43,655 bases of DNA from a virus, in IMG/VR virus record IMGVR_UViG_3300037574_000336, positions 1 through 43,655 of that record. One strand, 5' to 3'. Shown here one piece after another: positions 1-43,655 of the stretch. The stretch's first letter is position 1; every line of letters starts with the position of its first letter. The notes below the pieces were generated by a model. It was not told the origin of the DNA. It saw only the letters and a program-made list of their open reading frames with translations, and ran no database searches. Made by a program: the position numbers and the translations under genes.

Positions 1-2
1 TC

Positions 3-44
3 CCAGAGGAGTTGCTGTATGAGAATTTGAATTATGTTTATTAG
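3..44 (+). CDS. Possible C-terminal end of a gene cut by the window edge
   Basis: An open frame enters from the left edge and ends at a TAG at 42-44. It reads PEELLYENLNYVY, a plausible protein end. It would overlap the start of the sulfotransferase gene by 11 bases, like other overlaps in this late module. Only 13 codons are visible, so this could be chance and no function can be given. Confidence 0.3.
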   Translation, partial: PEELLYENLNYVY

Positions 45-792
45 CCACAAGCACCGCTTCATATTTTTCCACATCCCAAAGACCGCTGGCTCGACCTTGG
101 AAAAGGAGTTATGCCGTCAACTGGGTGAAAATGAATGGAGGACAAAGTGGGCTTGCCCGGCATGGGGGACCGGGACAGGGCGTGGTTCGCAGGAATTCAC
201 GAAACACATGCGTCCTTGGTTGGCCCGGAAGCGTTTGGGTCGCGACCTTTTCAATTCTTATTTTAAATTCAGCACCGTGCGGAATCCATGGGATTGGCAT
301 TTATCTTTTTACAGTATGCTGACCCAGTGGCCAAAATTCGCGTCCCCTCTCGGTCACTACGCGAAGAACCACGGGGGCCGCGTCCACCCCATGAACGACT
401 ACAAGGATTTCAACGAGTACATCACCTTGGGGTCAAAGGGGACGGGTTGTGGTCAGTTGCGCGAATACGGTAGTCCCTGTTCCCGTTTCCTACAGGACAC
501 GGACGGGCAACGTGCGGCCTCTAAGTCTCGCCGGCTATTGGTAGATGACGTAATTTCACTGGAGAACATGGACGCTGACCTGAACCGTATTTTTTCCCGG
601 CTCGACCTCGACCCACCTGACATGACGCGCCGCGACCCCAAGGTAACCTCTTGCGGGGAGCCATGGGATTGCTCTTCCCGGCATCCTCCCGCCGGCGAGG
701 TTTATAGTAAAAATACGTGGAATATTATAAAATCCTTGAACACCGTGGACATTCTCCGTTTTAATTGGGGGAGTTTAAGCCTTGAAACTTAA
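34..792 (+). CDS. Sulfotransferase-family protein (PAPS-dependent)
   Basis: 252 residues. The N-terminus carries FFHIPKTAGST (about residues 11-21), the 5'-phosphosulfate-binding loop of PAPS sulfotransferases with its lysine. STVRNPWDWHLSFY (about 80-93) matches the 3'-phosphate-binding RNP segment followed by a Ser/Tyr helix. SLENMDADLNRIFSRL resembles the later conserved ExxxxD helix. The length fits the compact bacterial and viral members of this superfamily, which move sulfate from PAPS to a sugar or small-molecule hydroxyl. The gene sits 24 bases before a fibre-like structural gene and is co-directional with the late genes. By inference it may sulfate host surface glycan, or possibly virion components. 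The acceptor cannot be read from the sequence. There is no clear Shine-Dalgarno before the ATG at 34, and it may be coupled to an upstream gene. Confidence 0.85.
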   Translation: MFISHKHRFIFFHIPKTAGSTLEKELCRQLGENEWRTKWACPAWGTGTGRGSQEFTKHMRPWLARKRLGRDLFNSYFKFSTVRNPWDWHLSFYSMLTQWPKFASPLGHYAKNHGGRVHPMNDYKDFNEYITLGSKGTGCGQLREYGSPCSRFLQDTDGQRAASKSRRLLVDDVISLENMDADLNRIFSRLDLDPPDMTRRDPKVTSCGEPWDCSSRHPPAGEVYSKNTWNIIKSLNTVDILRFNWGSLSLET

Positions 793-816
793 TTTTTTAT
801 CTGCTACTTTTTTGAA

Positions 817-2217
817 ATGCCACTATCAGGATCATTCACCCAATCGTATACCCGGACTCTCTTGGACGCTGTTTCGGGCCGAAAACTTTTAGCCAGCCCG
901 ACAAAATTACAGTTAGGGTTATTTACCAGTGATCCGGGGGAGGAGCCTGACACATGGCCCGAGGTATCTGGAAATGGGTACAGCCGGGTTAACCTCGATT
1001 TGAGTTTAGCAACAAGCGCGTCACCGGTCCCGGTTGCCTCTAATGAACCCGGCGTCCCCGGGACGGTTGTGGTTGGTGACAACTACCTCTTTACAGGGGA
1101 TAGTGAGAGTGGACACGACCAGTTTATTGGGTTGCTGTTAGAGTGCTTGGCTAGTTATCACCCGCAGAACACTAAGGTAAAAATGTCCAATGGTTCTGGC
1201 GGCTTCTTTGACACTGAATTCGGAAACATAAGCGTTCCCGGTAGTGGCTCCGGGAGTATTACCAATGAATCTACCGTGACCTTCCCGGCGGCAACGGCTG
1301 AATGGACGGGTGTAAAATTTGGCGGTTTAATTTCTACCTCAGAGTTAACCCTTGCCGTGGAACAGCCCGGCGCGACTGATTCCGCAGGGAATCCCGTACA
1401 GCAACTTTTAAGCATTCCAACCTCTCACGCCAAGGTATTATCTTCAGATGTGGAAATAATGGGGCTTGCGCCCGGTTCCTCAGTCCGACATGTAAAAATT
1501 TCTGCTCCGGTGGCCTCTTGGAATTCTGGCAGTTATGGCGTGAGCGATATTTATGGGACGCCCCACCATTTCATACGAATCAAAAGCGGTTCGTATGCTG
1601 GCATGTGCTTGATGGCATCTGGAGACGAGGCTAATGAAATTGAGGTCTGGGCAAATTGGAGCCTACCGCAAGAACTGGTCGGTCAGCATTTTGACATTTG
1701 CGAGAATCCCACTTTGGGAGAATTTTTTGGTGAGGTTACTACGGGGGAGTCGACGACTGCTGGCGGGCTAGTAATTGGCAGTAGTTCTTCCTTATCTGAT
1801 AAAATTTACATTGAAAAGTTTGGCCAAGCAACTCAGTGGACTGTTTTCTATTGTCAGGACGCCCCATCTTTTGCTGGGGGAACTGGCTGGCGCAGACTGG
1901 GATCAGTAAGCACGGATGCATCGACCGCGAGAATTCCGGTTGGGAACCTGAGTATCCCTCAAGCACAGGAAGGTACGAGCTTTGATTCCGCAGTTTTTAT
2001 TAAGGGGAATGATGCGGTGAGGAATGGCGTTGATTGGACGGTAACCTCCCAGTTGCACCTACCGTTGTCCGATTCTGATAGAGACGCGAGTTTATTGGCT
2101 CGACTACGTTTTGAGGACAGTAGTGGTAACCCGATCAACAGCGGCAATGGGGTGAATGTCACCTCAAACAATCAACTAGAAATCGCGGTTGGCGACCTAG
2201 TCCTAAGCTTGGATTAA
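817..2217 (+). CDS. Fibre-like or decoration structural protein
   Basis: 466 residues, rich in Ser, Gly, Thr and Val with predominantly beta-type sequence and no enzyme motifs. The N-terminal stretch LGLFTSDPGEEPDTW followed by EVSGNGYSRV resembles a short domain found in phage tail-associated proteins, where LGLFTxxP and EVSGxGYxR recur. The rest is low in charged helices and consistent with a beta-rich appendage. It lies between the sulfotransferase and the small membrane proteins ahead of the terminase. The ATG at 817 follows an AT-rich spacer without a strong ribosome binding site. A receptor-binding or accessory virion role is inferred from composition and context. A non-virion role cannot be excluded. 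Confidence 0.55.
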   Translation: MPLSGSFTQSYTRTLLDAVSGRKLLASPTKLQLGLFTSDPGEEPDTWPEVSGNGYSRVNLDLSLATSASPVPVASNEPGVPGTVVVGDNYLFTGDSESGHDQFIGLLLECLASYHPQNTKVKMSNGSGGFFDTEFGNISVPGSGSGSITNESTVTFPAATAEWTGVKFGGLISTSELTLAVEQPGATDSAGNPVQQLLSIPTSHAKVLSSDVEIMGLAPGSSVRHVKISAPVASWNSGSYGVSDIYGTPHHFIRIKSGSYAGMCLMASGDEANEIEVWANWSLPQELVGQHFDICENPTLGEFFGEVTTGESTTAGGLVIGSSSSLSDKIYIEKFGQATQWTVFYCQDAPSFAGGTGWRRLGSVSTDASTARIPVGNLSIPQAQEGTSFDSAVFIKGNDAVRNGVDWTVTSQLHLPLSDSDRDASLLARLRFEDSSGNPINSGNGVNVTSNNQLEIAVGDLVLSLD

Positions 2218-2218
2218 A

Positions 2219-2434
2219 ATGGCTGGGAACCCGGCAAGGCCCACGCCGCACCGCTGGAAAGAAGAAGCCCTCAAGCCCGGCCCGGTATTTAGGTCTGAGA
2301 CTATCCAGCCTCAAGAGTACCCCCCGACAACTCGCGAAACCACGGACTGCCTGATTTCTATTTTATGGATGGTCCTCGCAATGTGTGTAGCGTCCAAACT
2401 ACCTTGTTTACTATCTAACTGGAAGGCTAAATAA
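2219..2434 (+). CDS. Small single-pass membrane protein, unknown
   Basis: 71 residues. The first 45 are polar and rich in Pro and Thr. They are followed by one hydrophobic segment (about residues 46-65, LISILWMVLAMCVASKLPCL) and a short basic tail. The start is one base after the stop of the fibre-like gene, and its stop overlaps the next start as TAATG, so it is embedded in a coupled string. The neighbours are two holin-like proteins, so a role in lysis or its timing is possible. No family is recognised. Confidence 0.5.
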   Translation: MAGNPARPTPHRWKEEALKPGPVFRSETIQPQEYPPTTRETTDCLISILWMVLAMCVASKLPCLLSNWKAK

Positions 2435-2862
2435 TGGCACTTGGGCCGGTAACTAGCACGTTGATTGGCGCGGGCGTTAAGCTCGGGGCGAATGTTGTCA
2501 ATTCATGGCTCAACGCAAAGGACCGGCAAATGGAATTGGTTGCGGCTGAACGAGCCCAGCTACTAGACGAACAGACTAAAATTATCGCGGCGAACGCGAA
2601 AGACCCGTTCGTTCAAATGTCACGGCGGGTCTTGTTCATGGCCCTGACCTTTACTTTCTGCTGGCTGATAATTTATTTTGCAACCCGCCCGGACATCGAT
2701 TGGATGATTTCCACCGGGGAAGGGGGAAAACTTTCCTTGTTCAGTTTTATCTTCGGCTCCAAAGGCGAAACCGTCCACGTAGGAGCCTTGCTTGTGGCCT
2801 CGTTTATTGATTTAATGTTTATGGTGATTGGGTTCTATGCTATTCGCTCAAACAGGAAATAA
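2434..2862 (+). CDS. Holin-like membrane protein
   Basis: 142 residues. An amphipathic helix (about 10-55, rich in Ala, Glu, Gln and Lys) is followed by RR and a hydrophobic segment (about 66-85, LFMALTFTFCWLIIYFATR). A polar loop and a second hydrophobic segment (about 116-136, GALLVASFIDLMFMVIGFYAI) come next, with a basic end. This order, an N-terminal helix and then RRxxF with membrane spans, resembles small three-helix phage and gene-transfer-agent holins, which permeabilise the inner membrane at lysis. The start overlaps the previous stop (TAATG). The next gene also encodes a one-span protein with a coiled tail, so the two may form a lysis pair. Function is inferred; no endolysin is visible nearby. 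Confidence 0.5.
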   Translation: MALGPVTSTLIGAGVKLGANVVNSWLNAKDRQMELVAAERAQLLDEQTKIIAANAKDPFVQMSRRVLFMALTFTFCWLIIYFATRPDIDWMISTGEGGKLSLFSFIFGSKGETVHVGALLVASFIDLMFMVIGFYAIRSNRK

Positions 2863-2863
2863 T

Positions 2864-3148
2864 GTGGACGAGTTGATCAAAAATTACGGATTGCCCACGG
2901 CTCTTCTAATGGCGATCAGTTTATGGGCCGGTCTGCTCGTTAACTTCCTTAAATCCTTAATTATCAAGGAGTTGGCTGAACTGAAACATAATCAAGAGCT
3001 TCTGGCCAAGGAACTCCGTGCAGTACAGGACGATGTTGCACGGATTGAGTTGATGCTACGACTCGCCCATGACTACAAGCACTCTGGCGGGCCGACTCCC
3101 GAGATGTCCCGCTTAGGGAAGGCGGGTACAGATGCGGAGTTGCGATAG
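2864..3148 (+). CDS. BhlA/UviB-like small holin candidate
   Basis: From the GTG at 2864 this is 94 residues: MDELIKNYGLP, a hydrophobic segment (about residues 12-32), then a charged coiled-coil region with heptad-like Leu/Ile spacing (about 35-75) and a polar tail. One N-terminal span plus a charged coiled coil is the plan of BhlA/UviB-type phage holins. I chose GTG because AGGAAA lies about 7 bases upstream and it follows the previous stop by one base. An in-frame ATG at 2837 and a TTG at 2828 would add 9-12 residues and overlap the previous gene. Family assignment is by architecture only. Confidence 0.5.
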   Translation: MDELIKNYGLPTALLMAISLWAGLLVNFLKSLIIKELAELKHNQELLAKELRAVQDDVARIELMLRLAHDYKHSGGPTPEMSRLGKAGTDAELR

Positions 3149-3173
3149 CGTTACGTTTTATCGTTTTATCGAC

Positions 3174-3236
3174 ATGTCGAAGAAGAAAAAGAAAAAGAAG
3201 AGTGGAAGCAAAAAGCGGAAAAGTTCCGGATACTAA
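3174..3236 (+). CDS. Candidate 20-residue poly-lysine micro-ORF
   Basis: An ATG at 3174 opens MSKKKKKKKSGSKKRKSSGY and stops at 3234-3236. Seven lysines are consecutive. It lies in the only gap between the holin-like gene and the terminase and overlaps the first 35 bases of the terminase in another frame. The purine-rich lysine codons also form the only ribosome-binding-like tract before the terminase GTG start. It may be a real basic micropeptide, a leader that controls terminase translation, or chance. No Shine-Dalgarno precedes its ATG. Confidence 0.3.
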   Translation: MSKKKKKKKSGSKKRKSSGY

Positions 3237-4971
3237 AGAGAAGTATGGTCTGGAATTCCCCGGGGAGTGGTGGGATGTCCAGATCGAGCTTTACTGCATG
3301 TTAAAGGACCATCCTGAAACGTCCGGGGGCTTAGGTATGCATGGCCACCTCAGAAACTCGATGATAATGCTCTGGCCCCATATTTATGGTGGCGAGGAAG
3401 CCCCGGGCGTTTTACGGTGGCGGGACGATCTGGAATTACTGACATGGGCATGGTGTAATTACCGAACTCTTTCCGTTATAGGACACGCGAGCGCGGGCAA
3501 AACCCACACATTTGCCCACGTTGGTTTCACACACTACATAGCAGATGCCCCGAACACGATCCTGACTTTAACTTCAACCCACCTACGAGGATTAAGGAGC
3601 CGTCTATGGAGTGATGTAGTATCGGCGGCAACCACGAACACGGCTGGTAACATCATGTCGATAAGGGCTCACGACCTGACCCTGCGCCCGGTACAGATGC
3701 ACGGCGAGAACAAATATGTCTGTGAGGGGATTGCGGTTGATCGCGGTCAGGAAGCTGTTGAAAAAATTCAGGGTAACCACTCTCGGAACCACCGCCTTTT
3801 AATTATTGACGAGGCTCAGGGAACCCCCGGCGCGATTTTTGAAGCGGCGGCAAACCTGATGACCGACAATGATTTTCGCATGGCTATGTTGGCCAACCCC
3901 ACGACCAAATACTCGGAGTTTGGTAGCTGGTGCGAGCCGAAGGTTGGCTGGTCTAAGGTTGATTCTGAGGTTGACGATTGGTGGGAAACTGCGCGTGGGG
4001 GAGTATGCGTTCGTCTTGATGGGATGAAGTCTGCGAACATGAAGACCTCCAAGTCTTATTTCCCCTTCCTGATAGACCAGAAATATGTGGATAGTGTGGA
4101 GGCGGCGTATGGCTATAATAGCCCAAGGTTCTGGATTTTTGTACGCGGCTGGTTCCCCCCGGATGGCACACTCGGGACAATTTTTCCAAGTAATGTGCTG
4201 TCCATGGGGGAGAAGAAAAAAGTATATAATTTCAATCCCACGCCCTGTGCTTCATTGGACCCGGCCTTTGAGGGTGGGGATGAGTGTGTAATTCAGTTTG
4301 GAGAGTTTGGAGAATCTGACGGCCACGAATTTGCCTTTAACCTTTTAGAGTCCTTCCCAATCTTGGTTGAGGTGAGAGTGGGGGGCGACCCAATGGACTA
4401 CTTAATTGCTGAACGTGTAATTAATTTATGTACAGAACGTGGCGTTGAACCGGAGAATTTCATTATGGACTCGACCGGGGCGGGTCGTGGAGTTGCCGCG
4501 ATTCTCCAGAAGCAATGGGGGTATCACATTGAAAAGTGCTATTTTGGCGGCAAGGCTACCGAACGCTTCCTGAAGGTTGGTGATGACCGCAACTGCAACG
4601 ATTTGTTCGACCGCTTTGTGAGCGAGCTATGGTTTAGCACCCGCGCTTTCATGGAGGAGGGGTTGGTCGGGAACCTCACCGTCGAGTTCAAGACCCTCCG
4701 CGAACAACTCGCGGCTCGTAATTACGAAACCGTCCACGACAAGAAGGACAGCATCGAGACCAAGAGAATTATGAAGAAAAGGGTTGGCTACAGCCCCGAC
4801 CACGCGGATGCCTTCTGTATGTTTACCGAGTTATTTAAAAGGAAAGGCGCGGTAGCTGGAACGATGAAGGCTTTTAAGGATGGTGGCGGCAGGAAGGCGA
4901 TGCAGGAACGCGCCGTAAAATACTCCAAGATTGACGCATCAGAGGAGGAGTATGCCCATGAAACCTTATAG
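3202..4971 (+). CDS. terL: Terminase large subunit (packaging ATPase-nuclease)
   Basis: 589 residues from a GTG start; no in-frame ATG lies upstream before a stop-bound region without starts. The ATPase domain shows a Walker A-type loop GHASAGKT (94-101), Walker B LLIIDE (199-204) followed by AQG, and a coupling-type segment MAMLANPT (about 227-234). The RNase H-like nuclease domain shows ASLDPAFEGGDE (acidic D353), FIMDSTGAGRG (D423) and PDHADAF (D533/D536). This is the canonical two-domain motor that cuts concatemeric DNA and pumps it through the portal. The next genes are a small conserved protein and the portal, the usual order. No small terminase subunit is visible beside it. The start overlaps a lysine-rich micro-ORF. 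Confidence 0.92.
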   Translation: MEAKSGKVPDTKEKYGLEFPGEWWDVQIELYCMLKDHPETSGGLGMHGHLRNSMIMLWPHIYGGEEAPGVLRWRDDLELLTWAWCNYRTLSVIGHASAGKTHTFAHVGFTHYIADAPNTILTLTSTHLRGLRSRLWSDVVSAATTNTAGNIMSIRAHDLTLRPVQMHGENKYVCEGIAVDRGQEAVEKIQGNHSRNHRLLIIDEAQGTPGAIFEAAANLMTDNDFRMAMLANPTTKYSEFGSWCEPKVGWSKVDSEVDDWWETARGGVCVRLDGMKSANMKTSKSYFPFLIDQKYVDSVEAAYGYNSPRFWIFVRGWFPPDGTLGTIFPSNVLSMGEKKKVYNFNPTPCASLDPAFEGGDECVIQFGEFGESDGHEFAFNLLESFPILVEVRVGGDPMDYLIAERVINLCTERGVEPENFIMDSTGAGRGVAAILQKQWGYHIEKCYFGGKATERFLKVGDDRNCNDLFDRFVSELWFSTRAFMEEGLVGNLTVEFKTLREQLAARNYETVHDKKDSIETKRIMKKRVGYSPDHADAFCMFTELFKRKGAVAGTMKAFKDGGGRKAMQERAVKYSKIDASEEEYAHETL

Positions 4972-5197
4972 GTATTTACGAAATCTGGTTGTAATCCCTC
5001 CCGGCGGCTGGCGTTTCACGGACCCGGACACGGGGCTTTTTATAGAGACCTCGACTTACCCGGGGCTCCTTAAAAAAGCTAAACTCCACAGGGAGTATAA
5101 ACAGCTATCCCTAAAAGATTTACCAGAGATGGTTGAAACCCAGATTTGTAAAAAGCTCGACCGGAGTTGGTTTCAGGGTCAACCTAGAAAACCTTGA
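4958..5197 (+). CDS. Small conserved phage protein with GGWRFxxPxTG motif
   Basis: 79 residues from the ATG at 4958, the best start because AGAGGAGGAG at 4941-4950 is a strong Shine-Dalgarno at suitable distance. An ATG at 4952 is too close to it, and a TTG at 4931 lies upstream of it. The protein reads YLRNLVVIPPGGWRFTDPDTG followed by a Leu/Lys helix and ends with a VETQICKKL segment. Small proteins with a PPGGWR-xxPxTG core and a C-terminal E-x-Q-(I/V)-C helix are, to my recollection, common between terminase and portal genes in other phages. Their role is unknown to me. The gene overlaps the end of the terminase by 14 bases. Confidence 0.7.
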   Translation: MKPYRYLRNLVVIPPGGWRFTDPDTGLFIETSTYPGLLKKAKLHREYKQLSLKDLPEMVETQICKKLDRSWFQGQPRKP

Positions 5198-5228
5198 TTT
5201 TTCACAGCCTTTAAAGTATATAGGGAAA

Positions 5229-7397
5229 ATGCCAAAACTAGATGAGATTGTCCGGGAGCGGCGAATTGGTTCCGCTGATTCAGCGCATTCACTATACGAA
5301 CAGATGTGGAGGGATGATCGCAAGAGGCGCGAGGCATTCGGTAAGATCACAAACCAGTTGAATGGCGGCAAGCCTTTTGACGGCGCAAAACTTGTAGACT
5401 CCGGTCAGGGCTGGAGATGTAATATAAATTTCCGTGATGCGGCCAGCACCTTGGAACAGGTTTTAGTTTCCTACTGGCGACTACTCCACGATTCAACTGC
5501 TCTAGCCTCTATCGAAATCCATTACGACCACCCGAAGGCCGACCGTTGGGCTCAGACTTTGCAACACAATTTTAATCGTTTCGTTGAGGAGTGGGGTTCC
5601 TCCTACGTCAGAAATTATCTTTTATTCAGTTATAACCATCTGGCCTACGGGGTTGGTTGTGCGGTTTTCCCGGATCGCGATTCCCCTAAATGGGAGGTCA
5701 TCCGGACGGGGGACATTCTGGTCCCAGAGCGGGCGAAGGCGTCTCCGGACGAAATGGATATTGTCTTGGTACGTCAGGAAACCACGGTTTCTGAGTTATG
5801 GGAACGAATCCGGACTGAGGGGGCAAAGAAGGCAAGCAAGGCGGCGGGTTGGAATTTAAATACTATCCGAAAAGTGCTTTACCACGCCCTGAACACGGAT
5901 GACCAGACTGACAACGACGATTGGATGCGTGTTGAGGACGAGGTTCGGAACAACAGTCTTCGACTTTCCCATAAGGCTGGGACTATTAACACTGTCCATT
6001 TTCTGGTAAAGGAATTTGATGGTAAGGTCAGTCGAATGATCATGGCTCCGAATTTAGTCTCCACAGCCTTTTTGTTTGATGACTATTCCTCTCCACGCCG
6101 GTTTGAAAACCTTTCAAACGTATTAAGCTTCGTCTTTTTTGAGGCCGGCAACGGTTTATTCCACGGTGTAAAAGGTTTTGGCCATAAGAACTATCAGATT
6201 GCGCTGACCATGAACCGTTTAAAGAGCCGGGCCATGGACCGCACCCTGATTGATGGTTTAAATTTCAAGGACATGAGTGAAGGGGCGCGGAGTACAATTC
6301 CCATCACAAATATCGGCCCAATTAATATACTCCCAAAAGATTTAGAACAGATAACGAGTTATCCTCGGGGGGAAGCAGTTTTTGAAGCCCTGCAAATGGT
6401 AGAGCAGACCCAGAACTGGAATAATGCCCGCTACCGTGACCAGAGCCAACAGATTGAACGGACCCAGACGGCGACTCAGGCTCGAATCCTGAGTAACCTT
6501 CAGTCTCAGGTTGATGTGGCAAACTCGACCCTGTACCTGACGCAAATTGCGCGAAATCTTTTCCGTGAGCAGTTTAATCGTCTTCGGAGACGGGGCAACC
6601 GGGACTCGGATGTGAAAAATTTCCAGACCCGCTGTATTGTAGACGGTGGTGTCCCGGAGGAAATATTTTATGACGCGGAGATCACCGTCAGGACCGGGGC
6701 TGACCCCGGGGCGGCATCAGCGGCTCTTCGCGCAGAGATTTCACTACAGTTGATGGGGATGGTTGGCAACCGGCATGTAGATGACCGTTCCACCATCGAA
6801 ACGTATGTAGGAAATACTCTCGGGGCCAGCGCGGTTAAAAAGCTCCTACGCCCAGAAGATCAACTAGAGGATGTCAACAGCGTGAGGCTCGCCTTGATTG
6901 AAAACGCGAGTATGGGCGGTGGCGTCCCGATCCCGGCTGACAAGGCAGACAACCACCCAGTTCACATCGAAGCGCACCTGACGCCCCTCAAGGCCATCAT
7001 AGACAACTACAATGCCACCCAACAGATAACCCCGGACGCTATCATAGCCCTTGAAACGGTTATCCCGCACGTTGCAGAACATTTTGAATACCTGAAGGCT
7101 GATGACCTACAGAAAGAGCTTTACCAGCAGTTGTGGCCCGTATTTACTGAAATAGTTTCAGCGGCGGGGGCTATAATACAACGAATTCAGGCTCAAGCCG
7201 ACCAGATGGCGGGCATCCCGCAGGAGGGGCCACCACAGGAAGCGATAGTCCCACCACCAGAAGGAGAACCTCAGAACCCAGACGAAAATGTTCAAGCACC
7301 TCAAGCACCTATGGACGGGCCTATGGAAGGCCCGCAAGCCTTCCCCGGAGGGCCACCAGAGCAACCCGGCCCACCCCCCGGTCCACCCACAGGTTGA
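5229..7397 (+). CDS. Portal (head-tail connector) protein
   Basis: 722 residues from the ATG at 5229, preceded by TAGGGAA. A TTG at 5133 would add 32 residues overlapping the previous gene. The protein has a polar helical N-terminus, a central alpha/beta body, and the segment RTQTATQARILSNLQSQ (about residues 420-435) resembling the helix-rich wing and stem region of podovirus connectors. It ends in a Pro/Gly-rich disordered tail (last 60 residues). Position between terminase and scaffold, and length above 700, match the large connectors of short-tailed phages. Identity rests mainly on synteny and size. Residues around 90-190 (SYWRLLHDSTALASIEIHYD and on) fit the clip/wing part. It would form the dodecameric ring for DNA passage. 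Confidence 0.8.
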   Translation: MPKLDEIVRERRIGSADSAHSLYEQMWRDDRKRREAFGKITNQLNGGKPFDGAKLVDSGQGWRCNINFRDAASTLEQVLVSYWRLLHDSTALASIEIHYDHPKADRWAQTLQHNFNRFVEEWGSSYVRNYLLFSYNHLAYGVGCAVFPDRDSPKWEVIRTGDILVPERAKASPDEMDIVLVRQETTVSELWERIRTEGAKKASKAAGWNLNTIRKVLYHALNTDDQTDNDDWMRVEDEVRNNSLRLSHKAGTINTVHFLVKEFDGKVSRMIMAPNLVSTAFLFDDYSSPRRFENLSNVLSFVFFEAGNGLFHGVKGFGHKNYQIALTMNRLKSRAMDRTLIDGLNFKDMSEGARSTIPITNIGPINILPKDLEQITSYPRGEAVFEALQMVEQTQNWNNARYRDQSQQIERTQTATQARILSNLQSQVDVANSTLYLTQIARNLFREQFNRLRRRGNRDSDVKNFQTRCIVDGGVPEEIFYDAEITVRTGADPGAASAALRAEISLQLMGMVGNRHVDDRSTIETYVGNTLGASAVKKLLRPEDQLEDVNSVRLALIENASMGGGVPIPADKADNHPVHIEAHLTPLKAIIDNYNATQQITPDAIIALETVIPHVAEHFEYLKADDLQKELYQQLWPVFTEIVSAAGAIIQRIQAQADQMAGIPQEGPPQEAIVPPPEGEPQNPDENVQAPQAPMDGPMEGPQAFPGGPPEQPGPPPGPPTG

Positions 7398-7674
7398 AAT
7401 TACCCCAGACAGCCAGCAAAAACTTTTTAATTGGGTTAGGAGCCCGGAAACCCGGCTCGCCATGCAGGTAGCGGAAGCTTCCCGGCCCGAGGTTTTTACG
7501 AACGGTTCCGGGACATCTACTAAAGATGTCTCAGACTTATATAAAATTTCAAATCGACTACACCAGCTACAGGGCTGGGAACTTTACAAGCGCACCTTGC
7601 TAGGGTTAGGTACGCTTCCTGATCAACCGGTAACATCAATAGAGGAAACCTTCACGGAGAACGAGGAATTATGA
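7288..7674 (+). CDS. Small protein between portal and scaffold, unknown
   Basis: 128 residues if started at ATG 7288, where its first 36 codons overlap the Pro-rich tail of the portal in another frame. An in-frame ATG at 7462 would give about 70 residues without overlap. The downstream part has charged helical segments (DVSDLYKISNRLHQLQGWELYKRTLLG). The stop overlaps the scaffold start as ATGA. The conserved-looking second half suggests a real gene, and its context suggests a head-assembly helper. No family is recognised. Confidence 0.55.
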   Translation: MFKHLKHLWTGLWKARKPSPEGHQSNPAHPPVHPQVEITPDSQQKLFNWVRSPETRLAMQVAEASRPEVFTNGSGTSTKDVSDLYKISNRLHQLQGWELYKRTLLGLGTLPDQPVTSIEETFTENEEL

Positions 7675-8819
7675 GCGAAGAAGAGAGTGGTACACAAACA
7701 GAAGCCGCCGAGCATTTAGCTGACGCGGAAAAAGCTTTTACAGCGGATTCTGAATTAGAAACCCCCAAGGGGGCCAAAGAGCCTGAGAAGCCTGTCTCAA
7801 AAAAACAGAAGGGGCTTTTAGGGGATGCGTTGGGAGCTAACACGGTTGAGTCTACGCCCGAATCCCCAGAAGAACCCCCAGAAACTTTTGAGGAGCCCCC
7901 GAAGGAATCCAAACACCGCCCGGAATGGGACAAGCTAAAAAAATCCCATGCAGATTCAAAGGACCGCATAGAAGAGCTTGAATCTAAACTTTCGGGCTCG
8001 GACAACCCGGAGGCCGTGGATAGTTTAAGGGCATCCTTTGAAAAATTAAAAGAGGAGAATGACCTGATGAGTTCCCGGCTGAAGGAACTGGATTTCAAAT
8101 CCCACCCGGAATACTACAACAAATTCGTTCAACCCGTAGAAGACGGCAAGGAACAGATGGCTGAGATTCTCAAAATGGAGGACTTAGACGTTGACCTGAA
8201 TGCTCTCATGCAGATGAAGGGGAAGCAGTTTGCGGAGGAAGTTAGCGACATTCTGGATCAGCTATCCTCCTTCCAGAGGCCCGAGTTTGGTCAATTAGCC
8301 CGGGCGGCTCACAAGACTGTTCTCGCGGGTGAAGCCGCGAGTGAAAAACCAGATGAATTTGTAGAGGGGGCTGACACGGATTTCAAAGCTCGCACCCGTG
8401 CGGCTTTTGACAAGGTAGGGGAGGAATACGGCCAACTTTTCAGCCCGACCGATGTTGACGAGAGCGCGAGCAAGGAGGTTGTTGCGGAGAATAGTGCTTA
8501 CAACGAAGCTCTCCAGAATGTAAACAAGGCCGCAGAGCAGATCGCTTTTGGTGGTCTGGATGATACTGCGATGTCCCGGGTTGCCCACGAATCGGCCTTG
8601 TTCCGTTTTCTACTGGAGCATGGGCTCCCCCGCGTTGAGGCATTTGCCGGCGGGGTGATAGGCCAAAGGGACGCCCAGATTAAAGAACTACGGGAAGAAC
8701 TTGGTCAATTTCAAGGGGCAACCCCTAGCCTCGGAATGACTTCAGAGGCGGCTTCAACCTCCAGCGAGGGGGAAATGTCACACTTGGACGCGGCCCGGCT
8801 AATTAAATTTGGAGAATAA
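7671..8819 (+). CDS. Capsid scaffolding protein candidate
   Basis: 382 residues, very acidic and low in aromatics at the N-terminus (EEESGTQTEAAEHLADAEKAF), then Pro/Glu-rich. It then has long charged coiled-coil stretches (about residues 85-150 and 230-345, for example KDRIEELESKL and SFEKLKEENDLM). Highly charged, helical, Pro/Glu-rich proteins of this size directly before the major capsid gene are typical scaffolds, which guide procapsid assembly and exit before packaging. No protease motif is seen. The start overlaps the previous stop (ATGA). The 172-base gap after it contains a possible promoter and leader ORFs of the capsid gene. Confidence 0.75.
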   Translation: MSEEESGTQTEAAEHLADAEKAFTADSELETPKGAKEPEKPVSKKQKGLLGDALGANTVESTPESPEEPPETFEEPPKESKHRPEWDKLKKSHADSKDRIEELESKLSGSDNPEAVDSLRASFEKLKEENDLMSSRLKELDFKSHPEYYNKFVQPVEDGKEQMAEILKMEDLDVDLNALMQMKGKQFAEEVSDILDQLSSFQRPEFGQLARAAHKTVLAGEAASEKPDEFVEGADTDFKARTRAAFDKVGEEYGQLFSPTDVDESASKEVVAENSAYNEALQNVNKAAEQIAFGGLDDTAMSRVAHESALFRFLLEHGLPRVEAFAGGVIGQRDAQIKELREELGQFQGATPSLGMTSEAASTSSEGEMSHLDAARLIKFGE

Positions 8820-8826
8820 GTTTTTC

Positions 8827-8856
8827 TTGCAAGGCCAGTTTTTTTAGTGTTATCTT
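8827..8856 (+). promoter_or_regulatory. Possible sigma70-like promoter before the capsid gene
   Basis: TTGCAA (8827-8832), an 18-base spacer and TATCTT (8851-8856) match the -35/-10 consensus at 5/6 and 4/6 positions. It lies in the only sizeable gap in the head genes and would give the capsid gene its own transcript with a leader of about 130 bases. Further down, GGTGGCTCC occurs twice (8876-8884 and 8915-8923), perhaps a binding site pair. If the phage uses its own RNA polymerase the match could be chance. Confidence 0.35.
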
Positions 8857-8945
8857 AGTTAACGCTAAAAGTTGTGGTGGCTCCACATCGACACGACAAT
8901 TCGCTAAATTTTTCGGTGGCTCCGGGATGAAATCAGAGGGCTATC

Positions 8946-9002
8946 ATGTCTACATGGCCCCAAACTTCAATCCATTCAACGTCTAATTATCATGGCAGTT
9001 GA
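8946..9002 (+). CDS. Candidate 18-codon leader ORF overlapping the capsid start
   Basis: An ATG at 8946 with CAGAGGG five bases upstream opens MSTWPQTSIHSTSNYHGS and ends at TGA 9000-9002, 11 bases past the capsid ATG. The capsid gene itself has no Shine-Dalgarno. Ribosomes loaded on the leader would terminate on the capsid start, so translational coupling is plausible. A second short frame (ATG 8927 to TAA 8986) also lies here without a clear ribosome binding site. Confidence 0.35.
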   Translation: MSTWPQTSIHSTSNYHGS

Positions 9003-10362
9003 CACACTAAATAGTTACTTCCGGAGCCGGCTCAATACTTTCTTAAAGAATACCAGCCAGCGTCTCTGGAGGTCAAATCCCTTCCGCTCACTCGTCCCCA
9101 TGCGGGAATATAATCTGAGTGATGGCGAGAATCCAACGACAATTCAGTACACTCACGAATTACCGACTGAGTACCCACTGAACACGGCCGATTTTGATTC
9201 AGCTTCGGGCGCAACCGGCATGGAGCCGATTCGCAAATCCCTGCACCCAGATGATTGGGGCTCTGCAACCGTTGACGGCGATTCCACAGGCGAATCCTCC
9301 CTTCAAGATACTGTTGGCAATCTAGTTACCAAACAAGGTACGGCTGGCAGTGGTTTCACTCCGGGTTCTCCGGTCGATGGCGGTACGGATAGTACGGACA
9401 TGACAACTTCAGCCGGCGGTCCTGCCAGCCACCTCATTAATCGTGGCCAACTGGAACGCTCGTTTGAGATTCGTCAAGTGTCCTTCAAGACAAACACTGT
9501 TTGCCTTACTGACCTCAAACGCGCTCATCAGGCGGCTGAAGCTGTAGGAGCTTTCGAGAAGGCTCTTCGCGAGTATATCAACGTATTTTACGGAGATTAC
9601 TACCGCGTACAGAATATCGGCATGGTCAGTTCCAAGTACACCACTACTAGTGCCACCGCCGGCGAAATGATCGATGATGATTACAATCAGGATTGGTCTG
9701 GCCTTAGCGCGACACCTAGTGACCCATTAAGCTGGGCTCACCTGAACGAAATCTACTTCGACCTTGCCCGCCGAGGCATTGCCGAGGAGTATGCAATTGG
9801 AACGGCCAATGGTCGCCCAGTTCTTCCCCTCATCGCGAGCCCAGAGCTTATTCAGTCTCTATGGCGTGATGTATCAACCGGTACTCAAGCCGGTGGCCCA
9901 TCGAAAGTCGAGACGGTCAAGTTCTATGACCCGAAGAGCAATTTAGCTCTGCTTGGTTACGATGGCGCGATTAACGGATTCCTTCCAATTGTGGATGTTT
10001 TCCCAATTCGTAGTACAGGACTCGCGAGTTCTACCTTCGTGTACCCGACCGCAAACGAACAGACTTCGTTTGGTCGCCGGTACGTCAAGAATTCGAACTA
10101 CGCCGATGCTGACTACGAAGCGGCAACTATCCTACCCTCCCGCGTTTATGAGTGTCTGTATGAACCTTCAACACCGACTGCGTTTTCCGGTATGAATTTT
10201 GACCCCCAAAATTATGTGGGTGAATTCCGCTGGGTAAACAACCAGACGTTTGAAGGCCATAACGACCGTGGAAACCTCGGCTACTACATGTGTGACATCC
10301 GCATAGGTTGCAAACCGGTGAATCCCGATCTGGGCATTTCAATTATTGCGGCTAAGGCTTAA
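8992..10362 (+). CDS. Major capsid protein
   Basis: 456 residues. Mixed alpha/beta sequence with few repeats, evenly distributed aromatics, no signal peptide and no enzyme motif. An N-terminal helix (LNSYFRSRLNTFLKNTSQRLW) is followed by a Gly/Ser/Thr-rich arm (about 60-150). The C-terminus GYYMCDIRIGCKPVNPDLG resembles the P-domain end seen in many tailed-phage capsid proteins. The size and location directly after the scaffold candidate and after portal and terminase make this the shell subunit, presumably HK97-like fold. The ATG at 8992 is the only start before stops or start-free sequence. It has no ribosome binding site of its own and may be coupled to a leader ORF. A hairpin follows the gene. 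Confidence 0.82.
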   Translation: MAVDTLNSYFRSRLNTFLKNTSQRLWRSNPFRSLVPMREYNLSDGENPTTIQYTHELPTEYPLNTADFDSASGATGMEPIRKSLHPDDWGSATVDGDSTGESSLQDTVGNLVTKQGTAGSGFTPGSPVDGGTDSTDMTTSAGGPASHLINRGQLERSFEIRQVSFKTNTVCLTDLKRAHQAAEAVGAFEKALREYINVFYGDYYRVQNIGMVSSKYTTTSATAGEMIDDDYNQDWSGLSATPSDPLSWAHLNEIYFDLARRGIAEEYAIGTANGRPVLPLIASPELIQSLWRDVSTGTQAGGPSKVETVKFYDPKSNLALLGYDGAINGFLPIVDVFPIRSTGLASSTFVYPTANEQTSFGRRYVKNSNYADADYEAATILPSRVYECLYEPSTPTAFSGMNFDPQNYVGEFRWVNNQTFEGHNDRGNLGYYMCDIRIGCKPVNPDLGISIIAAKA

Positions 10363-10389
10363 ACCCCTTTTTTCCCGTCCAAATGTTCT

Positions 10390-10437
10390 CCACACTACCC
10401 GCCCGCGCTTCGCTTGAGGCCGGGCGGCGTAGGGTGG
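10390..10437 (+). terminator. Strong GC-rich hairpin after the capsid gene (possible attenuator)
   Basis: The arms 10390-10405 (CCACACTACCCGCCCG) and 10420-10437 pair with one mismatch and one bulge around a loop of about 14 bases. Paired blocks are CCAC/GTGG, CTAC/GTAG and CCGCCC/GGGCGG. There is no U-tract after it (ATGAACCAG follows), so it is not a classical intrinsic terminator. It could be a partial terminator or a 3' stabiliser for capsid mRNA. The 88-base gap otherwise contains a CCCCTTTTTTCCC tract at about 10364-10376. Confidence 0.55.
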
Positions 10438-10450
10438 ATGAACCAGATAA

Positions 10451-10633
10451 ATGAAAATGTTTTGGGACCGTTATTATCTAACGCTCGGCCAGATTTCTGG
10501 TTACGGAGCGGGAGCCGCGTCTATTTTTGATCTGGCCAAGGATTTTGTTGGCTTGGTTGGCATTACAGCGGGGGCTACTTTGAGTGTTTGGGCTCTGATA
10601 GAAAAGCTTAAAGAGAATAGTAAAAATGAGTGA
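10451..10633 (+). CDS. Small membrane protein, unknown
   Basis: 60 residues. One hydrophobic, Gly/Ala-rich segment (about 12-50, AGAASIFDLAKDFVGLVGITAGATLSVWALI with polar breaks) is followed by a charged tail (EKLKENSKNE). It follows the post-capsid hairpin and overlaps the spike gene start by 8 bases. The form is compatible with a small holin-like or virion-associated membrane peptide. No family is recognised. Confidence 0.5.
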   Translation: MKMFWDRYYLTLGQISGYGAGAASIFDLAKDFVGLVGITAGATLSVWALIEKLKENSKNE

Positions 10634-13600
10634 CTGTTGCAATATCCCCTACAATCGTGGGCTTTTAGCTCCAAAACAAGCGGCCCCGGAAAAGAAAGTG
10701 GCTCCTCCAAAACCGCCGAAGCCGCCGATTGTTATTAAGGATGCGGCTTTCTCCTTTAATAAGGCGACCAACAACGGTAAATCCTCAAAAGGTTCTTTTT
10801 GGCGAGAAGACCCGAACCCATCAACGGTTGGTTCCGGTCTTCACGATAGTGGCGCAGACGCTTTTCAAATACAGTTCTATGATTCTGCGGCTGAAGTTAA
10901 CAGCTACCGGGGATGGTCTACAGCAAACTACGCATACCATTCTGATTCCCCAAATTACGGAACCGGGGACAATGTTTTTACGGTGGGGAACCCCCAGTTC
11001 TTCCTAGACTTCCACGACATCCGAAATCTTTTAGACACGACTGATTTAAGCGATTATATAAAATACGAAGCGGATTATCCGTGGTATCGGCTGTCATATA
11101 TTTTTCCGGGCGATACTTACAGTGACTACGCGATAAAGATAAACTCAAATCTTGAGATAATTGAGTTCTGGGAACCTCTGTACGGCCCATTATCTTGGAA
11201 AAACGCGAGTTCAGCTATTACCGAAAAGAAACTCCCCACGCTTCAGGATTCAGCTTTAGATTTTAAAATTTCACTCCCGGAACCCGGGCGTGTTCGCGTT
11301 GGTCTGGTAAACACCAATGCAGAAAACCCGGGGCGTATGGTCCCGTGGAATGTTACGTTCTATCTCCCAGACCATTTAGGGGAGGAGACTATCCAAATTT
11401 TTGTGGATGATTCCGAGCAAGCCGAAGCGGTCACGGCGATCAGCGGCGACCAATTCCGTTTCCTACATAATTATTCCACGAATACAATTTCCTATCAGAA
11501 AATGGATGCGTCCGGTGACTACGTCACGTTCGCGGTTTCTGACTTTTTTACACACGGGGAAGACCTGTACGTGGACATGGCGTCTACCGCCTCTCAGGGA
11601 GGGGTGGTCGGTTGTAGATTTGTTTATGGGTTCTCCTTTGAATTTTCCTCTACAAACCTAGTCAACAATTTTAACGGAGCTTCTGGTGGCGGGACCGGCG
11701 AAGTTAACGCCGGCTCATTCCAGACTCTTCAGGATGCGGTTGACGCCCTGACTGAAAAATCGCCAATATTGATGGTCCCCGGGGGAGTACATGTCCTGAC
11801 CAGCGAGGTCGGGGTATCTCCACTCGTAATAAACAAACCCTTCCCGGTTACAATACGCGGCGTTGGGACTAGTGTACTTAAACACGATAACCTAATTGCC
11901 CAGAGTGACGGGTCAGGGGAGCCAATGATCGTAGTCTTGAGTGATGTGTTCATTCAAGATTTAGTTTTAGATGGCGATGCTTCAACGAATTCAGGTGCAT
12001 GGCCAAACAAGTTTAACAATGTTTACAGGAAAGCCCTGATTCATAAGAATTCCGCTGATGCTCCAGTGTTGGGGCGGGTTCACACTTCGGCCCCCAGCCT
12101 TTCACTATCTCGGGTAACCTTCCAGAATTTTTTTATTGGGGTTAGTGGTTTCGGGAACTTAATTACCACTAGCTGTAAATTTATTGGAGTTGAACGGGAC
12201 GCGGATCATACCACGGGCGTTATTAACACGGGGATAATTATTCAACCGTTCAGCAAGACAGGTCATATTCAACACCAGACTGTCCATATCACCGACTGTA
12301 TTTTTAGTGAGAGGCTCGATTTATCCCCCCCCAGCACGGCCACATTACGAGTGGGACTATCCCCCGCCGCTATTTGGTTAACCTCGACAGGTGAACAGAC
12401 TGCGGATACCGGGGTGGAGGACGAATTTGCTATCACTGAGTTTCGCCGCGTGACGATTTCCCGTAATCGATTTATAGGTTTTTGCCACCCCATCGACACC
12501 TATAATGGGATTCAAGAAGCTAGTATTACGGACAACCATTTTTCCCATTTTGCATATGCGGGCATAAAGGCTCAGAGATGCGAGAGGTTACTAATATCCG
12601 GGAACACTTTTAAATACGGGATTGCCCCCATAACGTCTGCGGCGGGCGGTAACTTCTGTGCGGCTATCGCGGTGAACGGGGAAGCCCGCTCTTATTCCAG
12701 CACGGGATTAGGCTCTTCAGATAATTCGGGCGTCACGATTAGCAACAACATTATTCGGGCGGTTGAGCATTTTGGGATTTTCTGCCAAGAAGCGCAGACT
12801 TCAATTACAGGTAACGTGATTGACGGGGTAATGAACCAGCCTAATTACGACACATCTGCAATTTCTATTTATGTATCCAATCCTCGCCGCACGGATTCAG
12901 AGGACTCAGGTACGTGGAGCCGTCAAGTTCACAGCACAATCTCTAACAACGTGGTAGTGAACATGACGAGTGAACACGACCACGGCAATGCCACTGGTAA
13001 TTATTGGGGAATCAAGGTTGAGGCGGGCAGTGCAACAATCTCGTCTAATATTTTAACTTTTGACAGCAACTTAAACAACATGTCCCGGGGGTCTTTTGGT
13101 GCAATTACGGCGGGCGACTCGACCTTTAGCAGTGCCGACTTAGATACGGTCGGGGTCATCGTCACCGGCAACCAAATTTCCTTCTTTTCCGATGCCAGCC
13201 ATAATAGGCAAGCGTGGTACGGGACGTATCTTTTTGGGTTAGATGAGCCAATTGTTAGTTCCAATCGGGTGGACCTCCTTGTATCTGGACAATTGGAAGC
13301 GGTAGACCCTTGGTCTACCTTTGGTAATTTTGCTCACACGTTTGTTAAATGTCAGGGCGGCGTCCTATCCTCCAATTCTCTCGGCCACAATGCGCCAATG
13401 ATCCCCGGCTTCAATCCTCCGCGATACCTTGGAGTGACGGCTTTAACAGAGTCTGGTGGGGCTGGGGTTTTAAAAGAAGAGCTAAACTCGTTTAGTCTGA
13501 CCGCCCGTTATGGCCCCGGATCAAAAACCCTGCAAGCGCGGATAAATACGAGCCTTCAAACCGCCGAGAGTATCCTTAGCGGAGCATGGCACAGTATGCC

Positions 13601-15386
13601 CCGCGTCAGCCGAGTCAGCCGAGTCAGTATAATCCAAACGGACCCCGATTTATTTACAGTTTCAAATGGCACTGGGTTTACCCGTCTCTTCGATTTAACC
13701 AGCGAGCAACTAATTGCTAGAGCTAGTGTAAGAGGCTCCGGGACATCTAATGGTGTAGCCTATAAACTCGTTGAGATAGAGGGGTTAGCCCCGATCACTA
13801 TCCAGACCGTGGAAGGCGGGGAGGTGGGAGAAAAAGTACTTTTCCAGAAAGGAAATGACCACACTAAAATCCGAACTAACGAGGGTTCGACCGATGACGC
13901 GACCTATTTAACAGTGAATGGGGAGCAATGGTGGGTTTTATCACCTAAGATTATCTTTAAGGAGGGTGGAACTTCAGGGGCTGGTCCTTCCTCGGGCGCA
14001 CTAAATCTTCCTCCCCAAGTGAGCAGTCTGGAACTGTTCGACAGTTCTGAACTTATCGAACTGATCTGGAGCGGGCATTATTGGAATGTGGCGACCAACG
14101 CCACCTCTCAAAACTGGGTTTCTCCTCGCTCTAAAACAGAGAATGTATTCGCAGTTGATTTAGCTGAACATACCAATTTTACCGATTCGTTGGCAACCGG
14201 AGTGTTCCCAACGGCCTTTGCCGATGTGGACGGCGATGGCTTGGCAGAGGCGATGAATAATTGGAGCCTTGAAGGGGTTGGCCCCGTGGGACACATTTAT
14301 ATTCAACCCCGCCTCGGGGCCGTAGAGCAGATCAACGTCTTACCCGGACGGGACCAAGGCTATAAACAGGGGGACCGGTTGATTGTAGAAAAATCAGGCA
14401 GGACCGGGGTTGTCCACTTCCAGCCATCCTCACGCTCGCTCCAATCTCAGTCTGGGGGAGTCCCACTTGGCACGGAGAATATATTCTTCGCCGATGGGAA
14501 GAACCTCACGCCACAAATTCCGCAACTGTTGGCTTCTGGGCAATCGGTGGAGTTCGTCTATTATGCACATACCAATTCTTGGAATTGTATTGGTGTATCT
14601 GTTGAGGGAATTTGCGAGGGGAGTAAAAAGAGCGTTCGTGATTTGAGTTTAATTGGTCAGTCTATAAATGAGGACAACGTCATCGTTCCCCCGGGGGACG
14701 CATCCGCAACTGGTTACTATAACACCATACCGGCGGGCTCGGAGTGGGTTCAGTTTACATACCCAACTGGTGCAATTTCGGTAGCTTACACCATCTTGGG
14801 CGGTCAACTGACTGAACTGAGTCTTCAAGACGGGGGGAGTAATTACTATGAAGTCCCGGTAGTTCAACTTAGAACAAGTTTAGTTACCGATGCCATCACC
14901 AACTTTGCCGTAACAGCCGTAACTATTAATACGACAGGTCAGGTTAGTACTCTTACATACCCGAATTTGCCCACCGCTTCGCCCAAAAGTGATGGTAGTT
15001 ATGTTGCAGTAGCGGGGGTCATGCTCCTCAACGGAGAGTGGGGACAGATAAACCAAGACATACATATTTACCCCATGAAAACCGTTAATACAATCACCCC
15101 TAGAAGATTTATGGGTGACAAGGTTACGATTCAGGGCTGTGACTACACTTTGATAAATCTAGTTAATAATGTAGACGCTTCCAAGCCAAGTGGGCGTTTA
15201 ACTATACCCCCGTACCCCGACCTTATGAAACCGCATTGGGATTCGAGTACTGACAGCGGAAAAGTACAGTTTTGGAACTCGAAACAGTTAGCCACTTTCA
15301 TATGGGATGCTGGGGAACAGTCGTGGTATTTCCAGAGTAAAAACTTCCACACCACGACTCACGATGAAGAGTCTCATTTTGAATGA
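10626..15386 (+). CDS. Tail spike with right-handed beta-helix (pectate-lyase-like fold)
   Basis: 1586 residues. Residues 1-45 are Pro/Lys-rich. A beta-rich domain follows to about 350. From about residue 360 the text turns into beta-helix coils: QTLQDAVDALTE and IRGVGTSVL at the entry, then repeated G/N-rich rungs such as VTISRNRFIGF, ASITDNHFSHF, LLISGNTFKYG, VTISNNIIRAV, TSITGNVIDGV, STISNNVVVN and ATISSNILTF to about 900. These ITxNxI/F rungs are the hallmark of parallel beta-helix spikes that bind or degrade surface polysaccharide. The remaining 650 residues are beta-rich and may hold trimerisation or carbohydrate-binding parts. No catalytic residues can be assigned. The start and stop overlap neighbouring genes. 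An unusual point is its place directly after the capsid gene, before the adaptor and nozzle. Confidence 0.8.
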   Translation: MSDCCNIPYNRGLLAPKQAAPEKKVAPPKPPKPPIVIKDAAFSFNKATNNGKSSKGSFWREDPNPSTVGSGLHDSGADAFQIQFYDSAAEVNSYRGWSTANYAYHSDSPNYGTGDNVFTVGNPQFFLDFHDIRNLLDTTDLSDYIKYEADYPWYRLSYIFPGDTYSDYAIKINSNLEIIEFWEPLYGPLSWKNASSAITEKKLPTLQDSALDFKISLPEPGRVRVGLVNTNAENPGRMVPWNVTFYLPDHLGEETIQIFVDDSEQAEAVTAISGDQFRFLHNYSTNTISYQKMDASGDYVTFAVSDFFTHGEDLYVDMASTASQGGVVGCRFVYGFSFEFSSTNLVNNFNGASGGGTGEVNAGSFQTLQDAVDALTEKSPILMVPGGVHVLTSEVGVSPLVINKPFPVTIRGVGTSVLKHDNLIAQSDGSGEPMIVVLSDVFIQDLVLDGDASTNSGAWPNKFNNVYRKALIHKNSADAPVLGRVHTSAPSLSLSRVTFQNFFIGVSGFGNLITTSCKFIGVERDADHTTGVINTGIIIQPFSKTGHIQHQTVHITDCIFSERLDLSPPSTATLRVGLSPAAIWLTSTGEQTADTGVEDEFAITEFRRVTISRNRFIGFCHPIDTYNGIQEASITDNHFSHFAYAGIKAQRCERLLISGNTFKYGIAPITSAAGGNFCAAIAVNGEARSYSSTGLGSSDNSGVTISNNIIRAVEHFGIFCQEAQTSITGNVIDGVMNQPNYDTSAISIYVSNPRRTDSEDSGTWSRQVHSTISNNVVVNMTSEHDHGNATGNYWGIKVEAGSATISSNILTFDSNLNNMSRGSFGAITAGDSTFSSADLDTVGVIVTGNQISFFSDASHNRQAWYGTYLFGLDEPIVSSNRVDLLVSGQLEAVDPWSTFGNFAHTFVKCQGGVLSSNSLGHNAPMIPGFNPPRYLGVTALTESGGAGVLKEELNSFSLTARYGPGSKTLQARINTSLQTAESILSGAWHSMPRVSRVSRVSIIQTDPDLFTVSNGTGFTRLFDLTSEQLIARASVRGSGTSNGVAYKLVEIEGLAPITIQTVEGGEVGEKVLFQKGNDHTKIRTNEGSTDDATYLTVNGEQWWVLSPKIIFKEGGTSGAGPSSGALNLPPQVSSLELFDSSELIELIWSGHYWNVATNATSQNWVSPRSKTENVFAVDLAEHTNFTDSLATGVFPTAFADVDGDGLAEAMNNWSLEGVGPVGHIYIQPRLGAVEQINVLPGRDQGYKQGDRLIVEKSGRTGVVHFQPSSRSLQSQSGGVPLGTENIFFADGKNLTPQIPQLLASGQSVEFVYYAHTNSWNCIGVSVEGICEGSKKSVRDLSLIGQSINEDNVIVPPGDASATGYYNTIPAGSEWVQFTYPTGAISVAYTILGGQLTELSLQDGGSNYYEVPVVQLRTSLVTDAITNFAVTAVTINTTGQVSTLTYPNLPTASPKSDGSYVAVAGVMLLNGEWGQINQDIHIYPMKTVNTITPRRFMGDKVTIQGCDYTLINLVNNVDASKPSGRLTIPPYPDLMKPHWDSSTDSGKVQFWNSKQLATFIWDAGEQSWYFQSKNFHTTTHDEESHFE
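13602..13628 (+). repeat. Three tandem 9-base units in the spike gene
   Basis: CGCGTCAGC, CGAGTCAGC and CGAGTCAGT lie head to tail and encode RVSRVSRVS. They are in frame and look like a small replication-slippage expansion at the border between the beta-helix part and the C-terminal part. Confidence 0.7.
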
Positions 15387-16282
15387 TGCGAAACAGGCTT
15401 TTCAAAGACGTAAAGGCCGAGCTATCCCGGGTTGCTGGTCAAACCGGTTTTCAACCGGATGACCCTCGGTTGATAGATCAGGTCAACCTTGCTCAGGAAA
15501 GGCTGTTACAGGAGGGGAACTGGCCGGGTATTCTGGTTCGCGCCCGAATGTGCATTTACGGCGGCATCCTAGCCCTGCCAGAGGAATATGACGCCCTGTT
15601 CCGGGTAGCGTTTAACTCTGAACCTCTCCCGGTTGCCAGCCAATGGTTTGAATTTTTAGACTACGGCCCCGGCATAATGGATTCAAACTCCCGGGTAACT
15701 CATGCTGTTGACCGTGGGGAGAGCCCGGTTATTTGCCAGCCCCGGGGTAAAAAAATTAAATCTTTTGGGGCGAACCTTACTATTTATGCAGATGGGACTC
15801 AATTTAATCTAGCCTCGGGGACTTCATCTACTGAGGCTGTCCCGACTGCTAGAGGTTATAATAATATCACCCGGGTTGAGCTATCTACGTCCGGTCCTGC
15901 TGAAATTGTTTACGAGGATGCTGGCGGCGGGGAATTCCTCGGGGCTCGCTATGACGGGAGTGAGCTACGGCCCTCACTGAGAATTTATGATATTCACGGA
16001 GCGGATACCGGGGATGTCGTTGATGTTTTGTTACGCCGGCGTTTTCGCGGTGTAGAGGATGGGGAGAGCCCCCTATTAATTTCAAACCTCCCCGCATTGC
16101 GGAACATGTTAATTTCGTTATACAAGGAAGAAACCGGGGAATTGGAAATGGCCGAGGCTTACCTTCAACGCGCCGTGATTTCAATGAAGGCTGAGAACCA
16201 GCGGTACTACGGGGCTGAGAACCCTCACATTAATTTAAGTTCTTCTATTCAAGCCTTTGGTGAAATCCCTAGTATCACATGA
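15383..16282 (+). CDS. Head-tail adaptor / tail tubular A-like protein
   Basis: 299 residues. The N-terminal helical part (MRNRLFKDVKAELSRVAGQTGF, then DDPRLIDQVNLAQERLLQEGNWPGIL) matches the plan of podovirus adaptor proteins: helices with NxAQExL and then W. A beta-rich middle (LPEEYDALFRVAFNSEP) and a C-terminal helical bundle (MLISLYKEETGELEMAEAYLQRAVISMK) follow. Such proteins form the ring under the portal that receives the nozzle. Order with the next gene (nozzle-like) supports this. The start ATG overlaps the spike stop (ATGATG), and the end overlaps the next start (ATGA). Identity is by architecture and context. Confidence 0.7.
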   Translation: MMRNRLFKDVKAELSRVAGQTGFQPDDPRLIDQVNLAQERLLQEGNWPGILVRARMCIYGGILALPEEYDALFRVAFNSEPLPVASQWFEFLDYGPGIMDSNSRVTHAVDRGESPVICQPRGKKIKSFGANLTIYADGTQFNLASGTSSTEAVPTARGYNNITRVELSTSGPAEIVYEDAGGGEFLGARYDGSELRPSLRIYDIHGADTGDVVDVLLRRRFRGVEDGESPLLISNLPALRNMLISLYKEETGELEMAEAYLQRAVISMKAENQRYYGAENPHINLSSSIQAFGEIPSIT

Positions 16283-18006
16283 TAAAGGATGAGAGAATAC
16301 TAGTTGAACATTTTGCGGTAGCTGTTGGGGGTCAAAATTCCGGGGATGACCCAGAGCTATTAGGGCCAACCCAATTTTCAAAGAGCAGGAATATAACTGT
16401 CCGAGGGGGCCGAGTGCGTAGCCGACCGGGATTTAAACGGGTAGTCCCGAGCGACATATTTCCACAAGGAAACTATCAAGGGATTTACTGGTTTGACACG
16501 AAAAAAGAGCTTTTGCTCTCGGTGAGTGGGGGAGTGTATACAATCAACCCCTCTGGAAACGTCACCGAGGGAAATATAAATCCCTTACAGCCTAGACGAA
16601 ATGTTGAAAAAGAAGCTTTAGTCGGCAATCCTCTTGCGCCCCGAGTCTGGTTTGAGAACGCTGGCATAGGTTATATTATAATACAGGACGGTTCGCGCCG
16701 GCCTCGTATTTATGATGGTCGATATTGTGAACTTTCTAAACGTGTTGGGGGTATCCCGGTGGGAACCTTGATGAGGTTTGCGAATGGCCGTCTGCATTTG
16801 GTTTCGACCGGGTCACGCCGCTCATTAAAACTTGGGGACATTTTGGAACAAGGCGACCCCTCCACGGCGTTAAAATTCACGGAAACCGGGTATTTCCTTG
16901 GTGGTGGGGACTTTCAATTCCCATCTGAAATTACCGCCCTGATTGACATCCCCCGTCTAGACACAACAACAGGTCAGGGCTCAATGCTTATTGGGACCAA
17001 GAATAACTTATATTCTTTACGCACTGAAATTACTGACCGCGATGCTTGGGGGCAAACCCCCGCCTTCCAGACCCACGTACTGCCAATTGGCGTTGCGGGG
17101 CATGGCGCGATTGCTCAGGTGAACACGGACGTATATTTCCGTTCCCCGGATGGCCTACGCTCTGCACGGCTCGCCGTGACTGATATGAGCCAGCCGGGTT
17201 TTGGTGGATTGCAACAGGAGATTCCGGAGAGATTCCAGAATTGGCGTATACGGGATTCTAAGGTCATCTATTTTAATGACCGTCTCCTTGTCACAGTTGA
17301 CCCAATTCAGTACAAGGGTAAGACTATTTATCAAGGGCTGGTGGCACTTAATTTTGATTCCCTTAATAAAATAGGGGAGAAGAGTCCCCCAGTTTACGAT
17401 GGTTTTTGGGACAACATACTGATACGTGATATGGTTGTAGCTGATGACCGTTGTTTTATCGTGAAAGCGTCCGATGATGGGGATGAACTTTGGGAATTGC
17501 ATCGTGACGGGTTCGGCCTTGCTGACGAGAGCCCCCCGGTTTACTGCATCGAGACCAGAGCCATGAACGGCGGCGACCCCAGCGGGTTAAAGTCGATGCA
17601 TCGACTTGATTTATGGTTTTCTCAGATTCAAGACGACTTGGAGGTCTCAGTAGATTTCCGGGTGGATAAGGCCGGCTATTTACCATGGTCAAATTTCAAG
17701 GTTTCCCGGCAAGGGGGGGAGGACCACTACGCTCCAGTTTCTTCGGAGAGTTACATTTCCAAAGTGACTATGCCCACTCCTGACCCAACCCCAAATGGAA
17801 ATTCCTTTCAATTTAGGGTGCATTGGACCGGGCGAGCAAAACTTGATTTAGTGAAATCCTTTTTTAGGCCGCTCACGGAGAGCCATTATCAAGATGTTCC
17901 GTTACCATCTACCGAGGTAGGCGTTCAAGAATATGCCTTGAGTCCGAGCGAGAAAAATGACAAGTATATAAGTACCAGTTTAACTTTTGCCACTCCACTG
18001 ACGTAA
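16279..18006 (+). CDS. Tail nozzle / tail tubular B-like protein
   Basis: 575 residues, almost wholly beta. The N-terminus GPTQFSKSRNITVRGGRVRSRPGFKRV is characteristic of phage stabilisation or nozzle proteins, where a gene-start N-x-x-v-x-xGxxxxRPGF segment precedes propeller blades. Recurrent blade-like turns follow: FDTKKELLLSVSGGVYTI, FANGRLHLVST, MLIGTKNNLYSL, QVNTDVYFRSPDGLRS and FNDRLLVTVDP. These proteins close the tail tube in short-tailed phages (as P22 gp10 and T7 gp12 do). It is coupled to the adaptor gene upstream and lies one base from the next gene. Confidence 0.78.
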   Translation: MIKDERILVEHFAVAVGGQNSGDDPELLGPTQFSKSRNITVRGGRVRSRPGFKRVVPSDIFPQGNYQGIYWFDTKKELLLSVSGGVYTINPSGNVTEGNINPLQPRRNVEKEALVGNPLAPRVWFENAGIGYIIIQDGSRRPRIYDGRYCELSKRVGGIPVGTLMRFANGRLHLVSTGSRRSLKLGDILEQGDPSTALKFTETGYFLGGGDFQFPSEITALIDIPRLDTTTGQGSMLIGTKNNLYSLRTEITDRDAWGQTPAFQTHVLPIGVAGHGAIAQVNTDVYFRSPDGLRSARLAVTDMSQPGFGGLQQEIPERFQNWRIRDSKVIYFNDRLLVTVDPIQYKGKTIYQGLVALNFDSLNKIGEKSPPVYDGFWDNILIRDMVVADDRCFIVKASDDGDELWELHRDGFGLADESPPVYCIETRAMNGGDPSGLKSMHRLDLWFSQIQDDLEVSVDFRVDKAGYLPWSNFKVSRQGGEDHYAPVSSESYISKVTMPTPDPTPNGNSFQFRVHWTGRAKLDLVKSFFRPLTESHYQDVPLPSTEVGVQEYALSPSEKNDKYISTSLTFATPLT

Positions 18007-18007
18007 A

Positions 18008-19057
18008 ATGCAACAAAATATATATATACGAGCCGGGGACGTTCAGGATGGGACTACTTTTCCAGATACTGTAAATGATCTAGTAAAACTCATCGCCGCG
18101 CATCTGGACCTTATTGGAGATGAGGATGTCGAATTAGCCAACCGTCTGGACGTACTCTCCACGGATTTACCCCCGGGTATAAATCAGGAGGGGACGTTAT
18201 GGATAAAAACTACCTCTGACGGTCGGGTAACTTCCATACAGGGGTATGGATTAGACGGCTGGGAACCGGTTTCCTGTGCAAAATCAGGGACAGCCGAGGA
18301 ACGCGATCTCATTGTAACTCCAGAGGTTGGTGAGCTTTTTTTCACTACAGACTCCCGGACCCAGACTAAATATGATGGCCTTACTGGCGAAGCTCTTAGT
18401 GAATCTGAAACTGTACCTGAGCTTTATGTTTTTCGCGGCGGTATAAAAACCGAGACGTATGAGCCTTGGATTTTAGCGTCCTCCTTTTTATTAAAACCCG
18501 CAACTCAAATGAAAGACGGCGGGGCGCAAGCTCTCGGCGGCGTGGTTATTGGCAATAACGATTCCCTGCACATCACCTCGAACGGAGCCCTGTTTGCCCG
18601 TCCCGGAAAATTAGTTTACACTGGGACCACACAAATTTCATATTTTAACGGCGTGGGGTGGGATTCGGGCGATCCCCTGAATGATGAATGGCGAAACTTC
18701 GGGCTCCCAGATGCAATACCGCTCGGCTCAGACTATGTTCCCGGGGATACAAACCATAATATAATGTTTAAACCCTCGACTATTATAATCCGGTGCTGGG
18801 GGTGGCTCAAAGGTTCAAATGCCAACATCTTCTCTGATTTCAGAAAAATCCTGAGTGATGGTACAGTACTGTTTCCAGAAATGGAGCTAGTCCGGATAGG
18901 GCAGACCGATGATGATCTAGATTACTCCGATGCTCAGATTAATACTATATTTGAGTTACCTTATACGTCCGAACGAACGTACCAGTATAAGTTACGAGCC
19001 TCTGGATATATTCATACTTGGGCAATTTCCCACCAGATACTAGGATACAGACTATGA
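18008..19057 (+). CDS. Tail-associated structural protein, probably fibre-like
   Basis: 349 residues with a short N-terminal helix (TVNDLVKLIAAHLDLIGDEDVELANRLDVL) followed by beta-rich sequence. GTLWIKTTSDGRVTSIQGYGLDGWEPV and VGELFFTTDSRTQTKYDGLTGE resemble the short beta modules found in phage fibres and head fibres. The C-terminal 120 residues (YVPGDTNHNIMFKPSTIIIRCWGWLKG onward) form a compact beta-domain that might bind a receptor. It starts one base after the nozzle stop and overlaps the next start (ATGA). Role is inferred from composition and position. Confidence 0.5.
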   Translation: MQQNIYIRAGDVQDGTTFPDTVNDLVKLIAAHLDLIGDEDVELANRLDVLSTDLPPGINQEGTLWIKTTSDGRVTSIQGYGLDGWEPVSCAKSGTAEERDLIVTPEVGELFFTTDSRTQTKYDGLTGEALSESETVPELYVFRGGIKTETYEPWILASSFLLKPATQMKDGGAQALGGVVIGNNDSLHITSNGALFARPGKLVYTGTTQISYFNGVGWDSGDPLNDEWRNFGLPDAIPLGSDYVPGDTNHNIMFKPSTIIIRCWGWLKGSNANIFSDFRKILSDGTVLFPEMELVRIGQTDDDLDYSDAQINTIFELPYTSERTYQYKLRASGYIHTWAISHQILGYRL

Positions 19058-19911
19058 ATCTATTTTTAAACCTTGTTCGCGACCCGTTTAATTCTCATTC
19101 GGTGATTATGTCATCGATCTCCTTTAGCGTGGCCCCGGCCCTTATCGCGGCGGGGATTGGGATTGGGTCAAACATTCTTGGCAGTATCTTTGGAAGCTCA
19201 AAAAAGAAGGCTCCGAGGATGGCCGCTCCGGTGGATTTCAGCAAGGCGTGGGGCGAGGCGCAGTCCTCCAATTGGAAGAACATGCTTTCATACAAGGGGC
19301 TGGCCAGTGAAACTAATAAATTTAATCAATCAGAAGCTCTCGGCATGATGGAAACCGCGCTCCCGGGAATCGGTCAGGTGCGTAAACAGATGCTGGGGGC
19401 GGTTCAGGAAGACCTCACAACAAAGGGACTTCCGAAGTCCGTATCCCAGAACCTTTCAAGGAAGGCGGCTGAGATGGGATTGAGCCGGGGAACCTCTGGG
19501 CAACATGAGCAATTTAATTTACTTCGTGATTTTGGATTTAACCTTGTCGATTGGGAACGCGCCCGGCGCACCCGGGCAATTAATACACTTGGGGCAATCA
19601 TGCAGATTACTCCACGGCCCAACCCAATGTCCCCCAGTTCCATGTTTGCGGGAGGGGCCAATTCATTGACCGCCGCCGAGAAAAACCGTTCAGCCCTGCA
19701 ATCCTATTACAATGCAGAGGCGGCGGCTGAAAACGCCAACAGGCAATCCCGGGCAAATATGATCAGTGGAATTTTTGGTGCTGTAGGTGGCGCGGCGATG
19801 TCGGCGGCTGGCGGTGCATTCTCTGGGGGTGGGGCTACCGGCCAGTTATTTGGCGGCAATGCTTGGGGCCAAAATGCCCCGGCAACACCTTCATATTACT
19901 CTCAACGGTAA
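19054..19911 (+). CDS. Internal virion (ejection) protein candidate
   Basis: 285 residues from the ATG at 19054, which overlaps the previous stop (ATGA). A TTG at 19018 and an ATG at 19108 are alternatives. A Gly/Ala-rich hydrophobic segment (APALIAAGIGIGSNILGSIFG, about residues 24-44) is followed by a Lys-rich turn, a long helical body and a Gly/Ala-rich end (GIFGAVGGAAMSAAGGAFSGGG). Small glycine-zipper proteins with two such segments, located between tail genes and large internal proteins, are often ejected into the host envelope. The next two genes continue this class. Confidence 0.6.
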   Translation: MNLFLNLVRDPFNSHSVIMSSISFSVAPALIAAGIGIGSNILGSIFGSSKKKAPRMAAPVDFSKAWGEAQSSNWKNMLSYKGLASETNKFNQSEALGMMETALPGIGQVRKQMLGAVQEDLTTKGLPKSVSQNLSRKAAEMGLSRGTSGQHEQFNLLRDFGFNLVDWERARRTRAINTLGAIMQITPRPNPMSPSSMFAGGANSLTAAEKNRSALQSYYNAEAAAENANRQSRANMISGIFGAVGGAAMSAAGGAFSGGGATGQLFGGNAWGQNAPATPSYYSQR

Positions 19912-19917
19912 GTCTCC

Positions 19918-21810
19918 ATGGCCGAAGCTCAATTTTTAGATTCCGCTGGGACAAACCCATGGACAAACATAAATGCAACTGCGAATGCAACGCAAACGAT
20001 GTTTATGCGGGCGCAAACGATGCGGATTCAACGCGATCAGGAAGCCCGCGCACAACGCTCAGAAGACCGCACGGTCCAGACACATAACCAAACTCAGGAG
20101 TTAAACAGGCTCAAGATTGAGTCGGCTAGAAAGGGGCATGAGCGAGCCTTAACCACCGAGATAACCGAGGAGCATGAGGCTGAATCGATCTTACAGAAAC
20201 TTGAAGCCTTTAATAGCTCAGATATAGACCCGGAAACGGGAGTATGGCGTCCCGAAGATGGTTTTGCCCCCTTGGATGACCACGGTAATGAGATGCCACA
20301 AGAGTATAACCCAGAGGGGCTCACCCTCATAGAAGATGGTGGAATGTTCCGAGATAGGGCGATGGTGGTAGATCAGATATCTGGTAATAAGCTACTAGAG
20401 CATCCCGAGCATGGCTCCCGTATTCGGGGAGGGCTCGACAAGGCTAAAAGAGCCCTAGCGGCTCACGGAACACGCCGAAATCAGGCAATCAACCAGAGGT
20501 TCCTTGAGTTAAGGACAAAACTTTCCCATACCGCGACTCATACTTCTATGGATGAACTTAATAAGACTATGGAAGAGTTTGGTTATCTGAACGGGGTTTT
20601 AATGCAAGGCCCGGACGGTAAATTTGTGACCGGGGCCGATGAAATAGATAAAGTCCGAAAATTTTATCAGGACGCCATACAGACCAACATAAAGAACGAA
20701 CAGGCAATCACACTGTCAAATAACAAACTGGATACGGCCTACGATGCCAACCAAATTCGGCGCGATAAATTAGCCGAGGAGGCCCGCCAGTTCGATGCAA
20801 CCCTTGAACAGACGAAGGCAGAGGCTAGACAAGAAAACAGCAAACACCTTAAAGGGTCAAAAGGGATATTCATGGATATTATGAACTCCGATCCCAACGG
20901 TGGGGCTCTGGTCATGCAACAACATCAGGAGGTTGAAGATGATTTAGAGGACTTTCAAATAGTAATTGATTACCTTAAAGACCCCGCCAATCGGGGAATC
21001 ATTGATACGTGGACAGCGGGTACAACACGGGCAAAAGCGCAAAGGTTCCTAAATTTAAAAGCGAATATGGGGACGGATATGCCCGAAGAAATGGCTATGC
21101 TCAAGGGGACTCTGGTTGACGAATGGGTAAAGACTGCTTCTGGCTTGAAGGGAGCTTTATCAGAAAGGGAGACAGCACAAATTAACAAGGGGATGCCCAG
21201 CGGGACATGGTCAACTGCCGCATGGGTTCAGTGGTTGGAGGAGAAACGGGACCGGATTGCCCGAATAAAAGCCTCGAAAAGCATGGTGGGCTGGTGGTGG
21301 CCTACAGAGAAGACCACGATTAAATGGGAGGGGGAAGCGGGAAGCTCTGCCGTAATCGATGTCCTATACAACACCACCCCGGGCGTAGCCCCGGGAACGG
21401 AGGTTAACATCAACGCTTTCTTAGGCACACCGACCCCAACGACCCCAGAAGTAGACCCATTTGCCCCAGATACCCCAGCGGCCCCAGAAGTAGACCCATT
21501 TGCCCCAGATACCCCAGCGGCCCCAACGACCCCAGAAGTAGACCCATTTGCCCCAGATACCCCAGCGGGGAGATTGCTCGGTTCCCCAGTTGTTCCGGAA
21601 TGGCTTGGAGACGAGAGTGGTATAACAATACGTGGCCGTACAACTTATAAGAGAGAAGGCAAGGATGGCGTCTATATAGTTCTTGATAATGGTGATGTCC
21701 TCTATCAGCAATATTTCCATAGCAATACTGGCCAGCTTCTCCGGAAAGGAAAAGACCCTGATGTAGACGGGGATTGGGAGCCGCTCACAGATATAAGTAC
21801 CCTCTACTAA
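19918..21810 (+). CDS. Internal virion protein candidate with acidic Pro-rich repeat linker
   Basis: 630 residues. It is mostly charged helices and coiled coil (about residues 25-430, with many Gln, Glu, Arg and Asn). A linker of three exact repeats of PEVDPFAPDTPAA follows (about 508-549), then a compact C-terminal beta segment (SGITIRGRTTYKREGKDGVY). The helical Gln/Ala/Arg-rich body and its place between a glycine-zipper protein and the giant protein suggest a core or ejection protein. The linker may be an exposed hinge or a binding tail. It is coupled to the giant gene by TAATG. No enzymatic motif is seen. Confidence 0.6.
   Translation: MAEAQFLDSAGTNPWTNINATANATQTMFMRAQTMRIQRDQEARAQRSEDRTVQTHNQTQELNRLKIESARKGHERALTTEITEEHEAESILQKLEAFNSSDIDPETGVWRPEDGFAPLDDHGNEMPQEYNPEGLTLIEDGGMFRDRAMVVDQISGNKLLEHPEHGSRIRGGLDKAKRALAAHGTRRNQAINQRFLELRTKLSHTATHTSMDELNKTMEEFGYLNGVLMQGPDGKFVTGADEIDKVRKFYQDAIQTNIKNEQAITLSNNKLDTAYDANQIRRDKLAEEARQFDATLEQTKAEARQENSKHLKGSKGIFMDIMNSDPNGGALVMQQHQEVEDDLEDFQIVIDYLKDPANRGIIDTWTAGTTRAKAQRFLNLKANMGTDMPEEMAMLKGTLVDEWVKTASGLKGALSERETAQINKGMPSGTWSTAAWVQWLEEKRDRIARIKASKSMVGWWWPTEKTTIKWEGEAGSSAVIDVLYNTTPGVAPGTEVNINAFLGTPTPTTPEVDPFAPDTPAAPEVDPFAPDTPAAPTTPEVDPFAPDTPAGRLLGSPVVPEWLGDESGITIRGRTTYKREGKDGVYIVLDNGDVLYQQYFHSNTGQLLRKGKDPDVDGDWEPLTDISTLY
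21443..21568 (+). repeat. Three exact 39-base coding repeats
   Basis: Identical 39-base units lie at 21443-21481, 21482-21520 and 21530-21568. The 9-base CCCCAACGA occurs before the first unit and between the second and third. Each encodes PEVDPFAPDTPAA (last residue G in the third). Perfect DNA identity means recent expansion, and the unit number may vary between relatives. This is a coding tandem repeat and not a CRISPR array. Confidence 0.9.
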
Positions 21811-24800
21811 TGGCAACTCTAACTTCTGTACCACGGGAAGTGTGGACGGCGATTTTCGATGACCCCGCCAACGCTGAACTAGCCGCCAAAGCTCGGGCGG
21901 GGGATGAGGACGCAAAGTTACAATTAACTGATCTTGCCTCGGCCCTCCACGAATCGAAAGCAGAGCCTGAGTTGTATGGTTCAGACCCAGCTACAGCCCC
22001 CGCTCCGGAGCCCACTCCACATGAGCAACAGGTTCAGAAAAAAGTAACGACCGAGGAATGGTTACAGCGGGTGACAGACGTTGAGGCTGGCAAGCCGGGG
22101 GACTTGAACTGGGATTCGATGTCCGAAGCAGGTATCAACCGTGTCAAGGTAAACAATGGGTTCGTACAAGCGGTTCAGAAGTCCGGACGGGAGGGGACCA
22201 AACATTTTAATACGGGCGTATCTGGTGAAATGATGTTTAACCTCCCCGGGGAGGAAGCCCGAAACTTGGACCCAACCCAAGTGGGTAAGGGGCCAAACTG
22301 GGTGCAGGAGAAGTGGCAACGTGTTGGAATGACCGCATCAACCCTTTTCGGTCAGGGTCGCGATAAAAGGATGAAGAGTGACGATGTGTATCGTCACCTC
22401 CTAAAACAACCGAATGAGGATTGGGCAAAAAAAGCTTTTCTAGGGGTATTGAAAGACGAGCTAACCCGGACGATAGCTCAACAAGGGGAGTCCCTAGGCA
22501 AATATGACGAGGGGGGTCAGATTAAGTTCCTTGATGAAGAACCCGGCGCGGGCGGTAAGGCGGGCGTAATTGCCTCGACTCCTTCGGAGGACGCGATGGC
22601 GAAAGCTCAGGTAGACATGTTTAAATGGTTTCCTGAGAAGTATATGGCCAACGTGGGTAAAACCGTGGAACAGGTTGGGGGCGATGCCTTCATGGACGCG
22701 GGCAAAGATTTACAGGATTACCTACACACCCTTCAAAAAAATGACCCCGGCCTCTGGGAGCGTATTACAGATGGCGCAAACAACCTAACCAAGGATGGGG
22801 TTACCGCCTTACAGCAATTAATGGAGGAAGACCGGCAAATGCTCATACGGTACAGCGAGCTTACCGGGCGGGGCATTACGTTCATGCACGACAAGGACAT
22901 GTATTATTGGTTTAAAAAGCGCGGGATGCTCCCGAAGCATGACGAAATCGGCGCGGGCGAACACCTTAAAATGGGGCTGGGAGTTATAGGCCACGCCGCC
23001 CAAGGGGTTGCTGTAATGGGGGGCCAATTAATAAAAGAGGCTGGGTTAGGAGCCGCTGGGCTCTGGGGGAATCTTATTCAAGGTAAAGGGTCCGAAGCCC
23101 TTGACGAAGTAAATGAACATATTTTGCAGAACTGGGTAGGTATCTGGACCGATTCAGCCGCCATGCAAGCTAATGATTGGCGCATCCTTATGGGCGGTTT
23201 CGAGAAGTTCATGTCTAAATCTGTAGAGGGTAAGGAACTAAAAGCTTGGTATGGGTCTGAACACATTGCTGACCCGGAAAGAAGGGAAGAATATCGCGAA
23301 GCCCATGCAGAAATTGAACGTCAGTACATGGCAAACGCCATGGCGAATAAGGCAACATGGGAGAATGTAACCAACGAGACAGCACTGAGGTTGAGCCTCG
23401 ACCCGAACACGGCTCACAAGATGTTGCTGGCGGGTTCTTTCGTAACTGACCTCACAAACTATATCCCCTTGGGCGGCTGGGGTAAGACGGGGGCCGGTGC
23501 GGCGTTAAAAGCAAGTAATAAGATTGCCACAAAAGTTGCTAAAACCGGGGCGGTAAGGGCGGCAAAAGAAGTTTCCGAAGCGGCGAATACAGCCTTGGCT
23601 AAGGCTCAGGCTGATTACACCAACGCTGTTTTTAAAATTGGGCCTCCCCATTCCTCCGGAGCCCCCCGAACCCCCACGCAAGTGGCAACTTTAGACGCCG
23701 CTAAAACCGCGGTACTGGACGCCGGCGCGGCATATACGAAGGCTCAGGATAAATACGCAAAGATTGCATTAGAAACTTCAAACGCGCTTCAGGAAGCCGC
23801 TGAAAAAGGGGGGCTTCATTTGGGCGCACACGCGACCAAACTTCTCGGTCAGGCACTCGGTAAGACTATCGATGCGAGTGAAAGTGTAATCCGGAAAGGT
23901 GTGGACAAGGCATTCCCCTTGATGAGCCAAGAGGCCAAAGATACTTTGGTTCGCCGTACCATGACAACGTCTGGAACTCTCGCGCTTGGTGGGGCGGCGT
24001 ATGGGGCGGTTGAACTTTTTGATGACGATAGCAAGGAAGGGGCAAATATCCTACAGGTCGGGGCGACTGTCCTTGGCGCGGCTGGTGGGTTTGGCCACGG
24101 TTGGGTTCGTGCTGTGGCCCGGGATGTGGAAAGGATGGGGACCATGGCTACATTTGGTAGAGCGGTAAACCCGTTACATAAGCAGGTTTTAAAAGAGGCC
24201 AAGGATGGGGTTATAGAGATTTCGGGAACTACGGGGCTGGCCTTGAACATGTGGGATTCGCTTTCTAATGCATACCACTGGACAACGAATTTCCCCGGCA
24301 ATGCCCTTGGCGCGGTCACGGGAAGGGAAGGACTTGGTGAAGGCGTCAACACGGCTTTACAGTATGTAGCTGGTTCGGTCCTGAAGGCTCCTCAACGCAC
24401 CCTGAAGGCGGGATTGAGCCGAGAGGGCTTGCTCGCTATGGGGATACAAGGGACCATTGGTTACATTGGCGCAGGGGGAGAATCTGGAGGTTTCTGGACA
24501 GGGCTTGGAATGGGGATGGGGTTTGTAGCCGGCGGTGGTGTACTCGGGTCATTCATGCCGTTCCATAATATAGCTGAAGCAAATAAAATGGCGGCGGCAA
24601 CACGGCGGCAACTCCGCGAGACTTTGAGGGATACAGATACTGAGACCCTAGTCCAATTTGAAAGGCTCACACTGGAGCAACAGACATTTCTGGCATGGGC
24701 TCAGAACGGGATGCCCGGCTTCAACCTCCGGGTTGTGGACGAGGGCGCGGCGTATGGCCCCGGGTCATTTAACCGGGACTCCAAAACGATAGTTATAAAC

Positions 24801-27800
24801 CGGAGCCATCCGAACTGGGAGTCTTTTTACAAGAAGGAGGTCATGGCGCATGAATCCGCGCACGGGATACTAGCCAATAACCCGGCAATGAGGACGAGGG
24901 TTATGCAATCCATTTTAGGTGGTAGTGATGGTAATGGGTTCGCCGGCAAATTTGCAGTACGCGGCGATGATGGTAAGGTAACTCACTCGGTCGGGCCAGC
25001 GACCCGACACGAAGTGGCTCATCTAAAACGGACTCACCCCGGGAGCCAACCCCTCTCCAGAGAGGAAATCGCAAGGAGAACCGGGTTATCTGTTGAGGCG
25101 GTTGAATCTATCAACCAGCAACGCCCGCTTGAGGGGGACGTTAATTTACAGATATCTGATTTAAATCACAACGATGTTCATGTAAATACCACGGATCAAT
25201 TTAAGACTTACCAAGAGAATTATTTAAAAAACCTGAACCCTCATCACAGGACGGCCCTTGAGCAGGAACATTATACGGAAAGGAGGATGCAGGAATATAT
25301 TGCTGAAGAGTATTTCGCAGAGTCATTTGCTAACTATAATAAGAACTTTTCCTTGAAAAAGGCCCGCGACATGCGCCGACCTTCAAGTAGGGAATCTAGT
25401 CTCGAAAAGGAAATGGGGAGGAGTCTCAGACAGACTCGTACAGATTTATTAGCCCGCATGGGCGCGATCTTTGACCAGACCGGGAAGATTGAGTCTGTAA
25501 TATTTACGGACCAACACTCTGGTACGAAGAAAATTGAGAAACTGAGTAAAGACCCAAACATTGAAGCACTAATCCGGGCGCATAACCACGATGTGGCTCA
25601 AGGCAAACTCCCCGAGGCGTCCTACGTGGAGGGTCGTAGTGAGTTTTCAAGCCCGGATGATTATGCAAAACCGGGGTTTGATGGGAATGCCCTCAAGGGT
25701 TGGGTGGCGAACGGTCGTTTTGAGGTCAACCCGGCCACCGGAATTCCTGATGGCGTTACAGTAGACAACGCCACCGGCGATTGGTCTATAACTGACCACA
25801 GGAAAATTCGCAGGACCGGGGCGAAGGCAGACAGGGCGGCAAAGGAACTTGGTGACGCGGTCGTGAATTATATAACTGACAATCTCCCGCCAGTAATAAC
25901 CAAGGGTGAACTTGTTGTTGAAATCGATAATGAGATTAATGCGCGAAGCAACGCTTCCCGGCCAAACGAAAAGCAAGCCTTGGAAGACTTCAGAGGTTAT
26001 GTCGAACAGACGTTCGCCGGTAGGCCACCCGATGCTGACGAGATTCGGGCATATATCCACAGCCAGCGATCTAACGCCCCCCGCAATATTCAGAATATGT
26101 GGGATGAGGTTTTAAACTGGGTAAATTCAAACATACAGGATGATGGGGTGGTAAAGCAAAGAACCACTTCTGACGGTAAGACTATCATCGCGGGTAGGTA
26201 TCTACCCGACACCCTCCTCGACCAATTGGAATCGCAGGGGCGATTCAACCCGGCCCAGCTAGAAAACATCCGCAAGTTAAATGATTTACTGAAGGCCAAC
26301 CTCGGCGGAGAGCCTCTTGTGTTCATGTACCAGACCGCTGGCAGACGAGGTCGGTATGCCTCAGTTCGTGCGGCTGAAAAATCCGCTTACGTTACGGGGT
26401 GGCAAATATCCGAGAAAGGGAATCTGATTTTCAGGGCATGGGACGCTGAAAAAATTATACAGAACGGAGCTAGGAGGTTGAAAACTAAAATGGGCAGGGA
26501 CTTGTACAACGGTAACCTGACCCAGTTGACCACAGATATCCACACGTACCTGAACAATCACGCAAATGGCCGGCGGGGCTATGAAGGGTTAGGTGACAGG
26601 TTTATGGAGAAAAAAGACTTCATACACTCCTTACTAGGAATAGGCAAACCGAGGTACGCTACAGCTTTTGGCGAGACTGTTACAGATGTGAGTCCTTACC
26701 ATACAGCACTAGATAGCTTAAAGCCCCCAAAGAACCCGAACACCGCTCTGAATAGTTTTCGCATCGACCGGACCAACTGGCTTGAAACCGCATCTTCAAA
26801 CAAGGTAAACTCCCGACTAGCCCCATTAGATAGGCCGTTGACCAGCCGCGAGCCCCCGGGGCCACGCGGAGCCTACCAACAGATTCGGAGGAACTACACC
26901 ACAGGTATTCTTCTAAACCCAGAGGCACTCACCCTGAACCTCGGCCACCACAGCCCGACCGAAGCTTGGATTAAGAATATATTCAAGAAGCGGTTTGGTC
27001 AAAAGGTTGGGGCGCAGGAAGCTTGGAGTCTACTGAAGGCCCGGTCTGGCGTTCGGGCTGAGTCAATATGGACGGGCCTTGATGTTTGGCTGGAAAAAAT
27101 GGCTCAGGGAAAAATGGGCAAGGATGAAAAGGGCAAGGTTAAAAAATCGGTCACCCCGGAGGAAATGTTAGAATTTCTGGACGAGAACCGGGTTACGTTC
27201 CAAAGAGAGTTATTAGCCACCGAACATCAATCAGGGGCTGATATCCCACAGACACCATGGCTCGACCGAATTGAAGAGGTTGGTCACGAAGCCGCAAGAA
27301 AAGAATTCAGCGTATTGGACGATGTCGTGGGGAAGACTAAAACACAAGTCGAGACAGCTTTTAAAAAAGCAGTAAAAGCAGAAGAAGACGCTGTAGCTCA
27401 GTCTAACGAACCCGGCCAAGCCGCTGTTCGCGATGCTGTTGCCGAGGGTCAGTATGAAACTTACGTCATTAAAAATGGCCGAGAAGGGTCTGGTAACTAT
27501 TTTAATATCCTGCTTCACGTTGATAATTTCCCCGACATGCCAAGCCCCAGCCACTTTGGGAGTAACCTACCGGGGTACACCGGCCACCTGATTTTAAAAG
27601 CCAGAAAGACTCTTGATGGTAAAAAAATCTTGATGCTTGAGGAAGCCCAAAATGATAGCTCTCGGCGGTTCCGTAAAGGTTCCGCGCAGTTCGGGGTATG
27701 GAAACGGGAGGAACAACTAGCATTTAAACATAAATTGGGGGAATGGACTAGCCGTGAACAGACTATCCGTAGGGAATTAGCTGAAAAAGCCGCGCCCCTT

Positions 27801-30800
27801 TTTAAAGATTACAACACTGAGGGTACTCCAGTTGTCCGGGGGGATTTACATGGCCCCGAGGGGAAACCACTGGAGGAAGGTTGGGTTGGCCATCTAGACC
27901 ACGGAGCCCCTCTACCAGAAGAGACGCCCGGAGCTTCAGACCCTTCGGCACAGATAAAACTAGAAGACTCGGACGCCGGCCAAAAATTAGCTGATTTAAT
28001 TGTCTGGGAGGGCGGTATGGAAGCAAGTGGGCAACACCTTTTGAGGGGGGAGACCGCATTGGGTGCGTTCCTTAATTCCCGGAGGTTACGTCCCCGCTCT
28101 ATATCACTCCCGGATTTTATGGAGCCCCTACGTGGCGAGGCTCGGCTAATTGAGAATGCGCCCAAGGAACTCCAAGAAGCTTTAAAACACGCGCCATCAG
28201 TATGGAAAGACTTCCTTGAAGCATACGATAACGCGGCTGAAAACTACAACGATGGCCTTCGTAGCACCGTAGACATAGTCCCTTTTGCCCCACTAGAGGA
28301 CATAGTCCCGTATTCAGGTGAATCCCCGAGTACGTTATCCGGGACAGCCTATCAAGGCCACCCGCTCATCCTGTTTAATGAATTGTTCAACAAGGCTTTT
28401 TTGCCCCACCCGAACATAAAAGGGACGCACGGCGCAGTCGCCCATCATCCGGGGCCGTTTAGTAACAGGAAGGAGCTTCTGGTGGCGGGAGTCGGCTGGA
28501 ATGAAATCCCTATCTTTAAAGACTTAGTATCTATCCGTGCGACCAAACTTCTCGGGGTGAAAAGGAAGTACAAAAAGTTTGCTGAATTTGATGAAGTGGC
28601 GTTAGCCGATTTAATGAGGGGGGAGCCACATAGGTGGCGTGGCGGCCTCGTCAACCTCAGTCGGGCGACGATGCGAGAAACCGTAAATAAGCTCTTAAAA
28701 AAAGTCACGGCCAAGGAACGTGAAGCCCTGCTGGATTTCTCCCCGGAAACCTTGATAAAGGACATCAAGCAGATTGGCCGGCAACTACAGGAGTCTCAGC
28801 GTAAACTTAATGACCTTTCTGGACGCCGCCGTGACATTTCTGAACGACACGGAACACATCAGAGGGCTCCAGAAGAACTATTTAAAGATTACGAGAAAAA
28901 GTGGAGGGCTTATGATCTTTACCACTCAAAACACTCCCATAAGAAATTAAACGATGTCCGTGAGGAATCTTTTATTCACATTGTTAAAAAACTTAAAGAA
29001 CTCAAAATCGAACGGGACGCCGCAGAAAAGAAAATCCGAGACAACCCCAGCACGTATAACGAGATTAACAAGGTTGTCTCAGGCATCCAGATACAGCAAC
29101 TAAACTTACGGCGGCATACGGACGCCTTGGGCGGGGTTATAATCGCCCGGCAAGCTCAGGTAGCCGCGAACAAGATGAAGCCGCTGTATGAAGCGTTGGC
29201 TAAAGCGGAGGGCGAAAGTAAAGTACTATTTCATAAGCGGGCAAAAGACCCGACCGCCAATGTGAAGTATGAGAAGGCTGAGTTCATCGAGAATAAACTG
29301 AGGCGGGAAATAAAAACTCTCATGCAGGGTCACCTCAATGTAATGGAAAACCTTGGCCACACGTTGATCGACCCATTTACGGAGCATAACTTAGGAATCC
29401 CGCAGAAACTGAAGCCAAAGGACTACAGGTCGGGTTCCCCGGATTTACTGCCTTGGAAACCCGGACACCCCACACTGGGGGAGGAGGGCATGATAGTTCA
29501 AGGGACAGGCCCAATTAACGAGTTCACCTTAAATAGCGGCACAATTGACCTTATCACCAATACTCAACAATATCACTTCCAAAAAATCCGGGAACTTGTT
29601 GACATACAAAATGCCATAGAGCAGGGAGAGCCACTTGGAATGGTTCGGTACAATTTGAGGGGGGCTAATAAACTAAAACACAGCCCGGAAGGGGGAATTG
29701 TTCGCGACCTTCCTATCGGGGGCAACTGGGCGAATTCCAGTTCTAGGCAACTCGCCAATGCCCCCCTCGACTCACTGGGAATTCACGACTCGGATATTGT
29801 CCGGAGCCATTTGGTCCCGAAGTCCCGCATGGCTAAACATTTAAGTAAAAGACTGCCCCAAGCCGCCCGGAAGGAAAATATCCATAAACGAGACTTGCTC
29901 CACTCCATGCAGGAGATAGAGGATTTATCGGGCGTAATCACCTCGGGGGAATTAGGGCCACCTCCCAAAGAGTCATCAGAACGGGCTTCTCGGGCTAAAT
30001 TTGATGACGAGAGAGAGTCTATAAAGAAGGGCGACCCGGGTCAAAAGGTCAAAGAATTCCCTTTTCAAGAGCGTTGGTTAAACCTGATGGTTGACCACGC
30101 TATTTATTTTGCGGCCCAGAATGGGTTTGAGGGGTTGAGCCTCGTCCGGGAGGATCATGCTCGGGCTCGTTATAATCTGAGTGATGATTTTCAAGCACTT
30201 CGGGTTCGCAGGGATGGGGTGAAAACAGATTCTGAGGGTAACACCATTCCTCTTTACGAGATTTCCGGGGTTAGAACTGTAAAAGACAGCCCAGCCGCTG
30301 ACGCCAGTTCTTTCCAGAAAGACCCCCATCACCACTTAGGGGAAGTTTTGAAAGGTGGTTTAACCGGGTGGTCCCGGGGGCAAAAAAATTCCGTGGAGGA
30401 ACACATAGGGGGCGAGCATACTCAAATGGTCATTGACGGGATTAACGAACAGATGTCAGAGGCCGACTATCTGGCTGGGGCCGCGTCTGTAGCTAACGTC
30501 CCAGACGGCCCACCACCGTTCAATATCTACAGCCATACTCTTTCAGGGGATGGTTTGTTCGCAGGGGGCCATTGGGCTAAGAAACTATACGGCTCGCACA
30601 TCCCTAACGCTATCAAAGCGTCCCTTAAAAAGGTTGGTAAGATTATGGGGAAGGACAAAGTCCCCAAGCTTGAAACGACCATGATTGAGGGGATTGGGGA
30701 GGTCTACGACTCAAGGGTGCATCTTAGGAAAGTGTATACGTTTTCAAACTTTTCTTTGGCCTTACCTCACCGGCGAGGCGGGACGCACCATGGACTATCT

Positions 30801-33800
30801 CACTCCGCAAATTTCGATAAGGATATGGGATACGGAAGCGTAAGACCGCCCGGCGTTAACGATATTCCCGGGGAACTCACTGAAAGAGTTTTCGATTCCT
30901 TGTTTCACCACGGCAATTTTGATTATGGTAGGGGTAAGCTTCAGAATGAGCTTGGCGATACCCACCCGGGGACGCCGCCGCTGACGGTCCGTATCATGGA
31001 TGAATCTCTCGAAACTGGCCCGAAAGAGTCATCTCTCCTTGGTCAATCGGCGACGATGACTTTTCGGGGATCACAAACAGGCTACCGTGATTCCCCCGTC
31101 TACGCAGACCCGCAAGTTGGCACTAACCACGGGCTTGAGCCGAGTATGGTGGTTCCCATGTGGAATTTACACGATCCCCGGAGCCAAGCGACCTCGAAAA
31201 AAGGTTCCTCCTACAAGGGCCAATCCGTTGTAGATAAAATTTATCAGAATTCCGTAACTGTAATGGAAGCGATGGTCCGGTTGGGGATAAAAGACCCCGA
31301 AAAACAGGTTAAAAGATTTACTCCCCTCCACATAAATAGGCCCAATGAAATGATTACTCAGAATCATTTTAAAAAGGGCCGCAAGGGTCAGCATGGGGAA
31401 AAGCCCGAGAGGTCAATGAACAACATTGGCACGGCAACGCCTACGCCACTGCCTCGGCAGGGGGACCGTGTGGCGGCGGCAATACCTGAAACCGGCCACC
31501 GCACGGATAATATAGGTAGCCTCTACCTACCAGACACCGATACCTATAGAAGCCAAATGTTGACGCCAGTGGGCGACAAACCTATGGGCGTTTTAGTCGA
31601 ACTTCGGAATGGGGAGTTTATATTCCTACCCGCTACCGAGTTAGGTAGCGGGAGAGTCTCACCTTTCAATGCTCCCGGGGTAGGCACTACCGCTCCCGGG
31701 GGGAAAGATTGGCCGGGGTCGATACAGCATGTTGGCAAATTCGACATGCACGATTTGGGCGGCTCCGAGCGGACCCTTGACGCAATCGCGGTCGGCAAAG
31801 AAAAACAGGTAGACGGCGCACTTGGAGAAAACCGGATAAACTTGGAACCCGATGTTAATTTACAGAAATCCCGTTTAAGGGACACGCAAGGCGAGCATGT
31901 TCTTAACGAGGAGGTCGGGACAACTCAAAGGCCGCTAAGTGATGATGATGCCATTCATTCCAGCCAGTATGGCCGTGAATATGAGGGCCAGTATAGTTTT
32001 ATATATGAAACTGATGGCGACCACGCCAGCGTGTCACACACTCAGCGTAGAGACCTTGAGGTTGTTGACGCAACCCTCAGTCAATATATGGAAAAGGCTG
32101 GTTGGGAGCGAATGGATATTGCTTGGAACCCACACGTAGAAGGTGGCCCCTTTTCAAGAAAAGCGTACTTAGATTCTGGCCGGGAAGGTCAGTTGCCGCT
32201 CGCCACGCGACCTGATGACCTACCGGTGGCTTACCGGATAACTCCTGACATGCTCGGGGATGAAAACACTATCGGGTATAAGCCCGAGGAAGCTTATGAA
32301 TACGTTGCACACACTTTAAACAGGGGTTACGGCGGTAGGTTGGCTCGGCGGTATAACGCGGCCATGTTCCTTGACCACGCAATAACTGGCGAAATGGCAA
32401 AAATTTTGGGAGTGGAAAACCCAAATCTCGGCCAAGGACCTTCTTGGGATAAAGGTAGGCTTCGTAGCCGGCTCGACCGAGAACATGACAGGATCAGGAA
32501 TGAGGTTAAGGGGGTAGAGGCGAGAGATACCGCTACAACTCAGTCAGTTCAAGCGGAATATAAATCCATTTTTGGCAAGGAAGCCCCTCAGTCTCGCGCC
32601 GAAGCGGAGTCGCTTAAAGCAGAGGGTATACTGTACCAAAAAGAAATACGCCGACCGGAAGGCTCCGGGGCGCATACCGACTTCACCTATGAGGAGTTCT
32701 GGCTCGACCCCGCAATTAAGAAGGGGAGCCACCGGGAAGGCAGTTTAATGGAGGGGCATCGCGACCCCAGTGCGTATGACTCATTCTCATATTCTGTTCC
32801 CCTGAGCAACTTGTTTCAGTTGATTGTGGATCAGGGTCGCTGGGCAATCCCCGATGTTTTATTACGAGGGGAATATGGTACGCCAACCCATAGGTTAACT
32901 CAGTTGGCAACGCTCCGCGATTACATCATGGGCCACAGGGATTTGACTAATACCGAGCGAATGAAATTGGGGATTCACACCCGTCTCGTTGACGTTGAAG
33001 GACCAGACGGCGCGACGATAGCTTTTCGGGAATCACAAACAGGCTACCGTGGGTTGCGGGATGATTTACAGAACGTGCCTCTAGATGTCGCGAGCGCGGC
33101 TGGGGATACCCCTATTCGGACGGCGGTTGTTCGTGATAGAACTATCGCTCCAGAGGGGGATTCTTCTGGGTATCCTTGGTCTAAATGGAATGACCCTAAA
33201 CTGCCAGCCCTACCCTTTAAAGACGCTGAAGGCACTGCTTGGGGCCACAGCGTAGCTAATAATGGAATACGTGACGTTTTGGCGTTACGGCCCGGAGAGA
33301 TAGCCAACCACCACATTGACCCCGATGCTCTAACCCACCGGGACCGCACTCGCCCCACGGCCGACCGGTCTAGGAAACTCCGGGACCACGAAGGTAACGT
33401 AATCGCTGATGTAGGAGAGTACCGGAACGCAGTTTTTAATGAATTTAAAAAGTTTGAGGCCGTTGGTCAAGGGCTTGAACATTTCCATATAGACCTCCCC
33501 CCGGAGTTTCGCGCCAAACTCATGGACGTTGGTATGAGTTCCTTTACGCCCGGGATAATTGGTTTCGACCTGAAGAGCCCTGCAAATAAAAATAAGAAAA
33601 CCTCGCCGGCCCATTGGGCTGAGAGGGTAGTCGCCTTAACTCACGGCCACCGGCCAATAGAAGAAATTTACACCAAGGACGATACTATATATGAACATAA
33701 CCCGAAGCGAGGCCACCGGCCACTTGACCCGCTGGAACTGGAGATGGTAAAGGCCATGGGCCTGACCCCTAAAGCCATTGAGGAACACATCTCAATGAGA

Positions 33801-36800
33801 GCCGATGAGACATGGGATACGTATCTGGGTGGGACTCAAACCGCCACTGGCCGTCACGGGCCACTGGCCTATAGTAATTTCGTTGACAACCGGATGGCGA
33901 GTAAACGACACGGCCTTGCGGAGCTTACGCACCTATTGACTGAGGCAAAACGGGAGGGCAAAGTTTGGGACTCGGCTGAACACTACCGGCAAACCAACGA
34001 CCTCGACCCGGATTGGCGATTTGTAGGCAACAACTCTGAAGCTCATATGGTATGGAGGAAGGGTGACCGTATATTCAAGGAGATGAAACCAAGACCCTAC
34101 AACAAGGGATTCGGGGTAAATGATGCACACGTAGGGAAATTACTTAAACGCATGGCCCTGTTTAATGAATTTCTGGGAGCAGATATTGCGTTTGAGGCGG
34201 TCCACGTACACGACTCCAATAAAGCCTTTAAGGGAGAGCATGTACAGTCAGTAATCTTTTCCATGGAATTCCATGAGAATTTAAAACATGGCAGTACGAC
34301 CGAGGTACATGAGTTCTTTCAAAACGATGGCTGGACACGCGAACCCGCCCTACACCACGGCTGGTCGAAAGTGCTTCCCAACGGTAAAAAAGTTTTCCTC
34401 AGTGACGCCCATAATTCAAACGTGATGAAGACGAAGCCGATGAATTACGCTCAATGGTTGTCCAAGGAAATATATGGCGGGATGCATGACGATAGACAGC
34501 CCTCTAAACGCCTACCGGTTCAGGATTATCTGGATGGTTTTCAATATGAATGGCAGGAGGGTAAGCAGGTCGAGTGGCTCACCGGGGATGGGAATAAAGT
34601 TAAGGATGATTTTACGGGCTGGACGCGCATTAAGTTCGCAGATTTCAACCAACGCGCCGACTTTTTAAAGTTAATTGAGACTGACAATTCCGGGTCGGGC
34701 GTAATGTGGCGAAAAGAACTTCGGAGGAAGATTGAGTGGAAGCCCGACCCGAATGACTATGGGTTCTTTAATTCCGGGAATTCTTTAGACAACACCGGGC
34801 TTTACGTCAAATCTGACACCCCTTTTATAAAAGCGGTGACGCCGCACGTTGAGGGTAGTGGCGGTATGGGCGGCGGTCCTATTACAGTCGATAGGCGATT
34901 TTACGACCGCTCAGGAAAACGCAAGAACACTATAGAAAAATGGAATAGTCAGCGGCATGAAGCTGAAAACCTGCAAATTCGGTACGATGAATATCAGGCT
35001 AATTTTCAAGAGAAGATGGTCCCGGTAGATGTCATCGCATGGAATGACCCAACAAATGGACACTACACCCCGGGAACAATTAAATTTAATAAATGGTTCA
35101 ATGAGTCCAAAGCTGTAGACTCCTCCGGTCAGCCAAAGGTTTTTTATCGGGGCCAAGTGAGGCCATTGGAAAAACTGGAGGAGTATGTTTACGATGAATT
35201 CACTTACTCATACGGAAGAAGCGGCCTCTCGTTCACTGAGGTTCCTGAGATCGGCAACCTGTACGCTCATTCAAGGCCGAGTGGTGGTGGGGTATTCGAC
35301 AACTATAGGTTCACCAGCCACGGTGACGAAATAGGTTCGGTCACTCCGGTCTACCTCTCCATGCAGAATCCATTTCACTTGGCGAGGTCGAGCGTTTCTT
35401 ACGGGCGCGGCTCTCTACTCAATGTTTTGGATAATGCTAATTGGAACTTCTACGCCAACGAACCAAAAAGGAAGTCACACTTTCAAATACAAGACTTGAT
35501 CGGCCTGTATTGGAATCTGGATGACCCCGTGGAACCTATCAGCATAAAATTTGACAGTAGCTACCTGTACGGGGATGGGGAAGCCGCCATTGAAACCCCC
35601 AGCGATGCGGCAAAGTACGTTGAAAAGAAGTGGGAGAAGATTAAAAAATGGAATAAAAAAAATGGTGAGCTACATCCAGAATTCGATAAGCGCAACGAGG
35701 ATTTCGTGGAGGACATAAATTATATCACAGACATGACTACGGTTGATGTGTACGCGGTCGCAGACACGGATACCATGAGGTATTACGCCGAACGTAACGG
35801 TTATGACGGCATAGTTTTCGAGGATGTAGCGGAGGGCGCGGCTCATTATATGGGCAAAGAAACGGTTGGGGGCCGGCCCATTGAGGAGGTTGATGGCGTC
35901 ACCACCACCGAGATGGGAGAAAAATTAGAGCCTGACCAGTACACCTTTGAAACGTGGCGTCCATTTAAGGAGAAACAAATTAAGAGTGTTTGGAATGATG
36001 GTAACTACAGTAAAAAGGGCGGCGGCATCAGCCACACCCCGGGCTTGGACGCAAAATATCAGGCGGCTCTAGAATCCGGGGACATGAAAGCGGCGGCGGG
36101 GCTGGTTGAGAAGGCGGCAAAAGACGCCGGGTACACCGAGAAGGTTTACCACGGGACAACCTCTTCCGAATTTAAAGCAAACGAATTTGGGGCCACTGGC
36201 GGCGGCTTGGGGGGATTGGGCTGGCACTATCTTACAGACACACGAAAATTCGCCGAGGTGTACGGACCTGAAAACCTTTCCCTGATCGGGAAGCCCAGTG
36301 AGGCGTTTGAATTTGATGTCACGCTGGCCAGCCAATTGGACCCGACTAAGAAAAGTGAGAAAGGGAAATGGCAAGCATTGCCCACCAAGATTCCCGGGCT
36401 CATTGTTACATTAGATTCAAGGGCCGGCGGGGATGTTGGGTTCAACATCACCCACCAGCAGTCTGGGTTGAAGCTAAACCCCCGGAGATTTGACAAGGCC
36501 GATACCGAGGCCGCACTGGCAAACCTTCAAAGGTTAAACCTGAACTGGGATGTTCCCGAGGCGAAGATTCAAAAATTTACCAAGCTCACCAAGAAGAAAA
36601 TTTTCAACGCAATGGAATCGGCGTGGGGAACAGAGATGAAGGCTGAGTTTTCCTATCGCTCCGAGCGTGAGGGTATCCCGGGTGAGGTGCATGAGTTCTT
36701 CCTTAAAGTGGATAAACCCCTTGACCTGACAGACCTGAATGGGGGGCGTTACATTGCGTCAACCACTCTCAAGAAACGTCTGGCCGAGGCCGGTATTGAA

Positions 36801-39359
36801 ATTGACCCGGCCAAGTACGGTTTGGGTGAACGAAAGATGTACCAGTATTTTAATTCCTATGATTTCGTAAAGGACTTCCGGGAAAAGCTGATCCGGGCCG
36901 GCTATGATGGCCTGAAATTTAATGACGTTGTGGAGGATACAGCCAAGGGGGTGACCACGGTCGCGGTTCGGGGCAACCAGATCAAGAGCGCGGCGGTTGC
37001 CACTTCCGAGAATGGCAACCCAGTTCCACTGAGTCAGCGTTTTAACAAGGGACGAACTACAATTAATCATACGATGGGAATATCAATATCAGAATTTGTA
37101 CCGAAGGAACAGGAACGCGCCCAGCGTTCCGGGCATCAGCAAGGATTCATGGCCAAGACCAACGCCCCGGTCTACGAGATAACCGAGTCACCCAAGGAAG
37201 CTGGTCGAATACTTGATTTTGGTACAGGTAAAAAAGCTATTCACGCGGAAGCCCTGAGAACCGCCGGGTATGATGTTACCGCTTACGACTTTGAAGCCAC
37301 CACATCCATACATGATCCTGACGCGCTCACGCGCACCTACGACAAGGTTCTAGCCAGCCGGGTTCTGAATGTTCAGGACTCCGTGGCAATGCTTGACCTT
37401 ACAATCGAACAACTCCGCGCTTCGGTCGCAGACGAGGGTCACATTATAGCCAACTTCCCAACCAATCCGAGGTATGGGGCTTATGACCACATAGAGGGCC
37501 GTGGGGCTCAGGTTGATTTTCTTCAAGAAAAGCTATCCCAATATTTTGAGGTGCAAAAAATCGCCGGGAGCCGGGGAAGCCCCATATGGCGTCTGGAACC
37601 AATCCCGGAAACCAATTTCGGGATGTCTAAAAAAGATACAGATAGCGTTGTTAAAAACCTTGAACCGGAGGGCCGTTACCTAAAACCGATATCCTATTCA
37701 AAATCCGAATTGGTAGATGAAACCGGTTCAGGATACACGCCGGGACTGATATACCCCTTCATAGGGACTGAGGCTCCCATCCTCGCCAAGACCGTCTTCG
37801 ATGAGAACGGAACAGGCAATCCAAGGTATGCAAAGGCGGCGCAGGGGGGATTATCCGAGGCCGCTAAATATTTAAGCGATCTATTCCTCGACAGATTTGG
37901 TGAGGCCATCGATGCCCGGACTATAACTCCGGAACAGGAGTTGTGGTTAACCGACCAGTTTGTAATGGAAGCGGTTGACGCCGGGACCAAGACTGAGAAT
38001 AACGCACACTGGTATACAGACAGCATAGTTGAAACGCTCGACCATGCCGCCCGGATATTTCCTGAACTTGCGAAAAAGGAGGGTATGGACTACATCAGTT
38101 TCCTCGGGGCCATTGCAATCACTTCACAGAAGATGCGAGTTGAGCAGAACCTTAAAGGAGCGATACACCAGTACGAGTACCGCAGGGCAAATGGTAAGTT
38201 TGATTATGTGAAGGAGCATGGTGATGCCGCCGGGGCTGTAACTAATAACCTGAAGGTTTTTGACATGATGGTTGAAGAATATGGCGAGAAAGGATTCATG
38301 GATTTCATTCGTGCTGATTTCTCAGTAAAAGAATTATCTAGTCTCGTCAGTAAAATCACGGGCCGAGAAACTAGTGTAGCGGGTTATCAGACAGACATAG
38401 TCAAGGGCTCGGCAATTTTCGGCCCGAAGATTGGGCAAGGATTTTTCCAAAACCTTCTGGGGAATTATGACCCGGTAACAGTTGACCTCTGGTTGCGCCG
38501 AACGTATGGACGCCTGACCGGGCATGTATATGACCCTGAATTAACCCCGGGCATTATCGGGAGAATCGTTCAGGCATCCCGGACAAACGCCGGTAAGCTC
38601 AAGAATAATAATTTCTCTATCTCAAAGAACCTCCCGTTCTTATTGAAGCGGAAGATTACCGGCGAGTACTCAAAGGACGGCAAGGCCCGGTTCTCGTTGA
38701 CTGACAAAACCTTCAAGGAATTGTTTGACCCGGAAACTTCCGAGGGTCAGGCCAATGCCAAGAAAATATTTACCCTCGGGAAAAGGCTGGATCGGGAGTG
38801 GCAGAAAATATATGCCGCGCCGGGAAGGGAGATGAAGCGGACTATTAATAAATATAAGAATCAGGTTGAGGAGATTAAGAAAGAAGTTGCGAGCCTGAAC
38901 AAAGAGCGCGAGCGGGAAGAACCTTTTGAGAAGGGGGAGAAATCTAAAATAACAACGAAGCTCCGGTCCCGGGAGAAAACTCTGGAGCGGTTAGAGCGTC
39001 AGTTGCCGGGCCATATCGAAAAAGCTGACGCATTACACGAAGCTAAATTAACTGAGGTTCTGGCTATGAAACCTGAATGGGCATATGTCGGGGCGACTAT
39101 CAAAGATAAGTTGAGTCCGATTGACCTACCAACAGACCTAGAAAGAGCTATTATCAACAGAGTTTTTAATGTTGCCAGAAAGCGATTAAAAGACGAACAT
39201 GGACTAGACTACACGAACGCCGACCTACAAGCATTGCTCTGGTATCCCGAGAAAGATATCTGGTCATGGCTGACCAAAGGGACGCCTGAGAGTTCGTTAA
39301 ACGAGGACTACGGAACTGTAATGAAAAGGATAGCTGATGAGCGGGAAAATAGTAAATGA
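21810..39359 (+). CDS. Giant multidomain polyvalent virion/ejection protein
   Basis: About 5849 residues (roughly 640-650 kDa) from the ATG at 21810, in a TAATG overlap with the previous gene; a TTG at 21774 is a less likely start. The frame is uninterrupted to the TGA at 39357-39359. Order: polar N-terminus; hydrophobic Gly/Ala-rich segments (about 384-424, 717-768 and 877-919); HESAH metallopeptidase (1014-1018, with AEEYFAESFAN near 1166-1175); a split module typical of phage polyvalent proteins (about 1711-1968 and 2745-2960) with a coiled-coil insert; beta-rich unknown regions; kinase-like domain (about 4071-4213); two ADP-ribosyltransferase-like domains (about 4429-4727 and 4777-5085); Rossmann methyltransferase-like domain (about 5132-5266); conserved C-terminal modules. 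Large polyvalent proteins of phages and conjugative elements are thought to be injected with DNA to counter host defences. Location after internal-protein genes fits that. Maturation by its own protease is possible. Confidence 0.85.
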   Translation: MATLTSVPREVWTAIFDDPANAELAAKARAGDEDAKLQLTDLASALHESKAEPELYGSDPATAPAPEPTPHEQQVQKKVTTEEWLQRVTDVEAGKPGDLNWDSMSEAGINRVKVNNGFVQAVQKSGREGTKHFNTGVSGEMMFNLPGEEARNLDPTQVGKGPNWVQEKWQRVGMTASTLFGQGRDKRMKSDDVYRHLLKQPNEDWAKKAFLGVLKDELTRTIAQQGESLGKYDEGGQIKFLDEEPGAGGKAGVIASTPSEDAMAKAQVDMFKWFPEKYMANVGKTVEQVGGDAFMDAGKDLQDYLHTLQKNDPGLWERITDGANNLTKDGVTALQQLMEEDRQMLIRYSELTGRGITFMHDKDMYYWFKKRGMLPKHDEIGAGEHLKMGLGVIGHAAQGVAVMGGQLIKEAGLGAAGLWGNLIQGKGSEALDEVNEHILQNWVGIWTDSAAMQANDWRILMGGFEKFMSKSVEGKELKAWYGSEHIADPERREEYREAHAEIERQYMANAMANKATWENVTNETALRLSLDPNTAHKMLLAGSFVTDLTNYIPLGGWGKTGAGAALKASNKIATKVAKTGAVRAAKEVSEAANTALAKAQADYTNAVFKIGPPHSSGAPRTPTQVATLDAAKTAVLDAGAAYTKAQDKYAKIALETSNALQEAAEKGGLHLGAHATKLLGQALGKTIDASESVIRKGVDKAFPLMSQEAKDTLVRRTMTTSGTLALGGAAYGAVELFDDDSKEGANILQVGATVLGAAGGFGHGWVRAVARDVERMGTMATFGRAVNPLHKQVLKEAKDGVIEISGTTGLALNMWDSLSNAYHWTTNFPGNALGAVTGREGLGEGVNTALQYVAGSVLKAPQRTLKAGLSREGLLAMGIQGTIGYIGAGGESGGFWTGLGMGMGFVAGGGVLGSFMPFHNIAEANKMAAATRRQLRETLRDTDTETLVQFERLTLEQQTFLAWAQNGMPGFNLRVVDEGAAYGPGSFNRDSKTIVINRSHPNWESFYKKEVMAHESAHGILANNPAMRTRVMQSILGGSDGNGFAGKFAVRGDDGKVTHSVGPATRHEVAHLKRTHPGSQPLSREEIARRTGLSVEAVESINQQRPLEGDVNLQISDLNHNDVHVNTTDQFKTYQENYLKNLNPHHRTALEQEHYTERRMQEYIAEEYFAESFANYNKNFSLKKARDMRRPSSRESSLEKEMGRSLRQTRTDLLARMGAIFDQTGKIESVIFTDQHSGTKKIEKLSKDPNIEALIRAHNHDVAQGKLPEASYVEGRSEFSSPDDYAKPGFDGNALKGWVANGRFEVNPATGIPDGVTVDNATGDWSITDHRKIRRTGAKADRAAKELGDAVVNYITDNLPPVITKGELVVEIDNEINARSNASRPNEKQALEDFRGYVEQTFAGRPPDADEIRAYIHSQRSNAPRNIQNMWDEVLNWVNSNIQDDGVVKQRTTSDGKTIIAGRYLPDTLLDQLESQGRFNPAQLENIRKLNDLLKANLGGEPLVFMYQTAGRRGRYASVRAAEKSAYVTGWQISEKGNLIFRAWDAEKIIQNGARRLKTKMGRDLYNGNLTQLTTDIHTYLNNHANGRRGYEGLGDRFMEKKDFIHSLLGIGKPRYATAFGETVTDVSPYHTALDSLKPPKNPNTALNSFRIDRTNWLETASSNKVNSRLAPLDRPLTSREPPGPRGAYQQIRRNYTTGILLNPEALTLNLGHHSPTEAWIKNIFKKRFGQKVGAQEAWSLLKARSGVRAESIWTGLDVWLEKMAQGKMGKDEKGKVKKSVTPEEMLEFLDENRVTFQRELLATEHQSGADIPQTPWLDRIEEVGHEAARKEFSVLDDVVGKTKTQVETAFKKAVKAEEDAVAQSNEPGQAAVRDAVAEGQYETYVIKNGREGSGNYFNILLHVDNFPDMPSPSHFGSNLPGYTGHLILKARKTLDGKKILMLEEAQNDSSRRFRKGSAQFGVWKREEQLAFKHKLGEWTSREQTIRRELAEKAAPLFKDYNTEGTPVVRGDLHGPEGKPLEEGWVGHLDHGAPLPEETPGASDPSAQIKLEDSDAGQKLADLIVWEGGMEASGQHLLRGETALGAFLNSRRLRPRSISLPDFMEPLRGEARLIENAPKELQEALKHAPSVWKDFLEAYDNAAENYNDGLRSTVDIVPFAPLEDIVPYSGESPSTLSGTAYQGHPLILFNELFNKAFLPHPNIKGTHGAVAHHPGPFSNRKELLVAGVGWNEIPIFKDLVSIRATKLLGVKRKYKKFAEFDEVALADLMRGEPHRWRGGLVNLSRATMRETVNKLLKKVTAKEREALLDFSPETLIKDIKQIGRQLQESQRKLNDLSGRRRDISERHGTHQRAPEELFKDYEKKWRAYDLYHSKHSHKKLNDVREESFIHIVKKLKELKIERDAAEKKIRDNPSTYNEINKVVSGIQIQQLNLRRHTDALGGVIIARQAQVAANKMKPLYEALAKAEGESKVLFHKRAKDPTANVKYEKAEFIENKLRREIKTLMQGHLNVMENLGHTLIDPFTEHNLGIPQKLKPKDYRSGSPDLLPWKPGHPTLGEEGMIVQGTGPINEFTLNSGTIDLITNTQQYHFQKIRELVDIQNAIEQGEPLGMVRYNLRGANKLKHSPEGGIVRDLPIGGNWANSSSRQLANAPLDSLGIHDSDIVRSHLVPKSRMAKHLSKRLPQAARKENIHKRDLLHSMQEIEDLSGVITSGELGPPPKESSERASRAKFDDERESIKKGDPGQKVKEFPFQERWLNLMVDHAIYFAAQNGFEGLSLVREDHARARYNLSDDFQALRVRRDGVKTDSEGNTIPLYEISGVRTVKDSPAADASSFQKDPHHHLGEVLKGGLTGWSRGQKNSVEEHIGGEHTQMVIDGINEQMSEADYLAGAASVANVPDGPPPFNIYSHTLSGDGLFAGGHWAKKLYGSHIPNAIKASLKKVGKIMGKDKVPKLETTMIEGIGEVYDSRVHLRKVYTFSNFSLALPHRRGGTHHGLSHSANFDKDMGYGSVRPPGVNDIPGELTERVFDSLFHHGNFDYGRGKLQNELGDTHPGTPPLTVRIMDESLETGPKESSLLGQSATMTFRGSQTGYRDSPVYADPQVGTNHGLEPSMVVPMWNLHDPRSQATSKKGSSYKGQSVVDKIYQNSVTVMEAMVRLGIKDPEKQVKRFTPLHINRPNEMITQNHFKKGRKGQHGEKPERSMNNIGTATPTPLPRQGDRVAAAIPETGHRTDNIGSLYLPDTDTYRSQMLTPVGDKPMGVLVELRNGEFIFLPATELGSGRVSPFNAPGVGTTAPGGKDWPGSIQHVGKFDMHDLGGSERTLDAIAVGKEKQVDGALGENRINLEPDVNLQKSRLRDTQGEHVLNEEVGTTQRPLSDDDAIHSSQYGREYEGQYSFIYETDGDHASVSHTQRRDLEVVDATLSQYMEKAGWERMDIAWNPHVEGGPFSRKAYLDSGREGQLPLATRPDDLPVAYRITPDMLGDENTIGYKPEEAYEYVAHTLNRGYGGRLARRYNAAMFLDHAITGEMAKILGVENPNLGQGPSWDKGRLRSRLDREHDRIRNEVKGVEARDTATTQSVQAEYKSIFGKEAPQSRAEAESLKAEGILYQKEIRRPEGSGAHTDFTYEEFWLDPAIKKGSHREGSLMEGHRDPSAYDSFSYSVPLSNLFQLIVDQGRWAIPDVLLRGEYGTPTHRLTQLATLRDYIMGHRDLTNTERMKLGIHTRLVDVEGPDGATIAFRESQTGYRGLRDDLQNVPLDVASAAGDTPIRTAVVRDRTIAPEGDSSGYPWSKWNDPKLPALPFKDAEGTAWGHSVANNGIRDVLALRPGEIANHHIDPDALTHRDRTRPTADRSRKLRDHEGNVIADVGEYRNAVFNEFKKFEAVGQGLEHFHIDLPPEFRAKLMDVGMSSFTPGIIGFDLKSPANKNKKTSPAHWAERVVALTHGHRPIEEIYTKDDTIYEHNPKRGHRPLDPLELEMVKAMGLTPKAIEEHISMRADETWDTYLGGTQTATGRHGPLAYSNFVDNRMASKRHGLAELTHLLTEAKREGKVWDSAEHYRQTNDLDPDWRFVGNNSEAHMVWRKGDRIFKEMKPRPYNKGFGVNDAHVGKLLKRMALFNEFLGADIAFEAVHVHDSNKAFKGEHVQSVIFSMEFHENLKHGSTTEVHEFFQNDGWTREPALHHGWSKVLPNGKKVFLSDAHNSNVMKTKPMNYAQWLSKEIYGGMHDDRQPSKRLPVQDYLDGFQYEWQEGKQVEWLTGDGNKVKDDFTGWTRIKFADFNQRADFLKLIETDNSGSGVMWRKELRRKIEWKPDPNDYGFFNSGNSLDNTGLYVKSDTPFIKAVTPHVEGSGGMGGGPITVDRRFYDRSGKRKNTIEKWNSQRHEAENLQIRYDEYQANFQEKMVPVDVIAWNDPTNGHYTPGTIKFNKWFNESKAVDSSGQPKVFYRGQVRPLEKLEEYVYDEFTYSYGRSGLSFTEVPEIGNLYAHSRPSGGGVFDNYRFTSHGDEIGSVTPVYLSMQNPFHLARSSVSYGRGSLLNVLDNANWNFYANEPKRKSHFQIQDLIGLYWNLDDPVEPISIKFDSSYLYGDGEAAIETPSDAAKYVEKKWEKIKKWNKKNGELHPEFDKRNEDFVEDINYITDMTTVDVYAVADTDTMRYYAERNGYDGIVFEDVAEGAAHYMGKETVGGRPIEEVDGVTTTEMGEKLEPDQYTFETWRPFKEKQIKSVWNDGNYSKKGGGISHTPGLDAKYQAALESGDMKAAAGLVEKAAKDAGYTEKVYHGTTSSEFKANEFGATGGGLGGLGWHYLTDTRKFAEVYGPENLSLIGKPSEAFEFDVTLASQLDPTKKSEKGKWQALPTKIPGLIVTLDSRAGGDVGFNITHQQSGLKLNPRRFDKADTEAALANLQRLNLNWDVPEAKIQKFTKLTKKKIFNAMESAWGTEMKAEFSYRSEREGIPGEVHEFFLKVDKPLDLTDLNGGRYIASTTLKKRLAEAGIEIDPAKYGLGERKMYQYFNSYDFVKDFREKLIRAGYDGLKFNDVVEDTAKGVTTVAVRGNQIKSAAVATSENGNPVPLSQRFNKGRTTINHTMGISISEFVPKEQERAQRSGHQQGFMAKTNAPVYEITESPKEAGRILDFGTGKKAIHAEALRTAGYDVTAYDFEATTSIHDPDALTRTYDKVLASRVLNVQDSVAMLDLTIEQLRASVADEGHIIANFPTNPRYGAYDHIEGRGAQVDFLQEKLSQYFEVQKIAGSRGSPIWRLEPIPETNFGMSKKDTDSVVKNLEPEGRYLKPISYSKSELVDETGSGYTPGLIYPFIGTEAPILAKTVFDENGTGNPRYAKAAQGGLSEAAKYLSDLFLDRFGEAIDARTITPEQELWLTDQFVMEAVDAGTKTENNAHWYTDSIVETLDHAARIFPELAKKEGMDYISFLGAIAITSQKMRVEQNLKGAIHQYEYRRANGKFDYVKEHGDAAGAVTNNLKVFDMMVEEYGEKGFMDFIRADFSVKELSSLVSKITGRETSVAGYQTDIVKGSAIFGPKIGQGFFQNLLGNYDPVTVDLWLRRTYGRLTGHVYDPELTPGIIGRIVQASRTNAGKLKNNNFSISKNLPFLLKRKITGEYSKDGKARFSLTDKTFKELFDPETSEGQANAKKIFTLGKRLDREWQKIYAAPGREMKRTINKYKNQVEEIKKEVASLNKEREREEPFEKGEKSKITTKLRSREKTLERLERQLPGHIEKADALHEAKLTEVLAMKPEWAYVGATIKDKLSPIDLPTDLERAIINRVFNVARKRLKDEHGLDYTNADLQALLWYPEKDIWSWLTKGTPESSLNEDYGTVMKRIADERENSK
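22960..24565 (+). other. Giant protein: hydrophobic, probably membrane-inserting region
   Basis: Residues about 384-919 contain several Gly/Ala-rich hydrophobic stretches: LGVIGHAAQGVAVMGGQL (near 390), TLALGGAAYGAVEL (near 722), ILQVGATVLGAAGGFGHG (near 745) and GLGMGMGFVAGGGVLGSF (near 897). Charged helices separate them. This is how ejection proteins of short-tailed phages that cross the host envelope look. No signal peptide is present, which fits delivery from the virion. Confidence 0.5.
24708..25340 (+). other. Giant protein: HExxH zinc metallopeptidase domain
   Basis: MAHESAHGIL gives zinc ligands H1014 and H1018 with catalytic E1015. It is preceded by a strand-type KTIVINRSHP and followed at about 1166-1175 by AEEYFAESFAN, a gluzincin-like helix that can supply the third ligand (E1167 or E1171). 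Between them lies a helix-turn-helix-like stretch (REEIARRTGLSVEAVESI). Metallopeptidase domains of this form occur in phage polyvalent proteins. The substrate could be host proteins or the giant protein itself. Confidence 0.7.
26942..30690 (+). other. Giant protein: polyvalent-protein module split by a large insertion
   Basis: The first part (26942-27715) shows GVRAESIWTGLDVWLEKM, VTPEEMLEFLDENRVTF, then YETYVIKNG, NYFNILLHV and ILMLEEAQND (EEAQND at 1944-1949). In relatives I recall, the same order reads GVK-EE-GL-WL, LLxWL, NYREVLLTLP and VLFIEEIQSD, followed soon by PFxxxW-x-RMxRYAAENGYD. Here the second part, PFQERWLNLMVDHAIYFAAQNGFEGLSLV (long helix, from residue 2750), lies about 785 residues later. 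It continues to GDGLFAGGHWAKKLYGSHIP, matching the usual GEGMKGFYDKxxP end. The insertion contains a coiled coil (about 2312-2510). Family function is not known to me. Confidence 0.6.
31051..31089 (+). repeat. 39-bp in-frame direct repeat, copy 1
   Basis: This stretch matches 33013-33051 at 36 of 39 positions. It encodes ATMTFRGSQTGYR (the last two bases of the first codon lie inside the repeat). The copies lie 1962 bases (654 codons) apart in the same frame of the giant gene. Flanking sequence does not stay similar beyond this core. Confidence 0.85.
33013..33051 (+). repeat. 39-bp in-frame direct repeat, copy 2
   Basis: Second copy of the repeat at 31051-31089, differing at three bases. It encodes ATIAFRESQTGYR. 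Near-identity at DNA level over a short core, with diverged flanks, suggests a recent exchange, gene conversion or a constrained peptide motif. Confidence 0.85.
34019..34446 (+). other. Giant protein: polyvalent kinase-like domain
   Basis: Residues about 4071-4213. GNNSEAHMVWRKGDRIFKEMKP has the N-lobe pattern with a candidate ATP lysine, LLKRMALFNEFLGADIAFEAV the helix C-like and next strand, and VQSVIFSMEF a hinge-like strand. FLSDAHNSNVM corresponds to the catalytic-loop type DAHPGNV seen in kinase domains of polyvalent proteins (Pfam Kinase-PolyVal type). The histidine-asparagine loop is present. A classical DFG is not obvious, so activity is uncertain. Confidence 0.65.
35094..35990 (+). 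other. Giant protein: ADP-ribosyltransferase-like domain 1
   Basis: WFNESKAVDSSGQPKVFYRG is the start of the phage ART-type domain (usual form WFxxSKVVDxxGxPxVVYHGT). GYDGIVFED and KEKQIKSV are its last strands. The HGT histidine is arginine here (YRG) and the final catalytic position appears as Gln in KQIK. It may therefore be an altered transferase. Confidence 0.6.
36138..37062 (+). other. Giant protein: ADP-ribosyltransferase-like domain 2
   Basis: KVYHGTTSSEFKANEFG keeps the HGT nicotinamide-binding motif. GLGWHYLTDTRKFAEVYG corresponds to the second strand and Tyr region. GYDGLKFND, then VAVRGNQIKSA and NPVPLSQRF are the terminal strands and tail. It follows ART 1 by about 50 residues. 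This copy looks more complete at the first motif and is the better candidate for NAD-dependent activity. Confidence 0.65.
37203..37610 (+). other. Giant protein: Rossmann SAM methyltransferase-like domain
   Basis: Residues about 5132-5266. GRILDFGTGKKAIHAEAL is motif I with the GTG loop, TAGYDVTAYDFE gives the second strand with an acidic end, and YDKVLASRVLNV is the motif IV/post-I strand. HIIANFPT follows. The NPPY/DPPY tetrad of amino-DNA methylases is missing, so a DNA base target is not shown. Other small-molecule or protein targets are possible. Confidence 0.6.
37850..39359 (+). other. Giant protein: conserved C-terminal modules
   Basis: Residues about 5347-5597 are helical with FGPKIGQGFFQNLLGNYDPVTVDLW (a segment near 5540 recalling a conserved FGPKxG-NL-G-PVTxDxW block in other phage polyvalent proteins). 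A Lys/Glu coiled coil follows, then NADLQALLWYPEKDIW (about 5803-5818), which resembles an ADLQAxLWYxEK motif in the same class. Function unknown. Confidence 0.5.
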
Positions 39360-39543
39360 GTTGACAGACCTTCTGGAGGATATGACTGACAGCCAGTTGA
39401 GGTTGTTCGTGAAATCTCTAGGGGAAACCATGGCGGCAAACTCCTTGAGGAAGGAACTTGAAAAGGAGCCTGAAAAGGACAACGGGGAACAGGCCGCGCT
39501 CAATTTTAAAGATGATGGTAACCCGGAGCCCCTTCAACAATAA
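39337..39543 (+). CDS. Small acidic protein, unknown
   Basis: 68 residues: MSGKIVNELTDLLEDMTDSQ, then helical RLFVKSLGETMAANSLRKEL, then a Glu/Lys/Asp-rich tail. The start lies 23 bases inside the giant gene end with an AGGATAG stretch upstream, and the stop falls inside the next gene. It looks like a real short helical protein from its codon pattern and arrangement. No family is recognised. Confidence 0.5.
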   Translation: MSGKIVNELTDLLEDMTDSQLRLFVKSLGETMAANSLRKELEKEPEKDNGEQAALNFKDDGNPEPLQQ

Positions 39544-39952
39544 GGTTTTCGGGACTACCGTTGAAGCGATCTTTAAGGCCGAATGCCAGAAGGAGGGCTA
39601 CCACTGTTTTACCCCGGAAGGTGACTACCTGCCAATAGACACTGTTGTCTATAATTTAGAGGCCCGGAGGCTTTACCGGGTACAGATAAAAGCAACCGCT
39701 ACCAACACCAAAATAGGCCGGCAAACAGCCTATGGTATTGTACTGGAGAGATCAAGCCACTCAGGCGTACAGTTTGAACATATAGATGTTCTGGCTTGTT
39801 ACATTCAGCCATTCGATAGCTGGTACTTAATTCCCGGGGACAAAAAGCTGTTTACCGCTAAAACAATTAAACTTTTCCCCCATATTCCGAAGGAAAAATC
39901 CCGGTCCAAATGGCAACCTTACTTAGAGAACTGGTCCGTGTTCAACTCCTGA
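39512..39952 (+). CDS. PD-(D/E)XK nuclease-like protein
   Basis: 146 residues from the ATG at 39512 (ATG at 39515 is equally possible; a TTG at 39458 would lie deep in the previous gene). GTTVEAIFKAECQKEGY gives E18 in the first helix, DYLPIDTVVYNLE gives D43, and YRVQIKAT gives Q58-I-K60. The E-x-D-x-QxK order is the core of small PD-(D/E)XK endonucleases such as those related to Pfam PDDEXK_5. It overlaps the acidic small gene, ends the rightward module, and overlaps a leftward gene tail-to-tail by 34 bases. It might cut host DNA, process phage DNA, or be a homing-type relic. Confidence 0.65.
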   Translation: MMVTRSPFNNKVFGTTVEAIFKAECQKEGYHCFTPEGDYLPIDTVVYNLEARRLYRVQIKATATNTKIGRQTAYGIVLERSSHSGVQFEHIDVLACYIQPFDSWYLIPGDKKLFTAKTIKLFPHIPKEKSRSKWQPYLENWSVFNS

Positions 39953-40125
39953 ACGGCGAGGTCTACAAGGACGCCCTGAGACATCTTATATTCCTCGCTG
40001 AGATCACGTAGCCTGTGAATGGTATTGGGGTGAAGCCTGTAGGAGTTCATCACCCTGAGAACATCCTTCTGGAATCTAGGCCGGCCCGCGCCGTCACGAA
40101 GACCCCCGTGTGTATATTTATTCAT
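39919..40125 (-). CDS. Ribbon-helix-helix-like DNA-binding protein
   Basis: 68 residues. GGLRDGAGRPRFQKD is a basic N-terminal arm, then SYRLHPNTIHRLRDLSEEYKMSQGVLVDLAVQEL follows the ribbon-helix-helix pattern: a strand, helix A with Leu repeats, a turn with S-x-x-x-L, and helix B. Such dimers bind operator DNA and often autoregulate. The gene lies beyond the strong terminator of the DUF932 gene, has no visible Shine-Dalgarno, and converges with the nuclease gene. A target could be the palindrome near 40980. Confidence 0.6.
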   Translation of the reverse strand: MNKYTHGGLRDGAGRPRFQKDVLRVMNSYRLHPNTIHRLRDLSEEYKMSQGVLVDLAVQELNTDQFSK

Positions 40126-40141
40126 AACATGATTAGTTTAT

Positions 40142-40176
40142 ATAAAAACAAGGCGGGAGCCGTAGCCCCCGCCTTG
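40142..40176 (-). terminator. Intrinsic terminator after the DUF932 gene
   Basis: CAAGGCGGG (40149-40157) pairs with CCCGCCTTG (40168-40176) over 9 bp around a 10-base loop. On the minus strand the stem is followed by TTTTTAT (40142-40148). This is a textbook rho-independent terminator for leftward transcription, 38 bases after the DUF932 stop. It lacks a U-tract in the rightward direction. Confidence 0.9.
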
Positions 40177-40214
40177 AACAATGAATACGGACGTAAAGCA
40201 CAACGCCCATAAAA

Positions 40215-40934
40215 TTAGCGTACAGTTTGCGTACCGGCGAACGCAAGGTCAAGTGCTTCCCCACGCTCAGGGAGGTTGGCAACGCGATCTTCCTTGAACA
40301 CCTCCGTGAAGGAGTTGTAAAGGCTCCATGCGGTCCGGGGCTTAAACTCTGGGTGGCGAGGCTCGCGGTACTCTTTCAAGACCTTGGGGATGGCCGAGGC
40401 GGGTAATGCGCCGGCGTCCAGTGCCTTGATGACGAGGTCGTTGGCTTCACCGTCCCCTATCTCAGCCTTCTTCATGTTATTAAAGAAGGACTCGCGGCGG
40501 TCGAAGCCGGCCACGAACTGGCCAATCGTTCCGTTGACCATGCCAACGATATCGTCCATGATGTTCGTGGTGTGGCGGCGGGAAGAGGTGATAGTCCCAC
40601 CAAACTGCATGTTAGAGCAGACCATTACTGAAGTGCCAGAGCAGACGCCATAGGCCGCGCTCTTGTCGTGAGCGTTACGCATTCCCACGGCGAAACGAAA
40701 GTCACCGTCTTGAGACTCACGAAGAAGGTTGAAGACCGAGAACAGGCGGTTGCCTTCGTGGGTGAGTTCATGGCGTTGGGACTCGATTCCCATGCCCCAG
40801 AGGCTAAGGCCGTCTTCAACCATGGAGACGGCTTTATCGTGTGCGATAGGCACATGAGATTGAGTAGCGGGAGGGCAGATGAGCCCGGTGAGTTCGTCCC
40901 GTGAAGGGAAGGTAGCGATAACTTTTTTTGACAT
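40215..40934 (-). CDS. DUF932-type phage/plasmid protein
   Basis: 239 residues. The core RFAVGMRNAHDKSAAYGV, then TSVMVCSNMQFGG and RRHT (about residues 80-122) matches the DUF932 family found widely in phages and plasmids, where an xGxRNSHD-x-S motif precedes VxCxNxxF and RHT. The function of the family is not established. It is expressed from a promoter with near-consensus elements about 65 bases upstream, with a perfect 14-bp palindrome in the leader, and ends at a strong terminator. The start codon has no clear Shine-Dalgarno (TACGAATCATG). Confidence 0.8.
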   Translation of the reverse strand: MSKKVIATFPSRDELTGLICPPATQSHVPIAHDKAVSMVEDGLSLWGMGIESQRHELTHEGNRLFSVFNLLRESQDGDFRFAVGMRNAHDKSAAYGVCSGTSVMVCSNMQFGGTITSSRRHTTNIMDDIVGMVNGTIGQFVAGFDRRESFFNNMKKAEIGDGEANDLVIKALDAGALPASAIPKVLKEYREPRHPEFKPRTAWSLYNSFTEVFKEDRVANLPERGEALDLAFAGTQTVR

Positions 40935-40972
40935 GATTCGTATTTTTGATTGTGATTTTTTTGTGATTTAAG

Positions 40973-40986
40973 GGGAATTAATTCCC
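40973..40986. promoter_or_regulatory. Perfect 14-bp palindrome, candidate operator
   Basis: GGGAATTAATTCCC is fully symmetric. It lies about 14-27 bases downstream of the -10 element on the minus strand, in the DUF932 leader, a position suited to repressor binding. Nothing in the gene's coding sequence requires it. The RHH-like protein encoded nearby, or a host regulator, may bind it. Confidence 0.6.
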
Positions 40987-40999
40987 TAATTCTTTTAAG

Positions 41000-41050
41000 A
41001 GTATCCCATTTAATTTTGATTAAGTCAAGGGATTTCAAAACTTTTTTTTA
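41000..41050 (-). promoter_or_regulatory. Leftward sigma70-like promoter with A-tract for DUF932
   Basis: On the minus strand: an A8 tract (41042-41049), 13 bases, TTGACT (41023-41028), a 17-base spacer and GATACT (41000-41005). The -35 matches at 5/6 and the spacing is ideal. The A-tract lies where an UP element would and overlaps the stop codon of the upstream gene. It shares its layout and much sequence with the promoter at 43338-43388. Confidence 0.8.
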
Positions 41051-41596
41051 TTTCTTTTCTAGTAGAGGATTATGGTTCAAAACCAAGTCTCTAAACCCTC
41101 TCTTCTGGACCTCCCAAACCCGGCCATTGCTGACCAAAAGATCACCTACGCTGGTTGACCGGGGCTCCGGGAGGTGAAGCTTAACCACTTCCGGGTTTTC
41201 ACCCCAACAGCCATCCCCGTTCTGGGTTGCGGTAAAAGCTTTCGCAAGGTTCTCTTTATCCTTACCGTTGCCGCCGACATTTAACGTGGCGACATGTTCA
41301 TGTTCACCGAACCCACGCGGTGGCTGATGCCAGACTTCAACATGGGTCCAAGGAACTACCTCGCCATCTTTATCAAAGGTATCGTTGTTGATGGCGGTAA
41401 CAGACTTCCTCAGATTTTGACCCGCCACGTAGCATTCGCTTACCATATATTCCAGTTTGGAATAAACCTCTTGAGGCAGATAGCCCCAGAGATCACTCTG
41501 GTCAGCGGAGTTAGACGAGGCCACTAGTTTTTTTAGTTCAGCTACGGCTCTTTCCATAGCTAAATAGTCGCTTGATAATTCTAGTAATAGTTTCAT
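41048..41596 (-). CDS. Protein with YodL-like C-terminal motif
   Basis: 182 residues. An N-terminal helical region (LLLELSSDYLAMERAVAELKKLV) is followed by a mixed middle. A C-terminal segment, RSTSVGDLLVSNGRVWEVQKRGFRDL, resembles the RSxSVGD(L/V)V-x-GxxxxVxxxGF motif found at the ends of YodL-like and related phage and mobile-element proteins. Function unknown. It has no clear Shine-Dalgarno; its leader shares ACTAACGAAAACGA with the next upstream gene and AAATCACAATCA with the DUF932 gene. Its stop codon lies at the A-tract of the DUF932 promoter. Confidence 0.6.
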   Translation of the reverse strand: MKLLLELSSDYLAMERAVAELKKLVASSNSADQSDLWGYLPQEVYSKLEYMVSECYVAGQNLRKSVTAINNDTFDKDGEVVPWTHVEVWHQPPRGFGEHEHVATLNVGGNGKDKENLAKAFTATQNGDGCWGENPEVVKLHLPEPRSTSVGDLLVSNGRVWEVQKRGFRDLVLNHNPLLEKK

Positions 41597-41632
41597 GTGA
41601 TTGTGATTTTATCGTTTTCGTTAGTGGTTTGT

Positions 41633-41839
41633 TTAATAGGCCGTGATCGAGCGAGTCTGTTCAAACTCATCGACCCGAAAGACTTCGCCTTTGATCCGGT
41701 TGAGCTTGCGTTCCATTAATGATTTGGTCGGCGCATTGATGAACTTGGATTTCCGTTGCCCGCCATCCAAGTACCAGACCCGAAAGACCAGTACTGTGAG
41801 TGGTGAATGTTTTTCCGGTCGGGTTAACTCTTTTTTCAT
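41633..41839 (-). CDS. Small basic protein, unknown
   Basis: 68 residues, basic: MKKELTRPEKHSPLTVLVFRVWYLDGGQRKSKFINAPTKSLMERKL and on. It has strand-rich N-terminal and helical C-terminal parts. It follows the serine recombinase gene by about 70 bases and is followed 36 bases later by the YodL-motif gene. Its leader contains ACTAACGAAAACGA. No family is recognised. Confidence 0.55.
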   Translation of the reverse strand: MKKELTRPEKHSPLTVLVFRVWYLDGGQRKSKFINAPTKSLMERKLNRIKGEVFRVDEFEQTRSITAY

Positions 41840-41910
41840 GGTTCGTTTTCGTTAGTTGTTTGATAATGGAACATGAGGCGTCCTGAATTGCCTTGATTTT
41901 AGAACAAATT

Positions 41911-42579
41911 TTAGTTGTTGAGGTAAATTGTGCGGACGGTAGCGGCGTACCATTTTTTGCCGCCTTTAGGGGTTGGGTAGCCAAGGTGGTTTAGCCGGTT
42001 GGCAATGGCGGTGTAGCTGAACTTTGGCCGGCCCGCGCTATCGCGCTGGCTACGCATCTCGGAGATGCTCAAGATGACTTCCTCGTTCTCGTAGGGCTTG
42101 CGGCCCTCGCAACGCCCTTTGGTTTTCTTGGTGCGGGCTCGGCCACGGGCGAGGCGACCAACGAGTTGTGACTTGTTGAACTCGGCCACGGCCCCAAGCA
42201 CCTGACGAATCAGGTTGCGGGTCGGGTCGCCCTCCACGTTGGCGAGGTCGCAACCGGAGGTATCAAGGACAGCCACCCGGTGATCGCGGAAATGATTGAG
42301 GATGACTTCGCTGACGAGAAGGTCACGGGCCAGCCGGTCGGCGTTCTCCACGATGACCGTGGCTCCCGGTTCCAGTTGCCCGGCCAGTGCGGAAAGGCCG
42401 GGACGGTCGAAACCATCCACGGTCCCGGACACGCCCTCATCAGAGAACGTCTCAATTATTTCATAGCCGTTGCGGCTGGCGAAAAGCTCGATGCTCTCGC
42501 GCTGGCGGTCAAGGCCAGACCCTTCGATCTGGCCGTTTGAGGATACCCGAAGGTAAGCGTATGCTGATTGTTTAGACAT
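41911..42579 (-). CDS. Serine recombinase (resolvase/invertase family)
   Basis: 222 residues from the ATG at 42577-42579, preceded by GGAGAACAAAACA; a longer frame to 42717 overlaps the neighbour and lacks signals. YAYLRVSSNGQ puts the catalytic serine at residue 13 (or 14). SGLDRQRE and SDEGVSGTVDGFDRPGL are the following conserved parts. ENADRLARDL (79-88) supplies R82 and R85. A basic segment (GRLARGRARTKKTKGRCEGRKPY) and a C-terminal helix-turn-helix-like part (FSYTAIANRLNHLGYPTPKGGKKWYAATVRTIYL) bind DNA. Length is between small resolvases and large integrases. It ends where a larger recombinase domain would continue. It could mediate inversion, resolution of multimers, or integration. 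No attachment site was recognised. Confidence 0.88.
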   Translation of the reverse strand: MSKQSAYAYLRVSSNGQIEGSGLDRQRESIELFASRNGYEIIETFSDEGVSGTVDGFDRPGLSALAGQLEPGATVIVENADRLARDLLVSEVILNHFRDHRVAVLDTSGCDLANVEGDPTRNLIRQVLGAVAEFNKSQLVGRLARGRARTKKTKGRCEGRKPYENEEVILSISEMRSQRDSAGRPKFSYTAIANRLNHLGYPTPKGGKKWYAATVRTIYLNN

Positions 42580-42592
42580 TGTTTTGTTCTCC

Positions 42593-42811
42593 TTAGCTGA
42601 CTTCGCAAAGTGAATTGTAGTCAGGCGTGTTGTCGGCGTTGACGGGAATGGCCCAATTACCATCCCGAGAAATGTAGTTTCCGATTTCCTCCCGATAGGT
42701 GAATTGGGTGAGGTCACGGCAACGGTCTTGTGGGGGGTAACAATTGGCTTGCGCGGCGGTCAAGGGTCCGGGGTTTTCGAGGTCGAAAATGTATATGATG
42801 GGCTTAGGCAT
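42593..42811 (-). CDS. Small protein, unknown
   Basis: 72 residues: MPKPIIYIFDLENPGPLTAAQANCYPPQDRCRDL and on, with several Cys and aromatic residues. A ribosome binding site GGGAGAACAAAACA lies before the ATG at 42811, almost the same as that of the recombinase. Its end overlaps the recombinase leader (the recombinase Shine-Dalgarno begins at its stop codon), so the two are probably coupled. No family is recognised. Confidence 0.65.
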   Translation of the reverse strand: MPKPIIYIFDLENPGPLTAAQANCYPPQDRCRDLTQFTYREEIGNYISRDGNWAIPVNADNTPDYNSLCEVS

Positions 42812-42829
42812 TGTTTTGTTCTCCCTATC

Positions 42830-43294
42830 TTATTTAAGAGCTTCTTGGAAATTAGGTTGGTCACGGATACCTGAACTGGCCCGGCGACTATCAATCCTGA
42901 CGAATTCATAATCCGTGCCGTGTTTGGCGGCGAATATCTGCTTTATAGTGTTTGACCAACTTATTGAGCCTCGGGACCAACCTTCGTAGTACACACGAAC
43001 GTAGGCTTCCTGATATTTCGGGGTAACCACACGAACGTACAACTGCATCTCGCGGCAAATCCTCGCGACTTCGGCGACCATCTCATTGTGGTGAATAAGG
43101 CTTTGATTTGAGAGGCGCGTCTTAAACTCAGGATGCACCGCGATGTGTTCCCGGGGGAACTCGGGGCTGGCGTGGGGGCCAACGAATGTCTGGATGATTT
43201 TTACCTCGGGCCGGGGCGGCGTGGTTTCAAATACCGGGGCGTCCGATTCAAGGTGGCAAGAGAGGGGCATGGGGCTGGATATTTCGGTAGTCAT
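42830..43294 (-). CDS. Small protein, unknown
   Basis: 154 residues from the ATG at 43292-43294 after CCGAGAACAAAAAAA; a longer frame to 43366 would start inside the promoter. The N-terminus is Pro-rich and likely disordered. A helical middle (LIHHNEMVAEVARICREMQLYVRVV) and a strand-rich end (AYVRVYYEGWSRGSISWSNTIKQIF) follow. No family is recognised. It is the first gene after the second leftward promoter and begins a string of closely spaced genes (18 bases to the next). Confidence 0.65.
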   Translation of the reverse strand: MTTEISSPMPLSCHLESDAPVFETTPPRPEVKIIQTFVGPHASPEFPREHIAVHPEFKTRLSNQSLIHHNEMVAEVARICREMQLYVRVVTPKYQEAYVRVYYEGWSRGSISWSNTIKQIFAAKHGTDYEFVRIDSRRASSGIRDQPNFQEALK

Positions 43295-43337
43295 TTTTTT
43301 TGTTCTCGGGTTCGGGTTAATTAAAAAATCTACAATA

Positions 43338-43388
43338 AAATTAACCTGAACTTTCGATAATGTCAAGCGTTTCCAAGTATTTTTTTTA
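43338..43388 (-). promoter_or_regulatory. Second leftward sigma70-like promoter with A-tract
   Basis: On the minus strand: an A8 tract (43380-43387), 13 bases, a perfect TTGACA (43361-43366), a 17-base spacer and TAATTT (43338-43343). The A-tract begins at the stop codon of the upstream gene. It drives the 43294-to-41911 gene string. Its upstream part aligns with the 41000-41050 promoter without gaps from the A-tract to the -35. Confidence 0.8.
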
Positions 43389-43634
43389 ACTTCTTTTCTC
43401 AGCCGCCAGCCCGCTCTGTTGCTCGCCTCGGAGGATAGACTCTAAGGAACAGACATAAAACCATTGGTCTATAATTTCATTTTTCTGTTGTTCAATTAAA
43501 GCTAAAGGGGTGAGCCGGCATAAATTCCATTCGCCGTTCGGGTTGTGTTCCCGGATGCCCTCATCAAACTTCTTCCGGGCGAGTTCGGCAAACTCATCCA
43601 GACCTACTTCCCGCAACTCTTCGTCCTTTAACAT
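43386..43634 (-). CDS. Small acidic helical protein, unknown
   Basis: 82 residues: MLKDEELREVGLDEFAELARKKFDEGIREHNPNGEWNL, then helices (LTPLALIEQQKNEIIDQWFYV). The ATG at 43634 follows a strong AGGAGG (43645-43650). The pattern L-x-E-x-x-x-K-x-x-EG, then a Pro-led helix with acidic residues, recalls small phage proteins of the MazG-type helical plan, but the acidic motif pairs are not clear. No function is assigned. The stop codon lies at the A-tract of the second promoter. Confidence 0.6.
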   Translation of the reverse strand: MLKDEELREVGLDEFAELARKKFDEGIREHNPNGEWNLCRLTPLALIEQQKNEIIDQWFYVCSLESILRGEQQSGLAAEKRS

Positions 43635-43655
43635 TAGAATGGTTCCTCCTCAAGA

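What the first reader, a model, noticed from the sequence alone, without database searches (positions are those of the whole stretch)
21810..39359. Single 5849-residue polyvalent protein combining peptidase, kinase-like, two ART-like and methyltransferase-like domains
One uninterrupted frame occupies 40% of the window. It joins ejection-type hydrophobic segments to at least five effector-like domains. Polyvalent proteins are known in phages, but this combination in one chain, placed right after internal-protein genes, suggests a virion-carried multi-effector against host defence or metabolism.
Basis: partly seen in the sequence, partly recalled or inferred. Interest (0 to 1): 0.85.

Follow-up and report, generated by a model that had tools for sequence, protein, structure and literature searches.

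The report
Giant cysteine-free injected phage effector chain
A short-tailed phage spends 40% of its genome on one 5,849-residue protein that strings together several host-modifying enzymes; [quoted passage not shown]

Summary
The open frame is real: 21810-39359, 5,849 aa. It is a podoviral ejection-type "polyvalent protein". Residues 1-1699 form a chassis with a zinc-peptidase signature (HExxH plus a distal Glu). A cargo bay (1700-5349) holds a split polyvalent module, a Kinase-PolyVal domain, two ART-PolyVal domains and a methyltransferase. Residues 5350-5845 form a conserved helical C-terminal module. Two syntenic sister phages keep both ends but carry only about 500-1,000 aa of cargo.

(1) The chain has no cysteine at all (0/5,849; about 44 expected). 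Related giant proteins have 5 Cys in 73,975 aa, against 0.96% in neighbouring genes. Ejection proteins of T7, P22, N4, SP6 and P-SSP7 are likewise almost cysteine-free. This supports virion carriage and threading of the whole chain. (2) In relatives, a short phage-specific peptide (LFMPA, VAPRQQ, TRARR, YxPG) recurs at module boundaries. The window carries [FYH]T[PTM]G at six junctions, but that motif alone is not significant by blind discovery.

The class is known (Iyer 2017). The size, chassis-cargo design, cysteine exclusion and boundary peptides look unreported. Release of domains by proteolysis is an untested inference.

The parts
21810..39359 (+). Giant polyvalent protein gene, 5,849 aa, no cysteine
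21810..26906 (+). N-terminal chassis, residues 1-1699, conserved in sister phages (about 28-30% identity by BLASTP)
24567..25466 (+). Zincin-type peptidase domain (residues 920-1219)
   Evidence: alignment A3; AF2 model pLDDT 72 with three strands then a helix bearing HExxH; weak Foldseek hits led by zinc metallopeptidases
24849..24863 (+). HESAH (residues 1014-1018), invariant HExxH zinc motif
25308..25310 (+). Glu1167, invariant, probable third zinc ligand
26895..26906 (+). Boundary peptide YTTG (residue 1696), aligned with YHPG/YYPG of sister proteins at the chassis end
27483..27677 (+). N half of the 'EIQSD' polyvalent module (residues 1892-1956)
   Evidence: probability 92%
30051..30662 (+). 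C half of the same module (residues 2748-2951), separated from the N half by about 790 aa
   Evidence: probability 93%
33543..33554 (+). Boundary peptide FTPG (residue 3912)
33924..34436 (+). Kinase-PolyVal-like domain (residues 4039-4209)
   Evidence: detail
35064..35075 (+). Boundary peptide YTPG (residue 4419)
35118..35996 (+). ART-PolyVal domain 1 (residues 4437-4729)
   Evidence: E 6e-7, 30.7 bits (cut-off 31.2)
36033..36044 (+). Boundary peptide HTPG (residue 4742) between the two ARTs
36057..36995 (+). ART-PolyVal domain 2 (residues about 4750-5062)
   Evidence: E 4e-9, 38 bits
37068..37079 (+). Boundary peptide HTMG (residue 5087)
37185..37472 (+). Methyltransferase (Methyltransf_23) core (residues 5126-5221)
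37734..37745 (+). Boundary peptide YTPG (residue 5309)
37857..39344 (+). Conserved C-terminal helical module (residues 5350-5845), motifs GPKIGxGF...PVTxDLWxRRT and NADxQAxLWYPEKDIW
   Evidence: alignment A1; AF2 pLDDT 86; BFVD matches only to phage polyvalent proteins, E to 7e-13
19018..19911 (+). Upstream internal-protein candidate 1, 297 aa, 0 Cys, conserved in sisters
19918..21810 (+). Upstream internal-protein candidate 2, 630 aa, 0 Cys

Best explanation
This is the third and largest ejection protein of a short-tailed phage, in the position of T7 gp16, which has grown into a polyvalent effector carrier. The conserved N-terminal chassis and C-terminal module form the delivery frame. Between them sits an exchangeable cargo bay of effector domains (kinase, two ADP-ribosyltransferases, methyltransferase, an uncharacterised polyvalent module). 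The protein is packed in the head, threads unfolded through the tail and envelope conduit at infection, and refolds in the host, where the effectors act early. Cysteine is excluded over the whole length because a thiol exposed during passage through an oxidising compartment could crosslink and jam the chain. The zinc peptidase in the chassis may cut at the short boundary peptides to free the cargo. Shown here: domain content, synteny, chassis-cargo conservation, total cysteine exclusion, boundary peptides in relatives. Inferred: packaging, threading, the reason for cysteine exclusion, the effector targets. The proteolytic release step is the weakest (about 0.35 on its own).
For: Position after tail tube genes and two cysteine-free internal proteins, syntenic in two sister genomes. 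The N-terminal 1,700 and C-terminal 500 residues are conserved while cargo ranges from about 0.5 to 3.65 kaa. 0 Cys in 5,849 aa against an expected 44 (P about 7e-20), and 0 in-frame TGY against 81 expected from codon-position composition. Giants of relatives 5/73,975 against 391/40,873 in other long ORFs of the same contigs. Controls: T7 gp15 0/747, gp16 0/1318, gp14 1/196; N4 gp50 0/3500, gp51 0/644, gp52 0/150; P22 gp7/20/16 0/1309; SP6 0/2487; P-SSP7 gp15/16 0/2082. In one search, internal or ejected proteins total 1 Cys in 21,120 aa and other proteins 102 in 16,113. Domains. Boundary peptides lie within 5 aa of homology breakpoints: LFMP group 35/45 (9.9 expected), RQQ 7/11 (1.1), YxPG/TPG 6/13 (1.5).
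Against: No virion proteomics exists for this phage. Scaffold proteins and the N4 capsid protein also lack Cys, so its absence is not exclusive to ejected proteins. In myophage P1 the head-packaged DarA, DarB and DdrB do contain Cys (1/639, 9/2255, 2/995), so the rule is not universal for packaged proteins; the P-SSP7 gp14-like internal protein also has 4 Cys in 148 aa. In the window, blind motif discovery does not single out the boundary peptide (16 of 60 shuffles do as well), and no peptide occurs between residues 1700 and 3911. The kinase lacks the family's conserved Gln and the downstream acidic site was not aligned. Foldseek hits for the peptidase are weak (E above 0.3).
Confidence: 0.77

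Rival explanations
1. The chain is ejected and works as one uncut multidomain protein, like N4 vRNAP; the recurring boundary peptides are only joining scars or flexible linkers left by module shuffling.
For: N4 gp50 carries an MPTase domain and is packaged unprocessed (Iyer 2017, read). Homology breakpoints coincide with the peptides, as recombination joints would.
Against: Codons differ between copies of the same peptide, so the amino acids rather than the DNA are kept. Each phage uses its own peptide, and the peptide groups broadly follow the peptidase homology groups.
Confidence: 0.4
2. Processing is done by a host protease, or a phage protease acting in trans, rather than by the chassis peptidase.
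For: P22 gp7, an ejected protein, is annotated as trimmed by the host OpdA protease. Within the LFMP group the peptidases are quite diverse while the peptide stays the same.
Against: The chassis peptidase keeps its zinc ligands invariant across all ten aligned homologues, so it is under selection to do something.
Confidence: 0.2
3. The gene is not a virion protein but an intracellular effector or anti-defence protein expressed after infection.
For: Its domains (ART, kinase, methyltransferase) are all enzymes that act in the cytosol, and no virion data exist.
Against: It sits directly after two internal-protein genes and has no cysteine over 5,849 residues, whereas TerL and other cytosolic proteins of the same phage do. 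Kinase-PolyVal domain copies on Verrucomicrobiota genomes have 0.44% Cys.
Confidence: 0.08
4. The single giant frame is an assembly artefact joining two genes.
For: The 3,650-aa middle has no close relative in the collections searched.
Against: The same gene with both ends exists in two sister genomes; the frame is open; the cysteine exclusion continues across the middle.
Confidence: 0.02

Closest known systems
Polyvalent proteins of phages and conjugative elements (Iyer et al. 2017, PMC5512222)
   Same: Many disparate effector domains in one chain: MPTase, ART-PolyVal, Kinase-PolyVal, MTase. Predicted to be injected with the DNA. MPTase proposed to process the chain.
   Different: 5,849 aa in a 43.7-kb podophage. 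Chassis plus exchangeable cargo. Complete exclusion of cysteine. Recurring phage-specific boundary peptides. The paper's text contains no mention of cysteine, linkers or short motifs.
T7 gp14/gp15/gp16, P22 gp7/gp20/gp16, N4 gp52/gp51/gp50 ejection proteins
   Same: Gene position, three-protein set, large last protein, no cysteine (one Cys in T7 gp14).
   Different: No sequence match found to gp16 or vRNAP in the phage collection searched; carries several effectors instead of a transglycosylase or RNA polymerase.
Microcystis phage Mel-JY33 'lysin' (4,012 aa) and Limnohabitans phage DC33 giant protein (3,125 aa)
   Same: Giant podophage polyvalent proteins, Cys-free or nearly so (0 and 1); DC33 shares part of the C-terminal module.
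   Different: Other cargo and other boundary peptides; only the C-terminal module of DC33 matched the window protein.
Phage P1 DarB/DdrB/DarA
   Same: Head-packaged anti-restriction polyvalent proteins; DdrB and DarA are proteolytically processed (Iyer 2017).
   Different: Myophage; contain cysteines; no homology found.

Membership tests
Polyvalent protein class | Several domains of unrelated biochemical activity in one chain | tested here: met
   Two ARTs, MTase, kinase-like, peptidase
Polyvalent protein class | Phage structural gene neighbourhood | tested here: met
   TerL, portal, capsid, tail tube genes upstream, syntenic with sisters
Polyvalent protein class | Delivered with the DNA at infection | not testable with these tools
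   Indirect support from cysteine exclusion
ART-PolyVal (PF18760) | Score above curated cut-off of 31.2 bits | tested here: met
   Domain 2: 38.0 bits. Domain 1: 30.7 bits, just below
Kinase-PolyVal (PF18762) | Pfam model match | tested here: not met
   No match in the window at E up to 1
Kinase-PolyVal (PF18762) | Full-length profile alignment with Glu before strand 2, strand-3 Lys, DxHxxN motif | tested here: met
   hhalign 92%, NNSEAH 4074, FKEMK 4089, SDAHNSN 4198
Kinase-PolyVal (PF18762) | Conserved Gln in last N-lobe strand | tested here: not met
   Met in that position in the alignment; possibly divergent or inactive
MPTase-PolyVal (PF18818) | Pfam model match | tested here: not met
   No match at E up to 1
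Zincin metallopeptidase superfamily | HExxH in a helix plus distal Glu, three-stranded sheet before | tested here: met
   Invariant in A3; AF2 secondary structure agrees; fold search weak
Podoviral ejection proteins (T7 gp16-like) | Third internal protein after the tail tube genes | tested here: met
Podoviral ejection proteins (T7 gp16-like) | Absence of cysteine | tested here: met
   0/5849; controls. This is a correlate measured here, not an established definition
Podoviral ejection proteins (T7 gp16-like) | Presence in the virion core | not testable with these tools
   Needs proteomics or cryo-EM

The most novel reading that the evidence does not exclude
Podophage ejection proteins obey a general 'no cysteine' rule imposed by passage through an oxidising envelope compartment. 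Giant polyvalent proteins obey it over their whole length because effector cargo rides through the same channel. The cargo is then released inside the host by a cognate peptidase cutting a phage-specific repeated boundary peptide, which makes these injected self-processing polyproteins with swappable effector cassettes.
Probability: 0.33. Interest if true: 0.82.

Novelty: new variant of a known kind. Interest (0 to 1): 0.63.

Why it matters
If right, cysteine absence is a simple sequence test for which podophage proteins are injected, including effectors of unknown function, and it can be checked by virion proteomics on laboratory phages. Boundary peptides would mark where each injected effector starts and ends, give a way to parse giant phage proteins that HMMs cannot, and predict protease-site pairs. 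The protein also shows how a small phage can deliver at least four host-modifying activities at the moment of infection with one gene.

Tried and rejected
Pfam and PHROGs scans of 900-aa pieces gave only ART, MTase and a weak DUF7178 match. INPHARED tblastn of the first 900 residues, the cargo and the kinase region found nothing. IMG/VR scans with the first 1,300 residues, the capsid protein and the kinase region found nothing. I suspected a HhH-GPD DNA glycosylase in the C-terminal module from GPKIG...PVTxD, but Pfam, PDB sequence and PDB fold searches gave no support, so I dropped it. The claim that the window's own boundary peptide is significant by itself was rejected (16/60 shuffles reach it); the case rests on relatives. 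Conserved recombination DNA at the boundaries was rejected because codons vary among copies, although APRQQ copies share several codons. The survey with the EIQSD alignment reached only close relatives. Breakpoint enrichment was not significant for the Dolichospermum FSR and Microcystis LFQ proteins.

Full report
Observation. The frame at 21810-39359 is real: ATG start overlapping the stop of the preceding gene, 5,849 codons without a stop. The window is a whole IMG/VR virus record of 43,655 bp with a podophage gene order. By homology with two sister records (G007, 47.0 kb; G021, 50.7 kb), TerL (60%), portal (50%), scaffold, capsid protein (49%), tail tube A and B, one internal protein and the giant gene lie in the same order.

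Anatomy. BLASTP against relatives found with the C-terminal part (32 IMG/VR loci) splits the chain into three. Residues 1-1699 match the N-terminal part of the sister proteins (2,496 and 3,001 residues stop-to-stop). Residues about 5350-5845 match their C-termini and many other phage giants. The 3,650 residues between have about 500 and 1,000 residues in the sisters. So there is a fixed chassis, a fixed tail module and a cargo bay of variable size.

Domains. (a) Chassis residues 920-1219: in ten homologues with 16-34% identity to the window, HExxH and a distal Glu are invariant. The AF2 model (pLDDT 72) shows three strands followed by the HExxH helix and a later helix with the Glu. The PDB fold search gives only weak hits, but its head is dominated by zinc metallopeptidases (IrrE/PprI, BlaR1, selecase, lethal factor). 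(b) Residues 1892-1956 and 2748-2951 are the two halves of a module found in other polyvalent proteins (here called EIQSD after its motif), parted by about 790 residues. (c) Residues 4039-4209 match a profile of Kinase-PolyVal domains taken from genomes of the phylum of a Verrucomicrobiota MAG, probability 92%, E 5e-7 for one comparison; unrelated segments reach 15% at most. Iyer et al. state that this kinase type occurs mainly in (pro)phages of Verrucomicrobia-Chlamydia and Bacteroidetes. The only genome-collection relative of the C-terminal module is on a Verrucomicrobiota MAG contig. A Verrucomicrobiota host is therefore a reasonable guess, not shown. (d) Two ART-PolyVal domains and a Methyltransf_23 domain. 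(e) The C-terminal module has an AF2 model at pLDDT 86, no PDB relative, and strong fold matches only to phage proteins, several annotated as polyvalent; Pfam DUF7178 is a weak relative.

Cysteine exclusion. The 5,849 residues contain no cysteine. The rest of the window's proteins contain 0.75%, so 44 were expected (P about 7e-20). In-frame TGY codons: 0, against 84 and 144 in the other frames and 81 expected from codon-position composition; no other residue departs nearly as far. The two genes just upstream are also cysteine-free (0/297, 0/630), while TerL has 11/589. In the window protein and the related or similar giants taken together there are 5 cysteines in 73,975 residues, against 391 in 40,873 residues of other long ORFs on the same contigs; the Dolichospermum jumbo-phage protein L083 (6/2407) was left out of that sum as the one clear exception. 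Controls with known function: T7 gp15 and gp16, N4 gp50, gp51 and gp52, P22 gp7, gp20 and gp16, and SP6 and P-SSP7 large internal proteins are all cysteine-free; T7 gp14 has one Cys. Pelagiphage HTVC028P gp34, a stand-alone EIQSD protein encoded between internal proteins, is cysteine-free too. In the eight phages, internal or ejected proteins have 1 Cys in 21,120 aa and other proteins 102 in 16,113. Limits: scaffolds and the N4 capsid protein are also Cys-free, the P-SSP7 gp14-like protein (counted among the others) has 4 Cys in 148 aa, and P1 DarA/DarB/DdrB contain Cys, so the pattern is tied to the podophage route rather than to packaging in general. I found no mention of it in the polyvalent-protein paper, the ejection-protein review PMC8954989 or the N4 vRNAP paper PMC12633501; the library holds open-access papers only. 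The N4 paper discusses unfolding during ejection as an open question. Passage through an oxidising compartment is my explanation, not a shown cause.

Boundary peptides. Inside each of several relatives one short peptide recurs through the cargo: [RK]L[FY]MPA in the largest group, VAPRQQ, TRARR, and [RN][YF]xPG in the sisters. Several exceed all 60 local shuffles (L009, L011, L015, L051, L027, L029, L030). They sit at homology breakpoints: within 5 residues for 35/45 (LFMP, 9.9 expected), 7/11 (RQQ, 1.1 expected) and 6/13 (YxPG with the window, 1.5 expected); these proteins share ancestry, so the counts are not fully independent. Codons vary between copies. Peptidase homology groups broadly follow the peptide groups. 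In the window, [FYH]T[PTM]G occurs six times in the giant (0.38 expected) and only twice in the other late genes checked. The six sites fall at the chassis end, before the kinase, before ART1, between the ARTs, between ART2 and MTase, and before the C-terminal module. The pattern was chosen after seeing the sites. The untuned sister pattern [YF]xPG occurs four times (1.65 expected), three of them at junctions, so the window alone is only suggestive. Iyer et al. proposed that MPTases process polyvalent chains and cite processing of P1 DdrB, but also that N4 vRNAP stays unprocessed.

Mechanism. Best supported: a podoviral ejection protein carrying a bay of effectors, packed, threaded and refolded in the host. 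Less certain: release of the effectors by the chassis peptidase at the boundary peptides. Unknown: the targets of ART, kinase and MTase.

Novelty. The class is known; the gene is a new, unusually large variant. The whole-length cysteine exclusion and the boundary peptides are the parts that would surprise a specialist and can be tested directly.

Noticed in passing
41911-42717 (-): Serine recombinase (Resolvase plus Recombinase domains), with a homologue in sister G021: the phage is probably temperate or derived from a temperate phage.
   Followed up: partly
34-792 (+) and 817-2217 (+): A sulfotransferase-family protein (Sulfotransfer_2) and a fibre protein with the GP4 gp80 domain at the left end of the record.
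   Followed up: no
40215-40934 (-): DUF932 protein among the leftward genes.
   Followed up: no
31071 and 33033 (residues 3088 and 3742): A repeated segment, AT(M/I)(T/A)FR.SQTGYR, about 654 residues apart in the unassigned part of the cargo; nature unknown.
   Followed up: no
L086 7222-10086 (Pelagibacter phage HTVC028P gp34): A stand-alone EIQSD-module protein, 0/954 Cys, encoded between internal virion proteins: a predicted separate ejected effector.
   Followed up: partly
L087 3334-15372 (Microcystis phage Mel-JY33): A 4,012-aa cysteine-free giant annotated only as 'lysin', with LFQ-type peptides at three places including just before an HExxH peptidase.
   Followed up: partly
L045 (Limnohabitans phage DC33, PQ492659): The record's taxonomy line says Inoviridae, but it is a 39-kb genome with a 3,125-aa giant protein sharing the C-terminal module; the classification looks wrong.
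   Followed up: no
L083 6202-13365 (Dolichospermum phage Dfl-JY45): Large polyvalent protein with several ART-like repeats and FSR/FAR-type boundary peptides, but with 6 cysteines, from a 209-kb phage: an exception to the cysteine rule.
   Followed up: partly
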